DNA from: Tribonema minus
Lineage: Eukaryota > Sar > Xanthophyceae > Tribonematales > Tribonemataceae
Length of the DNA: 64,000 bases
NCBI GenBank assembly: GCA_017506865.1
Contig: JAFCMP010000519.1
Span: forward strand, 62,001 to 126,000
Direction of reading: 5' to 3'
Below the pieces are notes generated by a model. The model had not been told where the DNA came from, ran no database searches, and worked only from the letters and a program-made list of their open reading frames with translations. This document shows positions 1-64,000 of this stretch, in pieces (positions within the stretch are counted from its first letter, which is position 1; each line of letters opens with the position of its first letter). A program made the position numbers and the translations under genes.

Positions 1-189
1 CACCCAGTACCATGGCAAAGCCAACAGCAGTTTCACTGCCACGCCGTGCACTTGACGCGTCATGCACCACGTGTGTTTTTACCTGATGCTGCTACATACT
101 CAATCAGTCAGTTGTGCAGACGCATGATTCAAGCAAGGCGTCGCTAGTAGCATGTATTTCGGAGTGACTTTGTTTGTGTTCCCGCTAGG

Positions 190-900
190 GGTTCCGATCG
201 AAACTGTTCGAACACTTTTCGAACAAACACAAATTTTTCGAACGAACGCTCGAACAGTTCGAACCTCAAATAGGCTATAAAACACCCCTAAACACCTACT
301 ATAAGCATTGCATTATCATTGGCATGCATTATCATGGTCGTGTGGGCATTTATCGATGATAAAATTCTGTTTGTTCGAAAAGTGTTCGAACAGTTTCGAT
401 CGGGCTGCCCGGCCCCGGCCCTGACTCCGTCACCGTTGGCAGCTGCCTGCCGTGATCATCTCATCGAGGTGGTCGCGGAGCAGCTTCCTGTGCTTGGTCT
501 GCATGTGGCACTGCAACAGAGTGGTGTTATTCTGCGATCGTGAGGTCGCAGTGCTTGCAGCGCACGCAGAGCTGCCTTGCACATACTTCCAGAAGTGCTG
601 CGACCACTGAGATCTCGCATTGGCAGGGGCTTTGGAGCCTGCATGTGCGGTGGGTCCATTGCTGCTGGTGCCTGTCCTACTTGTGGCACCCCCTCCGTCG
701 GAATCATAGCTCATTCTAGATGCGCACAAACCCCAAAAACTCAGGTAAGTTACTGTTGAAGTAAGGTGTTCGAACAATGTTCGAACGCGTGTTTGAGTTC
801 GGTTCGATGTTCGAGTTCGAACAAATATATTTCGAACGAACGTTCGAGTCGAACGAACATATCGAACGTTCGACACTGTTTCGAACGATTGGAAACCCTA
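190..900. repeat. TTCGAA-rich interspersed repeat
   Basis: Two blocks (about 195-260 and 765-895) and one short relative near 373-400 are crowded with the palindromic hexamer TTCGAA, often as GTTCGAAC or TTCGAACGAACG. Spacing is irregular, so this is a degenerate motif cluster, not a clean satellite. Open frames through it translate to low-complexity peptides on both strands and are not credible genes. The two blocks flank a GC-richer stretch (400-720) with no recognisable coding signal. Confidence 0.7.
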
Positions 901-2085
901 GTTCCCGCTTCAAATTGGCCTTGCCACATGCATGCGCATGCCACAGCACCAGTTTAGTTCTCGCTGTCCGCTCATCATGACAGCGTGCCTGCCACTCTGC
1001 TGATTCTTTGTTGTCCAGGCTGCATATGGTTGGGTCGTGCATGCCACAAGCAGGAGAAGCCAGCCGTGTGCATGCGTCGGGCAAGGACGATCGCGGCACG
1101 CGGCGCGTTGAGATTGGGGCCCAAGGAGAGGACGGCCATACGGCGATAGCATTGGAAGTTTGGTGGTGCGGGGGGGTGCGGGGGAGGGGGGCGGCGGGGC
1201 ATCAGCAGGCAGAGCAGAGAACGCAGCGGCTGTTGAGAGCAGCAACTTTTTGAACTGTGGTACATGGCTGATGACAATGCATATATGCATTTTCATGCAA
1301 GCCCTGTGTGTACTGTGTCGTGTTGCATTGCATGGTGAACGCACATGCAACTCATACACGCTTATGATGTTGTCATGCTGCGTTAAGCCGTATATTGTGG
1401 CCTGCAAAAGCACATCATACGGTCTCGCACTTGCCTTCTTCGTGTGTTGGCTGCACCACCTGGACATCACGTGACATTATTTCATAACGCTTGCACGATG
1501 TTGCTTGCTGGAGGCACCTCATGTGACTGTAAGTTAGGTGGCACCGCATGATGTTTGCTAGCAAAGGAGATCACATGACCACTTTCAGCAGCACATCAGT
1601 GATTCTGTGCTCTGGTGCAGTGGCGCATCTTGTGATGTGAGCTGAGCATGACTTGGCACAACACACAATGTCAGTATGATGCCTTACACATATGATGCCC
1701 CAAGAGCGAACGTCGGGATGTTCCTGTTTCACCAAATGACCTAAACCCTAGCCCTAAGGCCATGATGTCCAAGATGTTCCATGCACCTGACATCTTGTGG
1801 TATCATATGGGACCCCAACAGGTCCACCTGTGTTTCCATTTCTCGAAGCACATGTTCCAGGTCGTTCTGTGCACGGGTTGCAACATTTGCTGTTCTCAGA
1901 TTGCTTTTATACTCCATTTTTAAAGTCAATCCTACAGGTGTCTGTGCAGTGCACATATGCAGCAAACATATGGAGGTCGATGCATTTGTGATTAATATCG
2001 GCGCTTGGCCCAGGCACGATTTAATGCTTTCAATTGCAGTCAACCATCTTCGAACTTAGGCCTACAACGTAACAACGTAGGGAAT
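901..2085. other. Non-coding stretch, no gene recognised
   Basis: No frame here shows a protein family I recognise or a convincing exon pair. A G-rich tract lies at about 1165-1200. A telomere-like CTAAACCCTAGCCCTAAGG sits near 1741. The rest looks like ordinary spacer. Confidence 0.5.
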
Positions 2086-2605
2086 CTATTTTGTCATCAA
2101 AAGGCTGCTCCCTTCATGTTGACACCTCTCTAGTAGTCCGGTGCGCATATCTGTTACCGGTGACGAAATTGAAAGGAGCTTGCCCTTATAAACCAGTGCA
2201 CTCAAAGCTAGCACTTGCACGCACCTGCTCATGCACATGCTTGGTGTACAGCAGCGAATAGTGTACGTACAGCAGCAATTGCACGCGCTGGCACGCAAAC
2301 ACAGTACGGAAACGAACGGGAACACAGCGAGCGAACGCAAGTAAACAAACGTCTTTGAGCACGACACATCACACAGTCGAACACCTGCTCGATCAATAGT
2401 TGTGGAATGAGCACCCCCCACAGTAGTCGCACGCTTGGCTGCACGCCGGATGATGCCACTCCCTGTATGTGTGTTCACGTGCCGAATCCACCAGCACTGC
2501 ATGAGCCGGCACTGCGTCACTGTCCGCTGCCGCCCGGCCCACCACCTTCAGTCCCACAGCTCCTGCAGGCGCAACGCATGCTGTCGCACTGAATCTCCGT
2601 ATCAC

Positions 2606-3322
2606 CTTGGCAAGAATGCGCGCAACAGGCGACGGTACTGCGGTGGCGGCGGCCTCACGGCAGTCCAGATGCACTGCCCCCAGCACAGCCTCAAATGTGT
2701 CAGCTTTGACCTTGTCGCTCACTAGCCACGCGCACTGGCCGGAGCCATCGCGGAGCAGTTGCGGCAGACCAAGGCATTGCGCATACCTGGCGCATGCAGT
2801 TGTGTCCACATTGGCCTTGCGGCGTTCAGTCAGGTGACTCGTGGCGATAATTGGCGGCAGTGGTAATGTAGAGCCAATCCGAGACAGCGTGCTGCAGCGG
2901 AGGAGGGTGGGGGCCGTAGCATGCGTCAAAGCACATTTTGAACACATAAATTCACATTTTTCTCGGTGAATGAAGCAAAGCCTTAAACAAACAATACTGC
3001 AGTGGATGACGTGATGAGCACAGGCACTGACTCATACTGTGAAGAACAATGGAAGACATCAGCACCTGACACAGCAAGTAGCACCGATGCGGCAGGGGCT
3101 GCGCCACACATCACTTTGAAGCATTGCAGGTTGCACAGCTAGTGCTCACTTGTAGAACGCTATCTCCTAACCACTCCAAAGCCCCATTGTCTCCGGTCGC
3201 CGTTTCAACCTCGTTGACAAAGCTCTTGAGTGTGAGTGCCTGCAGCAGCAGCATCTTGTCATTGAACTCGTACCCGAGGGCCTCCTCTGCAGCTGGCACC
3301 AGGCTCTGCAGTCCCTCCTTAT
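2606..3322 (-). CDS. RNase III-domain protein, partial, with apparent frameshift
   Basis: Two exons carry a ribonuclease III fold. Exon A (3322-3150) encodes the helix ending in the family signature, ALEWLGDSVLQ (consensus LEFLGDAVL), and stops at a GTGAGC donor in phase 0. Exon B starts at 2891 after a CTGCAG acceptor and reads HAVSDWLY, as expected after the signature. About 20 codons later this frame hits TGA. The next family block, LTERRKANV through VSDKVKADTFEAVLGAVHLD (the second catalytic acidic patch), continues in the +1 frame to a possible donor at 2606 (AAG, then GTGATA). The family cleaves double-stranded RNA using acidic residues seen here as E and D in both blocks. Upstream exons beyond 3322 and any dsRNA-binding domain downstream (2090-2600 has open frames) were not resolved. 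It could be a pseudogene, a sequencing indel, or a programmed shift. Family call is fairly firm; gene structure is not. Confidence 0.7.
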
Positions 3323-3344
3323 CTGCGGAGGGCGCACGCAGCAT

Positions 3345-5140
3345 GCTTCTCAGGGTGGCGATGCCTGCTGTGGAATGGCGGTGGTGCCGAGTCGGACGGT
3401 GGTGTGGCGCACGGCTGCTGCTGCTGTTGCTGAAGCCTGTTGAAACTGATGAACCAATGGCTGCAATGATGGCAGTGTGACAATTGATTCAATTTATTAT
3501 GGTGTATTTGAGTTGACCATGTTTGAGGAGGGCGCGGATGACAGACACCTGAAAATATGTTGAGTACATACAAGGGTGACAAGACGGCACAACAGTACAG
3601 GATGAGCACTGCTATGAGCACATCCCAAAAGGCAGCTCAACGGGCTGCGAGGACTCAGATGTGTGCACAGCCGAGAGCCATGCTGCTGCCAAAGTGTCAC
3701 ATTCTGACTATTGACGCCATGATGACCCATATATTGGCTTGAACAACCTCATTCTGGGTTATACACTTGGCAACCTCACAAACAACATCAGCACCACAAC
3801 GAGGGCCCAGATTGAGACAGGGCACAATGACTTTGAGAAGCGTCAGATACAGTTCAAGAGGCCAGCCGCTCTGCTGCAGCCATATGGTGCGCTGCTGAAT
3901 GATGGCGCTATGATGAAATGTGAGGGAGCCGCGCGCACAGCGGCAGTTGAGTGCGACAAAGTAGTGGACAAATGCAGCGGCGAGGTCGCTGCAGTGCCGC
4001 AACAACTTTCAAGTGCTGCCCAACCGGAAAGTGCTAGTGCTGCATGTAATTTGTGACACTGTATTACTGACACGCTGCACACGGTGGGGTGAGGAATCAG
4101 GGACAGCATGAATAAGAATAGGTGAACATCAGCAGTCGATTGCTGCTCCCACCAAAATGTCGCCGCCCGCATGCTGGAGCTAGGAATCAGTTACAACATA
4201 AGTTGCTGTGCAATGAGAGTAGGAGAACGTCAGCTGCTGAATAGTTGCTCCCACCTTGCCACCTGCATGCTGTGCATTACACAGTTGCACTGACTCATCG
4301 GATATCTAGCGCACCACCACCACAGAGCAGCAAAAAAAGTGGTGTAATCACTCATGCATAATGAATCATCTATGTACCGCACGATGCCGTCTTCTGCCAC
4401 ATACTGCCCTACTGTGACGTCAACGTGCAGGTGCAGTAGAAACGATTGTCCCTTCTGCCCTCAGAGTCAGAGAGGTGGACAACCATTGGACAGAAAAAAG
4501 TACATGCTGCACAATGCCCTGCAAAACACTCATGAGCGGTGCTCAACCCTAGCAACTCCTTTCGAGCTGTGGACTGCACTTAGAAGCGGCACACACTTTC
4601 CGAATCTTACAGGTAGCTCACCTATCACTAATCGCGTAGGTAGACACTCTGACGAGAACCCAAGCTGTCCACCAGCAGCTGCTGTCTGGCGATCTGGGTT
4701 TGGCTGGGTTTGGCACCGCTTGACAAGATCAGCAAGCCTGTTGTAGCAATAGAAGCAGAGCATCGAAGCACAATGAGGCACCAATGCTTTCACCAGCTCG
4801 TAATTTAGTACTTGGCAACCCCCATCTATGCAGCTTGATGCAAGTGTAATAAGATGTTGGCACTGGCGCAGTTTTTGTATCTAGTGAGCTAGTTGCAATA
4901 AGTGCAATAAAGCTTGCACTACGGCCGTGGTTTTTTTCAGTGTTGTTTAGGACAAGGAATAATTTGTAGCATGTGTGTATCTGAGCTGAGCCATTTCCAA
5001 AATGGATACGAGTGTGTATCTCGCATGCATGGAAAAACGCAGACAGGTGCTTAAAAAAAAAAAAACTGAGAAAGGGCGAGGCAGGAGAGACAAGAGAAGC
5101 ATAAGAATGACGCTCGCTGGAAGGGGTACAACAGCGAGTC
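3345..5140. other. Unassigned stretch with orphan open frames
   Basis: A plus-strand frame at about 3720-4056 (reads LNNLILGYTLGNLTNNIS at its start, ends at TGA) and another at 4354-4746 (Cys-rich CRCSRNDCPFC near its start) look more protein-like than random. Neither has a clear family, start or partner exon. They may be exons of the plus-strand gene that follows or decayed element sequence. A poly-A run lies near 5053. Confidence 0.3.
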
Positions 5141-5144
5141 AACA

Positions 5145-6193
5145 GTGGCGCCCTACGCCAGCAGCGCGCCGAAGTACCCCTCAGACCACATCAGAACTGA
5201 TAAGTCGGCACATGCTTGTGACACTGGTGATGCGGTGGACTTGATTGACCTTGCAAAGCACCTGACGCGTGTCGCAGCATCGGCTGTCAACATATACGTT
5301 CTTTCCAAAACGCCAAGCCTTATGCGCGTTGAGGATGTCAACGTAGAAGACATTCTTGCCTTGGCAAGCATGGCGGATATGGTGGCGGCAAGGGAGGTGC
5401 GTGCAGAAGAGGCGTGTGCAGAAGTAAGTCTGACAGCTGAGTGGTTTAAGCTGCGCACTTGTGGGGCTAGCAAGGCCTTGGACGCCAGTTCAATTCCTAC
5501 AGGAAGCACAATGTGAACAGTCAAGAACAACTAGCTTCTGCAACCCATAAACAGATTTGTCTGTATAGAAGTGGAGCGTGCGTTGGCATATTATGACATA
5601 CACGGAGGCGCACGCTGAGCGCATTGCAGATGCTGTCAACGAAGAGGGCGGCAAGAGGGCCCGAAAGGAGCCTGTTGTGGCAGCACCCACAGCGGCAGTC
5701 ATGGAGAGTTGCAGTGCGCTCGTCACTGCGCCGACGCACCAAGTTCCGACTGCCCAAACTGACAGTGCTGAGCCTAACGCCCCTACATAGTGTGCAGCAG
5801 CATCGCAGGCATCCTCTCCAACCGCCCAGCCTGAGAGAGCCGAACCGGTGTTGGCCATGGTGTGTGCAAAATTTCATACAGAACAGTGCAGCAAGTGTAA
5901 AAACATGAAACCACTGGCAGAATGTAGTAAGAACAGTGTGGTGCTGCTGGCTTTCAAAGTTACCACTGAGCTAAAAAGCTTGTGCACACTTGGCAGGGCA
6001 GCCGTCCCCTTCTGGGGTGCCAGGATACCACAACAGGTCAAGAAAGGGCGGGATGCAATCCTTCTGCAAGGAGTGCATACAAGTAGTGAGTACAACACGT
6101 GTGGGCTTCATACCCAATCTCATCACCAACTTCAAACAGCGGTCCAAGCAGCGTGGTATGAACCAGAGCATTGATTATACACCAGAGGCGTGA
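5145..6193 (+). CDS. Zinc-domain protein (paired CxxC), unidentified
   Basis: A likely two- or three-exon gene. The first frame (5145 to a GTAAGT donor near 5426) gives a Val/Ala-rich helical segment. A second frame from about 5590 is Ala/Thr-rich, then reads QCSKCKNMKPLAEC, and after an intron ending near 6043 resumes as RKGGMQSFCKECIQ, then about 33 residues to TGA. The two CxxC pairs resemble the short zinc-binding module, consensus CSKC...KPLSEF...CKEC, common in algal and phage proteins near HNH or endonuclease VII-like nucleases. No nuclease motif is visible here. One in-frame TAG (about 5789) separates the Ala/Thr-rich part from the Cys module, so a further intron or pseudogene decay is possible; TAG is a true stop elsewhere in the window. 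Start and exon borders are uncertain. Confidence 0.45.
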
Positions 6194-6224
6194 TGTTCGA
6201 CTCAGCGCTCAAGAAGGTGTAGGA

Positions 6225-6770
6225 GACTTGAGACTGCGCCATCGCCCGCGTCAAACGAATTGCCAAGCCAGCGCTTCAGTGCATCAACAGACACGAGGGC
6301 GGCTATCAACATAATCAACAAAAGCCGATTTACAAGTGGAGGCGACATGCGATGACCTGCAGCGCCATCGCTCTCGTCAAACGATTGCCCTGCCAGCGCT
6401 CCACTTCATCAACCCGACAATATCAAACTTCACGCGAGCGAGTATCAACATCAATCAACAAAAGCCGACTCACGAGTGGAGGCGACTTGAGACCTCACCT
6501 GCGGCGCCATCGCCCTCGTCAAACGAATCGCCCAGCCAGCGCTCCGGTTTGTCGATACGACACAATAAACCTTCAGGCAACGATCAACATCAATCAACAA
6601 AGTCTATCAACTTGTTGAAGCGACTTGAGACCTCACCTGCAGCGCCATCGCCTTCTTCAAACGAATCGCCCAGCCAGAGCTCAAGTCCATCGACACGACA
6701 AAATCAAACCTTCGAGGGCGGTTATCAACCAAAGTCTAGACTTTAGTGTATTTGCATGTGGAGGCGACTT
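6225..6770. repeat. Tandem repeat, ~138 bp unit, about four copies
   Basis: Successive copies start with GGAGGCGACTTGAGAC-like sequence near 6225, 6338, 6478 and 6617, with a remnant near 6761. Each holds GCGCCATCGCC-TCGTCAAACGAATCGCC and ends in ATCAACATCAATCAACAAAAG. It follows directly after the stop codon of the zinc-domain gene. An open frame through copies 2-4 repeats the peptide LETSPAAPSPSSNESPSQ, but this is probably a by-product of the repeat length. Confidence 0.8.
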
Positions 6771-6950
6771 TTTTTCCTAGCTCACCTGCAACGTTCCTGG
6801 TATTTGTAGCGAAAGCAGCAGAACAGCGCGCTCGCCCTCACGTCTATACCGCCAATACCGCCAATCCACAATCAAATTAGTTCGCAGTTTCTGCGGCGTG
6901 TCAACTTCTCGCGAACGGTCCAAAGGACGTTGAGCGTAATTGCAAAACAA

Positions 6951-8370
6951 GAAAGCACCCCCCTCCTAAAGGAATGGGGGGGCGAGCGACCCGGGAACAG
7001 ACAGCCTCTTGTGTAAGTTGCGCTTAAAGCAGGTCAGAGACCATCACCTCAGCATTTGCTTGAATCTGAAACATATGTATCACCTCATGTTTTCTGCTGT
7101 GCATTGCCAGTAAGCCGTCCTGCAACGCTTAGCACATGAACACCACCAGCCAAAAAGGGTTTTTGGCCCTAACCCTTAAGTAGTCCTAACCCCAAGCAAG
7201 TGAAGTTGCGTAACGGCTTTGAAGTAGACGCTAGCGAACGAAAAGTAGAAGACCGTGAGCCCCTCGAGAGCTGTGCAGGCCGCGAAGCGTGGCCGCAGGC
7301 TTCAGACTGCAGTACGGTACGTGCTAAGCGCTGCACCGCTGCATGCGGTCAGCGCCGCCTGTGCAGCAACACCTCGCGCGCTGGACAGCCAGCGCCAGAA
7401 TAAGCTCGCAGCTTCTGGGTGTTGCCGCTGGGAGCGGCAACAAGACCCCTGCGCGCTGATTGGCGAACGGTTGCAGCGATACGCACGTACGCGTACCCGT
7501 CACCGCAAAAATTAGCACGCCCAGATGCATCAGTAGTGCGGAGGCTTGCGCGCGCCATGACTTAAGAAGGCTCGCGCCCTGAAGGGTCCCTCGCCTACAA
7601 GAAAGCACCCCCTCCTAAAGGAATGGGGGGCGAGCGACCCGAAAACAGCCAGCCTCTGTTTGTAAGTTGCGCAAGGAAGTCAGAGACCATCAACTCAACA
7701 TTTGCTCGGCTCTGCAACGTGTGCACCACCTCATGTTTTCTGTGCATCACCTCATGTTTTCTGTTGCATTGAAACATTGACATTATGTTTTCTGTTGCAT
7801 TGAAATCATGTTTTCTGTTGCATTGAAATCATGTTATGCAGCATGCTGCGGGATTACATCTGCATTACCATTAAGCCGTGCTGCCACGCTTAGCACATCA
7901 ACAATCACTCTGACTTAACCCTAAGTAACCCTAGCCCTAGGTTAAACGCTCTTGAAGTGATTGCGCGTAACGGGTTGAAGTAGAGGAAGAACTTCGGGAA
8001 AAAGTAGACTTGTGAGCCCTCGAGAGCTCTGCAAGCCGCGAAGCGTGGCCGCAGGCTCGAGGCTGCAGTACGATACGTGCTAAGAGTCGCACCGATGCAT
8101 GCAGTGAGCGCCGCCTTTGCAGCAACACCTCGCGAGCTGGAAAGCCAGCGCCAGAATCAGCTGACAGCTTCCTGAATGTTGCCGGAGGGTGTTGCCGCTG
8201 GGGAGCGGCAACAGAACCCCAGCGCGCTGATTGGTGAACGGTTGTAGCGGTACGCACGTACGCGTAACCGCTCGCAAAAATCAGCACGCCCAGATGCATC
8301 AGTAGTGCGGAGGCTTGAGCGCGCCATGACTTAAGAAGGCTCGCGCCCTGAAGGGTCCCTCGCCTATAAT
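6951..8370. repeat. Direct tandem duplication of a 650-770 bp segment
   Basis: Copy 1 (6951-7600) and copy 2 (7601 to about 8370) both begin with GAAAGCACCCCC and end with GAAGGGTCCCTCGCCTA. Shared landmarks in order: GAATGGGGGGCGAGCGACCCG, CATCACCTCA/CATCAACTCA, a telomere-like ACCCTAAGTA, CGAAGCGTGGCCGCAGGCT, GTTGCCGCTGGGAGCGGCAAC, and GATGCATCAGTAGTGCGGAGG. Copy 2 is longer because of short repeats at 7725-7845. No intact reading frame is shared by both copies, so a non-coding element is likelier than a gene pair. Confidence 0.8.
7725..7845. repeat. Short tandem repeat, ~24 bp ATGTTTTCTGTTGCATTGAA
   Basis: Four to five imperfect copies of CATGTTTTCTGTTGCATTGAA lie side by side in copy 2 of the larger duplication. 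Copy 1 has only one degenerate unit (near 7087), so the array expanded after the duplication. Confidence 0.75.
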
Positions 8371-8805
8371 CTCGTCGCTGTCGTAAATTGGTACGCGTTC
8401 GTTGTAACAGTTGAACAATTTCTTGTGCATTCCACAGGGATCTGCTGCATTGCAATCCTTGCGCGTGCACCATTGTACAGTGCACATCATGGCATGATCA
8501 AACTGCTGCTGCACAGCGGGCTGCATGTCTAAAAAACAGTTCCTGGTCCACTGCATACTTAGGGGAAAAAATGCGCAGTGCTGTCATCAAGACGCAAGAA
8601 AGAGTGGAGTGCGGCATGTCTCACTGGCACCGCTTTGCTCTTATTAGCGCCAGAGTTGACTCAGTTTGAAGATCAGAGTTGCAGACACTAAGTGCACCAT
8701 ACGTCATGTACATATATTGTAGATATTGTAGTTACATGCCAGAACCTAGGCATGCCCTACCCCCTTCCCCCCAAGCTGCTCGCTGTGGCCTAGGAAACAG
8801 TGGCA
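8371..8805. other. Spacer, no gene recognised
   Basis: No convincing exon or RNA gene. Short TA-rich tract near 8705-8735 and a C-rich run near 8758-8772. Confidence 0.4.
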
Positions 8806-8813
8806 AGTCGTAG

Positions 8814-9112
8814 CCAAGCAATGGCGTCGGTCACTGGGTTGCCAGTGGCCCATTCCTGCCACTTGCAGCTGGTGCTCCGGAATGCTCATGTGAGGTTAGG
8901 GTTGGGATTGACTATGATGAAGCAGATTATGTTTTTGCTGTACCTCAGAAGTTTGCAGTTCGGTGCATGGATCAAGCACAAGTCATGTGATGCGAGTACA
9001 GCCATGCAGCAGTGGATACATCAGTCACCTTCAGCAGAGGTCTTTGAGACAGATGGTACTTGAACACGATGTTTTTTTTGCTGTAAAGCAATGCAAAAGC
9101 GTCTTTCGTATG
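8814..9112 (+). pseudogene. Inverted partial copy of SET-gene exon 4 and its intron
   Basis: This segment is nearly identical, in inverted orientation, to about 12432-12730. It carries the last part of SET-gene exon 4 (from GCCAAGCAATGGCGTCGG through the GTGAGGTTAGGGTTGGG donor) and about 200 bases of the following intron (to GCAAAAGCGTCTTTCG). It has no start, no acceptor and no other exons, so it cannot code for the enzyme. A few substitutions separate the arms (for example GGGTTGCCAG here against GGGATGCCAG in the gene), so the copy is recent but not new. The arms are about 3.3 kb apart. Confidence 0.85.
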
Positions 9113-10161
9113 TACACAAGTTGCAAAAGATCTGGGCAGGCCAGGCTCAAACATGCTATATAATTATGTGTTAACCACAAAAATGGACACAACCTAACCT
9201 AAACCCTCAGTGTCCTCTGCATGTTCAAAACAAACTTGGAGATCAAACTAAATGAAACAATACAGGCACTCAGCAGCAAGAGGCCATGCGCAGTTGAAAC
9301 ACAAATAACAACACAGCAATTTCAAGAAGCTGTTTAGAGCAGCTTTCGTATTTGTTCAGACAGGGAGCACTGGCTGCATCACACCGCTCTGCTAACAGCA
9401 ATCGCATATGACAATTGTTAACGGCTTGCAGAGTGTGGTGCTCACATGCAGATGTTACTGCGTGACAGGTCACAACATTGGGCTTATTGGATCATGGACA
9501 TCAACAGGAAGACAAGAAAATGAATGCAGTGAAGAATATTGTCCTAAAAAACGGTTGCGAAAAAGGTGTCCTGTTCTTAAAGCTCTGCTGCGAAACTGGT
9601 ATCTTGCATCGCAGGATCCGTGTCGGTTGCCTGCAGGCGCCATGGCAACAAAAACACAAACAGATGCGCAGTTGCGTGTGACATGAAGTACAGATATGTG
9701 TGATTCAAGGCTACAACTGGCCTGCATTGAGAATAATGGTGTTGCAGAAATACCCACCAGCTTTGTGTGTCTATGATGAAAACAATTTACATTGAAGTAC
9801 TTGCACTCCGACGTAAAATGTGGCCACATCTTCGATAACGCAGCAGCTGAGTGAATCCAGACTGCGCAATATCCCAAGCTGGAATATATCAAGACTCAGC
9901 CCTGCACATTTTACTGCAGAACTACTGACATCTTCAAGATGAGTGAATCATGATATAACGCACGTTCTTCCTGCGCAGCAATACACTGCCATACCGCCAG
10001 AGTAGTCATTAGATTAATACTTATTTAATGCATTCAGCATGCATGTAGAATGAGTGCCTGTTTGCGGTCAACGTCCGTGATGGCTGGCAATATCAATTAA
10101 TGCATGATGAAGGAAATAGTGGCCACAATGTGCGTGTGCAGCAGCAACAGTAACAAGCCCG
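9113..10161. other. Spacer / possible 3' region of SET gene
   Basis: No recognised family. If the GTGAGC donor at 10296 is used, a last exon of the SET gene could lie here on the minus strand, but I see no convincing candidate. A short CCTAACCTAAACCCT tract is near 9190. Confidence 0.35.
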
Positions 10162-13100
10162 TCAGGACAAATAAGCATGCCAACAGCCTGTGCGAGCAGC
10201 AGCGGTGTCGTCAAGACACCTAGCTCTTGTCTGTTGAGTCCAATGCTGCATCAGTCTGTCTCTGTGAAGTGCTACCGAAGCATATTTGACGCTCACCTCT
10301 CTGCAGCCATGTCTCTGATGCAAGGCAGCTGCGGCGGTGTCACAGTAGAAGCGGACCAGCTGGTGCAGTGATGCCGGCAAGCTGAGCATTGCTGCGTCTT
10401 GTTGGCGTCTTCGCTCATCCGGTGATGTGCACGCACCATCTGACTGTGGCAGGCACTTGAGCGCTGCTGCGGTCACTTGTCGGATGTCATGGAGCACCCG
10501 CTGCTCCACGACGGACTGCAGCAATATCACATCAGACAAAGCACCAGCCGGCTGAGTATGTGTAGCTGAAGTCATTGCGTACTGCAGGTTCGCGCTGCTT
10601 AGTTTCACTCAGTTATACATGACGCCTGTACATGGCCAATTGACTGTGGTAAAACTTTCTTTCAGCACCTTCCGGTGACTACTTGAAGTTGTAATGGCAC
10701 ACAACACTATGAAGTGAAGCGTGCCAGAAAAAAAACACATCTATGCTTATCCAGCCTGGCACATGCATTCGGGCGTGTTCTGGAATTTGTGCCATGTTGC
10801 AACTATATATGCCAGCTTTGCGTGCTGTGTGTTGTGCAATAAATGATTTCTACGCATGATGTCACTGAGGGCCATGGTCGAGGTTGGATTAGTCTTGCTG
10901 TAGCGAGTGCCATTTTGACGCCACTTGTGCGTCAAGATGACATCATAGGAAGTTGTGGCTGGCACCTCACCAGCAAACTCTGACACTCCACCAGCAAACT
11001 CACCAGCACAAGCGCGTTCCGTTGGTCGCTGAAAGGCGCCAGTGTGCCTCCGTTGAGGAGCTCTGAGTCCTCCTCTAGTTTACTTGGGTAGCCTTGGATG
11101 TATGCCTGCGGATCAGAGGAGAAGTGCCAAATCAAGGAATCAACTACATTCGGATCAGAGGAGGAGTGCCATATCGGGAGGAATGGACTACATTATTGTG
11201 ACCAAAGCTGCTGGCAAAGCATGTGGTGATGGTCAACCTGCAAGTAGCTTTGGCCAAGTAGCTTCTCAAGTGCTTGCATCTCTACTGGCAAATATGCGCA
11301 CTCGAATACCAGCTTTTGTAGCCAACAACTGCAGGCAAAAGAGCGCCACATGCTCACAAAGTATCATGCCTCGGCATACTGCTGCACCACCCCCTGTAAT
11401 GTGCAAACATGCTACACGCCGTCAACTGCGCAAGCGCATGCACGTACACATGTCTCGGCACCACCACACACTAACATATACACACATACGCAACAGCATT
11501 ACGCAGAGAGAGGGCGCGTATGGCACCTGTGCGAGCGCACCCAGCCTCTGCAGCGCGCAGGCTTCCGTCTCAACGCTCAGCGCGCCGCTGCGCAGCGACG
11601 CGACCCCCACTCCAGCGGCCCACGCATCCGCCTCTATCTGTGCCAGCTCCTTGTCGCTTTTCACACATGCCAGACGCAGCAGGCCCAAAGCGGAGCCCAG
11701 GGCCCCCGCCTTGCGGCCATTTAGGGCCAGGCGCCAGGAGCCGCGTGCTGGTGTGGGCAGAGTGTCCGCAGCACAGTCTGCCGCATTGCCGGCTGGGAAA
11801 AGCGTGTCAACAGCAAGAAAATTTTGCAAAAGTGTCAGCGGTGTAGTCAGCACAAAATACATGTTTTGGTCCGTTCCTGAGCAGCGATTCAGTGATTTGC
11901 ATGAGCATGGCACAAAGGTGGGCCTCCCCTATGGAATCTCCTTCGTGCCCTCAATAAACTGCATAAACGAAATACGAAGCAACAGATGAAATACAAACCC
12001 ACTACGGTTGTGGGTACAGGTGGTATCCATTATCATGCTATGTGGCAATAGAATAGGTCAAGCGCAGGTGGTAAGAAAGAGAGTTGTAGATGCTGCCATC
12101 GAGTGCTAGGTGCCAGTGGCCATGTGTTTTGGGTTGCATGTCTCTCATGTAGGTGTTATGTCTAATGTGTCATGTGCAACATGTTTAATGGCCACCCGTT
12201 ACAGTTGGCGCTAGCGGGAAAAGTAAGGTTAGGACGATGATCTGATGGGTACCTTTCTGCACCGTCGTTTAACAGCATACTAATAAGCTTCAGAAGCCAA
12301 AATCATAAGCTGATCCACAGCATCAAACAGCAAGTGCACGCAACTTGAGGCTCCAAATTGTGAGCTAAACAGCAAAGTCAAGAAACTTATGTATGTTTTG
12401 CTTTTGCAGGCATAGCCAAAGCAGCTGCGAAAGACGCTTTTGCATTGCTTTACAGCAAAAAAAACATCGTGTTCAAGTACCATCTTTCTCAAAGACCTCT
12501 GCTGAAGGTGACTGATGTATCCACTGCTGCATGGCTGTACTCGCATCACATGACTTGTGCTTGATCCATGCACCGAACTGCAAACTTCTGAGGTACAGCA
12601 AAAACATAATCTGCTTCATCATAGTCAATCCCAACCCTAACCTCACATGAGCATTCCGGAGCACCAGCTGCAAGTGGCAGGAATGGGCCACTGGCATCCC
12701 AGTGACCGACGCCATTGCTTGGGCGCGTGCGAAGCAGTTGCTGCTTGCGCTGCAAGAGCGGGTCGCTGGCATCCAGGGCAAACTCCAGTTCCGTGTCGTC
12801 TGTGCAGTCTGGAGGTGCACCTGCCTCGTCGTCTGCGCCCATCGTGTCCGCACAGCCTGTCGCACCATGGCATGCAGACAGACAATCGAGTGCATGTGCA
12901 TTTACATTGCGGAATCATTGAACAGTGCTGAAAGTGTTCACTTGGCCAGCACACTTGAATACGCTTGTATATGGGTGCAGTGTTTTGCGGGCAGCTGCAT
13001 TGAACCTGAACATGGTAACACAGGGTTAGGATTTAAGAAACAGTGGCAAGTTCGTCGCATGTCACAGATGGACATGGTTACACAGTCGCATGCGTGCACA

Positions 13101-15555
13101 TGCATCCATGATGCGCTGACAGCGGTGGTGAAAGAAGTGAATTGAACCAGCGTGAACAGTGCATCAAGGTACTTGTACGACTCTGGCACATGTAGCTAGC
13201 AAATGTTAAGGTCCGGATCCCGCTTTGTTGTCTAACCCCTTAGGACTGGCTCAGGCTGAGAGCTCGGGGCTTCCACAGTAAACAGCAGTGAGTGACACCA
13301 CTGTATGATGTTGAATCTTAGCACTCACCGCCTTTCTCAAAGTTGTCATCCAGGATGAAGCCAAAGTGCTGCAGATAGTCCCGCTTCTGCCGCTGACCAT
13401 ATGATGCACAGAGCTGCAGGTGACAAGAATAATGGGTAACCGGTTATGGTTGGCAGCCGCTTGACGCATTTGTGTGCTGGTGCCGTCTCCTAACTACTTC
13501 TATAAATCATCATCAATGCACAGAATTAGCGCATCTTGTTATGTCAGGTACACATTGCTTCTCCAACAACTCTACTGCTCACTGCCGCCAACTGACATTG
13601 ATGTAAGCGTGCTTCAGATTCAATCATTCAGCGCAATGTCCGCATTGATTGTGTGCACGTGAATGGTGCCTAGGTGCTTGATCTTCAGCATGGCAAACTA
13701 CCTATGCCTGACACCCACCTCCGTGCCTGCCTCGAGTGTCGTCTTCGCCCGGAGAATGAAGCTCTTGGTGGGGTGGTGCAGCTCCGTTTGTGATGCGCAC
13801 GGCAGCCAGTGGTTCAGCATGTCCGCATACGGCACGAGCGTCTCAGCATGCGTCGTGGCATCGCTCGTCAGCGGTATCTCAAAGGTGCGCGTTCTCGACA
13901 CGGCGTACGCCCACAAGAACTCGCTGAAACTCACCACCGCCGCGAATGGCGGGTGTATGGCCACAAACCAGTCGTACGTGCGACGGAGGTAGTCATATTG
14001 GTGCTGCGCATCGACTGCGGTATATGTTCCAGTGAGCCACGCCATCTTGTCCGGGCCCCAGAACAGGGGCATGTTGTCATAGGCCGTGGGCAGTGCGTCG
14101 TAGTACGGCATGAAACTGCTGTTGCCGCTCTTCATGTCTTCCAGGATGAAGAGCGCGACGTATATGATGCCAAAGTTGTAGCTGGCTTCCTCCGCGCCGA
14201 CGCTAGCCACGACGGCCTGTCCCATTGCCGTGGCGCGCCCCATGCTGGCGGTTATGGTCTTATTCAGCGGTATCTGTGGGACAGCTCACAGCAGGTACAT
14301 AGTGGTTACAGACAAGATGTACCGCCGCCGTGAACACTACCACTACTGTGTATAGCGATCGAGACTCATTGCTGCTGTCTGATGCATGTTACATTAGCAG
14401 CATGTGTCCCATGAATAGCTCACAAGTCTTTGTCCGTTAATGGCGAGGGCACTGTAAAGACCTGCATGCACAGAATGCATACGTCCGTACCGCTGCTGCC
14501 TCCAGTAGGTCTGGGCGTGCTGCTGATAGCGTCGAATGCTAACTCTACCTGGATCTACTTGTTGACCAGGTCAGAGCTGAAAATTGAGCTTATTTGTGAA
14601 GGATTTGGGTGTTCTATCTCAAGTCCTCAATCAGGACAGCATGACCTTATCGTATGAGATCTTGCGATGCATGACGCTGCGAGATCTGGTGATCCTGCAC
14701 TTGTATGTGCATGCTGCAAGTGCCTGCTTTCTGAAAGCTCAAAGGTTAGGGGTGGATTGATTTGCATCAGGCAGGTTGTACATTAAGGCACGCACTTGCC
14801 GTTTTGAAATTCTTTGCTTGTGTATATAATATTTTCCAGACCTTGGGACTTGGTAAGTCAGCAATGATGAACTGGCATTGTCCAGATTTTCACGCTGTCT
14901 GTTTTTTTTTCATTCAATACTACCTCGAAGCACCACTCCATTCGACCCAGGAGTCTTGTGTACCGTGTAGCTGCCTCTGTTGCCTGGCGCTCGGCGTTGG
15001 TAAGATTGGCTAGATTGAGGTGAGTGGGAGCAGCACATGGTAGCAGCGGACTAGCTTGCGACACATCATAGCCATGGCTCACTGATGGCATGCAGCGTTT
15101 GCCTTTGGGAACCAGGAGAGGAGGTGAGTCTTGCTACCCAGCTGCAGGCACTCGTACAAGTTGTTTTGCATGCATAGCCACTCCTTCGTATTGCCTATGC
15201 AGCCGATTTGTTGGAGATCAATGATGCCATAGATACAACGATCTACCATTTACAACATTCGCAATCGACGTGCAGTTTCGCCAGATCAAGAGCCGCTTAC
15301 CTGCACTATGATTTGTTGCTGCTGTATGTCAGCCGCCGCATAGGCACCGCGTACGCCATCGACTGTGCGGAATTCAATATTTGCTAGCCTTGCTCCCCCT
15401 TCGCTGAGCCACTTCTGCAGATTGCCCATGACATCATCAGCTTCAGTCACCGTAACATCGTCTGGAAGATATGCATCGTTCTCTGCTGCGTCGCTCAGAA
15501 TGAGAACGCAGAGCAGAAGCAACTGCAGTACGAACTGCCAGGCTGCGCCCAGCAT
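10162..15555 (-). CDS. SET-domain protein methyltransferase (Rubisco LSMT/SETD3 type)
   Basis: Lysine/histidine methyltransferase of the Rubisco LSMT/SETD3 family; its substrate cannot be told from sequence. Six exons: 15555-15301, 14273-13719, 13413-13329, 12856-12647, 11792-11527, 10515-10162. Phases agree at every junction. Exon 1 starts at ATG (MLGAAWQFVLQLLLLCVLIL), a clear signal peptide or membrane anchor, then a pre-SET helix (NLQKWLSEGGARL). Exon 2 begins IPLNKTITASMG and includes YADMLNHW, the family's NH.. SAM-binding stretch. Exon 3 has SYGQRQKRDYLQHFGFILDD, the conserved SET end. Exons 4 and 5 match the helical substrate-binding domain (LEFALDASDPLLQRKQQLL; LGLLRLACVKSDKEL). Exon 6 is less certain: it may read to a stop at 10162 (about 574 residues) or splice out at GTGAGC (10296). 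The signal peptide suggests entry to the secretory route or a bipartite plastid address. The exon 5 acceptor was chosen for phase. Confidence 0.85.
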
Positions 15556-16603
15556 GGCTGCGCTGCACACACTTTTTATTAGCGAACTTCACGAAACCTC
15601 AACTTGATGTTGGAAAGAATAAACGGACAGTGACAGTGAGAGTATTTAGTAGAGTAGAGTAGAGTGGAGTGGAATTAGTAGAGTTGTTTGCCACTTTGAT
15701 TTTTTTGCACATGCAGTAAATTAACTCAATGCGAAAGCATAAGGCATAAGGCATTGGCATCATTGGCAAGTATACTGCCGCAGAACGGCAACCTCCACTC
15801 CCGCAACGCCATCGACGCCGCCACGCCACAGCGTTGCCGGCGCGCAGCGTCTGCGCCACTGCAATCGCCAAATATGGCTGTGGCGTCGCTGATGCGCTGC
15901 CGCTGAGCTTTGCATAAGCGCTGCTGCGCGGAGCGCCGGTGGCGCGCATGCAGCGCCATCGCTGTCGACTGTTGAGCTTGGGGGGTTAGGGTAGGATGCA
16001 GATGGCCACATTCGCATTACATGCAGTGCGAGTGCCGCTTTACTCACTTGTGCATGGCTATGGAGTGTGCACCACTTGTCGTAATCTGTTGAGGAGGGGC
16101 TAGCTAAGAGACCACGCCAATTGCATGAATGAAAGAGCGGCCACAGGTCGAGGAAAGAAGTGCCAACGATCAACAACATGCGCTTCAGCTCCATGAGGCT
16201 CAGCGGGTGATCAGCAGGGCCATGTTACTAGCTTGACATGGCAAGTGTATCATTGCAAGTGATCACACGCACCGCACAAAGGTACGGAACTGGCATCACA
16301 TGGTGCGGCAGAGCCGCAGGTCAACATGGTGCGCCAAGGCATCAAAGTAGTCGAATGTGTGTTACATTTGATGTGTAACATGGCGCACCACTGCCCAAGT
16401 TCATTACGTCGACAGTCGGGGAGGAGGGGGGGGGGTGTAGGTCTGCTGAGGAAGGATGATGTGATTTCAACAGCCCAAAAATCTGCTGCCACGCACGGTC
16501 CGATGTTGTTGACACACTCTGCCCAGAAGCTGCCCTTTCGTCTTCTGTACTGCCTTGCATCGAGCATCTGGCAGCTGCCAATAGTACACAGCAGTCAATT
16601 GCT
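15556..16603. other. Intergenic, ABC transporter 3' side to SET gene 5' side
   Basis: Both neighbours are on the minus strand, so this holds the 3' end of the transporter gene and the promoter of the SET gene. A simple AGAGTAGAGTAGAGTGGAGTGG tract lies at 15650-15675. Near 15975-15995 a GGGGGGTTAGGGTAGG telomere-like run occurs. No further gene is seen. Confidence 0.5.
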
Positions 16604-19600
16604 TCACGTTTTGGCGTCTGCCGCCACTCTGGCTTTGATGGTGTTCGAAATCTCAGGGCCCAATTCCTCCACGAGCTTCTTGAAGTGGCCTGAGCTGGTG
16701 ATGCTGCCGTCTTGCGCGAGCAACAGCTCATCTGGGGCGCCAACTTCAACTATCTGCCCAGCGTCCATCACCACTACGCGGTTGCATCTGGGCGAAAAAA
16801 GCGAAACACAGCAGTCCGTTCACTGTGATGTGCATGACTGGTTTGCTGCAAAGCATCAAGTGACTCGCAATCTATGGATCAATAGCCGGGCCCCGCGCCA
16901 CTAGATGCACAAATCATCAGTTTGTGCACTCAAGGGGATAAATGCACAAGTCGAACAAACAGCTGCATGTATATGAAGTTCAAAACTGCATTGTGGCAAT
17001 GCCTGAGCAAATGCTTGCATGTAAGGCTGCACATCAGGGAAACTGACGAGGACCAATTCAGAAAAATTATGGTGTAGGCACATGTGATGCATGCAGCGCT
17101 GCCATGCGATGGGCTGGAGAACGCACATCCATACAAGGCAGTGCAGTAAAGTGCACAGCCAAAATGCAGTGGCCGCCGCCTAGCATGGCAACTTCAAGTT
17201 GATGTAGCGTGTGAAATACCTGAGCACGTCCTCCAGACGATGGGCAATGATGATGACCGTCTTGTCCTGTAACTTCTGCTCAATGAGCTCCTGCGCAACG
17301 TATGGGTCGAGGACATCAACAGCAGCCTCTGTCAGGACAGCAGCCTGGAGCATGAATGTTGTCAGGAGGCAATACATGGCTTCTATGCATTGCCCCGCGT
17401 ACAAATTATAAAGACGCATTGACGACTCAGCTGTCTTGCATACATCTAACCCCGAGGCTGTGCAGCAGATTATACGTGCTCAATGGCGTGTGGCTGAGAT
17501 CCTAGCTATAGCACCAGCATCGCGATCCTGCGCTTCAGTGCAAGAACGACACTGATGTGGCATGAGTGGAGTAGCACGACCACAGAAGTGCACAAGTCCA
17601 CAAGCACCAACCACACGGGGTCGGAAACGAAGTCTAGTCACCTGAATGACAGCATCGCTCTGCATGTCCACATTGGCGGTCGCCTCGTCGAAAACGAACG
17701 TGTGCGCGCCTGTGAGCATGGCGCGTGCCACACACACCAGCTGCCTCTGACCGGCACTCCAATTGGCGCCCTGCAGCTGCACAGGGCCGCTCAGCCCCCC
17801 CGGAAGAGCCGAAATGGCCTCTTGCAGGCCGACCTACATAGTATGACAGGCAGTTGAGCAGGATACAGAGAGACATGTGAGGTTGGAACCACTGCGGATG
17901 CCACTGTGATTGTGTAGCACCTGTGCATGGGTGATACTCGCCTCCAGGTTAGAGATGTTTGTGACCTTTGCAGGCAGTCAAAGCTAGCTTTAGCCACAAT
18001 GGTTTCAGTGATGATGTGCATTTGTCTTAGTTCTCGGATGAGCGCCCGAGCTGGCCTCACCTGAGTCGTGTACCGGCAGCAGCCTAAGCTGATTTCATGG
18101 CCTGACTTGCCAACAAATCGCATTTGCAATTTCATGAGAACCCTAATGTCACTGGATGCGTGTACCTACTTGACCTGAAAATGGCAAGAAGACACCTTTC
18201 AGGACGTTGCAATGCTGTCTGATAAACAATCTTAAGGATTATTGCTGTTGGTGATCGCAGATCATGCCTGCTCATACTTGCGACTTCAGCAGCTTGCCAG
18301 CAATCCTGGAAGTGGTTTTCGACATTGTTGAAGAACGCAAGCCACTTCTTCCCTTGTGATGCTTTACAAATCACATGATTGCAGTTGCAAGCAAATGCTG
18401 ATTAATCTTGCAATTTATCACGCTTGCACGCATCAAATGTTGTATGACTGAAGTGTCAGCCAAGCAACTCTTTGTAACTTGCTGTGTGCAGTCAGAACCT
18501 CTGTGGTTGAATCCAGCGCTGATGGATCACTGCCCTCACGCTTTGTACTGCAAGGGCTGCATCTATTCATTGCTGCCAGCAGGTGCACAAATGCAGATAG
18601 TTTCCCGCAAAATCAAACCGCCAGCTTGGATGCGTGTGTTGAGCGCTGCTGTCGCCTCGTGCCATGCCCTTTGTTGCCGTTCATCAGGCTGCTGCTCACA
18701 CCGCCACGCATGGCTGTCAGGACACGACTTGTCAGTAAGACTTGCCTCGCGATGACCTCCGACTGTCAATATACGACTTGTCAGCAATTTAACATCCGAG
18801 TGGGATTTAAAAATTGCTGGAGAATTTGATAGCGCAGATAAAGTCCCGTAGCTGTCGTCACAAAAAGTGGTAAAAGTGTGCCTTACCTCACGGATGACCT
18901 CCCATATGCGAGCGTCGTCGGCGGTGCCAGAGGGGTCTATGGCCTGCCTGATCGTCCCAGAGAACAGGTGTGCATCCTGAGGGATCACCGTAATCTGAGG
19001 AGGGGGGGCAACAGAGCGAGCGGCAAGGCAAGATGTCAGCAGCATGAAGGTAGCAGATCTTACGGCGAGGGTAAGGTATCTAAGACACACGTGCACTGAA
19101 CCATCACAGCTGCACTGGCGGTCTGCCTTGCGAAAATATCAATTGTGCAGGGGCGGTGGTGATGGCTTAGCTGACCAGCTGCAGCATTGCGCGCATGCAC
19201 ATTGCGCAATGTCCACTGTTGCGCCAGTGCAATCGTGCGTATTGGCAGTGGCAACGTGCGTGCAGTGGCTGGTGCCGTGCTGCAGTTCCACAACAGCTGC
19301 TGGGCCCGGGGCGCTGCGCACAGTTTCTGTAGCATACATGTTGATCATGAACTCAGTGCAAAAGCTGATTGCAAGATGCTCATGTCAGCAAAACAAGTTT
19401 TCAGTAACAGCAACATCCCTCAGCTACAGAGATCGACAATCTGTTGACTCACATCCGAGCGCAGCTGTTGTAGTGGCATTGCCCTGATGTCTTTGCCCCG
19501 CAGCAGTATGCGTCCCTCGGATGCTTCCACCACTCTGATCAGGGTGAGGGCCAGCGTGCTGCAGTCAGGCAACAGAAGCAAGCGTAGGGCAACAGTGGAT

Positions 19601-22600
19601 ATACAGAACTGATAGCACCGAGATTTCGATGTGGTGCCGCAGATGATAGATGCAAAGAGCACGCCAAAGGTTCTGGCCGCTGGCTTGGCACACTTGCTCA
19701 AACGGCACTTGTGAAAGCTGCTTGACAGCAATTGTACCCGATGCCAGGTCAAACCATGAAAAGCCAGCATGCCGCAACACACCATTTGAAACAAGCCGAT
19801 GGCGTGATACTTTGAACGAGTAGCTGGTGCAGCGCCAAGGCAAAGCCAATATGCACACGCACGCTACCCTTAATGCCTGGTGACACCTCATGCATTTGAC
19901 TAAAAAAATGACTGTTCGGTGATGGCGCACATGGCAACTCATTGCCACATGAGGAATGTGTTCACAAGCAGCGGCCTAATGGCAGCGCATCTAGATGAAA
20001 AGCGCGTTCGGTGAGCCCAGGAATGCTCCACTGGAAGCAGCTGTGCCTATGTGCGTCCGCTGTACAAGTTCGCTATCCTGATACATGTGGCCCCCTCCTT
20101 CTAGTGCAGGTCATTTTCATCATGGTGGTAAAAGTTTCTTGAGGCGCACATGATCGCCATTCGCGCTGCACACAAAATAAAGTGCACAGGCTACCCACAG
20201 TGGTCATCCCGAAAATTTGGCGATGCCCCCACTCCCTAGCTACAAGTGATAGTGCGACATCACTATAATACTTCACAAGTAGATAAGATTCAGCCATGCG
20301 CACCTTTTCCCGCAACCGGTGCGCCCGCAAATGCCAATCCTTTCACCAGCGGCAATGGAAAGTGAAATCCCCTTGAGGGCTGCTGGCAGTTCCGCACTGT
20401 AACGTGCTTGCACCTGGGGCGTACAAGTACAGACGGCATTGTAAGCGCGCTTGCAGAGTCGGCACCCTATGACATCATGCGTGACCTAATTTTGTTTCTT
20501 GCCGCTGATGTGATTGGGTGACAATCATGTTGACGCCGTGGATGTTTATGTTGCTCGTGAAACAATATGGTGCGTGCTCTGCCAGTTGCAAAACAGCAAT
20601 GCGAATGGGCAAGCTCACAATATGCATTCTCCACTACAAGTGCCTGCCACAACAATATTTTCTGGTTGACAATGGCATTGGCCGCTGCTGATACGTGGGG
20701 CTACGAGAGGCAATTGCTGACAACATACATATACGTCAAGCTTACGTACTTGCTCAATGTTATATAGCGTACACTTCAGAAGTACAACTCCGCGGTGATG
20801 ATGAGAGTTCGCAATGGCGTCATGATATGCAAACTCGAGTAGGGTTACGCTCCACTCTTCACCTGTTCAACTTGCACAGCCAGCTCAGACCCTGCTGCGC
20901 CGCCATTCGCCTCCTGGTGGCCGCCAGCCGCTTGCCAGCGCTGCAGTTCCGCCGCATTCTCTTCATGGGGCAACGCGGCAAATTCGCCAATGCGCTCTAC
21001 GGCATTGAACTGGTTCTCCATAGCGGTAGCAGCGCGTACGCCAAAGCTCAGCGTGCGCGTGATGGTGAGGGCGTAGCTGAGTGCTAGGCCAGCGACGCCC
21101 GCGCCGCCGCCAAAATTGCGCAGCAGCACCTGGGAGGGCGCAGACACAAGTATGTGCGCATGTGATGAGATTGCTTAGGTATGATTGACACGGTTATTTA
21201 TAATACATGCAGCGTAAGGGTCGGTCTCCATGCGGCGCGCGTGCACGCTGTTGGCCGCTCCGTCCTGCGCGCCAGCGGTCAAACGGACACGATGAGCGCT
21301 GTCACAATGCGTTGTGGACTCTCTGCATTATGGACGGGTGAGTTTGACGCTTTGATGCTTGTCAGGTGCAAGCACGTGACTGGAAGGTACATGCACAGAT
21401 GCTGAGCGTGTCTGATGTAATGAGTGGTACAGCTCAGCATCATGTCATTGATGCCTGCAGCGCCACCAAGGTTTTGCAGCAGTATACCTGCACAGAGGGC
21501 TAGGGTTAGGGTTAGGGTTAGAAGCGCAGCACTTAGGGTTAGGTTTAGGGTTAGGGTTAGAAGCGCAGCATATCATCAGAGATTCACAACGTGACTTCAA
21601 GTAGAAGCAGGCCAGGCCAGCACTTGCCCTGCATCAGCTGAAGATGCACCGGAATGTCCGGTGAGTGGTATCTTGTTAGCATTAATCAGCATTCGTCTGG
21701 GCAGCACAGACAGCAAAGTGCTTCGACGTACACCACAAAAGCAGAAGCTGAAAGTGTGTCCATATCCCGACGATGATGTCGCAGTTGCGCATGAGTGCTG
21801 TGGCAAGGGGGGCAACGCTCAGCTCTGATCCAGCCACCCAAGGGCACGCTGCACAGCTGGGCTCACAGTATGGACTGTGATGTCAAATTCACACGCACAC
21901 TCGGCCATTAAGAAAATGACAAAATACAACAAGTGTCGCACGTGAATCAAAAATCAAACGAAAACAAAAAAAGATGCTGAAACCGACACGTTTTTTCAAA
22001 GAGAATAAAAAACGAGGGCAGTTTTCGTTGGATAGATTCAGGTTGCTCGCGAGTTGACCTCGTCCACACCATGCGTCGAATTGCGGAACCATTCCAAGGG
22101 TGGGTCGCCTTGCAAAACTACTCGCAAAACAAGAGCAGCCCAGCTAAACCGTTAAGCTTGAAAACTTATTTCTGTTTGATTCCGTCGCCCGTGCAAAACC
22201 CAACAAGTCTCAGAGCATTAGTCACCTCCGTCTGCACCCTGACCGCATGTACTTACTATGCACACACACGCATAAGCCCTTCAATGCACCATCGTTGTAC
22301 ACGTGTCATGAGCCAATCCTCTCACCGTCAGCAACGCGGACAGCAGCACAGCAGAAGCTCCCAGCAAGTCCAGGTGAATGCCGAGCCAGCGGTTGGTGGC
22401 GTCCCAGCACAGCCGCGCAGCGCTGCACACATCGGCCAGCTCAAACACGCGCCACTGCAGGCGCGGCGCCATGCACAGACCCTGGGCGCTGACCAGACCG
22501 TCCAGGGTCTGCGCAAAGTGCGACAGCAGCGGCGACTTGCACGCGCTGTCGAGGCGCTTGAGGGCAACGCTGGGGACGCGGTACTCCTACAACAGGTGAG

Positions 22601-25600
22601 GCAACGGTGTGCAGCGTGAGAAGCACAGTCGAGAGGGTGGTGAGGCGCATGTGTCGGCGTTGAAGGCTCCGCAATGAAGGGATTGGCAGGCATGGCATCA
22701 GTGATAGCAGTGTGAGGTAGCACGTGCACCACACAATACAGGCCGCTGGCAACAAATCTGCTGGGTAATGCCTTATCTACACTAACATGCATGGCCACTG
22801 GATTCGGTGAGCTTGGCAATCGCCTCAATCAAGTTAAACGCCAGATAGTGGCCATCTCAGCTGTGCTTGTGAGCGCATCAGCATTGAGTTGTCGCAGAAA
22901 GGTTTGCTGGCGATCACCAAGGCATTGATTCATGACACACAGATTGAGAAGAGCTTCAAGGGCTGGAGTTAGGGTTTGTAAGCAGCACAGCATGATTGTG
23001 AATATGCGTTGACGACATGCGGCATCCTGAACTTGCTTTGCATAAAAGGCAGATGTCATGGCAGTGGCACGAAGGCCTTACGCTAACCCACACCCTAATG
23101 TATGCACGAAGGCATGGCATTCCACCACCCCACCCAAGCCATGGGTCGTCAGCCACCACGGGCTTTCAGTGGACAACGAAAACAACGACTGAGCCAGTGA
23201 TAAAGATGATGAAAGCGCATGCCGTATCACCAAGTATTTATGAGTGCATACAATAGCAATGGCCAGCTGGCATACCTGTTGTATTCTATAGTACGCGTAC
23301 GCCATCGGCGGCACGAAGAGGATGAACGCAGGCGTAGCCACAGCCACCACAGTAAAGGCCGTGCACATGGCCAGGAACGCATCCGCAAACGACGCCAGGG
23401 TGGTAGGGATGGAGAGATCCAGTGTGTCACAGTCTGAGGAGAAGCGCGATATGATGCGCCCCCCTGATGTCACCTGTCACAGGGCACACAGGCACCGTGC
23501 AGGGGTGGTGATTGCAGGACTCATATCGCTCAGAACTCGCGTAGTGGCCAGAAGCCTCATGCATGACTATCTTGATTGCAGCTGCTTTGGGGGAGAAGCG
23601 AAAATACGTTGCAGTTCATCGGTTCCAGAGACGTGGACGTTGGCATGATGCGCCCCGATGATGTATCCTCGGTGCTGTTTGCCTTGCAGCATTTCAACAT
23701 GTCCTGGTATATAATGATTCTGCAGCGATCCATGACCGCTGTCTGCAAGGTATTGCGCTCCCATGCTGCAAAGATGCATGCATCAGACACCAGACTTGTG
23801 ACTGGCAATGTCTGCACAGAAAGAAGCTTCACATACCATGCGTGAAACTTGGTGCTCGCGCTTGGCATGACTCGCCAGCAAGAAGTGCTGACTCGCCAGC
23901 AAGAAGTGCTGGCAACATTGTCACTGCAGTGTTGTCAAAGGTGGTAATCCGTTGACCTCAACACAGCTCTCTCACCAGCATGCCACAGTGTGCCGCGTGT
24001 GCTGTGTTCGAGTTCCTTCTTGGGACAGAGTGCTTACTGTTTGCACACATGTGAACATATGCCGCCGCCGCAAGCAGCACACCGACACGCCCTGCTCGGA
24101 ACGCTCATGACGCTAAAGCGCACTCGCAATATTGCGTACGCAGTAGGGGTGCAAGCATACATTGAGTTCTGGCTTTGCAATACATGTGCTGCAGAAGTTG
24201 ACATTAGTACTTCTGCATGACTGCTCAGTACTGATGCTTGTGCGTCTGACAATAACAGCCTGGAAACCGATTTATCAGTACTTTAAGACGTGTAATGGGC
24301 ATGCTTGAGAATGGCGCCCAGAAAGCCGTGCCGCAAAACCGTCATGACAAGCTTAATTTGAAAGAAGTGCAGGGGTGTCGCTCACATGTGGTTGCAATGC
24401 TCAATACATATGCTGCCCCGTCAGCCCTCAGCACCATGGGTTGACGAGTGCACGGAGAGTAGGGAAGGATGCTGCTCAAGAAGTCCTTCTTCTGGCACAG
24501 AGGTTCTTGCACATGAAGAGCCGTGACATCAACGAATTATCATTAGCGCCCGACCAGATTCTTTCTTCTGGCACACATGCGTAAGGTTCTCGGACATGAA
24601 GAGCGGTGACAACATCAGCCAGTCCTCATTAGCGCCTGACCTGAAAGAAGCGCAGGTGCATGGCAGCGACATCAGCGACTTCTCATCAGCGCCTGACCTG
24701 AAAGAAGCGCAGGTGCGTGGCGGTGATCGCGTCCAACAGGGCCTGGTGCAGCGCCCTGCTGCCCTTGAGGCCCATCCAGCACACCATAAGGAAGCGCAGG
24801 CACGTCATGCACGCCGTCGCCAGACACACCGCGGCGTAGGCGCACAGGTACGCATTCGCGTCGCCGCCCTGCACGAAGGAGCCGCTCCAGTGCGCGAGCA
24901 CTGCCTCTTTGGACACGCTCACGACCTGGGAGACGATGCTCAGGGCCTGCGTATGCGTGCGACAGGGTGGCAGCGAGGGGGCTCTGGATGAGGTTCAAGC
25001 GGGCGGAAATCGCGTCATTTTTGAGCAGATCAAGAGTCGTTGCACAGCGCCTTGGCTGCCTCTATTTTTCTCTCTTAGGAGCAAAATGGCGGCACGTGCA
25101 GTTGCTCTGCCGTACAACTTAGCACATGGGGATGTCAGGCAAATTCCAAGGATTGAGCCGTAGCCGAGCATCTGCAATCATACCATTATGACGATGCCGT
25201 TGTTGCAACCCTGTAATGATAAAACCACCAATTCCTGCATAGTTTAGTGACATGTCAACTTTCTCAGTAGACATGCTCGTCATATGCATCGTCATCACTG
25301 GCGTGGCGACGGCAACGGCCACCGCCTCTTTGGGGCACAGCACGCTAACTTCAACCCTAACCCAACCCAACCCTACGGCAATGGCTTGATACCACAAGCC
25401 ACAAGCGTGCAGCCATTTCACAAGTGTGCAGCCATTTCAAGCTGCCTTAACCACCCCCTTGCTGCACATCTTTGTGCAACCTGAAAAGCAAAGCAGTTTT
25501 CCTGACACTAATAGAGTGCCAGCAAATGATAGCAAGTCGCGGTATACTTGGGAGTGCTTTGGTGTTACCCTGCTCACCAGTGTTGCGGCAACAGCACAGT

Positions 25601-28600
25601 AGGCCGCAGTATACGTGAGATTACATTTAACGTGACATTACATTGGTGTAACCCTGCTTACCAGTGTTGCGGCAACAGTCCAGATGCCACAAGCCTTGCA
25701 GTACTGCCCATAGACGGCCATGCCATGCTGCCCGGCAGACCCCCTCCTGTCTTCATCGGCCTCTCGCACGCCAGCGCCCTTGCCGCGTATGCCCTTGATG
25801 ACGGCTGAAGTAGCTCCTGCAATCATGCATACACCACATTTTGTGTTATTACACAGTTGTCAATGGTACCAGTACGCCTGTGCTGGAGTACGTGCAATTT
25901 ATCGTTGGCCATACTGGAACTAGCACCCCCGCTGCACCTGCCTCTGACGTACGCCAACAAGCACCGACTGAGCAACAGAGGGCTGCAGTACTGTACTTGT
26001 TGGTGCTAGATAGCCACATCTTTAGTTGTCCCTGTCATTGACACCTTCACTTGCACCAGCACCATGGCCTGCTTGCTGTTGCCAACAGCTGAGCTAACAC
26101 CCTCGACAACATGCATAGGTATAAATGGTATCAAAATTGTGATAACTGCAAGTTCCAGTGTGATTATGCTGAGCACCACGCACTCACCGTAGGAAACCGC
26201 CCCGTTGCCTTTGATGGCCGTTGTCTCGCTGATGCCACGTGCCGCTGCTGCTCGCTGCTGCCGCTGTTGAGCACTGCTGCCAGATGTGCTGCCGCGTGGA
26301 AGAACGGACTTGGCAGAAGCAGGTGGAGGCGGCGATGGCGTGTCATCGTAGACCACCGTGGAGAAGTCCATGCCGCTTGCCAGGAGCGATCTGTGGAATT
26401 GCGGAAAGTGGCAGCAGGACATGCACTCTCAACACGCTTGGGGAACATACACACATGTCGTAAAAGTAGTCTACAACGTTCGGCCATGTCGGCCACATCG
26501 CGTGAACTCAGGGTCTGACCATCATCGGAACCCTAAGCCAGCACGTCAATCATGTCCTGTGTACTTCAACTTGAAGCAAAGCCTTCCGTGTTGACGTTGT
26601 CACCTGCAGTCATTGTGCCTTGCGATGCGCCCCCCCTCCAGCACCAGCACGTCAATCATGTCACGTGAAACTTCAAATTGAAGTACAGCCTACGCAAGAG
26701 AATGCATCGTCACCTGTAGTCGTTGTGGCGCGCAATACGGCCCCCCTCCAGCACCAGCACGTCGTCCGTGTCCCCCAGGTACTGCGGCTGGTGCGTGGAC
26801 ATGACAACAGCGCAGCCGCGCCGCGCGAGCCGCTTGATACAATTGTCCATGACGCTGCGGCCGACTGCTGCGTCCAGTGCCGACAGCGGATCGTCGAGCA
26901 CGGCGACGTCGCAGTCGCTGTAGAGGGCGCGCGCGAGTGCGATGCGCGCCTTCTGGCCGCCGCTGACGGTGATGCCTGAGGCGGTGATGAATGCGGCATG
27001 GGCACAGGGCATCGCAGGGTATCGTGAAGGGTTGAGAGGGTAGGCTTAGGCTTTGGGTTAGGGCGTGTGACTCTGTGAGTCTCACGAGGTCTTTGCGTCA
27101 ACCAGAGCTGACTGCATTGACCAGGCACGTTCTGCTACATGCACCGATCCAGGCACTTGAACATGTTTTCTGGCAAGTTTTCATTAAGCAGCACACAATG
27201 ATCACGTACACCTCGCCAGCAAGCATCCATATCCATCACCGCACAACAAACATGTACAGGTTGAAGTATACAGATACAAGTACTGCAGTGTACAACATTG
27301 CAGCGGCCTTGCCTTTCTCGCCGATGATGGTCTTGTCCCCCTGTGGCCACTCCCTCATATCCTCCTCTAGAGCGCACGCTCTGATGGCTTCTTCATAGCG
27401 CGCTTCATCCACGCTTCCCCCCCAGCCGAACCCCCCCTGCCCCGCCATGACGATATTGTCTTTGACGCTGGCGTTGATAATCCACACCCTGTCGCCGCAG
27501 TACGCCACACAGCCGCTGCGGCACACCCAAGGCACCAGAGGCGACGATTGCTGAGGCAATGTTGTGTATGGCACTCATATGTTGATACTTCGGAAGTATA
27601 TGTATGCTGATGTGGTATAGTCTACAGCCCTGGCGGACCAATGCACCAGAGGCGATTGCTGAGGCGATGTTCGTGCATGGCACTCGTATGTTCAAGAATG
27701 TATGCTGTTGTGGTAAAGTCTACATGCCCATGTTCCTCGTCCGCCATCAATGGTGTTCTTTGTTGACTTATAACTATTGATCGCGTGCGCGTGTGCAGTG
27801 CAGCATCACGCCACATAGTCATTGGAGACATGGCACCAGGGAACCCTAGCCTAATGCCGTTAGTCCTGTCTCTCTCAGACTGATTAGTTCATGATTTCAC
27901 GAAGACCTGAAGCTTGGTTCTACCATGCTTGCTATGCGCATGTCTATTACGACTAGGTCTCCTTGTGTTCGTCTGTAGGCATTGCAAAATACCGGAGCAA
28001 ACAGTCGCTGAGAAGCTGCCTGTACCCCTGGCATGCACTGGAGCTTTTACTGACGACGCAGAGCACTCCTGGGACAACGCCCATGAAGTTCATTCTAAGA
28101 CTTGTTCACACTGCAGTAACCGCACAACTGAATGGCATCATACAGACGAGAGCACTGCAAAGGTAGTATCATGCCACATTGTGCACACAGCATGGTGGCA
28201 GGTCAGCAGTGCATGATACCAGACGCCAGCATTTGGTACAAGCTCCAAGTAGATACATACATACCTTGCATACTACACCACAAACATGATGATTAAACCA
28301 CACGAATGATGATTGCACCACACACATGATGATGACTGCATCTCAAGCACTGTTGAAACAATACAAAGATGAAGCACCAGCCACTGGAGGTCATCATAAG
28401 CACTGATGAGATAACCGAAAGATACGGCAGCAACCACTAAAAGTCGTCATCAGCAAGTGCAGTCAGTGCAACACCACAAAGGCATTCTTTGTGCGCTGAG
28501 CACTGCAGTGCACTCACGTCTGTGATCGGACGGTGACAGTTCCGGAACCAATGTGCTCCAGTAGTCCCATGAGCAGTGTTGACTTGCCACTGCCAATAGT

Positions 28601-31600
28601 GCCTACCAAGACCGTCAGGCCTGCACCAGCAGCAGGCAATAGCAGACAGACTTTGTATAAGGTAGGTTCAGTCAGGCATAGTGGATGAGTGCACCTGTGC
28701 ACGACATAGCAGGCATGCACTCCAGGCTTTTTTTTACTGCGGCAAACACTAATTTCAGAAACCCGTTTCACACAATTAACGATAATTGTGCGCGTTTGAT
28801 CCAACATGAGAGCCAATGCACAAAAGCACAGCAGTCATTGGCAGACTTGCCTGGGCCGATGTCCAGATCGACTCCTGTCAGGCAGGGTGCGCTGGCGGTG
28901 GCGGCACAGCTGGCGAACGCGGCATCAAATGCAGTAACGCCAGGTGGGCCCTTCTGCAGCGTACTGTCCCTGGTGGTCTCCTGCAAGTGCACAGAGCAGG
29001 AGAGCATGACAACCCATAAATAGTAAACGCATCACAGGGGGTACTTTACAACCTCCAGAATGCGGGGTCTTTAGTTTCCTTTGGTCACATACATTTCTGA
29101 CACCTACAGAGCGAGTTCTCTAGTGGCTTTATTCAGTGGCTTCAAATCCTAATGTGAGCGACTGAAGCGTCTGGCGTGGTACGTGCCACAACACTGCCCC
29201 TGAAAGCCACTATTATAAGTGGAAGCCTGTCATGCTGATGCAGAATGCAGTAACATAAATTAGTAGATTGTAGTAAAACAAATCAGTAGATTGCTAGCAG
29301 ATGCCTGTATGCGGCACCTGGATTTGACAAGTGATTGCTGAAAGGCTGGTACTAAGGCTTGCAACAGCAAACATTATAGCACATAGCACCGGTGATTTCT
29401 GGAATGATCTCTGGAATCACACGTGGCAAAGCTCCAGCTGTCACGGGTTAAGGGAGAAGTAAAAGTGATCCTTACTTGAGCTCTAGTCTGCTTGCGTCTC
29501 TCTCAATGTTTCAGTGGAATACTTGTAGGAAGTGCAAATTTTCAACTTCACCTGCTCCTTGAGGAACATCTCCATGCGTTCCAGCGAAATCTTGGAGTCT
29601 GCCCAGAGCTGTATGGCCTGTGCAACAATTCAACGACAGCAACACACCAGTTGACGCATCAGTGACAAACACAGAACTGCTATCGGTTGTCATTCGTGAG
29701 TTACCACCGACGCTCACATATGCTCAAATGGCATACCATCATTTCATCTTAAAGTGAGCCTGCCTACAATTAATACTCATGTTGACCACTTCAATCTTGT
29801 GTTTTGTGCGTCATAATAAGAAGCAAATTTTCACATGTTGGAGCACGCAGCACTCCTTGGTTGTCTAAGCGTCAGCGCCGTCACGGTCTCAATCACTCAT
29901 AAACATACTAACTTGGTACGCAATCAATGTGCAAGAACACTTACTGCCTACGGTAAAAACAAGCTGGAACAAGGCAGATGGCACAAGCCATGTCCGGTCG
30001 AGTCTTTGGATGTGGCGGCCGCATGTAGACGTCAGCAGCAAAAAAACACTGGTTCCGTCGCCGCTGCAGATGTCGAATGCTAATTACGACTCCTCCGCAG
30101 GCGCGCTGAATCAAAACTCGCCTAAAGCTCAATCAGACGCTGCAACATGCACTGCCATCTCTGCTACATGAGCAGTTGCAGCAGTAGTTTCCACCTCACA
30201 CATGGATATCTACAGGTCTTGTATGCAGCAGAAGCCGAGCGCGCATCAACTCAATCCTGACCCTAACCTTGCACTTATGGTAGCCGAAGTAGTAGAAGTA
30301 TCATTTCTAGCAGCGTGTACCTTTGGCATGACGTGAAACGGGTGGCCGATGGTGTTGAACAGTGCCAGCGCTGCAGAGCAAAGTCGAGCATGGCACGGAG
30401 AAGCAAGGACATGCAGGCCACAGGCGTTTAGTCAGTGCAATCGACCTGCCCTGCGAGACAATTGCAGCGCAACCAAAAAATGCAGGCAGCATGCAAGCAG
30501 TGAAGGATATAATGTTGTGAGTACAACGAAGCACAAGATGATCGTGCAGCGCATTTGTTCAAGGTCAGCACATTTCTGCCCAACTCAGTGACAGTGTGTA
30601 TAGAACAGATACCTCAAGGCATCACGAGAGATCGTACACATACGTAGCCTACAGCCAAACCCTAACCCTTGTCAACGTCATGCCACCCATAATCCTTTGT
30701 GCACAATTTTGTTTCTGCGGCGCTGTGCCGTCCCAAACATAGCAGATACCTGCCTATAGGTGCCAGCATCCAGTGCTTTTTGAACTGTGTTGCGGTCCTC
30801 GCAATACCATGCAAACATACCTGTGAAAGCTTTGTCCGCCGTCAGAACATTGCCGCTGAGGGTGTAGGCAGCAAATGACGCCAGCGCTACCGCAATCGGG
30901 CTGGACCTCATGACCGCCTGCAATGGCACAGTGCAGTAAGGCCAATGGTGAGTGGTGCAGCAACAAAGCTGCACATCAGCTGTGCTGTGAGGGGGTGGTG
31001 GTGATGAAAGACACTGATGGGGGCTGTGAGCTGTGTGCGTGTTGCATGTCACAAAGAGCAGGCGACACCATGCAGATGTATATTCACAGACTCTATGTTC
31101 ACTTGTGACTATGGCATCACCTGCCTGGTCGTAATATGTTGTAGTGAGGCGTATGACACCACTGGCGGAGCGTGCTGCTGCAAGCTAATTTTAAGCTTTG
31201 CACCCGAGTGCACAACCTGCATTCACCTCACTTCAACATTGCTCATTAGCCGACAGGGTCAGGGGTAGGCTCAGCAGCGCATGAAGCGTTGCACCAGGCA
31301 TCAGCAATGTGGGGCATCAGTTGTACATGCCTTAGGGTTAGGGTTTGGAGGGCATCATCCGTTGGACATGCCGTGCTTCCTGCAACAACAACACAGGACC
31401 TTTTGGTGCACAACACTTCAAGTTGAAGTCATATCGCACCTGATTGTAGGCCCCGAGAAGCAGCGCCTTCCTGATGGTGCCCAGTTCTGCGTCTCTCAGC
31501 TGCTGCACACGATCCTTAAACAGCTGCACTCGTCAGCACGGAGCATCATCCATTTTTTATCACAGAAGCGCTCACAATGGCACAAGTGTGCAACATGCAT

Positions 31601-34600
31601 CTCGCTCTTTGCAGTTGCTGCACATGGCCCTTGAGCCTGAACAGTAATTGGGGTCATGAGACACATCATGTGGGGGGGTCAATGCGGTCAAGTGATTGAA
31701 TGAGTAAGAAATTGAGTGATCTGGAGATCAATTTCGTTCAATAGCTGCAGTGTGAGCAAGAACCACGCATACCTGCCCAGACTGCTTCTTAGCCAGATAG
31801 GCAGCGCCTGTGATTGTATCAAATCCTTCATGTGTGCAACTGTTGGCGGCACCCTGACAGTGATTGGATGCCTTGAAGTGACACACATCAGAGCGCATTG
31901 TGTGCGAAGGTTTGTGTTGTATGACGAGTGTATTCAATAAGCTGTGCATGGCGCCATTTCCGAAGGCAGCGGTTGACGTAACATCATACTTGAAGTACGT
32001 ACTTCACATAGTTGTAAGTGCGTACCTTCTCCATGCCATTAAGCTTGATGGTCTTCATGCCCTCCACCATCTCGCTCACCAGGTTGATCCTATAGGTGAC
32101 AGGAGGAACACAAGAAAGGCAAGCAGAAGCACAGAGGTGCATATTTACAGAGGTGCACTTGTCGCCGGCAGCAAAATGCATTACCTGCAGGTGGCTGGAT
32201 GTAGGGGTAGGCTCAAACGAGCGCTGCCACCACAATCCATAGCTTCATACTTGGAGGCATGCACGGTGTGCAAGGGGCTTGATGAGCATCAGTCTTGCCT
32301 AATCCCAACCTTCGCCCTTACCGTAACCTAACCCTAACCCTGCTGTGCCTCTGAATCGCACACAAATATCACGGTACGTCCCTCACTACTGTAGCTGTGA
32401 TAGCCGCTTTTTGTGGACAACTATCCTCCTGTGCAAGTTGCTGCTCAGCTACTGTTACAACGAATACGTTCCACGTAGCAAACATCAGCCAAAAGTCAGC
32501 ACCAATTGGTCAAGTCGAAGCTTCGAATCTCAACACAGTTGTCTGAGGTGATTTGATGATGTTGTCTGCGCCAGTCAGTGAACACAACGTTCAGGCTGAA
32601 AATCGCCACAAACTTTAGTCACAGTGTGCTGCCTGCGCAAATCTGAGAACGCATAAGATTTTGCGGCACTTGGGAAGATGATCATACATGGCCTTGAAGT
32701 GTTCTGAACTCATCTGGCCTCATCTTTGCCTGTGGTGATTGGCATTGCGCTACTCAAAGCAAGTACTTCCGGAGTACGAAGTACCTGGGGTAGGGTTCAT
32801 GACCTACCTGCGGTCAGCAACCCCCAGCACCCCCTTCCTGTACTTCTGCCCCTTCTTGGCCACCCACGTCTCTACCGGTATGAGCACTGGCACCAGTGCT
32901 ACACCAATCAGCGCAGAAGGGCCCAGCACGTGCAGGAGCAGCAGCGTGCAGCCTGACAAGGCACACAAACGCAAGGAACAACCACCAAGTGTTGTCAATG
33001 TGAGGGGCCCAGGGAGCAACGCAATGTGCGCAACCTACACACGCTGTTGGCGACTGGGAACAAGCTGCGAGAAAGCGTCATTGCGAGACAGCAGCATGGG
33101 GTTTGTGTGTCCTGCAATTACAAGGGTCGGAGCTAGGGTTACACGCCCCCCCCACACTCAATAGAAGTGAGCACGTGAACCATATCTTAGGGTTAGGGTT
33201 CTATCTCACCCAATCTTAATCTTATTAGCTGAGGTGTCGCTGGCTGTATTGCTGTCAACATGCACACATGGCGGTTCCACAACACCGCATCTTGACATTG
33301 AGCATTGCTATATGTGGCGCATTGCTGATTGCATGAGCCATCCATGCTCTGCTGTACCTATATCCAGACTCCGAGTGGCCGGTTTGGTGGCCCTAACTCT
33401 AACCCTAAGCCTAATCCCAACTCAAACACAGAGCCATACAATGACTTAGGGTTAGGGTTACCCTACTAACCCTAACCCTAACCCTAAGTGTTGCGTGCAC
33501 ATCAGTTCCACCACTCTGAGCATTACCCGCTCATCACACATGTACACTATCAAATTACGGTACGACAATGAAGTGCATGCAGGCACTCACCAATTGCCGT
33601 GAGGGGTGCCGCCCAGAGGTTGTGCGCAAATACAATCATCTCGCGCACCATGTTGAGGTCCTTGCTCTGCAGATTGGTGATCTGCGGTCACGGCAGCATG
33701 CAAATGCAACAACCATCACAACATCAATCCTTGCAACTCTCATACGGGCCACCAGTATAGCACCGAGTCAGAGTCAGAGTCAATGCTGAACACGCCCATG
33801 CAATTGATGACTCTTACATGCCATTTAACCAACCTGTGTCTTGCGCGCGTTCTTAATGCAACTTTGATCACAGCAAGCCAATGTTCAATGTTCATGCTGA
33901 CTTTTACCCCTTCGCCGATCGAAATGGCACTCACACAATACACAGATGTGCACCTGTCAACACTCATTTGATACACTTGTCAAACACCAGCAATGAAAAC
34001 AATTCTAGCGAGAGAGACTCAGAGCCTTCTTTACCTTGCCGAGCTTTGGGCCCTCCACAGCTGTCCTCGACAGCTTCAGTGCCTTGCTGAACAGCGCAGA
34101 CGAGATGGTCGCACTGGCCTTGGCTGCTGTCACAAACACTGAGCAACATCAACACCACGCATTGTGTTGCTGGTCTCAGAGCGTTGCGGTGGTGTGAGAA
34201 GGTGTGGGACAACAGGCCAGCCCTGCAGATGTTTGTGAATGAAAGTTGATGTCAAATGAGTCAAGACGCTCAGCAAGTCAGCGCATTGTCAAGCGCTGGT
34301 TGAGATGAGTCTGCCCGACAACACTGCATGGCACGCGCAAAGAGCCCTTGTTGATAGTGTTCAGTCTCGCATGCCATGCTGCATGTGATTCAGAGCGCGA
34401 ATGGGTCGATAATAGTGCGTACAGCCTGTGACCAATGACGACGCGCAGGCATGCGTGCGCAGGTGTGACAACACGTAGAACGTGACTACTTGAAGTACAC
34501 AAAACTGCAGCGTCAACTCAAGAGCGCACCATTTGTAGTTTGTGGCACATAGACACGTTTGATGTACGTGTGCGGAGAAGGTATGTGTTGCACATTTTTC

Positions 34601-37600
34601 AAATGGTTCATTTGATGAACCGCGAAGCAGTGCATGTGGTCAAACCATCGATTTGAGGAGGTTAGGCGGGTCAATGCAAACTTGAGCACGCAAACTAACT
34701 TGAGAGCATCAATGGTGGGCACTAACCTCCATGGATGAACTGCTGCAGCGTGAGGGCTTGTACCAGCACCATGCAGAACAGCAGCACAGCCAGGGTGCAT
34801 CCGCCCGCGCTGCACAAGACACATCACAACGTGAATGGCGTGAGATCAAACAGTGCTGTCACTTGTGACACAATGGTAATTTAGGACTAGGGCTAGGGTT
34901 TGGCCGCAACCCTTTCACCAATCATAATTCAAATCTTAGGGTTAGGTTAGGGTAACCCTAACCCTAACCCTAACCCTAACCCTAGGTTTTGGCCGCAACC
35001 CTTTCACCAATCATAATCCAAATCATAACGCAAAGTCTAACCTCGCACCAAAGCTAGTGTACTGCGCAAGACTAGACAATGGTCACACAGGTGTCATGCC
35101 AACACTCCTGCATAAAGGCGTTCGATGTATCCTTATCAAACACTATAATGCCGTTAGGAGGGAAGGCTTTGTATCATTCAAATTACAGTATACGTCACCT
35201 CTGGTGCAAGGTATGCGCTGACATGAATCATGATGAATGAACAGTCCCAACTGGCCCCGCTCGGTTGCTTGTGAGCGAGGCCATTTAGGGTTAGGGTTAA
35301 CCCTAAGGAGTTCCAAGTACGTAGGCAGTCACATCAACAGTGCTGCACAATACTGGGGTCATGCCCAGCGACCACCGATGTGTAAGTTGCTGCGTTACAG
35401 CCAGGACGTTTCGCTGTCACTGTGTTAATGCTGCACACAAAAGCCCAGATGCCGCAACGGTTCGCTCCGCAGATAGGTTCTTGTCTCCCGCTGCGGGTGC
35501 CTGCGCCTGCCTTTGATGCTTGATATGGCCCTGTCAGTGCTTCCTTTTGACCGTTACTGCAATGCTCTTTCATCACAACTGCCAGCTTCAGCAGCAAACT
35601 CACGTGGTGTCTGGTACCCACGTGCTGCCCCCGTGCTTGTGCCCCACAAACAGGATGAGCTGACGCAGCACGAGTGGTGTCAAGAGGTTGCACGACTCGG
35701 TGGCCAGCCTGAACACGCCCGCAATGCCGTAGTCCCTGGTGTGCGTGGTAAAGAAGCAAAGCAGCCACAGGCATGAGAGTATGGCATATGCATGCAGGCA
35801 TACACTGACCCTAACCTAACCCTATAATCTGACCTACCCTTAGCCTAACCCTCACCCTCGCTCTTCATCGTAACCTAGCGTTCTAGGTATGAATACAGGC
35901 AAGCAAGACCTGCTGCAGGCTTGCTGAATACGCTCTTGGGTGCTTGCTACACGCCATGCATACTCACCAAGCAGTTTTGCGCGCAACGGTACAGGCAAAT
36001 TACACAAAGATTCCTACCCGCACACACCATGACCGCGGTCCCATACATATAAGCACACAACACTTGATGTTGGAGTTGAAGTGAGTGTTGACTGTTGCAT
36101 TTCAGTCTCACCAGGCGTTCATGTGGACCAGTGCCTTCCTGAGAGACATGGGCTCGCCGCCCTGCACAAGTCCTTCAAACTCAGAGCACAGGTGCTCTGC
36201 ACGCAGCTCCTCTGGGAGTATCAGCAGCTCATCCTGGCGCAGTACACAGGGCAGGATAAACATTGCCAAACGACCGTTTTGAGGAGTAAACAGTGGCGAT
36301 CAAGTGAGTGACTGGTATGATGAGTATATGAACAGAGGGTGTTCTCGCCGCTTTGCAGGTATGCCGTAGCTCAATAATTATGAAGACACTTGCAAGCAAA
36401 CGCCCAGCAAATCAAGAACAGTGCATCAACTTCGAGCTATGACAGCTTGAAGTTATGGCTAGGATACGACCCACAATGCATGCAACTAGCACAACCATCA
36501 CATGTACACGCTACGTGGGGCATGCTTAATGATTGGTGCAGAACACACTCTGACCGCCATTACCATCAGGCACCATGAACCAAGACACTTCTTATGTCTC
36601 CCTTGCAGGGAGTGCTTCTGCATGGTAGGCTACAGTATCAAGGTTCTCGACAGCTGTTGCATGCTTACCTGATCCAAGGCGCCCTTCCTGGCTATGACTC
36701 CTTGCATGACGGGCTTGATCCATGTAAACTGGACAGCAACACAGGCATAGCAACAGGGCGAGTGCATGGTGTGTACTTCACGGTATAGAGTATGCACCTA
36801 ATGCATAAGCAAAGTGCTGATTCACGAGCAACGCATGGGGGTCGAACGCACATTCACCCCGACTGGTGGTTACAGATCTGAATCGTCAGTGTTGCAGAGT
36901 GTCGTAGTGAGCACTGATATGACACAAGGCAACAACGCTGGAACGACTGCAACAGCTGTTGACAAAGTATTTGATTGTGATACATCAGAAGTAAAGCACA
37001 CTGCAAAAAAGTTCAGACTTTGTTGTTTCATAGAGCTGAATGAACACTGGAAACCGAGGGCTGTCCCCTGCGCACCACCAGCCAACTGCGCAGCGCATAC
37101 ATATGTACATCACGGTATGTATCACCAGACACAGAAAGTACAGTGCCGGCCTGCGTCCGGAAACCACGTTGCCACTGTCAGGTAGTAAAATAAGACAATG
37201 CTTCAGCACGAAAGTCAGTGTTTGAGAGAATGAAAAAATGCCTCGGGCTGTACGGGTAGAACGGGCTTGCAAACAACAGGCCTCAAGCGCCACTTGTTCT
37301 TTCCATGCCTGCGTCGAACCAAACCTACTCAGACTTTTGTTGCTCCCAAATGAGGGAATAACTGGAACAGCGGACGCAATCAGGCAGGGTTAGGGATATG
37401 CAACCCCAAGCACTTCAACACGAAAGTGCGCAGAAGTGCTGATGTTCAAATGGCACAGGCTCAGCAGACGCCCCATGCGTTTCGAAAGGCAGGTTTGGTC
37501 GTTGTAACAACGCAATCAGGAAGAAATCCTTCCACACGAGAACACACAGAACTGCTGGCGTTTCAATGGCGCAGGCTCAATGCAGCAGACGCCCGGACTG

Positions 37601-38265
37601 TCTTGGAAACAGTTTTGGTCTCTATTTATGTACAAGTAATTACGGCTTGACCAGCCATCAGAAGACAATGAAAACACAGGGAACCTTTTTGCAGCCAGTT
37701 TTGTCAGTAAAAGCTTTGAAACAGTCCAAGGATCATTTGTGACGTGAGCACTAAGTAATGTAGCAATGCTAGCCTCGGTGAGCCACACTGTGCGGCCAGC
37801 GTCAGAGAAGTACTTGGCGACGCCAATGGCATGCCCGGCAGTTTCAGTCAGTCACGTTGGACCGCTGCTGTTATTGTGTGTTACTATTCAAGCAGGTGGC
37901 TGTCTTTTTCTCCCTTTTCCGTTACGGGAACAGTGCGCTTGAACAACAGCAGCTGCAAAACACCGGTAACGAGACGCGCCAATGCTTGCAGCAAGCAATG
38001 CTCAAGCGTCTCTCGTTTTCAGTGGCAATTAATACGCGCTTCAAGTCATACAGCTAGCACAAGTCGTGCATACTCTGTGCAGTACATCATTCAAATTACA
38101 CAAACAAATGCTTTTAAAAACTTTATGAGGTAGTCTTCAACTTGAGCTCACCAGCAGCATCTGTGCAACAGACAGCCCTGACTCGCTGCTGTACCACCAC
38201 CTCCGCCCAGGCTTTGGAAAAAAATCGCCACCGCCACCACCACGGTCAAGGTCATGCCCGCCCTC
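16604..38265 (-). CDS. ABCC: ABCC/MRP-type ABC transporter, full length except N-terminal tip
   Basis: Membrane exporter with TMD1-NBD1-TMD2-NBD2 on one chain and no TMD0 recognised (ABCC4/5-like size). Exons: 38265-38152 (tentative), 36728-36669, 36233-36112, 35735-35604, 34809-34727, 34126-34035, 33681-33591, 32952-32808, 32089-32026, 31523-31440, 30917-30821, 30370-30321, 29617-29552, 28980-28851, 28620-28518, 27515-27313, 26975-26714, 26390-26188, 25816-25662, 24946-24698, 23473-23276, 22586-22326, 21129-20863, 20413-20304, 19558-19453, 18994-18887, 17833-17642, 17290-17220, 16787-16604. From 36728 the 28 exons total 3,888 nt, exactly 1,296 codons with the stop. NBD1: Walker A GTIGSGKST, signature VSGGQKAR, Walker B VAVLDDPLSALD, STHQ switch. 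NBD2: GRTGCGKS, IPQD Q-loop, WSAGQRQ, TFVFDEATANVD, IIAHRL. NBD1 lacks the Q-loop Gln (AYCGDRVWI) and the catalytic Glu. Two introns use GC donors. The starting Met exon was not found. Confidence 0.93.
21500..21560. repeat. Telomere-type (TTAGGG) block in ABCC intron
   Basis: Two runs of GGGTTAGGGTTAG, each followed by AAGCGCAGCA, lie in tandem in the intron between the exons ending at 22326 and starting at 21129. On the transcript strand this is CCCTAA. Confidence 0.9.
23640..23672 (-). repeat. Decoy copy of ABCC exon 23473-23276 5' edge
   Basis: The + strand GATGCGCCCCGATGATGT here matches GATGCGCCCCCCTGATGT at the start of the exon 23473-23276. On the minus strand it reads SSGRIM against SGGRII in the exon. 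It lies in the upstream intron about 180 bases before the real junction. Confidence 0.6.
24360..24725 (-). repeat. Tandem copies of ABCC exon 24946-24698 3' edge and donor
   Basis: The last 16 bases of the exon plus its donor (minus strand CTGCGCTTCTTTCAG then GTCAGG) recur exactly in the intron near 24638-24658, with weaker relatives near 24360-24375, 24480-24500 and 24560-24590. Units are about 60 and 110 bases. Several potential 5' splice sites in a row result. Confidence 0.85.
25545..25695 (-). repeat. Tandem duplication of ABCC exon 25816-25662 3' edge and donor
   Basis: Minus strand CTGTTGCCGCAACACTG followed by GTAAGCAGGG at the true exon end is repeated as CTGTTGCCGCAACACTG then GTGAGCAGGG about 95 bases further into the intron. 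Both are usable-looking donors. Confidence 0.9.
26530..26775 (-). repeat. Tandem copies of ABCC exon 26975-26714 3' edge and donor
   Basis: The exon end (minus strand CACAACGACTACAG then GTGACG) and its upstream CCAGCACCAGCACGTC context (plus strand) recur about 115 bases further on as CACAATGACTGCAG then GTGACA, with a third partial copy near 26535. ACTTCAA..TTGAAGT palindromes sit inside the units. Confidence 0.88.
27525..27715 (-). repeat. Duplicated acceptor region of ABCC exon 27515-27313
   Basis: Plus-strand blocks GCACCAGAGGCGACGATTGC (about 27531) and GCACCAGAGGCGATTGCTGA (about 27646) head two ~115 bp units in the intron just upstream of the exon. The far copy still carries a CCAG acceptor-like end followed by GGCTGT, echoing the exon start CGGCTGT. 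Confidence 0.75.
33445..33488. repeat. Head-to-head telomere-type palindrome in ABCC intron
   Basis: TTAGGGTTAGGGTTA is followed within a few bases by CCCTACTAACCCTAACCCTAA, so the two orientations face each other and can fold back. It lies in an intron of the transporter. A separate TTAGGGTTAGGGTT run is at about 33188. Confidence 0.9.
34898..35017. repeat. Head-to-head telomere block between 31-bp direct repeats
   Basis: At 34936-34984 TTAGGGTTAGGTTAGGG runs into four CCCTAA units. The block is bracketed by two copies of TTGGCCGCAACCCTTTCACC... (about 34899-34929 and 34987-35017). It lies in the intron between ABCC exons 35735-35604 and 34809-34727. A smaller TTAGGGTTAGGGTTAACCCTAA is at 35286. 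Confidence 0.9.
37240..37800. other. Possible decayed transposase-like fragment (weak)
   Basis: Within an ABCC 5' intron, a plus-strand frame near 37262 reads TTGLKRHL, like the end of a BED finger, and a minus-strand frame at 37516-37788 reads FSLSSDGWSS, like the hAT-transposase TDGW block. The two lie on opposite strands and no ends are seen, so this is only a hint. Confidence 0.2.
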
Positions 38266-38645
38266 CTATCGAAACACGTACATCAGCACACGATGTCAAA
38301 CCGAAGGATGTGTGGCTGGGAGTGCTGTGGTATGTACTTGTTATTAATGCTCGCTCAGGGCGCAAAAGAGCCCAGATGAATGGTATCTAAGCTCAAGCTG
38401 TACGGAATCTACATGTCGTGTGACAGTCTGAAAGTGTCTCAATGACAACAAAGTGGCATGTACTTATAAATATGATACTCAAAAGTATCGGTCCACACAA
38501 ACAGTGAGGTTCCTGTTCGGCACATTGCGCCTATGCCAGATAGGCGGCAGCCAAAGGTTTCAGCTAGACGACTCCCTTTAGCAATGGAAGGCATGAATTG
38601 GCATTTGCATATATTTTAAGCTTTGTGTGTAGCAATGGATGTGCT

Positions 38646-39756
38646 CTAAACTACAAGATCCATGACGCCAACGAAAGCATGCTGCTCAATCGCAACACCG
38701 GGTTCGTTGCTCTCTGTTGCAATCTTTATGCGGAGAACCATGCTGTCGCTCGCGTACTCAGCTAGGGCAGATACACATGTTGTGCATGTTAGCCAGGCTT
38801 TAAAAAGTAACCCTTCCTCTCGGATGAAGCACGTATCTAACCCACCAGCTTTGCTTCCGCTGGCGTGGAGACACAATCTTTGTTGCACACAATGCTCGTG
38901 GAGCGCTGGGAATCCGTTGAAATATTTGTTACACGCGCGAGTGTTCCAGTGCTGGGACACAGAGCCTTGGTCGTCAGCAATTGTTTACAATAATAGGGTG
39001 AAGGCACTAGCTGCCTGATTGCTGTGTTTCAAACAGGGCATACAAGCTCGCACCTCATCTAGCCGCTTTGAAACAGGCAGCAGGGCCCTGCTTTCATCTG
39101 CGGCCGCCATCCCCTCCGCCACCTCCAGCGTTCCACACACAATCAACTTCAAACAAAACTTCAACATCAACTCAGCGTGACCAACCGAGGGCGAGGCAGC
39201 ATGCGGGCAAGCGAACGCGGGGGCCCCAGGCAAGCGCACAGGCGGGCCAGACACCACCAGAACTCACATTTTTGGGCCCGGGGATGCTGGTAGGCGTCGC
39301 CCACGCCTTGTCCTTCCAGAAGTGCATCAGCCTGGTCATGTGGGTGCAACTGGGCGCCGGACAGATCATGTACGGAAGGCCCTCCTTCTCGCTGGAAGGC
39401 AGGGTCACGTACTCATACGATTTCCCCTCCCTGAAGTCCTTCCTGTCGGTGTGGGGCCACGGTTCGGCCTGCGGTCCAGGCCCGCACAGCAGCAGGAGGT
39501 ACCGGTCACACCTCTGCTCAGGGGACTCGGTCTCTTCCTCGCCCTCCCCCGCCTCCATCGCCCCCGCCGCCCTCCTCATCGGATGCGCCGGCCGGTGCCT
39601 GGGCCGCTGCCGCCGCCGCTTCGCCCCCCTGGTCCTCGTCGTGCTCCTCCTGCCCTGCCTCATCGCCATCCCCGCCATCGCCCCGTCATCGTCTTCATCT
39701 TCGTCGTCCTCTTCATCTTCGTCGTCCTCTTCATCTTCGTGTGCGGCGGCCGGTGA
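38646..39756 (-). CDS. Cys/His-rich protein with acidic N-terminus, unidentified
   Basis: Two exons join in phase 0. Exon 39756-39268 opens after a CTGATCAG acceptor with a run of Asp/Glu (about 20 residues), then a basic patch (TRGAKRRRQRPRHRP), then a globular part reading KSYEYVTLPSSEKEGLPYMI and CPAPSCTHMTRLMHFW, and ends at AAAAAT with a GTGAGT donor. Exon 38951-38646 starts HWNTRACNKYFNGF and ends GVMDLVV at TAG. Cys and His spacing across both exons (CPAPSCTH..H; ACNKYF..HEHC; CTTC) suggests zinc binding. The acidic and basic stretches suggest a nuclear protein. Upstream exon(s) may lie between 39757 and 40500; an internal Met at 39678 is an alternative start. I recognise no family. 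It sits between HPRT and ABCC, all on the minus strand. A plus-strand poly-Ser frame over the acid run is an antisense shadow. Confidence 0.55.
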
Positions 39757-40535
39757 CTGATCAGAGAGAGTGGAGCAGCAGACGGCAAACAGCAGCCTGT
39801 TGCGCTGCGACCACCGGCTCTGTCAAGCACCATGTGTCAACGCACATGACATGATTGCGCACAACAGTCTCAAGTGAGCCGCAGCGCATCCTGCGACAGG
39901 GCTAGTCGACGAGGACTACACGTCATTTCTGGTGTCATCAGAGGAGCACAAATGCATTGCCAGCCCGACACATCACAACTGGTATACGCGGACGCTGGTG
40001 CTGCCGATCATGTATGCAGAACGCAAAGAATGCCAGTGATGCAGCACATGCCATGTGTGCAGAAAACAAAAATGCAAGTGATGCAGCACATGCCAGGACC
40101 ACAGAGGCACAGCCATGTGTTGAGTGACATTTCTTTCGTGTATCCTCTGCAGCGCATGAGTGAGGGGCACTCAGCGCTAGGGCAAGGATAAGGCAGAAAA
40201 CCAACGATCGTGCGACGCTTGTACCGCCGTCGCATGCCACTGCTGACAGCACTCGGGCTGTGAACGTGCCTCGCTGTACACTGTGCTGCGCACTGCTCTC
40301 GCGCACGCCGGTCGCTTTCAAGTTGACCAGCAGCGCCACCCCCCTTACGCCTTACATACATGTCGGGAGGCAGCCAACACTCCATCCCACACCATTGTGT
40401 CTGTAAACGCTCTGGCAGTGGGCCAGTACCTGGCGGTATTGGGTCACCCTTGCCGCCAACTGACGCCCACTTGGAGTTGCTGAAGCAGATGAAGGTGATC
40501 TAGACGCCACTGTGTGGCCATCTGGCGCAGTCATA

Positions 40536-43500
40536 CTACTCAAAGGACTGGCCTTTGAACTTGGCTATGCCGGCTTCAGAGATGACGCATAGGTGGAGCA
40601 TATCCCTGTAAAACTCATCAAAGTCCAGGCAGTATCCCACAACAAACCTGCACGCAAAGGGCAGCGGCAAAGTCAAATGTGAGTGAGAGCAGCTGGCGTA
40701 CTTGCCAAGCAGCTTGAACCAGTACCAGTGCACATGATACTTGAAGCAGATTTGCCCGCTGCCCTTGCATTCACTCTCATCCGAATCATGCCAAGCGCAT
40801 CGTTCAAGCCGCTTACCAGTCATCACCAGTAATGGATGGACGCATGGCGGCACACGTACATGGCTGCGGTGGCTGCATCTGGCATGGAGTCCGTGCACAA
40901 TGCGAACGTGTATGTAGCACCAGCAACAGCTACACGTGGCCTCACATGGCGCCTTGACACTAAATGTATGATGATAGAACTGGTGGAACTATGCGTAGGC
41001 CACTTCTGTCCAATGCTGGCCACACTTGTAGTGCGCTTATTGACAAATTGTACACAATGCATCAGGCTGACAGAAGCGATCAGAGCAATTCATCAGCCAG
41101 CCACGGCCCTATATGTGCTCACTGAACAACTGCACAATAACACATCTCTGCAGACACCATCCGCTGAATGGCACAGCAAAATTACGCGGGAGTATGCCTG
41201 TCCAAATGATAAGCAGGTGTACATGCATGGCATGCATTCAGACTTCAACATGTGTGTACACTGTCCTTCAAGACCACTCACTTGTCGGGTATGCTGCGAT
41301 AGGCAGCACATGCGACACGCAGCCAAGGCAGCAGCGGCAGCAACAGAATGAACAAGTGTGTAAATCAGTTGAGCCATCACAAATCGTCAGGTTGGGCAGA
41401 ATAGCAAGGAAACTGACGATGGCAGGCATTGATGAGCAGGATGTCATGACCCCTCACTGCAGTTTGGTGACATGGCAGAAATAAGTGACCAGAAATGTAC
41501 ATGACTGTCACTGCAATCTGGTGACAGCACTACTACGCCGAACATGTATACCCCAGCGGACTCAAAAAGCATGACTAGTGTCCATTGGAGAGATATGGGA
41601 TCGAGTCTACTCCGGCAGTGCAGGTTTGCGCATGCTGCAACAAATCAATGGGACGAACTATAAGTGGCTGCGTGGTACAGTGTGCAGCCTCGGCCAGCGT
41701 GAAAGCGGCCATTGGCAACCCAACATGGAACGCATGTAACGCTACTAAACAGCAGTTGCAGTTACTCGCTGTAAGCATTTGAAGCTTTTTTTTGAAATCA
41801 CTGCACAAGCAGATTCCAATGTCATGCTGGCCGTCTACCAAAGTAGCCTTAGGGTTATGTCAAGGTCAAAACCTCTGCCAAGCAGTGCAAGGTGACAAGC
41901 CAACCTGCGACATGGTTTCATGGCCAGAAAATCTGGTGGCCACTTGAACCACCGCAAGCCTGAGGTTTGTTGAGTATCATCGAAAGGTATGCACACATTT
42001 ATCAGTAGTTTGCGGCACAACATGTTACCTGAAGCCCACGTAGTTTGCCTTGAAGCCTGACGATCGTTCCGTGCGCTTCTCAAGCAGTGACGCGACCTTG
42101 AGGCTTTTGGGAGACTGCTCGCGTAGTATTGGCAACAACGCCTGCATGGTATTGCCTGCAAATAGCATGATGCATAGGGCACACAGAAACACTCAGACTC
42201 AGGTTGCAGAAGATCATCACAATTACAGCATTCCATCAGGCCTGTAGCTGCCTGAGGTTAGAGCACAAGGGCCCTTCACAGATTCTCAATGACACCAAAG
42301 TGCTAGCCTCGCTTATGGTTAGGTTGGGACTGCTGCACGAGCCACACATGGCGTTGAGCATGTTGGTCTTGACGGTTGACAAAGAAGCTACTTCAGGTGG
42401 TTTCATGTTTGTTGAGCGTTGTGGCGCACCTCACATGCCTACCCTCCCTACCTCGCATACAATGCCATAAGCCCCATGAGTTCCATTGAAGTACGTGTCT
42501 CAGCAACTGATTGCAGACATGTGTTTTGACCAAGCCATAGATACAACGGCCGTTACCATGTACTATACATGCATACCTTCAACAGCACAGAGATTGACCA
42601 CTTCAAGTGCATCTGTTGGCACCTTGACATGCCGTTGCTAGGGTGGCGAGCAATGCACCTGTCGGCGGTGATGGCAGCAAACAGCTGATTTACCGATGAG
42701 GACACACTCTCGGTTTGGCAGACCGCTCTGTTGAGTGAAACACAACTTTTCGTAGATATGCGAAGTGTTGTCACTAATGAATGTGATCCACAACAAGGCA
42801 AGACTGAAGTCATCATGACAATCAGCAGGGTCGCAGCACGCAATAGTTCAACACTGTGACAAAGGTCAACGTGCCCGACACACAGGTCTTAATGTGTGAC
42901 TTTGATAGAAGAACCTCTAAAGTTGGGGAAGCCTACAGCAAGCCCGATGTGGCCGGACCACTTTTGTTGCTATGTTGATTGGGCAGCAGAAAACTTCAGC
43001 TCCAAAGTCTGGCATGAAGTTTGAAATGAAGCTGGGCAATGTGCCGGCGTCAAACAATGGACAGTGACCACCGATTCAGCAAGAACCAAAATCCAAAGTA
43101 CGGGCAAAACATGTTCATAAACTGTAATTGCTGCACCAGAAACCCTGGCTGCACTGTTGCTGTGGAAGTTAGCTTCTGGACATCATCAGCTCCTGGGTTA
43201 ATTACCAGATGCGTCCTGGAAAAGCTACTAAGCTAAAAGTGTCAACAATTAATGCTGTGCACTCTGCATGAAAAACAGCACACCTGATCAACCGAGGATA
43301 TCAGTCACTAGCAGCGATGGCATCTGCTTGCGTTACCAACAACACATTCATCCAAACTCAGAATGGAAGCGCAGGTGAAACTCCATGAAACTACTTGGCT
43401 GTGACTTCTCACATGGACCAATCACATTACAGAATAATATTGAGAATATGCACCACCTCACAGTGTAACCTGGGCCAGAGCACTGATTTACAATACGCAA

Positions 43501-45548
43501 TTTGGGAATGTTGTTAAGAGTTGATCGTCAGTGCGCATTGAGGCACTGTTTGTCAAAAGGTACACACAGATTCTGGCAGCAAGCTTGACATTGACCACGT
43601 GGACTTGTTCCCGTCCCACGCGATAACTAATAAGATGCGCCAGAGGGATCACCTATGCAGATTCTGGTAGTAAGCTTGACATCTACCATATGGGCATTTT
43701 CACACCCTAAGTGAGATTAATAAGATGCGCAGCTCACCTATGCAGACTCTGGTAGCAAGCTTGACATTAACCATGCGGGCTTCATACACCCCAAGCAAGA
43801 CTTAATAAGGTGCGCCACTCACCTGTGTCAATGATATCCTCCACCAGCAGCACATTTCTGCCTTTCAAGCGCGACATGTCCCCCCCAATGATCTGGCACT
43901 CGCGGCTGCTCTGCGTGCCCACATACGACTTGACGCGGATGAAGTCGTACGTGAACGGCACGTAGATCTCATCGTTGAACTCTGCAAAGTTCCGCAGCGA
44001 CTGCAGCAGGTCCTGGAAGAACGCGTTCCCTCCCTTCAAAACGCACACGAGGTGTATGGTCTCCGCTCCATAGTCAGCGCGGATGTCCTGCACAAGGCCA
44101 CGATGCAGCGTGACAGTAGGCACGTCGTGTTGAATCAGAGAGCGGTGCATAAGCTGTCTGGTGCACATGAAACACATAAGCTGTATGGTGCACATGAAAA
44201 CACATGTTTCATCTGCACCATACAGCTTATGCACCATTTCAACATGTTGATGCTGTTTAGACGACAGGCACTTGGCATATACCTGCAGCTGCGTGGCGTG
44301 CAGAGACCTTGAGTACTGCTGCTGACTCTGCTGCAAACAGATGTTGTGGCAGTGCAGCACATAATGATACGACACATGCACACAACAAGAGCAATGAGGC
44401 TCCAACACACCATGCGTTGCAGCCATGCTAATGTTTTCATGAAAGGACGACACTGTAGCGCGATCACATCGACAGCATCTTGAGCCGCTAGGAAATGATT
44501 TGTTTAAAAAAGCATACTTGAAAGCATTGTTGCACTCTGGCGAAGTGAGAAGTGTCGTACCCGTGCCATCTTCTTCACCCGGTCCTGTATGAGACCTCCA
44601 GGGATCATCCTGAACACACAAGTCAGCACACAAGAATGCAGCTCGTAAGCGCTGGCGAGTGGCTGACATCGCGTACGCCACCTCTGCTCACACGTGACTA
44701 GTATCGTCGCCAAATGAGCTGCAGCTTTGGCTATGACACTTGCCCAGCAGCTGTGCAGGCAAACACCCAGCAATACCATGATGCCGCCTCCCATGTGGTA
44801 CAAGCCATGTGTATGTACAGTGGTATGCAGTGGAGGCAAACCTCAGCACTCGGGGCATACACTCACACATCAACTCACACATTCTCCAGCGTGCCAGCGT
44901 AGTGATTCGGTATAAGCAAGTCCTCCAGCTTATACATATGGTCCTCCTGCAGAGCAAGAGCGGATTGTATATTGTGCATACATTGATGAGGACAGTTAGC
45001 GCACAGCTCAGCGTATGTTAAGCTTGTCTCCATGCAGTGCCCAAGAAGTTCATGTCTCTATGGGATTCAGGAGTTGCTGCCTCCACCAAACAAAAGCAAC
45101 TCTTTGCGCAGTGAGGCCGACAGGACACATGAGGTGTAGTGGTTTTCACAGAGAATTGCCATAACACGTTCGGAGCTGGGCGCTGTCAAATGAAACACTG
45201 CAGCAGATCTGACACGATTAGGTCGCCTGTGCGGGAGGGGTTTCGAAAAGTGGCAGTTGCCCGACGCTTTTCGCATGTGAGGATGCTGTGCTGCACATGA
45301 TGTCAATGAATACACACTGCGACTGCTGTTAAAGCCTTTCACATAAGTCTGCATGCAGATGCACATCGCCGCTGGTACATGCCAAGCGCCCCGCGTTCAC
45401 AACAATTGTGTGTGACCAGCTTGTCTGCTCAAGGTCAAAGACGCTGCGTACGACCAGATACTGTTCAGCTCACCGTGATCATGATAGGCGGCCGCCTGCT
45501 CGCCTCCACCGCGCTGCTGTCGTGCTCATCCGGCTTCGGCGCTGACAT
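40536..45548 (-). CDS. HPRT: Hypoxanthine(-guanine) phosphoribosyltransferase
   Basis: Purine-salvage enzyme that transfers phosphoribose from PRPP to hypoxanthine/guanine in the cytosol. Seven exons: 45548-45474, 44946-44879, 44609-44561, 44087-43823, 42155-42029, 41293-41282, 40647-40536. They total 708 nt, giving 235 residues plus TAG, close to the human length of 218. Every phase agrees. Seen in order: Met with a short variable lead ([10 protein letters not shown]), [30 protein letters not shown], the VLKGG loop, [13 protein letters not shown] (flexible catalytic loop), [13 protein letters not shown] (PRPP-binding motif), SLLEKRTER, then [20 protein letters not shown] and a short tail. 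IPDK comes from a 12-nt microexon. Intron 4 carries tandem donor copies; intron 3 carries a strong hairpin. The gene is head-to-head with TRAPPC5, 384 bp apart. Confidence 0.96.
41282..41293 (-). other. HPRT: 12-nt microexon of HPRT (encodes IPDK junction)
   Basis: On the minus strand CATACCCGACAA is preceded by TATCGCAG and followed by GTGAGTGG. The preceding exon ends in phase 2 (AG) and the next begins with G, so the microexon gives AG-C, ATA, CCC, GAC, AA-G: S-I-P-D-K. Without it the protein would read GFRFVVGY and lack four residues that the family places before FVVGY. Confidence 0.9.
43555..43830 (-). repeat. Tandem copies of HPRT exon 4 donor region
   Basis: Units of about 75-90 bases, each with AGCTTGACAT and TTAATAAGRTGCGC on the plus strand. 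Three of them carry an AG then GTGA- donor on the minus strand: the true ACACAG/GTGAGT, then CATAG/GTGAGC, then CATAG/GTGATC. They stack into the intron from the exon end at 43823. Confidence 0.88.
44174..44232. repeat. Inverted repeat (hairpin) in HPRT intron 3
   Basis: ATAAGCTGTATGGTGCACATGAAA faces TTTCATCTGCACCATACAGCTTAT across a loop of a few bases, giving a stem of over 20 base pairs with one mismatch or bulge. A second, weaker direct copy of the left arm precedes it at about 44150. Confidence 0.88.
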
Positions 45549-45932
45549 GGTTTTGCCTTGTGGCCACCGATTGCGCACAGTTGTGCAGACAACTGCCAGG
45601 CAGCTGCTATTCCAGCAAAGTTACCGGCTCGGTAGAACGCAGAGATTACTGCTGGCGCAGATGTTGTCTGCTCTCCGCCAGAGTGCGAGACAGGGCTGTG
45701 TTTCAACGGCGCCAAAATTGACACTTCAACACCAACTTGAACATGAAACAAACACACACACTGTACAGCTGTTCCAGCCACAGCCACCATCATTGTAACA
45801 GTCCTTGCGCAAAGCAGCAGCCACACTGTTGAGTTGCTCGAGATCTGCTCCATCAAGTTCACAAGGCTGGTGTGATTTGCCGAAGATCACTCCTGAAAGC
45901 GAGTAGAACTGGATTGCAAGACTTTGGTGACA
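45549..45932. promoter_or_regulatory. Shared head-to-head promoter region, HPRT and TRAPPC5
   Basis: Only 384 bp separate the two start codons, which point away from each other. Both 5' UTRs and promoters must share it. I see no clear TATA box. The ACTTCAACACCAACTTGAAC element near 45722 is one of the window's recurring ACTTC/GAAGT-type inverted motifs. Confidence 0.6.
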
Positions 45933-48900
45933 ATGGCAGCTCCTGGGCAGCGGCTGCACATTTTGGACAGGAAAATTGCGGTGCCGGGCTCCAGTTATGC
46001 ATATCCCACAACCAGAGACACCAGGGTGGGCATTGTGTCCGCCTCCTCCAACGCATACGCTGCAGCAGGAGGGCGAACGACAGAGGTGGGTGATAACCTG
46101 AACTAGCGCATAGGTCGTGAGCATGACAAGCTGTGTGCATACTTTGGTCCTCTGTGTGTATAATGTCTTCATCAACCTTTTACTGCCTTGGTACGTTCAT
46201 CTTGCTAAGCAAGGTGGCGAGGCACGTGCAGGAACAACACCACTCTTATGACAGCGCAGAAGATGTTGGTATGACAGAGACCATCATTCCGCCATGCGGC
46301 GGGTAGTGGCCCGTCATGAAATTCGTTAGTCCAACATAGCCTGGCAGGTACACGTTTACTCCCCGCACCAGCTGTAACCCAACAGCAGCAAGCTGACCGA
46401 TCACCCCGATACAAATCAAATCAGGCTCTCCTCAGCAACCTCCACTTTCTGATGATCACTATTCATAGGTGTAACTGGATGCATCGCCGCTGGGCCCTGT
46501 CAGGGCCTCAATTCTGCAAGTGCAGGTGTGCATGGCCCCCGTCACTGCACTGTTGCACACAAGCATACCCATGCGTATTTCACAAACAACAGTGGCAGCA
46601 GTGCACGTGCAGCACCATTCTGCACATTATCTGTCTGATTCAATTCATGAATGTCTGCCATCGCTGCCCTCCATCGCTAATTCTATCTCCAGGTCAGCCT
46701 GAGCGCGTTTAGTTTCTTGCTAAGCGAGATGGTTCAGCACGTGCAGGCGCGTGTAACTTCAATCGATGCTCTGGAGCGGCGACTGGAAGAGGCGGGGTAT
46801 GCAGTGGGCCTCAGGGTGCTGGAGCTGCAGCAGTTCCGCGACAAGTCTGTGGGAAAGCGGAAAACGCGGCTACTTCAGGTGACTGCCTCATCACACAGGT
46901 GTTCTAGCTCCTACTGTAAGACATGGTAGGCATGCTGTACCGTCACATACACGAAGGTTGTGAGGCGGCCATGCCCTTCATACAGTACATAATTGTCATG
47001 TCAACATAAGGGTTGGGTGGCATAGAGTGCACTTGAACACTGCACTTAAAATTGGACCAGAAGTTGTCCTGCGCAGTTTGGAGTGCATGTGATCTGTAGA
47101 TGTCATGTGTGCTTGTGATCGGTGCTGCCTTGCTTGCCATCTCCAACGTACCTCACAGGTGTCTGTGTGTTTGATGCTGACTGTGAATGGTACTTCAATA
47201 TGTTATCTCAAGATAGCTTTGTCGTTGGAGTAAGCATACTCCCAAGCACGTGGGCAAGCATCTCTGCTCAAGCAGTCGATTACCAAAAACATGTCATTGG
47301 TCCAGTTCTGTTCTTCCCTCAACGTTTCTGCGCCAACATGGTGCCTAACGTGAGCGCTGGCTAGTGGTGAGCACAAAAGTTGATTCAACTTCTTGTTGAA
47401 GCTGGACTGACGGTCATGCGAAACCCACACTTCTGCATCTCTGTGCACCAACGATGCTGGCACTACAGAGAGTGAGCGCGGACATTTGTCTCTTGCAGTT
47501 TTTGTTGAAGTTACATATCGCAATTGCCACGCAATCAATCACCGCTTTTGTGTATCTACATATGCGTCGAATCGACTATGCAGGCACTGGGTCAGCGCTG
47601 ACATGTGTCTATGAAGTTCTTGTTGAAGTTACACAGTGCGAGCGCCATGCAATCAGTCACCGCCTTTGTGTATCTTTATATGCGGCGAATTGACTATGCA
47701 GGCACTACAGTGTGTGAGCGCTGACATGTGTCTCTTGAAGTTTTTGTTGAAGTTACGTATCGCGATCGCCATGCAATCAATCTCCGCCTTTGTGTATCCA
47801 CACATGCATTGAATTGATAATGCAGGCAATACAGTGGGTGAGCGCTGATATGTGTCTGTTGAAGTTACATAGCGCGATCGCCAAGTGATTAATCAGTCAC
47901 TGCATTTGTGTTTCTCTGCATCAACAATGCAGGCACTGCAGTGGGTGAGCGCTGACATGTGGCGAGCGCTGTTTGGCAAGACGGCAGACTCGCTGGAGCG
48001 TTCCACGGAAAACGCCGACGAGTACATGATACACGAGCTGCAGCCCATCACCAACGTCTTTGTGAGCGTGCCGCCAGATTTAGGGCAGGTGGGTCCCGCA
48101 CGCATACATAGGGTTAGGGTTAGGATTCAGGCTAGGGTTTATGACTTGACCTCCCTTAGAGGCAAGCACACTGAGCGTGTTTGCACCATCCATGCCCATT
48201 TCTGACTGTGCTGTGAGCTTTCTTGCACATGATGCAGAGCCCCGCTACCTGACATTAGAGCGAGGTTGAGGTGAAGTTACTGCACCTAAAGTTATGGAAA
48301 GAGTTAGGATTAGCGTGCGCTCATGCGTTGCAGCACAAAGCAAACACCACCCGTGAGCGGCGCGCGAATACCTACGGTATACACACGTGCATGCGTATAC
48401 TGCATTGGTGGGCCGCGGGTGGCAGCCATGTGTGTGTGAGCATTGATAAAATGTGAGCATTGATAAAATGTGAGCATTGATAAAATTCATGTCATCGTCC
48501 ACACAAGCTGTTCATTAGCCTATCCCAGTGCGCTGCTCAATCAGCGCTGCTTCTTGCCGCCGTTACTGTAGCCTCTCACACAGTATCATCAATCCACAGA
48601 CACTACCAGCCATGGCTTGACACATCAGGCTGGTAGTGTCTGTGGTCATCTTTGCTATCGCCCATCAGTACATTGTGCTATGCAGTGAGAAGTGCCGGTT
48701 TTGTCGCTCACTATGCGTGACTTGTGCTGTGTGCTGTGCGTGCAGCTGAACTGCGCGGCGTATATAGCAGGCATCATCGCCGGTGCGCTGGACGGAGCAT
48801 GCTTTGTAAGTACACCGTACGGTAGCATAGGTGAACCCTCAACAAACAGTTGAACTATTTGTTGAAGTTCTTGATCGCTAGTGCAGCGCGTGCATTCTAA

Positions 48901-49511
48901 CAAACCGTTGAACTTTTTGTTGATTTTCTTGATGGCTAACAGCGCGTAGGTCATGCGTGTGAATAGCTAGTGGGACTAGGGTCACCCTTGCACACCAAAT
49001 GTGGGTGCCCCAGCCATGGTGTGCTTATGTTTGGTGCATTGGCGCTCATGCCAACTCATACTTCATCTTTGCTACATGACATTGATTTAGCTTCTCTGCT
49101 TTCTTGAGCGCGATGCCAGAATGATCAGCTTGCGCAGTTACCATGACGACTGCTGTCACTGCATGGCCTCTCTTTGTCATCCCAGAGGTGGCTTGAACAC
49201 ACTGCCGTGCGTGTCTGACTCACACTGCGTGCTTGTGCTGCATGTGATGATGATCATCAATCTTGATTGTAACTGTCGCAGCCCGTGACAGTTGTTGCAG
49301 CCCACACCATTGACACGCTGCACTGCGTGCTTGTTTTGCATGTGGTGATGATCATCAATCTTGATTGCAGCCCGCGACAGTAACAGCACACACCATAGAG
49401 CTGGCGGGGCAGGAGGCCAACATTACCGCGGCGGGCGGGCCGCGCTGCAAAACGGTGTTTCTCGTCAAGTTTAGCGAGGAGGTCATGCGACGAGAGGCGC
49501 AGCTGGCTTAA
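45933..49511 (+). CDS. TRAPPC5: TRAPP complex subunit 5 (Trs31 homologue)
   Basis: Core subunit of the TRAPP tethering/GEF complex, acting on Rab1/Ypt1 at ER-Golgi membranes. Five exons: 45933-46025, 46693-46878, 47933-48088, 48746-48805, 49371-49511. All four introns are phase 0; the total is 211 residues plus TAA, against about 190 in animals and plants. Exon 1 gives a short variable lead (MAAPGQRLHILDRKIAVP). Exon 2 has the hallmark VSLSAFSFLLSEMVQHV and EEAGYAVGLRVLEL. Exon 3 has MWRALFGKTADSLERS and YMIHELQPITNVFVSVP. Exon 4 has LNCAAYIAGIIAGAL. Exon 5 has TVTAHT and TVFLVKFSEEV. Intron 2 contains a tandem array copying the exon 3 edge; intron 4 contains a copy of the exon 5 edge. Intron 3 starts with a TTAGGG tract about 24 bases after the donor. 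Confidence 0.96.
47440..47945 (+). repeat. Tandem array copying TRAPPC5 exon 3 acceptor and start
   Basis: Four decoy units (starting near 47457, 47580, 47697 and 47822) precede the real junction at 47933, spaced about 110-125 bases apart. Each copies the exon start GCACTRCAGTGGGTGAGCGC and then TGACATGTGTC where the exon has TGACATGTGGC. Three keep the ATGCAG acceptor; the most distal has CTGG instead. Between them runs CATGCAATCAATCWCCGCCTTTGTGTATC. Confidence 0.93.
48100..48135. repeat. Telomere-type block just inside TRAPPC5 intron 3
   Basis: ATAGGGTTAGGGTTAGGATT begins about 20 bases after the GTGGGT donor of exon 3. The G-rich strand is the transcript strand. Confidence 0.85.
48445..48485. 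repeat. 17-bp direct repeat x3, GTGAGCATTGATAAAAT
   Basis: Three exact or near-exact copies side by side in TRAPPC5 intron 3. Confidence 0.9.
49220..49385 (+). repeat. Duplicated acceptor of TRAPPC5 exon 5
   Basis: The ~110 bp segment CACTGCGTGCTTGT...GATGATCATCAATCTTGATTG...CAGCCCGYGACAG occurs twice. The second copy ends in the true acceptor at 49371 (TTGATTGCAG/CCCGCGACAG). The first has GTCGCAG/CCCGTGACAG, also a plausible acceptor. Confidence 0.9.
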
Positions 49512-50766
49512 TATCACCTGTTTGCAACCACAAACACAGCTTTCATTGGCACCAGATTGCTTGCAGTAACAGGGTTTGTGCTCTGCGCGCCTGTTGTACT
49601 GTGCATGCCTTGCCCTCGTGCTGCTACTGTAGTGTCTACAGCTTGTCTGCGCTGTCTTGCCATACAATTGGGCCAAGTTTTCGTGCGTTGGCCAATCCTC
49701 TGCTTAGATTTCTCCCTTGCTTAGCTGCAAGCGATACAGCCAGTACTGGGCGTACCTACATTGTAAATCCAACGTGCACACCTATGGAGCCCGCAATGTT
49801 GACATCTCCATGGTGCATGAAACAAACAAAACTGTGCCACGGAACTTGTGCGCATGCAGGCGATTGGTCGTTTGTATGGCTGCATGTATGTATGTGACTT
49901 GTGGTGCTCTGTAGCAAGCCTCCGCAAGTCCACTTGCCTTAAAGTGCATGTTGCGGTCAGGATTAGGGTTAGAGCTACCCTTAACCCTAAGTGGACGCTG
50001 ACATGTGGTTTAGCACCGACGCAACTATGAGAGCGTTCATTTCTTGAATGCTCAACACCTTACTAGTAGTTGTTGCAAGAGCATGCACATTTCTTGAATG
50101 CTCAACACCTTACTAGTAGTTGTTGCAAGAGCATGCACAGATTGGTGACCTATGCTTTTGGCAAATACCATGTACGCGCACTCCGTCAGTTTCATCCTCT
50201 AGACACTGCTGCTGTCAAAGAACATGCAGAAGCTAGCAGCTGAATGCGCACCGGTGATGGCAGCAATATGACACATGGAATGTGACATAGTGAATACAAA
50301 ACATTGAACATATATTATAATCATGAAAGTCGTGACACATTGACCTGACATCAGCCAAACATCTCAATTCCCAAGGCAATGACCTCTGGGAGCTGATCAA
50401 GAGCCACGAGAACCAGATCTCGGGTTGGAAGCGCACCGTGCACGAAGAACACAACACTGATCTCACTGTGAACCGCACACGTGGCGGCCACCTCAGCTCC
50501 ACAGGAGCTGGCCAGCAACACAGACACGGCAGCATGCCTCGATGATTATGTGCTCCCGCTTTGGACGCAGCAGCTGATGAAACGGACTCCTGCGACCAAT
50601 GCCCCTTCGTATATGTGCTGACTGACCCTCAAAAGAAGGCACAAGTACGTTCCGGAAATCGGGATGACGGCCAAATGTCCGGCTATGAAGGCGGAACAAC
50701 GTCAAGCTTTACTGTAAGAGTTACGACCCTAGCCCTAAGGTGAGGGTTGCGCATCTAACCCTAACC
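49512..50766. other. Intergenic between converging genes, with orphan frame
   Basis: TRAPPC5 ends on one side and the Ala-rich gene ends on the other. At 50041-50140 a 50-bp unit is repeated exactly twice (TTCTTGAATGCTCAACACCT...GCATGCACA). A plus-strand frame at about 50345-50545 reads NDLWELIKSHENQISGWKRT and is protein-like but unassigned. TTAGGG/CCCTAA stretches occur near 49965-49990 and 50725-50775. Confidence 0.5.
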
Positions 50767-53700
50767 CTAACCCTCCATGCCCACATCCTCAAATGAGAAG
50801 TCCTCTTCGTCAGCCGAGTACGGCTCGTCGTCGCTGTCGGAAAGGTCCAGCGCCGCGCTGCCGCTGCGGATGATGCACCTGACGACGATGAGCAGCACAA
50901 CATTGTTAAAAAAATTGCTGGTCAGCATGCAGCCTCAGGCATGGTGTTCGTTTGGGGTGTGTAGTTTTGGTTCAGAGAGACTGGGGGCAGTGCACGGCGC
51001 TTTGCGTAAGCAGCTGATTCGCGACCAGCCATGTCTACCTGTACTTTGAAGTACATGTGCATCTTCGACAATGATGTTGACTACAGGATACAAGCTTTAG
51101 GTATAAATATGCCCAGTGCCATCAGTGAGACCAATGCAATGCGCGTGACACGACAAATGAAGCTGGTGGCGGCGCGCTATCCCAGTGGCTATCTGGTCAA
51201 GATGCTGTTGTGAGAGGTGAAGTGGTCATGAGTTGTCTGGTCAAAGTGCTGTTGTGACTCAACTTGTGAGCGGTGAATATAGGGCCAGAATTACGTTTGA
51301 GGTCAGATTAGGGTAAGGGTTTGCCTATCCCTTGCCTATCCCTTACAGTTAACCCTAACACCTTGAGACAAAGACACATATCCACTGCAGTTGAGAACGG
51401 CGGATTGAGACATGGAAGGTGGTCCCGGAACTGACGTGGCGATCTGCAGAGCTGCAGACTTCTTGCACTATTGCAGCAATGCCCATTGAAAAGCGCTTGT
51501 CAGATGTAGTACTGCCTGTACAAAAGCCCATCTGCAAAGGAGGTGTTGTGGCTCACCTGTTGTCCACTCGCGGCGCGGCCGCAAACAGCGGTAGCAGCAG
51601 ACTGGTGGGCAGCGGCGGCAGGTCATGATGAGCATCACCATCGTCAGCAGCGCCCCAGTCATTGTCTGCTTCGACCTGAGTGGAGGCAGGCAACACAGGT
51701 GTACAAGTGCAAGATGGTCAACGGTTGCTTGCGACAATTGTCTTGCCTTGCAAGCAGTTGTAATGCACTTTGTTTTTGATACCTTGCTCAGCAGGAGGCC
51801 AGTGACTGGAAGACAAAAACTTCAAATGGGCCAAGAATAAGGAGGGGCGAACCGCATACACCTACATCGAAGTACATGCATGCATCTTGCATTATACTGG
51901 CCTGCATTGTGACACTGTTGCCGCTCTAGCGCTAGTTCTTAGTGTGAGTGGCAGTTTCAGACTTAGCAGCACGCGTGCTAAGCTGCATACCGGCAGTTGA
52001 GCACCCGTGCAGACGCTCGAGGCACATTGCATGTGATAGCCAACATGCAGACAGCATGCACGCAACGCAGACGGCCTGCGCACGCATCACCTGGACCTCA
52101 AGCTAGTTATGTATGACCTTGATTCCTAAGCTAGGTATGCACATTTTATGTACTGCGCAGCCTGGAGCAGGGCAAGGGGCAGGTGGTACCAAACCTGAGA
52201 CCGGTCCAGCTCCGACTCCGTGTGGAACATGCTACACACATACATACATACAGTGTAGAACATGGTGCATACCTGGAACCGGTCCAGCTCCGACTCCGTG
52301 TAGAACATGCTGAGGCGCTCGGTGCTAGTCAGCACCTCCTCCATCTCATGCACCTCGCTCACCAGCTCCTCGCTGAACCGCACGGAGCGTCGCTGCTCGT
52401 GCCGCGCCCCCGACTTCAACTTTGCCGAGCCGCCGCTGCCGTCATCGCCGGCGTCCCCCTCGAACTCATCCGATAGGTATATGTCCGCGTCCGCGTGCGC
52501 CGCCTGCGCGCTCTGCACGAGCGCGCCTGGCTGAGAGTTCGCTGCTGCCGTCGCCGCTGCTGTCGCTGCTGCCATTGCTGCTGCTGCTGCCATCGCCGCT
52601 GCTGCTGCCGTCCCCGCCATTGCTGCTGGTGCTGCTGTTGCCGCCGCCGCGGTTGCTGTTGGTGGTGCTGCTGCCGCCGCTGCTGCTGCTGCTGCTGCTG
52701 CCGCCGCCGCAGCTGCTGGTGCTGGTGCTGCTACCGCCGCTGCTGCTGCTGCCTGTGCAATGTCAGCTGGTATCCCCTCCTGTGCTGCAGCGGCCTCCGC
52801 TGCTGCTGCAGCTGCGACCGGTCCTGTGTACACCGCCGCCGCTGCGCTCTCCGTTGGCAAGTCTGGTGACAAGCCCGAAGTTGCCGCCGCCACTGCCGCC
52901 ACTGATGATACTTCGTCCGCCACTGCTGGTGTCGGCGCCACTACGACTAGAGGCAGAGTGGTTTCTGGTACTGGTGAGTCCGTTGCGCGCTGTAGCGCAC
53001 TCGTCGTTTCTGCTGCTACTACTACTGACGCAGCCGGCAGAGCGTCACATGTTGCAGTTGCTTCTATTTGCAATGGCCATGCCTCAGCAGTCTCGTCTGA
53101 TGGTTCTGCTGATGCTTCGACGGGCACTGGCGCTGGTTGTTCTGATGGTGCTGCTGATGATGTTATGTGTGCTGGTACGGAAGGATCGGACCCACCCGCT
53201 TCACCTGCGACTGCTGCTGCTGCTGCTGCTGCTGCTGCTTCGAATGCTGCGTGAGTCGTGTCTCCCTCGGCAACAGTCATGTGGGCAGCCACGTCAGTGC
53301 CCGTAGGATGCGCCGCCGCCTCTGCTGAGGTATGTGTTACGCTTTCACAATTGCGGCCTTCAGCGTCTGCCGCAGTTGTGTCCGCTCGCAGTGCACCTGC
53401 CATGCTGACCTCTGCTGCTGCTGTTGCAGCTGCTGGTTTCCCTGCGTCATGTCGTGATGGTGAAGTTGCCGATACTGGAGAGGCATCGCCTTGCTTGACT
53501 GTAGCCCTGTCCTGTGGTGCTGCATCAGAGATGGTCTGACTTTCGAGTTGATTTGCCGCTTGCCGCTGCCCACGCTGCTGGTGTTGGTGCTGCTGCTGGT
53601 CTTGTTGTTGCGGGGATCCATCACCCGAAGGCAACCCAGGCTGGACCGAGTTGTCACGTGGCTGTTGCGATGCACCGCTGTGACTTGTGATGATGTCCGA

Positions 53701-54075
53701 TGCAACAACTGTTGGTTGTGCAGCAGCAAAGGAAGCATCACAGGACGAGGGATCTGCTGCGGATGGCGGCTGGGAAAAAGGAGCCAGGGATGCGCTACTG
53801 GTGTCTGCAGTGGTGTCGACGGGCGCATGCAGGCCACGAACACGCAAAAGCGTGGCAGCAACATCCTTGCTGGAGAAGCAGGCAGCGACCGCATCGCGCA
53901 CAGCCTGCTGCCTGGAGCGTGCCTCACTGGCGGGCGAGAGCTTGTCCCGGGAGGTTTGGCGCCGCAAGTCAAGCAAGTTCAGGCTGGCCTCGATCAACAA
54001 GCCTCGGATAACGTGGTCGTGAACTATGCGATGAATGGCGTCGTTTAAGATGTCCTGCTCTGCATGCACCTGCAT
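50767..54075 (-). CDS. Ala-rich disordered protein with PP1-docking-like motif
   Basis: Three exons: 54075-52273, 51675-51557, 50878-50767. Phases agree; 678 codons including TAG. The start is the ATG at 54075; upstream in-frame sequence has no other ATG. Residues 1-95 look helical and structured (HAEQDILNDAIHRIVHDHV, IRGLLIEASLNLLDLRRQ). Residues of about 110-530 are low complexity, dominated by Ala runs (GCN repeats), Thr, Pro and Gln. Near residue 563 RSVRFSEELVSEVHEM fits an RVxF PP1-binding site, followed by SMFYTESELDRF. The C-terminus is acidic (DLSDSDDEPYSADEEDFSFE). The final Gly-TAG is read from a CCCTAA repeat. Role unknown; a phosphatase-targeting or scaffold protein is an inference. 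It is head-to-head with the next gene. Long plus-strand frames over the Ala part (Leu- or Cys-rich) are shadows. Confidence 0.8.
52185..52310 (-). repeat. Duplicated 3' edge and donor of exon 54075-52273
   Basis: The exon end ATGTTCTACACGGAGTCGGA...CGGTTCCAG then GTATGC recurs about 80 bases into the intron as ATGTTCCACACGGAGTCGGA...CGGTCTCAG then GTTTGG. Two donors therefore follow the same coding edge. Confidence 0.9.
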
Positions 54076-54581
54076 CACTCCCGGGCGTCGTCCAGAATAG
54101 CAGTGCGCAGCTTGTTCTTGCTCTGCGAGCTGTCGCACGCTGTCTTAACCTACAAGCGACAACTCGTGCGTGCACCTGGGCCTGCAGCACTAGATAGCGC
54201 TTGTGTCGGTGTCGGAGGCCCAAAGGCTTGTCTCTGTCACCTATAGGCTATAGCTCAGCTCAGCCGGCGTCGTCGTCCCGTGTTCTCAAAGTGTCCCGTC
54301 AGGAACGGATTCATCAGGAACGGATTACATACAGCAGTTACTGCACTCGTAACTGATTTGATTTTTGGGAAGTTGCCCTTCGTTTCGCGAGTTGTTTCAG
54401 CTGTGCTGAGTGTGCTACAAGCAAAGCGCTCCCACCAAATACTGCCGTTTGATTGTCAACACATCTGCTCGCCTGCAAAAAGGGCTTCTTGTGCGTTTCA
54501 AGTTTGCAACGGGGGCAAGCAAGCGTACACATTGAGCAAGAGAGGAGCTCGTGGATACCGCGTGCCTGGGTTGCGTGCAGG
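54076..54581. promoter_or_regulatory. Head-to-head promoter region, Ala-rich and acidic genes
   Basis: The 506 bp between the two diverging start codons must hold both promoters. A direct repeat (CAGGAACGGATT twice near 54301-54326) is present. No TATA box is obvious. Confidence 0.5.
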
Positions 54582-57500
54582 ATGAGCAGTGGTTCGGAGG
54601 TGTCGGACGACGCGACTTTTGAAGCGGGCAGCGAATCCGATGACGACAGGTGCGCGATGTGCGAAAAATTGCGCTTGCTCTGAGCGCTTATCTAAAGTCG
54701 CGCTTTCTATCATATACTCCCGCAGTTCTTCTGCGGCAACTCTAAGCTACATAGCAATTGTAAGCATGCGCGGTGGCGGGGCTGCTGCCATCACCAGTGC
54801 CCTGTAGACGTCGCATCTGTCATCAAACGAGAGATTGTAATTCTATTTTCTTGCACGTTTTGATGATGCTGACACCGCGAGTGCCGAGCAAGCCGGTTGA
54901 AACCACATTGGCATACCACCATACGCTAGGGCTGCAACGTCTCTTAAAGAGCTGAAACTGTCAGCTACGCCGCCATCACCAATGCATTGCAGTACTGCTA
55001 CTCGGCATGCTGTCCTGATTGTTGGGAGTAGCATCTTCCGTGGCACGTAGTGAAATTAGACAGGCCCGTGCCTGATACTGCAAGGCAGTGCACCCTGTTC
55101 TCTGTGCATCCAGCATCAGTGTCTGCATTTGGACTACCCAAGGAACATCAAGTTCTACGTCATTGCAAGCACCAGTAGTCAGGGTGGAAGCGGTGACGAC
55201 AGCACACTCGTCTGATTGTGCAGATTTGATGGGTGTGGTATGTCTAATAGTAATGTAGCTAGTGGAGACATGTCAAGTGGTGCAGCCTATGCTGGGGTGT
55301 TGTGGGTACACCACATCATGTACCTCTTGCATTGACGTACATCCCGCAACGCGCTTCCAAAATGCACTCTGACCTTCTGTTGCGGTTGCCATCATGCATA
55401 GGGTCTTTATACTGGCACACAAGCATGTGTGTATGTGGTACATGGTATCTGATGATTACAACGTACACTACAATCTTACTTTTGACCATACAAAAGCAGT
55501 AACATGTGGTGGGTAGATTCTTCTGACTCATACAAATGCAAACATGCGTGGTGAGTAGATATGCCACATGACTTGATGGCTTGACCACGTTGTAGCTCGA
55601 GCTTATGGTACTTTGTTGTTGTGCTATCACGGCAAGCAAGGGGTAGCTGACTGCAAAGCAGACTTCACAGACGGCCTTTCATAAGTGTCAGCAACAACAA
55701 TTTGTGGTGGTCTATTGTGTTGAGTTTACTGGCCAGCATCAACGAAGATGCTCGTTCAGGTTCCACTGCCTGCGAATCTGCACCAATAGTTCTTGGGGAT
55801 GGTAACCATGGTAAACGCTGACGCCAACTAAACGTGTTGCGTACTCCCACAGTAAAGTACGTATGGACTTGTATTCATGAAGGCCCAAGGGACGCCGGGT
55901 TGCCTATGTAGTCGAAAAGTTTGCGTCAACGCAGCAGCCTAGTCTGCGCTGCGCCCTAGGAGCTTGGATACCGGCGCTGCAACACAGCCCAGCATTCGCG
56001 CTCCGCGTGTGTACGCCATGACGCGCTCCGCCAACTCCCGCGCCAGCGACATGCTCAGCTCAATGAGGATCTGACGCTTAGCTAACCCGGCCTTGCGCAA
56101 CACATCTGCCTTCCCCCCCCCCTGAGCACAGTGCTGAGTGCATCGCCAACTCCTTGACAAAGAGTCTTGTATGCTTGCCCAGCCGTCCGTACGACTCCTG
56201 CACGAATGGCACAAAAGCCAGGCTTTGCGGCATCAGCTGCTGAATACAGGTCAGCTCTCAACAGCTGGCGCCAGCTGGTGCCTGTGCCTTCTCTGCCATA
56301 CTCTCGCAGCTCATTTGGCATTGGGCACAGAGCGCTATGCAGTCACTCACTATTCATGTGAAGATAATCTGCGTTGATGCATACGCAGGATGCGACCCCA
56401 TTCATTTCGTCTCATGAATTCTGCACTGTCTGCCGTGATTATGCAGCTCGTTTGAATACGACTACACGGTCGCCTCAGACGACGACGATGACTGTGACCT
56501 GGACCTATCCAACTGCAAGTGAGTGAGCCGCTGAGGGTTAGGGTGAGGGTTAGGGTTAGGGTTAAGGTTATTTAGGATCACTGTGACCTGGACCTCTCCA
56601 AGTGCAATTCTGCAACTGCGATTGGATTCTTGACTCCGGAGTTTAACACATTGGACCTGTCACCAAGACGCAAGAAGGGTAGATTCTGGTGACACGCAGG
56701 CATGCTGTAGGGTGCACAAGCACTCTACTATGGCGCTTACGAAAGCCAGAAGTGCAGGTCCTGTTCCCTCGTATCTGCCTTGTCACCATAACCCACCATG
56801 CATGAAGTACAACAGTGATGCACTGGCTATGCCAAGCAGGAACAAAGCTGAGGCATTACTTGTGGTTTGGAGTAAGAGCTGCCAAGGGTCAACCCTAGGG
56901 TTAGGGTTAGTAAAAAAAGTTGAGTTGGAGCTGGCCATGCATGTTTTCCTTACCACTGGTGCCGCTAAAACTGTCTGTGCTGCGTCCTCGTGCGCCCTGC
57001 TTATGTATTTCACCACACTGTTGCCACAGTTGAATCCGCAGCACGCTTGTCATGTTGGGGCCTCGCCACGTGGGGGCTGAGCCAGGTGAGGGTTAGAGGT
57101 GGGGCTAGGTTTAGGTTTGCAAGCAATATGGTCAGGTCGTGCCGCTGATGACCAAGTGCTGAAAACTCAATGCTCACCGCGCACTCATGCCTTTCTGCTC
57201 TTTGCCAATGCGCATGGTGGCTCCGCAGCTACAGCAGCGACATCCTCGCCATCCTCGGCAGGAGCGAAGCCGAGATCACCAGCAAGAAGGCTGAAACCGC
57301 CGCGACCGACTGGAAACCGCCAACGCACACCGGCCTCGACAACAGCCAAGCCATCGCCCCCTTCCTCCAGTCCCTGGGGGCCACAACACCCCCCAACATC
57401 ATACCTGTGACGCCATCGCTGATAGCGGTGCTGGTGCCGCCGAAGGTGGCGCCGATGCAGCGCAGCAGTGCTCAAGCGGCGGCGGCGGCGGCGGCGGCTG

Positions 57501-60500
57501 CGCGTAGTGGTAATGACGGCGGGGGCGACGACAGCGGTTCCGAGTGTTCCGACTGGAACGATCACATCGGCGCCGGCGACGCCGCCCCGTCGTACTTGTG
57601 TCAGGGCTCAGCTGCGCCTGGCGGCAACGCTCAGGTAATTGCAATGTGCATCTCGATATAAGCAGTTTGTGTCAGGGCTCAGGTGACTGTACGAATCTCG
57701 ATATAAGCAGTTTGTGTCAGGGCTCAGCTGTATCTGGTGTCAACGTGCAGGTGACGGTGTGCATCTGTTGTCGACACAAGCAGCAGGTGGGTGGGTGGTG
57801 TAGAGGTGTGGAGCGCTGCTGAGGCGCGTTGACGCAATTTGAACCGTCAGGGCGCAGTTGCACCTTGTGTCAACGCTCAAGAGACAGTTGTTGCCCCACC
57901 CATGAAGTGGGAGTTTGGGATAATGGTGCTGTAGCTGGTGCTGCTGAGGTATAGTATCGCAATTGCATTAAGAACGTGCTGGTTGAGAGCACTCTGCTGA
58001 ATCAGACCAACTACCCAAACCCGGCATATTTGTTGGTGCAGACGCCATTGAATGACCCGTGACTCGTTCGTGCGCATTTGCTGGTGTGTACATTGTGCTC
58101 AACGCCCAGGAAGGAACAGTGCAGAGGTCGAACAATTGGCCGCAGGTACTGCCTTTGTGAGTGTGCATGGTGCTCATACCTTGAAGTTCTTCAAAGTACT
58201 TCGAAGTATCATGGAACTGACTCGTGCATGATGATCTCAATGCATACACATACTACCGTGCTGCGTTTGCAGAGCGCGGGCGAGCGCATGCTCGACGCGG
58301 ACGACCCGCGCAACATACGCATCACCAGCAAGGCCAAGCCACGTCTCTCCTCGCCCACGGCCGCAGCGGCGACCGCGGCAGCAGCAGCGCACAAGCAGCA
58401 GCAGCCGCAGGCGCCGCAGCAGCAGCAGCACCAGCAGCTCAGCAGCAGCGGCACTCGCCAGCCGCAGCAGCCGCGCCAGCCGCTGCCGAGCTCTGCAGCG
58501 TCGCCGGCGTCGCCGCGCATGTCGCGCGTGCTGTACCGCAGCGTGCGGCCTCAGCCTCCGCCGCGCGCGCCCGCTGCGCCTGCGCAGTCGGACACGGAGG
58601 CCAGCAGCGACGAGAGCGACGCGGAAGATGACGAGTGCTATTTTAGCGAGGGCTCCGATGACGTCATGGAGGTGGGTGGGTATGTAGGGCATGCGTATGC
58701 TTATACTTCGGAAGTATGTAGTGATACCCAGTCTGTCGATGCTTATATTTAGTAAAAGGAAGTCTTCAGTCTGCCGAAACGCTGTATGATTGTGTGATCA
58801 TGGCCAATGTGGTTAAGATCACAAGTGAGACTAAGGCAGCATGGCGAAACTTAACTCCACGAGTGCAATGTCACCAGCACTGAGCCCTGGCATTGGTGAT
58901 CAGGAGCAGACGCCGCCTGTTGTGTAGTTGTTATGTACGCCTATCTAGCAGCTTGGCAGCATGAAGCTGGTGCTGATGAGCTTGCTGTTTGACGGAACTA
59001 CTACTAGAAGTACTATTAGAAGTACTATTGGTAGTGAACGCAGTGCTCAGCGATGGCTGCGTGTTCTCTATGCGTGCCGGGTGGACGGAAACGAAGACGA
59101 GGTCATTGCCCAGATTGTGGGCTATTTGGTGGTACAATGCATCAATTCGATAATAATTTAACAGCAGTGCTCAGCCATTGCAATGCATCAATGAGAATAG
59201 CTGTGCTCAGCCAATGGCTGCATGGTGTTACAATGCATCAATGAGAATTTAATAGCAGTGCTCAGCCAATGACTGCCTGTCCTCTGTGCTTGCCAGGTGG
59301 ACGGAGACGAAGACGAGGTGATTGCCCAGATTGTGGGCTCCAACGCCGGCATGAGCGCCAACCTGTTGGCGGTGCTCTGCGGCAACGGCAGCGGCGCTGA
59401 GCCGAGGTGAGCTGCTATTAAGCTGCTAATACATTCAACAAACACAGTCGTTGTGGTCACGTCATGTACATGTACCGCCGTGTCCGTGAAATCTCTTCAT
59501 GTGTGAGCAGGAAATTTGCTCTAGGTGCGTATCGCTGACAGCTGTCGCGCACGCACCGGCTGCGCCACAATGCTTAAGCAACACCCCTATGAATTTGGAA
59601 GTATAAGCAAGGGCGGCCCTCTCCCGCTTCAGCTATACTGAGAGCTGCTTCTGCCCCAACCCCCCCCTAAAAGTCTGTGCCATGTGCAAGTTGACGTCGG
59701 CTCTAAGAGAGCAAGCTGCCGAAGCAGTCACCGGACATCCGCTCCAAAGGGTTGAGCACTGCCACTTGCCCGGCACGCAAAGCGGAGTGCACTGCTTGCG
59801 TGTACTGCAGCGTGTACAAAGGGGGGGGGAGGGGGGCTAGCGTTGGGTAATGAGTATGCACGAGGTAGGTGTTCATAATAGCACTGGTGGTGAAGGGGTG
59901 CGAGCAATTGCGCGGCATGGGTCATTGAATGAAGCAGGTAACTGAAAAGCACCCTCTCTGAATATGCAAAGCTTTTCGCAGCGTCAGTGTTGATTGCGAG
60001 CTGCGGCATCGTGTGGTTGATGGAGCATACTCAAGTTAGTGCTGCAAGCACATCAAAGGACCTCTGACCCCAACTTCCTGCGATTGAAGCCCATGGTGTG
60101 ACAAAACGCTGCAAGATAATACGTGGTCCTTGACAATAACCCCTTGTATGCGAAACAAAATCCCGGACTTTTACAGTCGTAACAATACACAGCTTTTGTA
60201 TTTGCAGTCTCAGTTACTCTATTGATATATGCGCACTAGCGCCCAAATCAAGTACGTTTTGGTGCAAGCTATACTTCAAAGCAGCACCATCAAACCACTG
60301 CCATGCGCTCACCGCCCGCTGTCTTTTGCCTTTGCGTTTTTTCACCTGTGCAAACAGCCGCAAGCTGTCCGAAGCCCTCGCCAAGAAGACCCAGGAGGCC
60401 GAAGAGATGACCAAGGCATCCACGTGGAAGGCCCCCGAGCAGTCAGGGCTCAGCAACAGTCAGCCGCTGGCTCGAAAAGCCACACTCCCCGAGCATCAGC

Positions 60501-60550
60501 AGCAGCAGCAGCAGCAGCAGCAGCCAGTCACAGCATCGCAGACTGTTTAA
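54582..60550 (+). CDS. Acidic, Ala/Gln-rich disordered protein, unidentified
   Basis: Six exons: 54582-54649, 56447-56518, 57229-57634, 58273-58671, 59297-59406, 60358-60550. Together 1,248 nt, giving 415 residues plus TAA; all phases agree. Start: MSSGSEVSDDATFEAGSESD. Exon 2 continues the acidic run (SDDDDDCDLDLSNC). Exon 3 has a possible helical region (YSSDILAILGRSEAEITSKK) then an Ala run. Exon 4 is Gln/Ser/Pro-rich with DTEASSDESDAEDDECYFSE. Exon 5 reads DEDEVIAQIVGSNAGMSANL. Exon 6 has a short helix (RKLSEALAKKTQEAEEMTK) and ends in a Gln run. Probably largely disordered, with many acidic Ser sites of casein-kinase-2 type. No family recognised. Junction duplications occur after exon 3 and before exon 5. 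Intron 1 (1.8 kb) carries an antisense gene-like copy. Confidence 0.78.
55939..56321 (-). pseudogene. Antisense gene-like segment with poly-C frameshift
   Basis: Inside intron 1 of the plus-strand gene, the minus strand reads a helical protein-like frame starting MPNELREYGREGTGTSWRQL, continuing QAYKTLCQGVGDALSTVLRGG. At a long C/G homopolymer (about 56110-56122) the frame shifts to one reading LAKRQILIELSMSLARELAE, ending GRSAD then stop at 55939. A diverged relative sits at 61690-62130. A pseudogene of an unknown small family is the best guess; a sequencing error in the homopolymer could also explain the break. Confidence 0.45.
56525..56572. repeat. Telomere-type block after exon 2 donor
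   Basis: GAGGGTTAGGGTGAGGGTTAGGGTTAGGGTTAAGG begins about 13 bases after the GTGAGT donor at 56519. The G-rich strand is the transcript strand. Further TTAGGG tracts occur near 56895 and 57085. Confidence 0.9.
57590..57755 (+). repeat. Tandem copies of exon 3 edge and donor (acidic gene)
   Basis: The exon end TTGTGTCAGGGCTCAGCTGC...CAACGCTCAG then GTAATT is followed by two more copies of TTGTGTCAGGGCTCAG, one running straight into GTGACTGTA and one ending CAACGTGCAG then GTGACG. ATCTCGATATAAGCAGT separates the units. Confidence 0.92.
59045..59300 (+). repeat. Decoy copy of exon 5 with mutated acceptor, plus flanking repeats
   Basis: At 59078-59125 the intron carries CCGGGTGGACGGAAACGAAGACG and on through ATTGTGGGC, matching exon 5 (CCAGGTGGACGGAGACGAAGACG). 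The acceptor AG is GG in the decoy. The unit CAGTGCTCAGC-ATGGCTGC...CAATGCATCAATGAGAAT is repeated two to three times between decoy and exon. Confidence 0.93.
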
Positions 60551-60800
60551 ACACCTGCTGGGTGGCCGACGCTGAAGGAGTTGCTGTATAGATGTAATAC
60601 TCGTATGACGGCGCGACGTCACTCCAATTCATTAGCTGCAGCTGTGTCAGTGCTGGGCAGCAGCAGTCGCGGTCGCTTGCACGGCAGGCGGCGCCCCTGG
60701 CGCAGCAGCAGCAGCGCTCCGCAGCAGCAGCCCACAGCGGCAGCGCTCCGCAGCAGCAGCGCTCTGCAGCAGCAGCACCAGCAGCAGCAGCGCTCCACAG

Positions 60801-60837
<37 letters not shown>

Positions 60838-60870
60838 GCTCCGCAGAAGCAGCGTGCAGCATGCAGGCGC
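60485..60870 (+). repeat. CAG-rich low-complexity region
   Basis: (CAG)n encodes the Gln run at the end of the acidic gene (60497-60525). Beyond its stop codon, further imperfect CAG/GCTCCG arrays run from 60655 to 60835. Open frames here (poly-Ser, poly-Ala, poly-Cys or poly-Leu) are by-products of the triplet repeat. Confidence 0.85.
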
Positions 60871-62334
60871 ACCCGCTGTGGGCTCCCTCCGTGGGATCTT
60901 CATCTTCATTATCAGTCAATGTACCACTTCGAGTTGTTGAAGTATCACTTCAGCAGACGGCCTGAAAGAGCAGTGGCGGAACTGGCCTCACTTACGCACC
61001 ACCACACCTCCTCAGCATGTACTTCAAGTATGCAGTCGCTGGCTTCAGTGGTGGATGGATGAGCGCTGCTGCTACCATCATACATGCATGCCCCGCCTTG
61101 CCCACGCTGGCAGTGCTTCGATGCCGCATGAGGTCATGAGGTTTTGAAGTGTTCCCATTGCAGTTTTCGCAATACATCTCATAGAGCGCACTGTGAGTTG
61201 GTGGTGAGTGGTGGGTGTTTCAATGCAACTCTACGACTGCTGCTGTGCTGGCTGGTTGACATTACGTGATTCTGGGTCATGTTACCCAAATGCTTTGTGT
61301 TAAAGCAGGTGCTACATGCCGTCTTCACAAGACCTTTCTGAAGCAGTGCTTGCAAGTCTTGCAAGGGAGCCTGTGACATGCTCATCTGCCGTGTTCTTAC
61401 ATTGCGTGTACGCTGATGCGCCACGGTGGTGAAGTACGCCTTTACATCACTGGTATCACCACTCTTTTAATGCTATGAAGCCTTGGCACTTCTTGGCGAT
61501 GCTGTGCACAGCTGAGCTTGTGTGCAATGAACACATTGCTGCATGAGAAAGGCTGCAGCACATGTGCGTGCATGCTATCATACGTTTCCTGCAACGTATA
61601 GAAGTACGTGTTCTTGCTTGTATTCATGTGTTCATGAAGGCCCTGAGCGACGCGTCACGCCAGGTATCCCATGTGTTTCTAGGGTTTATTCCTATGAAGC
61701 AGAAGCCAAGCCGGTACTGCGCCCTACAGCGCTTTGACACCCAGTTTGGTGCTGCCGGACAGCAACAGCCAGCTTTGTGCTCCATGCATGCATGCCACGA
61801 CACGGTCTGCCAGCTCCTGGCCATGGCTGCAGTGACATGCTCAGAACAGTGAGGATCTGACGCTCTGGAAAGTAATAGTTTAACAAAGCCCCTTTGTGCA
61901 CTCCTTTCCCCCCCTGCCAGAGCGCAATGCTGAGTGCATGGCCAATTCTACAGCTCTGTCTATTCCCGTAGAAGGCATCATGATGCGCCTGCACTTCAGA
62001 GCTGCGGAGGAAACGCACTTGCAGCATCAGCGGCAAAAACGTCTGAGGGTAGTGACGGCTCTAGAGCCCATTGCTGCCACCAAGGCAAATGCTTTGGCAT
62101 TAATTCAGCATCGCATTGCATGACATTGCATTCCCGCTCACCCAACACTGTTAATGACCGTGGCGGACATGCAACGTGTACATTACAGAGTATTTACTCA
62201 GCACTAACAGCAGAAAACCGCAACAGAAGCAGGGTATGATTGCACCAATGGAACTATTTGCACAAGTTTTTTACTGCCGCAACTGCGGCATTTGTGCACC
62301 CTCCACCGAGACTCTACACGCCCCAAGAGGCAGC
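60871..62334. other. Intergenic, with diverged copy of the 56-kb antisense segment
   Basis: Between converging genes. The minus strand near 61690-62130 reads ERQILTVLSMSL, matching KRQILIELSMSL of the 55.9-kb segment, with CCCCCCTGCCAGAGC and GTGCATGGCCAA on the plus strand also echoing it. The frame is broken, so it is probably a pseudogene. An inverted ACTTC/GAAGT motif is at 60928-60955. Confidence 0.4.
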
Positions 62335-64000
62335 CTACACGCTCGCAGCGGCAGCGGCGGCGGCGGGCACTGCCGCCGGTGCCGACCAGATCGGTCCGCG
62401 CTTCTCCGCCAGCGCCACGGGAACGATCTTCCGCCGCCCCGCGACGATCGTCTGGCTGCGCGGCTTGAGCCTGTCGCGGTGGATGTGTGTCCTGAACTCC
62501 GGCCGCCACCCCTCATCGCCATCTTCAACTCCAACTTCAACCCCAACTTCAACTTCAACTTCAACTTTGCGACGCGCGAGCGGGTCCGCGTATGGCTCCA
62601 GCGACAGCGCCGAAATCGGGGGGTTGGGGAAGGGGACGGCGCGGCCGCTGGGAAGGTGGGCATTACGCACGCGGCGCAGCGCGGCCTTGAGCGGCGGGCC
62701 CTTGAGGATGTCTGCCGTGCGCTCTATCTGCGGCACGCGGTCGCGCACGTTGAAGCCGCCCACGTGGAAGGCCAGGTCGTCCACAACGACGCGGCTCAGC
62801 CAGGCCTCCTTCGCGCGCTGCGCCGCCGCCGCCGCCTCGCGCTGCGCCTGCGGTGCGAGCGTGCGCACGCATGTGTACAGAGTGAGGTGCCTCTGGCTTT
62901 AGTAAGCTTGTGCACTGAGAGCAAAGGTTGGTCCCCCCCATGCACACAACGTCGGTGCAGCACATGCGTGTAGTATAGAAATGAATCACTGCTGATGCTA
63001 GCGCAGTGTGAGCGTGTGGTGAGATTGGCACACGCGCGCCACTACGTGGGGTGCACCCATAATTACGCATGTCAACAACGCCCCACCCTGATCCCTTGAA
63101 AGTACATACACTTGGTAGGTACCAGGGTGAAGGGCACTGAGATGGACCTAGCAATACCGGGGTAACAAAGCAATGTGCTGGAAATATGCAGGCCCGCAAC
63201 GAACTCATGCACCGCCGATGCGCCTCCAACTTCAACATCATCCCCGCCGCCAACTTCAGGCTGCTGCACGCCAAGTTGACCGTAGACTATATACTTCCAG
63301 TATCGTTATCCGAAGTATATGATTGTATGATGTCGTACCTCGACGTTTGCGCCGGCGATGTGTACGCTGGTGAAGAAGCCCGGGTCGCGCTGCGCGCCCG
63401 CCACCTGCGCGCCGCGCGGCAGCCGCCCGCGCCGCTCCGCCAGCGCCCCACCATCGAACGGCCGCGCATACGCCGGCGCCGCCAGACCGCCCATCAGCAT
63501 CGCGCCGTTGGTGGGCACGCAGTCGAATTCTGGCCTGTCGTCACCGCCTTCGCCGCCGCTGCCGCATGTGGCAGTGGTCGCAGCAGCAGCGGTTCTCGCC
63601 CCCCTGCCTCCGTGCAGCTCGTTCTCCACCCACGGCTCCCGCAGCATGTCGATGCGGCTCGCGCTGGGCTTCTTGGGGTGCGCGTTGTACTCGCAGGGGG
63701 GGCGCGGGGCGGGGTACACGAACCCCCCAGGGGTGAGCCACGCCGCGCGACTGCGCTCCTCATCGGCCTGCCGCATGCGGGTCTCATCCACCAGGCTCAC
63801 CGTCTGGCTCACGAAATCGGTGCTGTAGGTGAAGGTCGCGCCGCGCGCGCGCGCGAGCCGACCGCGCATCTCCGCCTTCTTCAACTCCGTGTAGTTCAAC
63901 TTCTGCGGCCCGTAGCACCACTGCGTGGGGACGGTCTCCGCATCGAGCTCCGCGCGCCGCGCCGCGCGCGCGCGCCGGTGCTCGCGTTTTGCCGCCCGCA
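62335..64000 (-). CDS. Possible cilia-associated protein (CFAP221/PCDP1-like?), partial
   Basis: The gene enters from the right edge of the window. Exon 64000 to 63339 is open from the edge. It reads a basic helix, WCYGPQKLNYTELKKAEM, then TYSTDFVSQTVSLVDE, then LTPGGFVYPAPRPP, HPKKPSASRIDMLREPWVEN, and ends RDPGFFTSVHIAGANVE before a GTACGA donor. The last exon, 62847-62335, reads a charged Ala-rich helix, LAFHVGGFNVRDRVPQIER, RRVRNAHLPSGRAVPFPNPP, a Val/Glu repeat (VEVEVEVGVEVGVE) made by AACTTC repeats, and ends in poly-Ala and TAG. The two exons agree in phase 0; another exon may lie between them (around 63190-63270). The Pro-rich block followed by REPWVEN reminds me of CFAP221, but this is from memory and unsure. 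Confidence 0.5.

Follow-up and report, generated by a model that had tools for sequence, protein, structure and literature searches.

Copies of exon edges in the window

The window, a 64,000-nt stretch of contig JAFCMP010000519.1 from the yellow-green alga Tribonema minus, carries an ABCC gene, HPRT, TRAPPC5, a gene with an Ala-rich frame, and an acidic gene. An earlier note had named 12 exon-intron junctions in these genes at which the exon edge, together with its splice site, seemed to be copied into the adjoining intron. Here, a query of 60 exonic and 12 intronic bp was taken at each junction and aligned with 800 bp of intron-side sequence, and its score was compared with the maximum from 100 Markov shuffles per junction (second value in each pair below). 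The features, in coordinates of the window, are these.

18734..18887, minus strand: degenerate weak copy by ABCC donor 18886 (score 15 vs 13)
23473..23669, minus strand: ABCC acceptor 23473; 23645-23669 matches it weakly (17 vs 19, under the shuffle maximum)
24612..24721, minus strand: ABCC transmembrane exon donor (junction 24697/24698), 57-bp direct repeat found by Tandem Repeats Finder
25567..25661, minus strand: ABCC donor 25661 and its intronic copy at 25567-25608 (29 vs 17; 36/41 identical)
26538..26772, minus strand: ABCC donor 26713 with a 106-110 bp repeat (40 vs 19)
27527..27729, minus strand: intronic 111-bp direct repeat next to ABCC acceptor 27515 (14 vs 17)
43567..43827, minus strand: 91-bp repeat array at the HPRT donor, 43822 (12 vs 17)
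47432..47974, plus strand: 123-124 bp array upstream of TRAPPC5 acceptor 47933 (32 vs 17)
49278..49400, plus strand: second TRAPPC5 acceptor, 49371, with a weak copy upstream at 49278-49313 (19 vs 16)
52184..52272, minus strand: donor 52272 of the Ala-rich frame, intronic copy at 52184-52233 (37 vs 15; 44/49 identical)
57596..57964, plus strand: acidic gene donor 57635, 116-bp repeat with a copy at 57712-57752 (27 vs 18)
59040..59339, plus strand: acidic gene acceptor 59297, copy at 59071-59123 (45 vs 19; 49/53 identical)

Nine of the 12 junctions scored above all of their shuffles. Seven did so clearly, with scores of 27-45 (donors 24698, 25662, 26714, 52273, and 57634; acceptors 47933 and 59297), and two weakly (49371 and 18887), as they lie under the threshold of 22 that was applied outside this 12-junction test. 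The other three (23473, 27515, and HPRT 43823) did not exceed the shuffle maximum, and so the listed junctions held up in part. At 27515, the array is intronic and lacks the exon edge, while the HPRT array is real but extends just 5 bp into an exon that is itself supported by a PDB match.

Among the clear cases, the copy of the 24698 exon tail and its GT lies at 24631-24664 (33/34 identical; score 32 versus a shuffle maximum of 17), and the intron between 24698 and 23473 is flanked by PF00664 homology (profile positions 7-95, then 95-161). The 26713 donor, whose exon matches PF00005, is copied at 26599-26662 with 59 nt of exon plus the donor (52/64 identical). In TRAPPC5, the array copies at 47933 contain the acceptor and 29 nt of the PF04051 exon, and the acidic gene copy at 59071-59123 includes 43 nt of exon. 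Pfam searches gave no match for the 25662 frame (here the exon assignment is that of the earlier note), the short TRAPPC5 exon at 49371, or the Ala-rich and acidic frames.

Exon-edge copies in dynein heavy chain genes

Outside the window, the sample consisted of seven dynein heavy chain genes, chosen by Pfam match, in which 211 introns were modelled and 207 donors and 207 acceptors (128 + 79 each; 414 in total) could be tested with the 60 bp of the exon end (tail) or start (head) as query. Of the 42 exon ends placed by homologs in C522, 40 coincide with those of a deposited Tribonema protein (donors 19/21, acceptors 21/21), and both mismatches are donors bearing copies. We found the exon tail again in its own downstream intron at 47/207 donors (33/128 + 14/79), and the exon head again in its own upstream intron at 41/207 acceptors (31/128 + 10/79), that is, exon-edge copies at 88 of 414 junctions. 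The pattern occurs in six of the seven genes, the exception being the C537 gene with no array among its 28 introns, and the earlier suggestion that many genes are affected thereby extends beyond the window.

The copies are in direct orientation and adjacent to their source, with median first-copy offsets of 155 and 177 bp. Exon edges searched against random other introns gave 0/414 (0/128, 0/128, 0/79, and 0/79), and exon interiors used as control queries gave 0/68, 0/71, 0/26, and 0/27. In the first set, to which these further controls were confined, the tail matched the upstream intron at 1/113 and the head the downstream intron at 0/113, and reverse-complement searches gave 1/128 and 0/128. 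That the copies arose through errors or collapse in assembly is scarcely credible: nothing was found in favour of it, copy and source diverge by about 10-22% and by indels, and the copies sit on contigs of 0.6-1.9 Mb, with the C522 junctions confirmed by the deposited protein.

Tandem and spaced copies

The copies had also been described as tandem. Taking as head-to-tail those in which the homologous segment is as long as the inter-copy distance, we found that this description suits roughly one in two first copies on the donor side (n = 42): 52% have a homology/offset ratio of at least 0.7, while 48% fall below 70% of the expected homology, compared with 1% in simulations. In their present state, then, about half of the copies no longer read as clean tandem repeats. 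Of the 38 low-homology spacers (donor and acceptor sides), 10 match DNA of the same gene within 463 bp, five match dispersed sequence elsewhere, and 23 are without any match.

These spacers bear on an RNA-mediated origin, in which unspliced pre-mRNA fragments at splice sites would be reverse transcribed and inserted into their own intron. Copies set apart by unrelated spacers would suit such a route, as would their restriction to one strand, the near-constant presence of the splice site, and the rather constant exon length. Against it stand the 0/414 result in the random other introns tested and the head-to-tail half of the donor-side first copies, which together point to a local DNA event, and we consider the RNA route improbable.

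Anatomy and decay of the copies

Copies include the splice site and usually 30-100 nt of exon. Among the donor-side homologies of the first set, 62/65 cover the donor G and 63/65 the last exon base; on the acceptor side, 47/50 cover the AG and 48/50 the first exon base. Concordant unit edges were seen at 28 of 41 multi-copy junctions (median spacing 157 bp), and in 27 of these 28 the exon part measures 23-78 nt, a range that omits array C508-24, whose edge of 250 was taken as an extension inside the array; with C508-24 included, the median test against uniform placement gave P = 0.009, and the maximum and spread tests were not significant.

Identity to the source is about 0.90 in the exon part and about 0.78 in the intron part, as expected if constraint acts on just one of the paired exon segments. 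Mismatch rates by codon position are 0.093/0.085/0.158 on the donor side and 0.093/0.092/0.173 on the acceptor side. Moreover, indels in the exon parts are mostly of one base, and the offsets of 115 copies show no preference of reading frame (37/33/45). The copies behave as non-coding sequence and decay like neutral DNA. On the codon-position pattern, the single-base indels, and the lack of frame preference, coding or alternative-exon copies were rejected. Mutually exclusive alternative exon tails were likewise rejected, as the tail copies are, on inspection by eye, without a consistent preceding acceptor-like sequence. Telomere-repeat insertion was considered as a cause and set aside, given that telomere-type hexamers are enriched in introns and not at copy edges (24/226 versus 8.7% at random positions).

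The splice dinucleotide is kept in 68/83 (GT) and 55/60 (AG) aligned copies. This retention could be read as a sign that the copies serve as series of backup or decoy splice sites regulating splicing or gene output. However, GT and AG are kept about equally with the adjacent bases, near the level expected under neutral decay at about 9% per site, and the codon-position and indel pattern is non-coding with no frame preference in the offsets, which makes functional copies highly improbable. The idea that the arrays affect splice choice, raised earlier, accordingly finds no support. In the gene models (from homology and, for C522, the deposited protein), exon edges fall at the outer site. The copies seem to be unused by splicing, with the exon-proximal site probably still the one in use.

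Junction bias and intron length

The earlier note proposed counting junction-spanning duplications against those elsewhere in introns. In the seven dynein genes such a count favours the exon borders: scored with intronic sequence alone, 58 of 77 arrays span a junction, compared with 30.3 ± 3.8 expected from a geometric model built in this analysis from unit size and pre-duplication intron length. In the other 19 arrays no junction is spanned, and the statement that the duplicated segment always crosses the boundary was too strong. In the later regions the bias is weaker, with 14/22 arrays spanning (7/12 in C146b).

Each of the four age classes shows an excess at junctions, the two younger ones included (21/26 versus 9.9, and 8/12 versus 4.0, with P = 0.0145 for the youngest and its 12 arrays). 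As the excess is already there in the two younger classes, the junction bias shows no visible build-up with age. Retention of old arrays was rejected as its source on the grounds that every age class has the excess (n = 12 in the youngest).

Ordinary tandem duplication everywhere, with exonic duplications purged, junction ones detected more easily because one copy is constrained, and their collapse selected against, would be another way to arrive at this bias. Purging would account for the absence of exon-only copies, and the position profile peaks in the exon (0.31, versus about 0.12 within introns) in part because a constrained copy is easier to detect. We nevertheless regard this explanation as unlikely, since the intron-only scoring with its geometry retains the excess, in the younger classes too, and since seven of 84 first copies carry more than 100 nt of exon versus 31 expected (84 of 88 having an offset of at least 90).

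Median intron length is 807.5 bp with copies and 477 bp without. When the duplicated span is subtracted, copy-bearing introns come to 482.5 bp, close to the 477 bp of those without copies (p = 0.97). The extra length of copy-bearing introns is about that of the duplicated span, which, with the junction-spanning excess, supports the proposal that introns here grow through duplication across exon borders.

Comparison with other sources of intron DNA

Introners are a mass supply of intron DNA, and have reportedly been found in Amoebophrya and in fungi. Much intron DNA is supplied in Tribonema minus as well; the introns modelled here, in contrast, form no family of similar introns, with 12/211 being similar to another at E ≤ 1e-6 over a longest match of 144 bp. 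Gao and Lynch (2009) reportedly treated the gain of introns through tandem duplication of exon DNA. The same type of gain appears in Lehmann et al. 2010 (PMC2891723) and, for exon DNA with a proto-splice site, in Rogers 1989 as described in PMC4974935. An origin of the introns themselves by such duplication of AGGT-bearing exon DNA, or from introners, would agree with their being mostly in phase 0 (158/211), and the Rogers model shares with the present case that intron DNA stems from tandem duplication acting locally, close to splice sites. That model requires the intron start to match the downstream exon start; at a score of at least 18, the downstream exon head resembled the intron start in 1/188 and the upstream exon tail the intron end in 0/188 of the introns long enough to be tested (188 of 211), although old events could have decayed past detection. 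To intron birth by either route we give very little credence.

A closer parallel is the potato RdRp gene, for which Ma, Lan and Niu 2016 (PMC4974935) describe a tandem duplication across the intron 1/exon 2 boundary. The earlier note knew of no named mechanism with this outcome, and this is one published junction-spanning case. As in potato, the duplicated segment in Tribonema minus covers exon plus intron across an existing junction, with the splice signals. The potato example, as presented there, is a single case that created a new intron, whereas in Tribonema minus 88/414 junctions are involved, existing introns are lengthened, and the gene models have the copy removed along with its intron. 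The direct repeats at intron borders in Rogers and Bendich 2025 (PMC11782384) also lie near splice sites (4-30 bp, mean 11.4), yet they link the 5' and 3' borders, whereas the Tribonema copies are far longer, belong to one border, and are intron-internal. Stwintrons (PMC8469720) have no bearing on the present case.

Proposed mechanism and implications

Taken together, the copies are probably best explained by recurrent local duplication across splice junctions that lengthens introns and is tolerated because the exon-proximal site remains in use. Segments of about 70-240 bp straddling a splice junction, with an exon share of typically about 25-80 nt and an intron share of about 100 nt, would duplicate repeatedly in DNA, in direct orientation and beside their source, with the copy coming to rest in the adjoining intron. 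Spaced copies may represent DNA tandem duplications later disrupted by insertions and indels. Among the near-identical sites, the gene would use the donor lying furthest upstream or the acceptor lying furthest downstream, and since the site by the intact exon would be kept in use, the copies would be removed with the intron, stay neutral, decay, and make the intron longer. The outer site is presumably chosen because short exons (medians of 145-239 bp in the first four dynein genes) between long introns are recognised as exons.

More tentatively, and with some doubt, splice junctions might be preferred sites of DNA duplication in this lineage. A process tied to transcription, splicing, or chromatin at exon edges would then copy some 55 nt of exon with some 100 nt of intron again and again, and would be the chief driver of intron growth, offset by decay and deletion.

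For annotators and read mappers, these rows of splice sites call for caution, as junctions can be misplaced in them. If the rate extrapolated from seven genes holds genome-wide, Tribonema minus would offer thousands of natural tests of splice-site competition, with near-identical sites 100-200 bp apart and the exon-proximal one apparently winning, which would inform the question of exon versus intron definition. How introns lengthen is an old question, to which transposons are a frequent answer. In the genes examined here, a visible, local, and repeated process explains the difference in length between introns with and without copies, and the copying of junction edges looks like an important route of intron lengthening in Tribonema minus.

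Exon-edge copies in the window

With arrays in the window detected by near-diagonal self-alignment and Tandem Repeats Finder, we returned to the 12 junctions for which the earlier note had described copies of an exon end and its splice site inside the adjoining intron. At nine of these, the exon-edge match exceeded all 100 shuffles, strongly at seven (scores of 27–45) and weakly at the TRAPPC5 acceptor 49371 (score of 19) and the ABCC donor 18887 (score of 15), while the remaining three gave no match exceeding the 100 shuffles. Among these three, the array at the HPRT donor (43823) is genuine, but extends merely 5 bp into the exon, and that adjoining the ABCC acceptor 27515 is entirely intronic. 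The exons of ABCC, HPRT, and TRAPPC5 are backed by homology; those of the two unnamed window genes lack such support.

Dynein heavy chain genes as an independent sample

From the assembly (158 Mb, 554 contigs), we sampled dynein heavy chain genes, which are long, conserved, mostly intron-rich, and not selected for repeats, locating them through Pfam AAA_8. The first set comprised four 40-kb regions, and three partial dynein regions were added later as a second set; also taken were 20 kb with the intron-poor gene of contig C90 and 20 kb adjoining the window. Introns were modelled with our own spliced profile alignment, using homologs for six genes and a deposited Tribonema protein for the gene on contig C522, and were retained when each flanking exon scored at least 30 (132/165 in the first set and 79/99 in the second, 211 in total). 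The best named dynein relatives came from ochrophytes, brown algae among them (Ascophyllum, Ochromonas, Ectocarpus). The deposited T. minus protein (P0169) matched C522 exon by exon at 85–100% identity, and models built there from foreign homologs agreed with it at 19/21 donors and 21/21 acceptors, both disagreements lying at copy-bearing donors. Phase 0 introns strongly dominate in the seven genes (103/132 and 55/79).

In an initial BLAST scan of the first set, 57 of 132 introns contained repeat pairs, and in 53 of these a copy crossed a junction. Leaving out four introns as too short, the last 60 bp of the exon recurred in its own downstream intron at 33/128 donors, and exon heads recurred in their own upstream intron at 31/128 acceptors; the second set gave 14/79 and 10/79, respectively. 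Controls were nearly empty, with 0/414 for exon edges in random other introns, 0/192 for exon-interior segments, and, in the first set, 1/226 for the wrong neighbouring intron and 1/256 for the reverse complement. In first-set introns of at least 350 bp, the position profile stood at about 0.3 at the junction, was flat inside the intron (0.07–0.18), and fell to zero in exon windows lying more than 120 nt (donors) or 80 nt (acceptors) from the junction. Altogether, the seven genes hold 156 copies at 88 junctions in 72/211 introns. Six of them carry 8–22 arrays each, and the seventh, on contig C537, has none in 28 supported introns. Near-diagonal repeats are also absent from L025 in the C90 gene, which is intron-poor in contrast to its intron-rich paralogs elsewhere.

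G000:C537:25001-45000 (L032-L033), dynein heavy chain gene without a repeat array
G000:C90:55001-75000 (L025-L026), very intron-poor dynein heavy chain gene that has a 1685-codon open frame

Anatomy and decay of the copies

In the first four genes, the copies have a median exon extent of 65 nt at donors and 49 nt at acceptors, with the first copy offset by a median of 155 and 177 bp, respectively. Across all seven, exon extent shows no significant dependence on exon length, and it surpasses 100 nt in just 7/84 first copies (offset of at least 90), as against 31 expected under uniform placement. Unit edges agree to within 4 bp at 28 of 41 multi-copy junctions (median unit spacing 157 bp), with an exon part of 23–78 nt at 27 of these; the 28th, C508-24, we regard as an extension artefact. 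Identity between copies is about 90% in the exon part and 78% in the intron part, a roughly twofold difference in divergence that is expected when one of two exon copies is constrained. Since mismatches amount to about 9% at codon positions 1 and 2 and 16–17% at position 3, and 1-base indels predominate, the copies resemble non-coding DNA that evolves neutrally. Splice dinucleotides are retained near the neutral expectation in copies aligned there (GT 68/83, AG 55/60).

Junction bias and probable intron growth

Because random duplications also hit junctions, arrays were scored solely on intronic sequence, and the chance of spanning was computed from unit size and pre-duplication intron length. 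Under this null, which is our own model, 58 of 77 arrays in the seven dynein genes span a junction versus 30.3 ± 3.8 expected. The first four genes alone, with slightly different filters, gave 44/56 (22.7 expected), and the bias is weaker in the second set (14/22; C146b, 7/12). Such an excess might merely mean that old arrays at junctions survive longer. However, ordered from oldest to youngest by intronic identity, spanning arrays numbered 13/17 (8.0 expected), 16/22 (8.4), 21/26 (9.9), and 8/12 (4.0), and as the excess is already seen in the youngest class, albeit a small one judged by our own null, slow survival does not explain it well.

Introns with copies are longer, with a median of 807.5 bp versus 477 bp without (p about 1.5e-16; 211 introns). 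Once the span between the junction and its most distant copy (25,348 of 130,051 intronic bp in all) is taken off, their median is 482.5 bp (p = 0.97).

As for whether the copying is tandem, clean tandem duplication simulated under the observed decay left 1% of cases below 70% of the expected homology, as compared with 48% of 42 real donor-side cases. Among 38 low-homology spacers, 23 had no match and 15 did; five of these match dispersed sequence elsewhere, and the other ten match DNA of their own gene no more than 463 bp away, as would fit a tandem repeat broken by indels. Either introns turn over fast through larger indels and insertions, or the copying departs in part from a strictly tandem mode.

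Other repeats

In the first four dynein genes, introns are rich in telomere-type hexamers (107 CCCTAA and 97 TTAGGG in 100.5 kb, with 24.4 CCCTAA expected from base composition), spread over 55/132 introns and not associated with copy edges; 35.8 kb of exon has just two CCCTAA and no TTAGGG. Between genes, intron similarities are few, the longest being a 144-bp stretch common to C508 intron 24 and C522 intron 13 (opposite orientation, 77% identity). Repeats in the window include:

21496-21570, 34953-34984, and 56534-56570, telomere-type hexamers
44148-44235, short sequence in direct and inverted copies near an HPRT exon, seen by eye; a possible hairpin
50038-50139, perfect 50-bp direct duplication, apparently recent, downstream of TRAPPC5 and away from any identified exon edge

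Generality and proposed mechanism

As a rough check, we took eight ABC-transporter loci, chosen by family (L001 and L003 overlap on the same contig), and compared repeats with the edges of coding matches.

L001, overlap of 24-93 nt; edge uncertain because the coding match holds an insertion
L002, repetitive open frame
L003, overlap of 5 nt
L004, overlap of 52 nt
L005, 44-nt match, 1.4 kb distant
L006, tail overlaps of 42 and 181 nt, head overlap of 4-48 nt
L007 and L008, no overlap of a repeat with a coding-match edge

Together with the window genes, these loci make it unlikely, in a small sample from one genome, that exon-edge copying is a dynein peculiarity. In the titles and abstract openings listed by full-text searches of open-licence papers, we found no description of such copies across a large share of introns; as far as these go, the closest published likeness is one potato case, followed by intron-gain models and then short border repeats.

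Our best reading is that DNA is duplicated locally and repeatedly across splice junctions, a part of the reading that is based on the counts given above. Such duplications would be tolerated because the exon-proximal splice site remains in use, and use of this outer site is predicted from the gene models. Short exons may be recognised as units, which would explain the apparent harmlessness of the inner copies.
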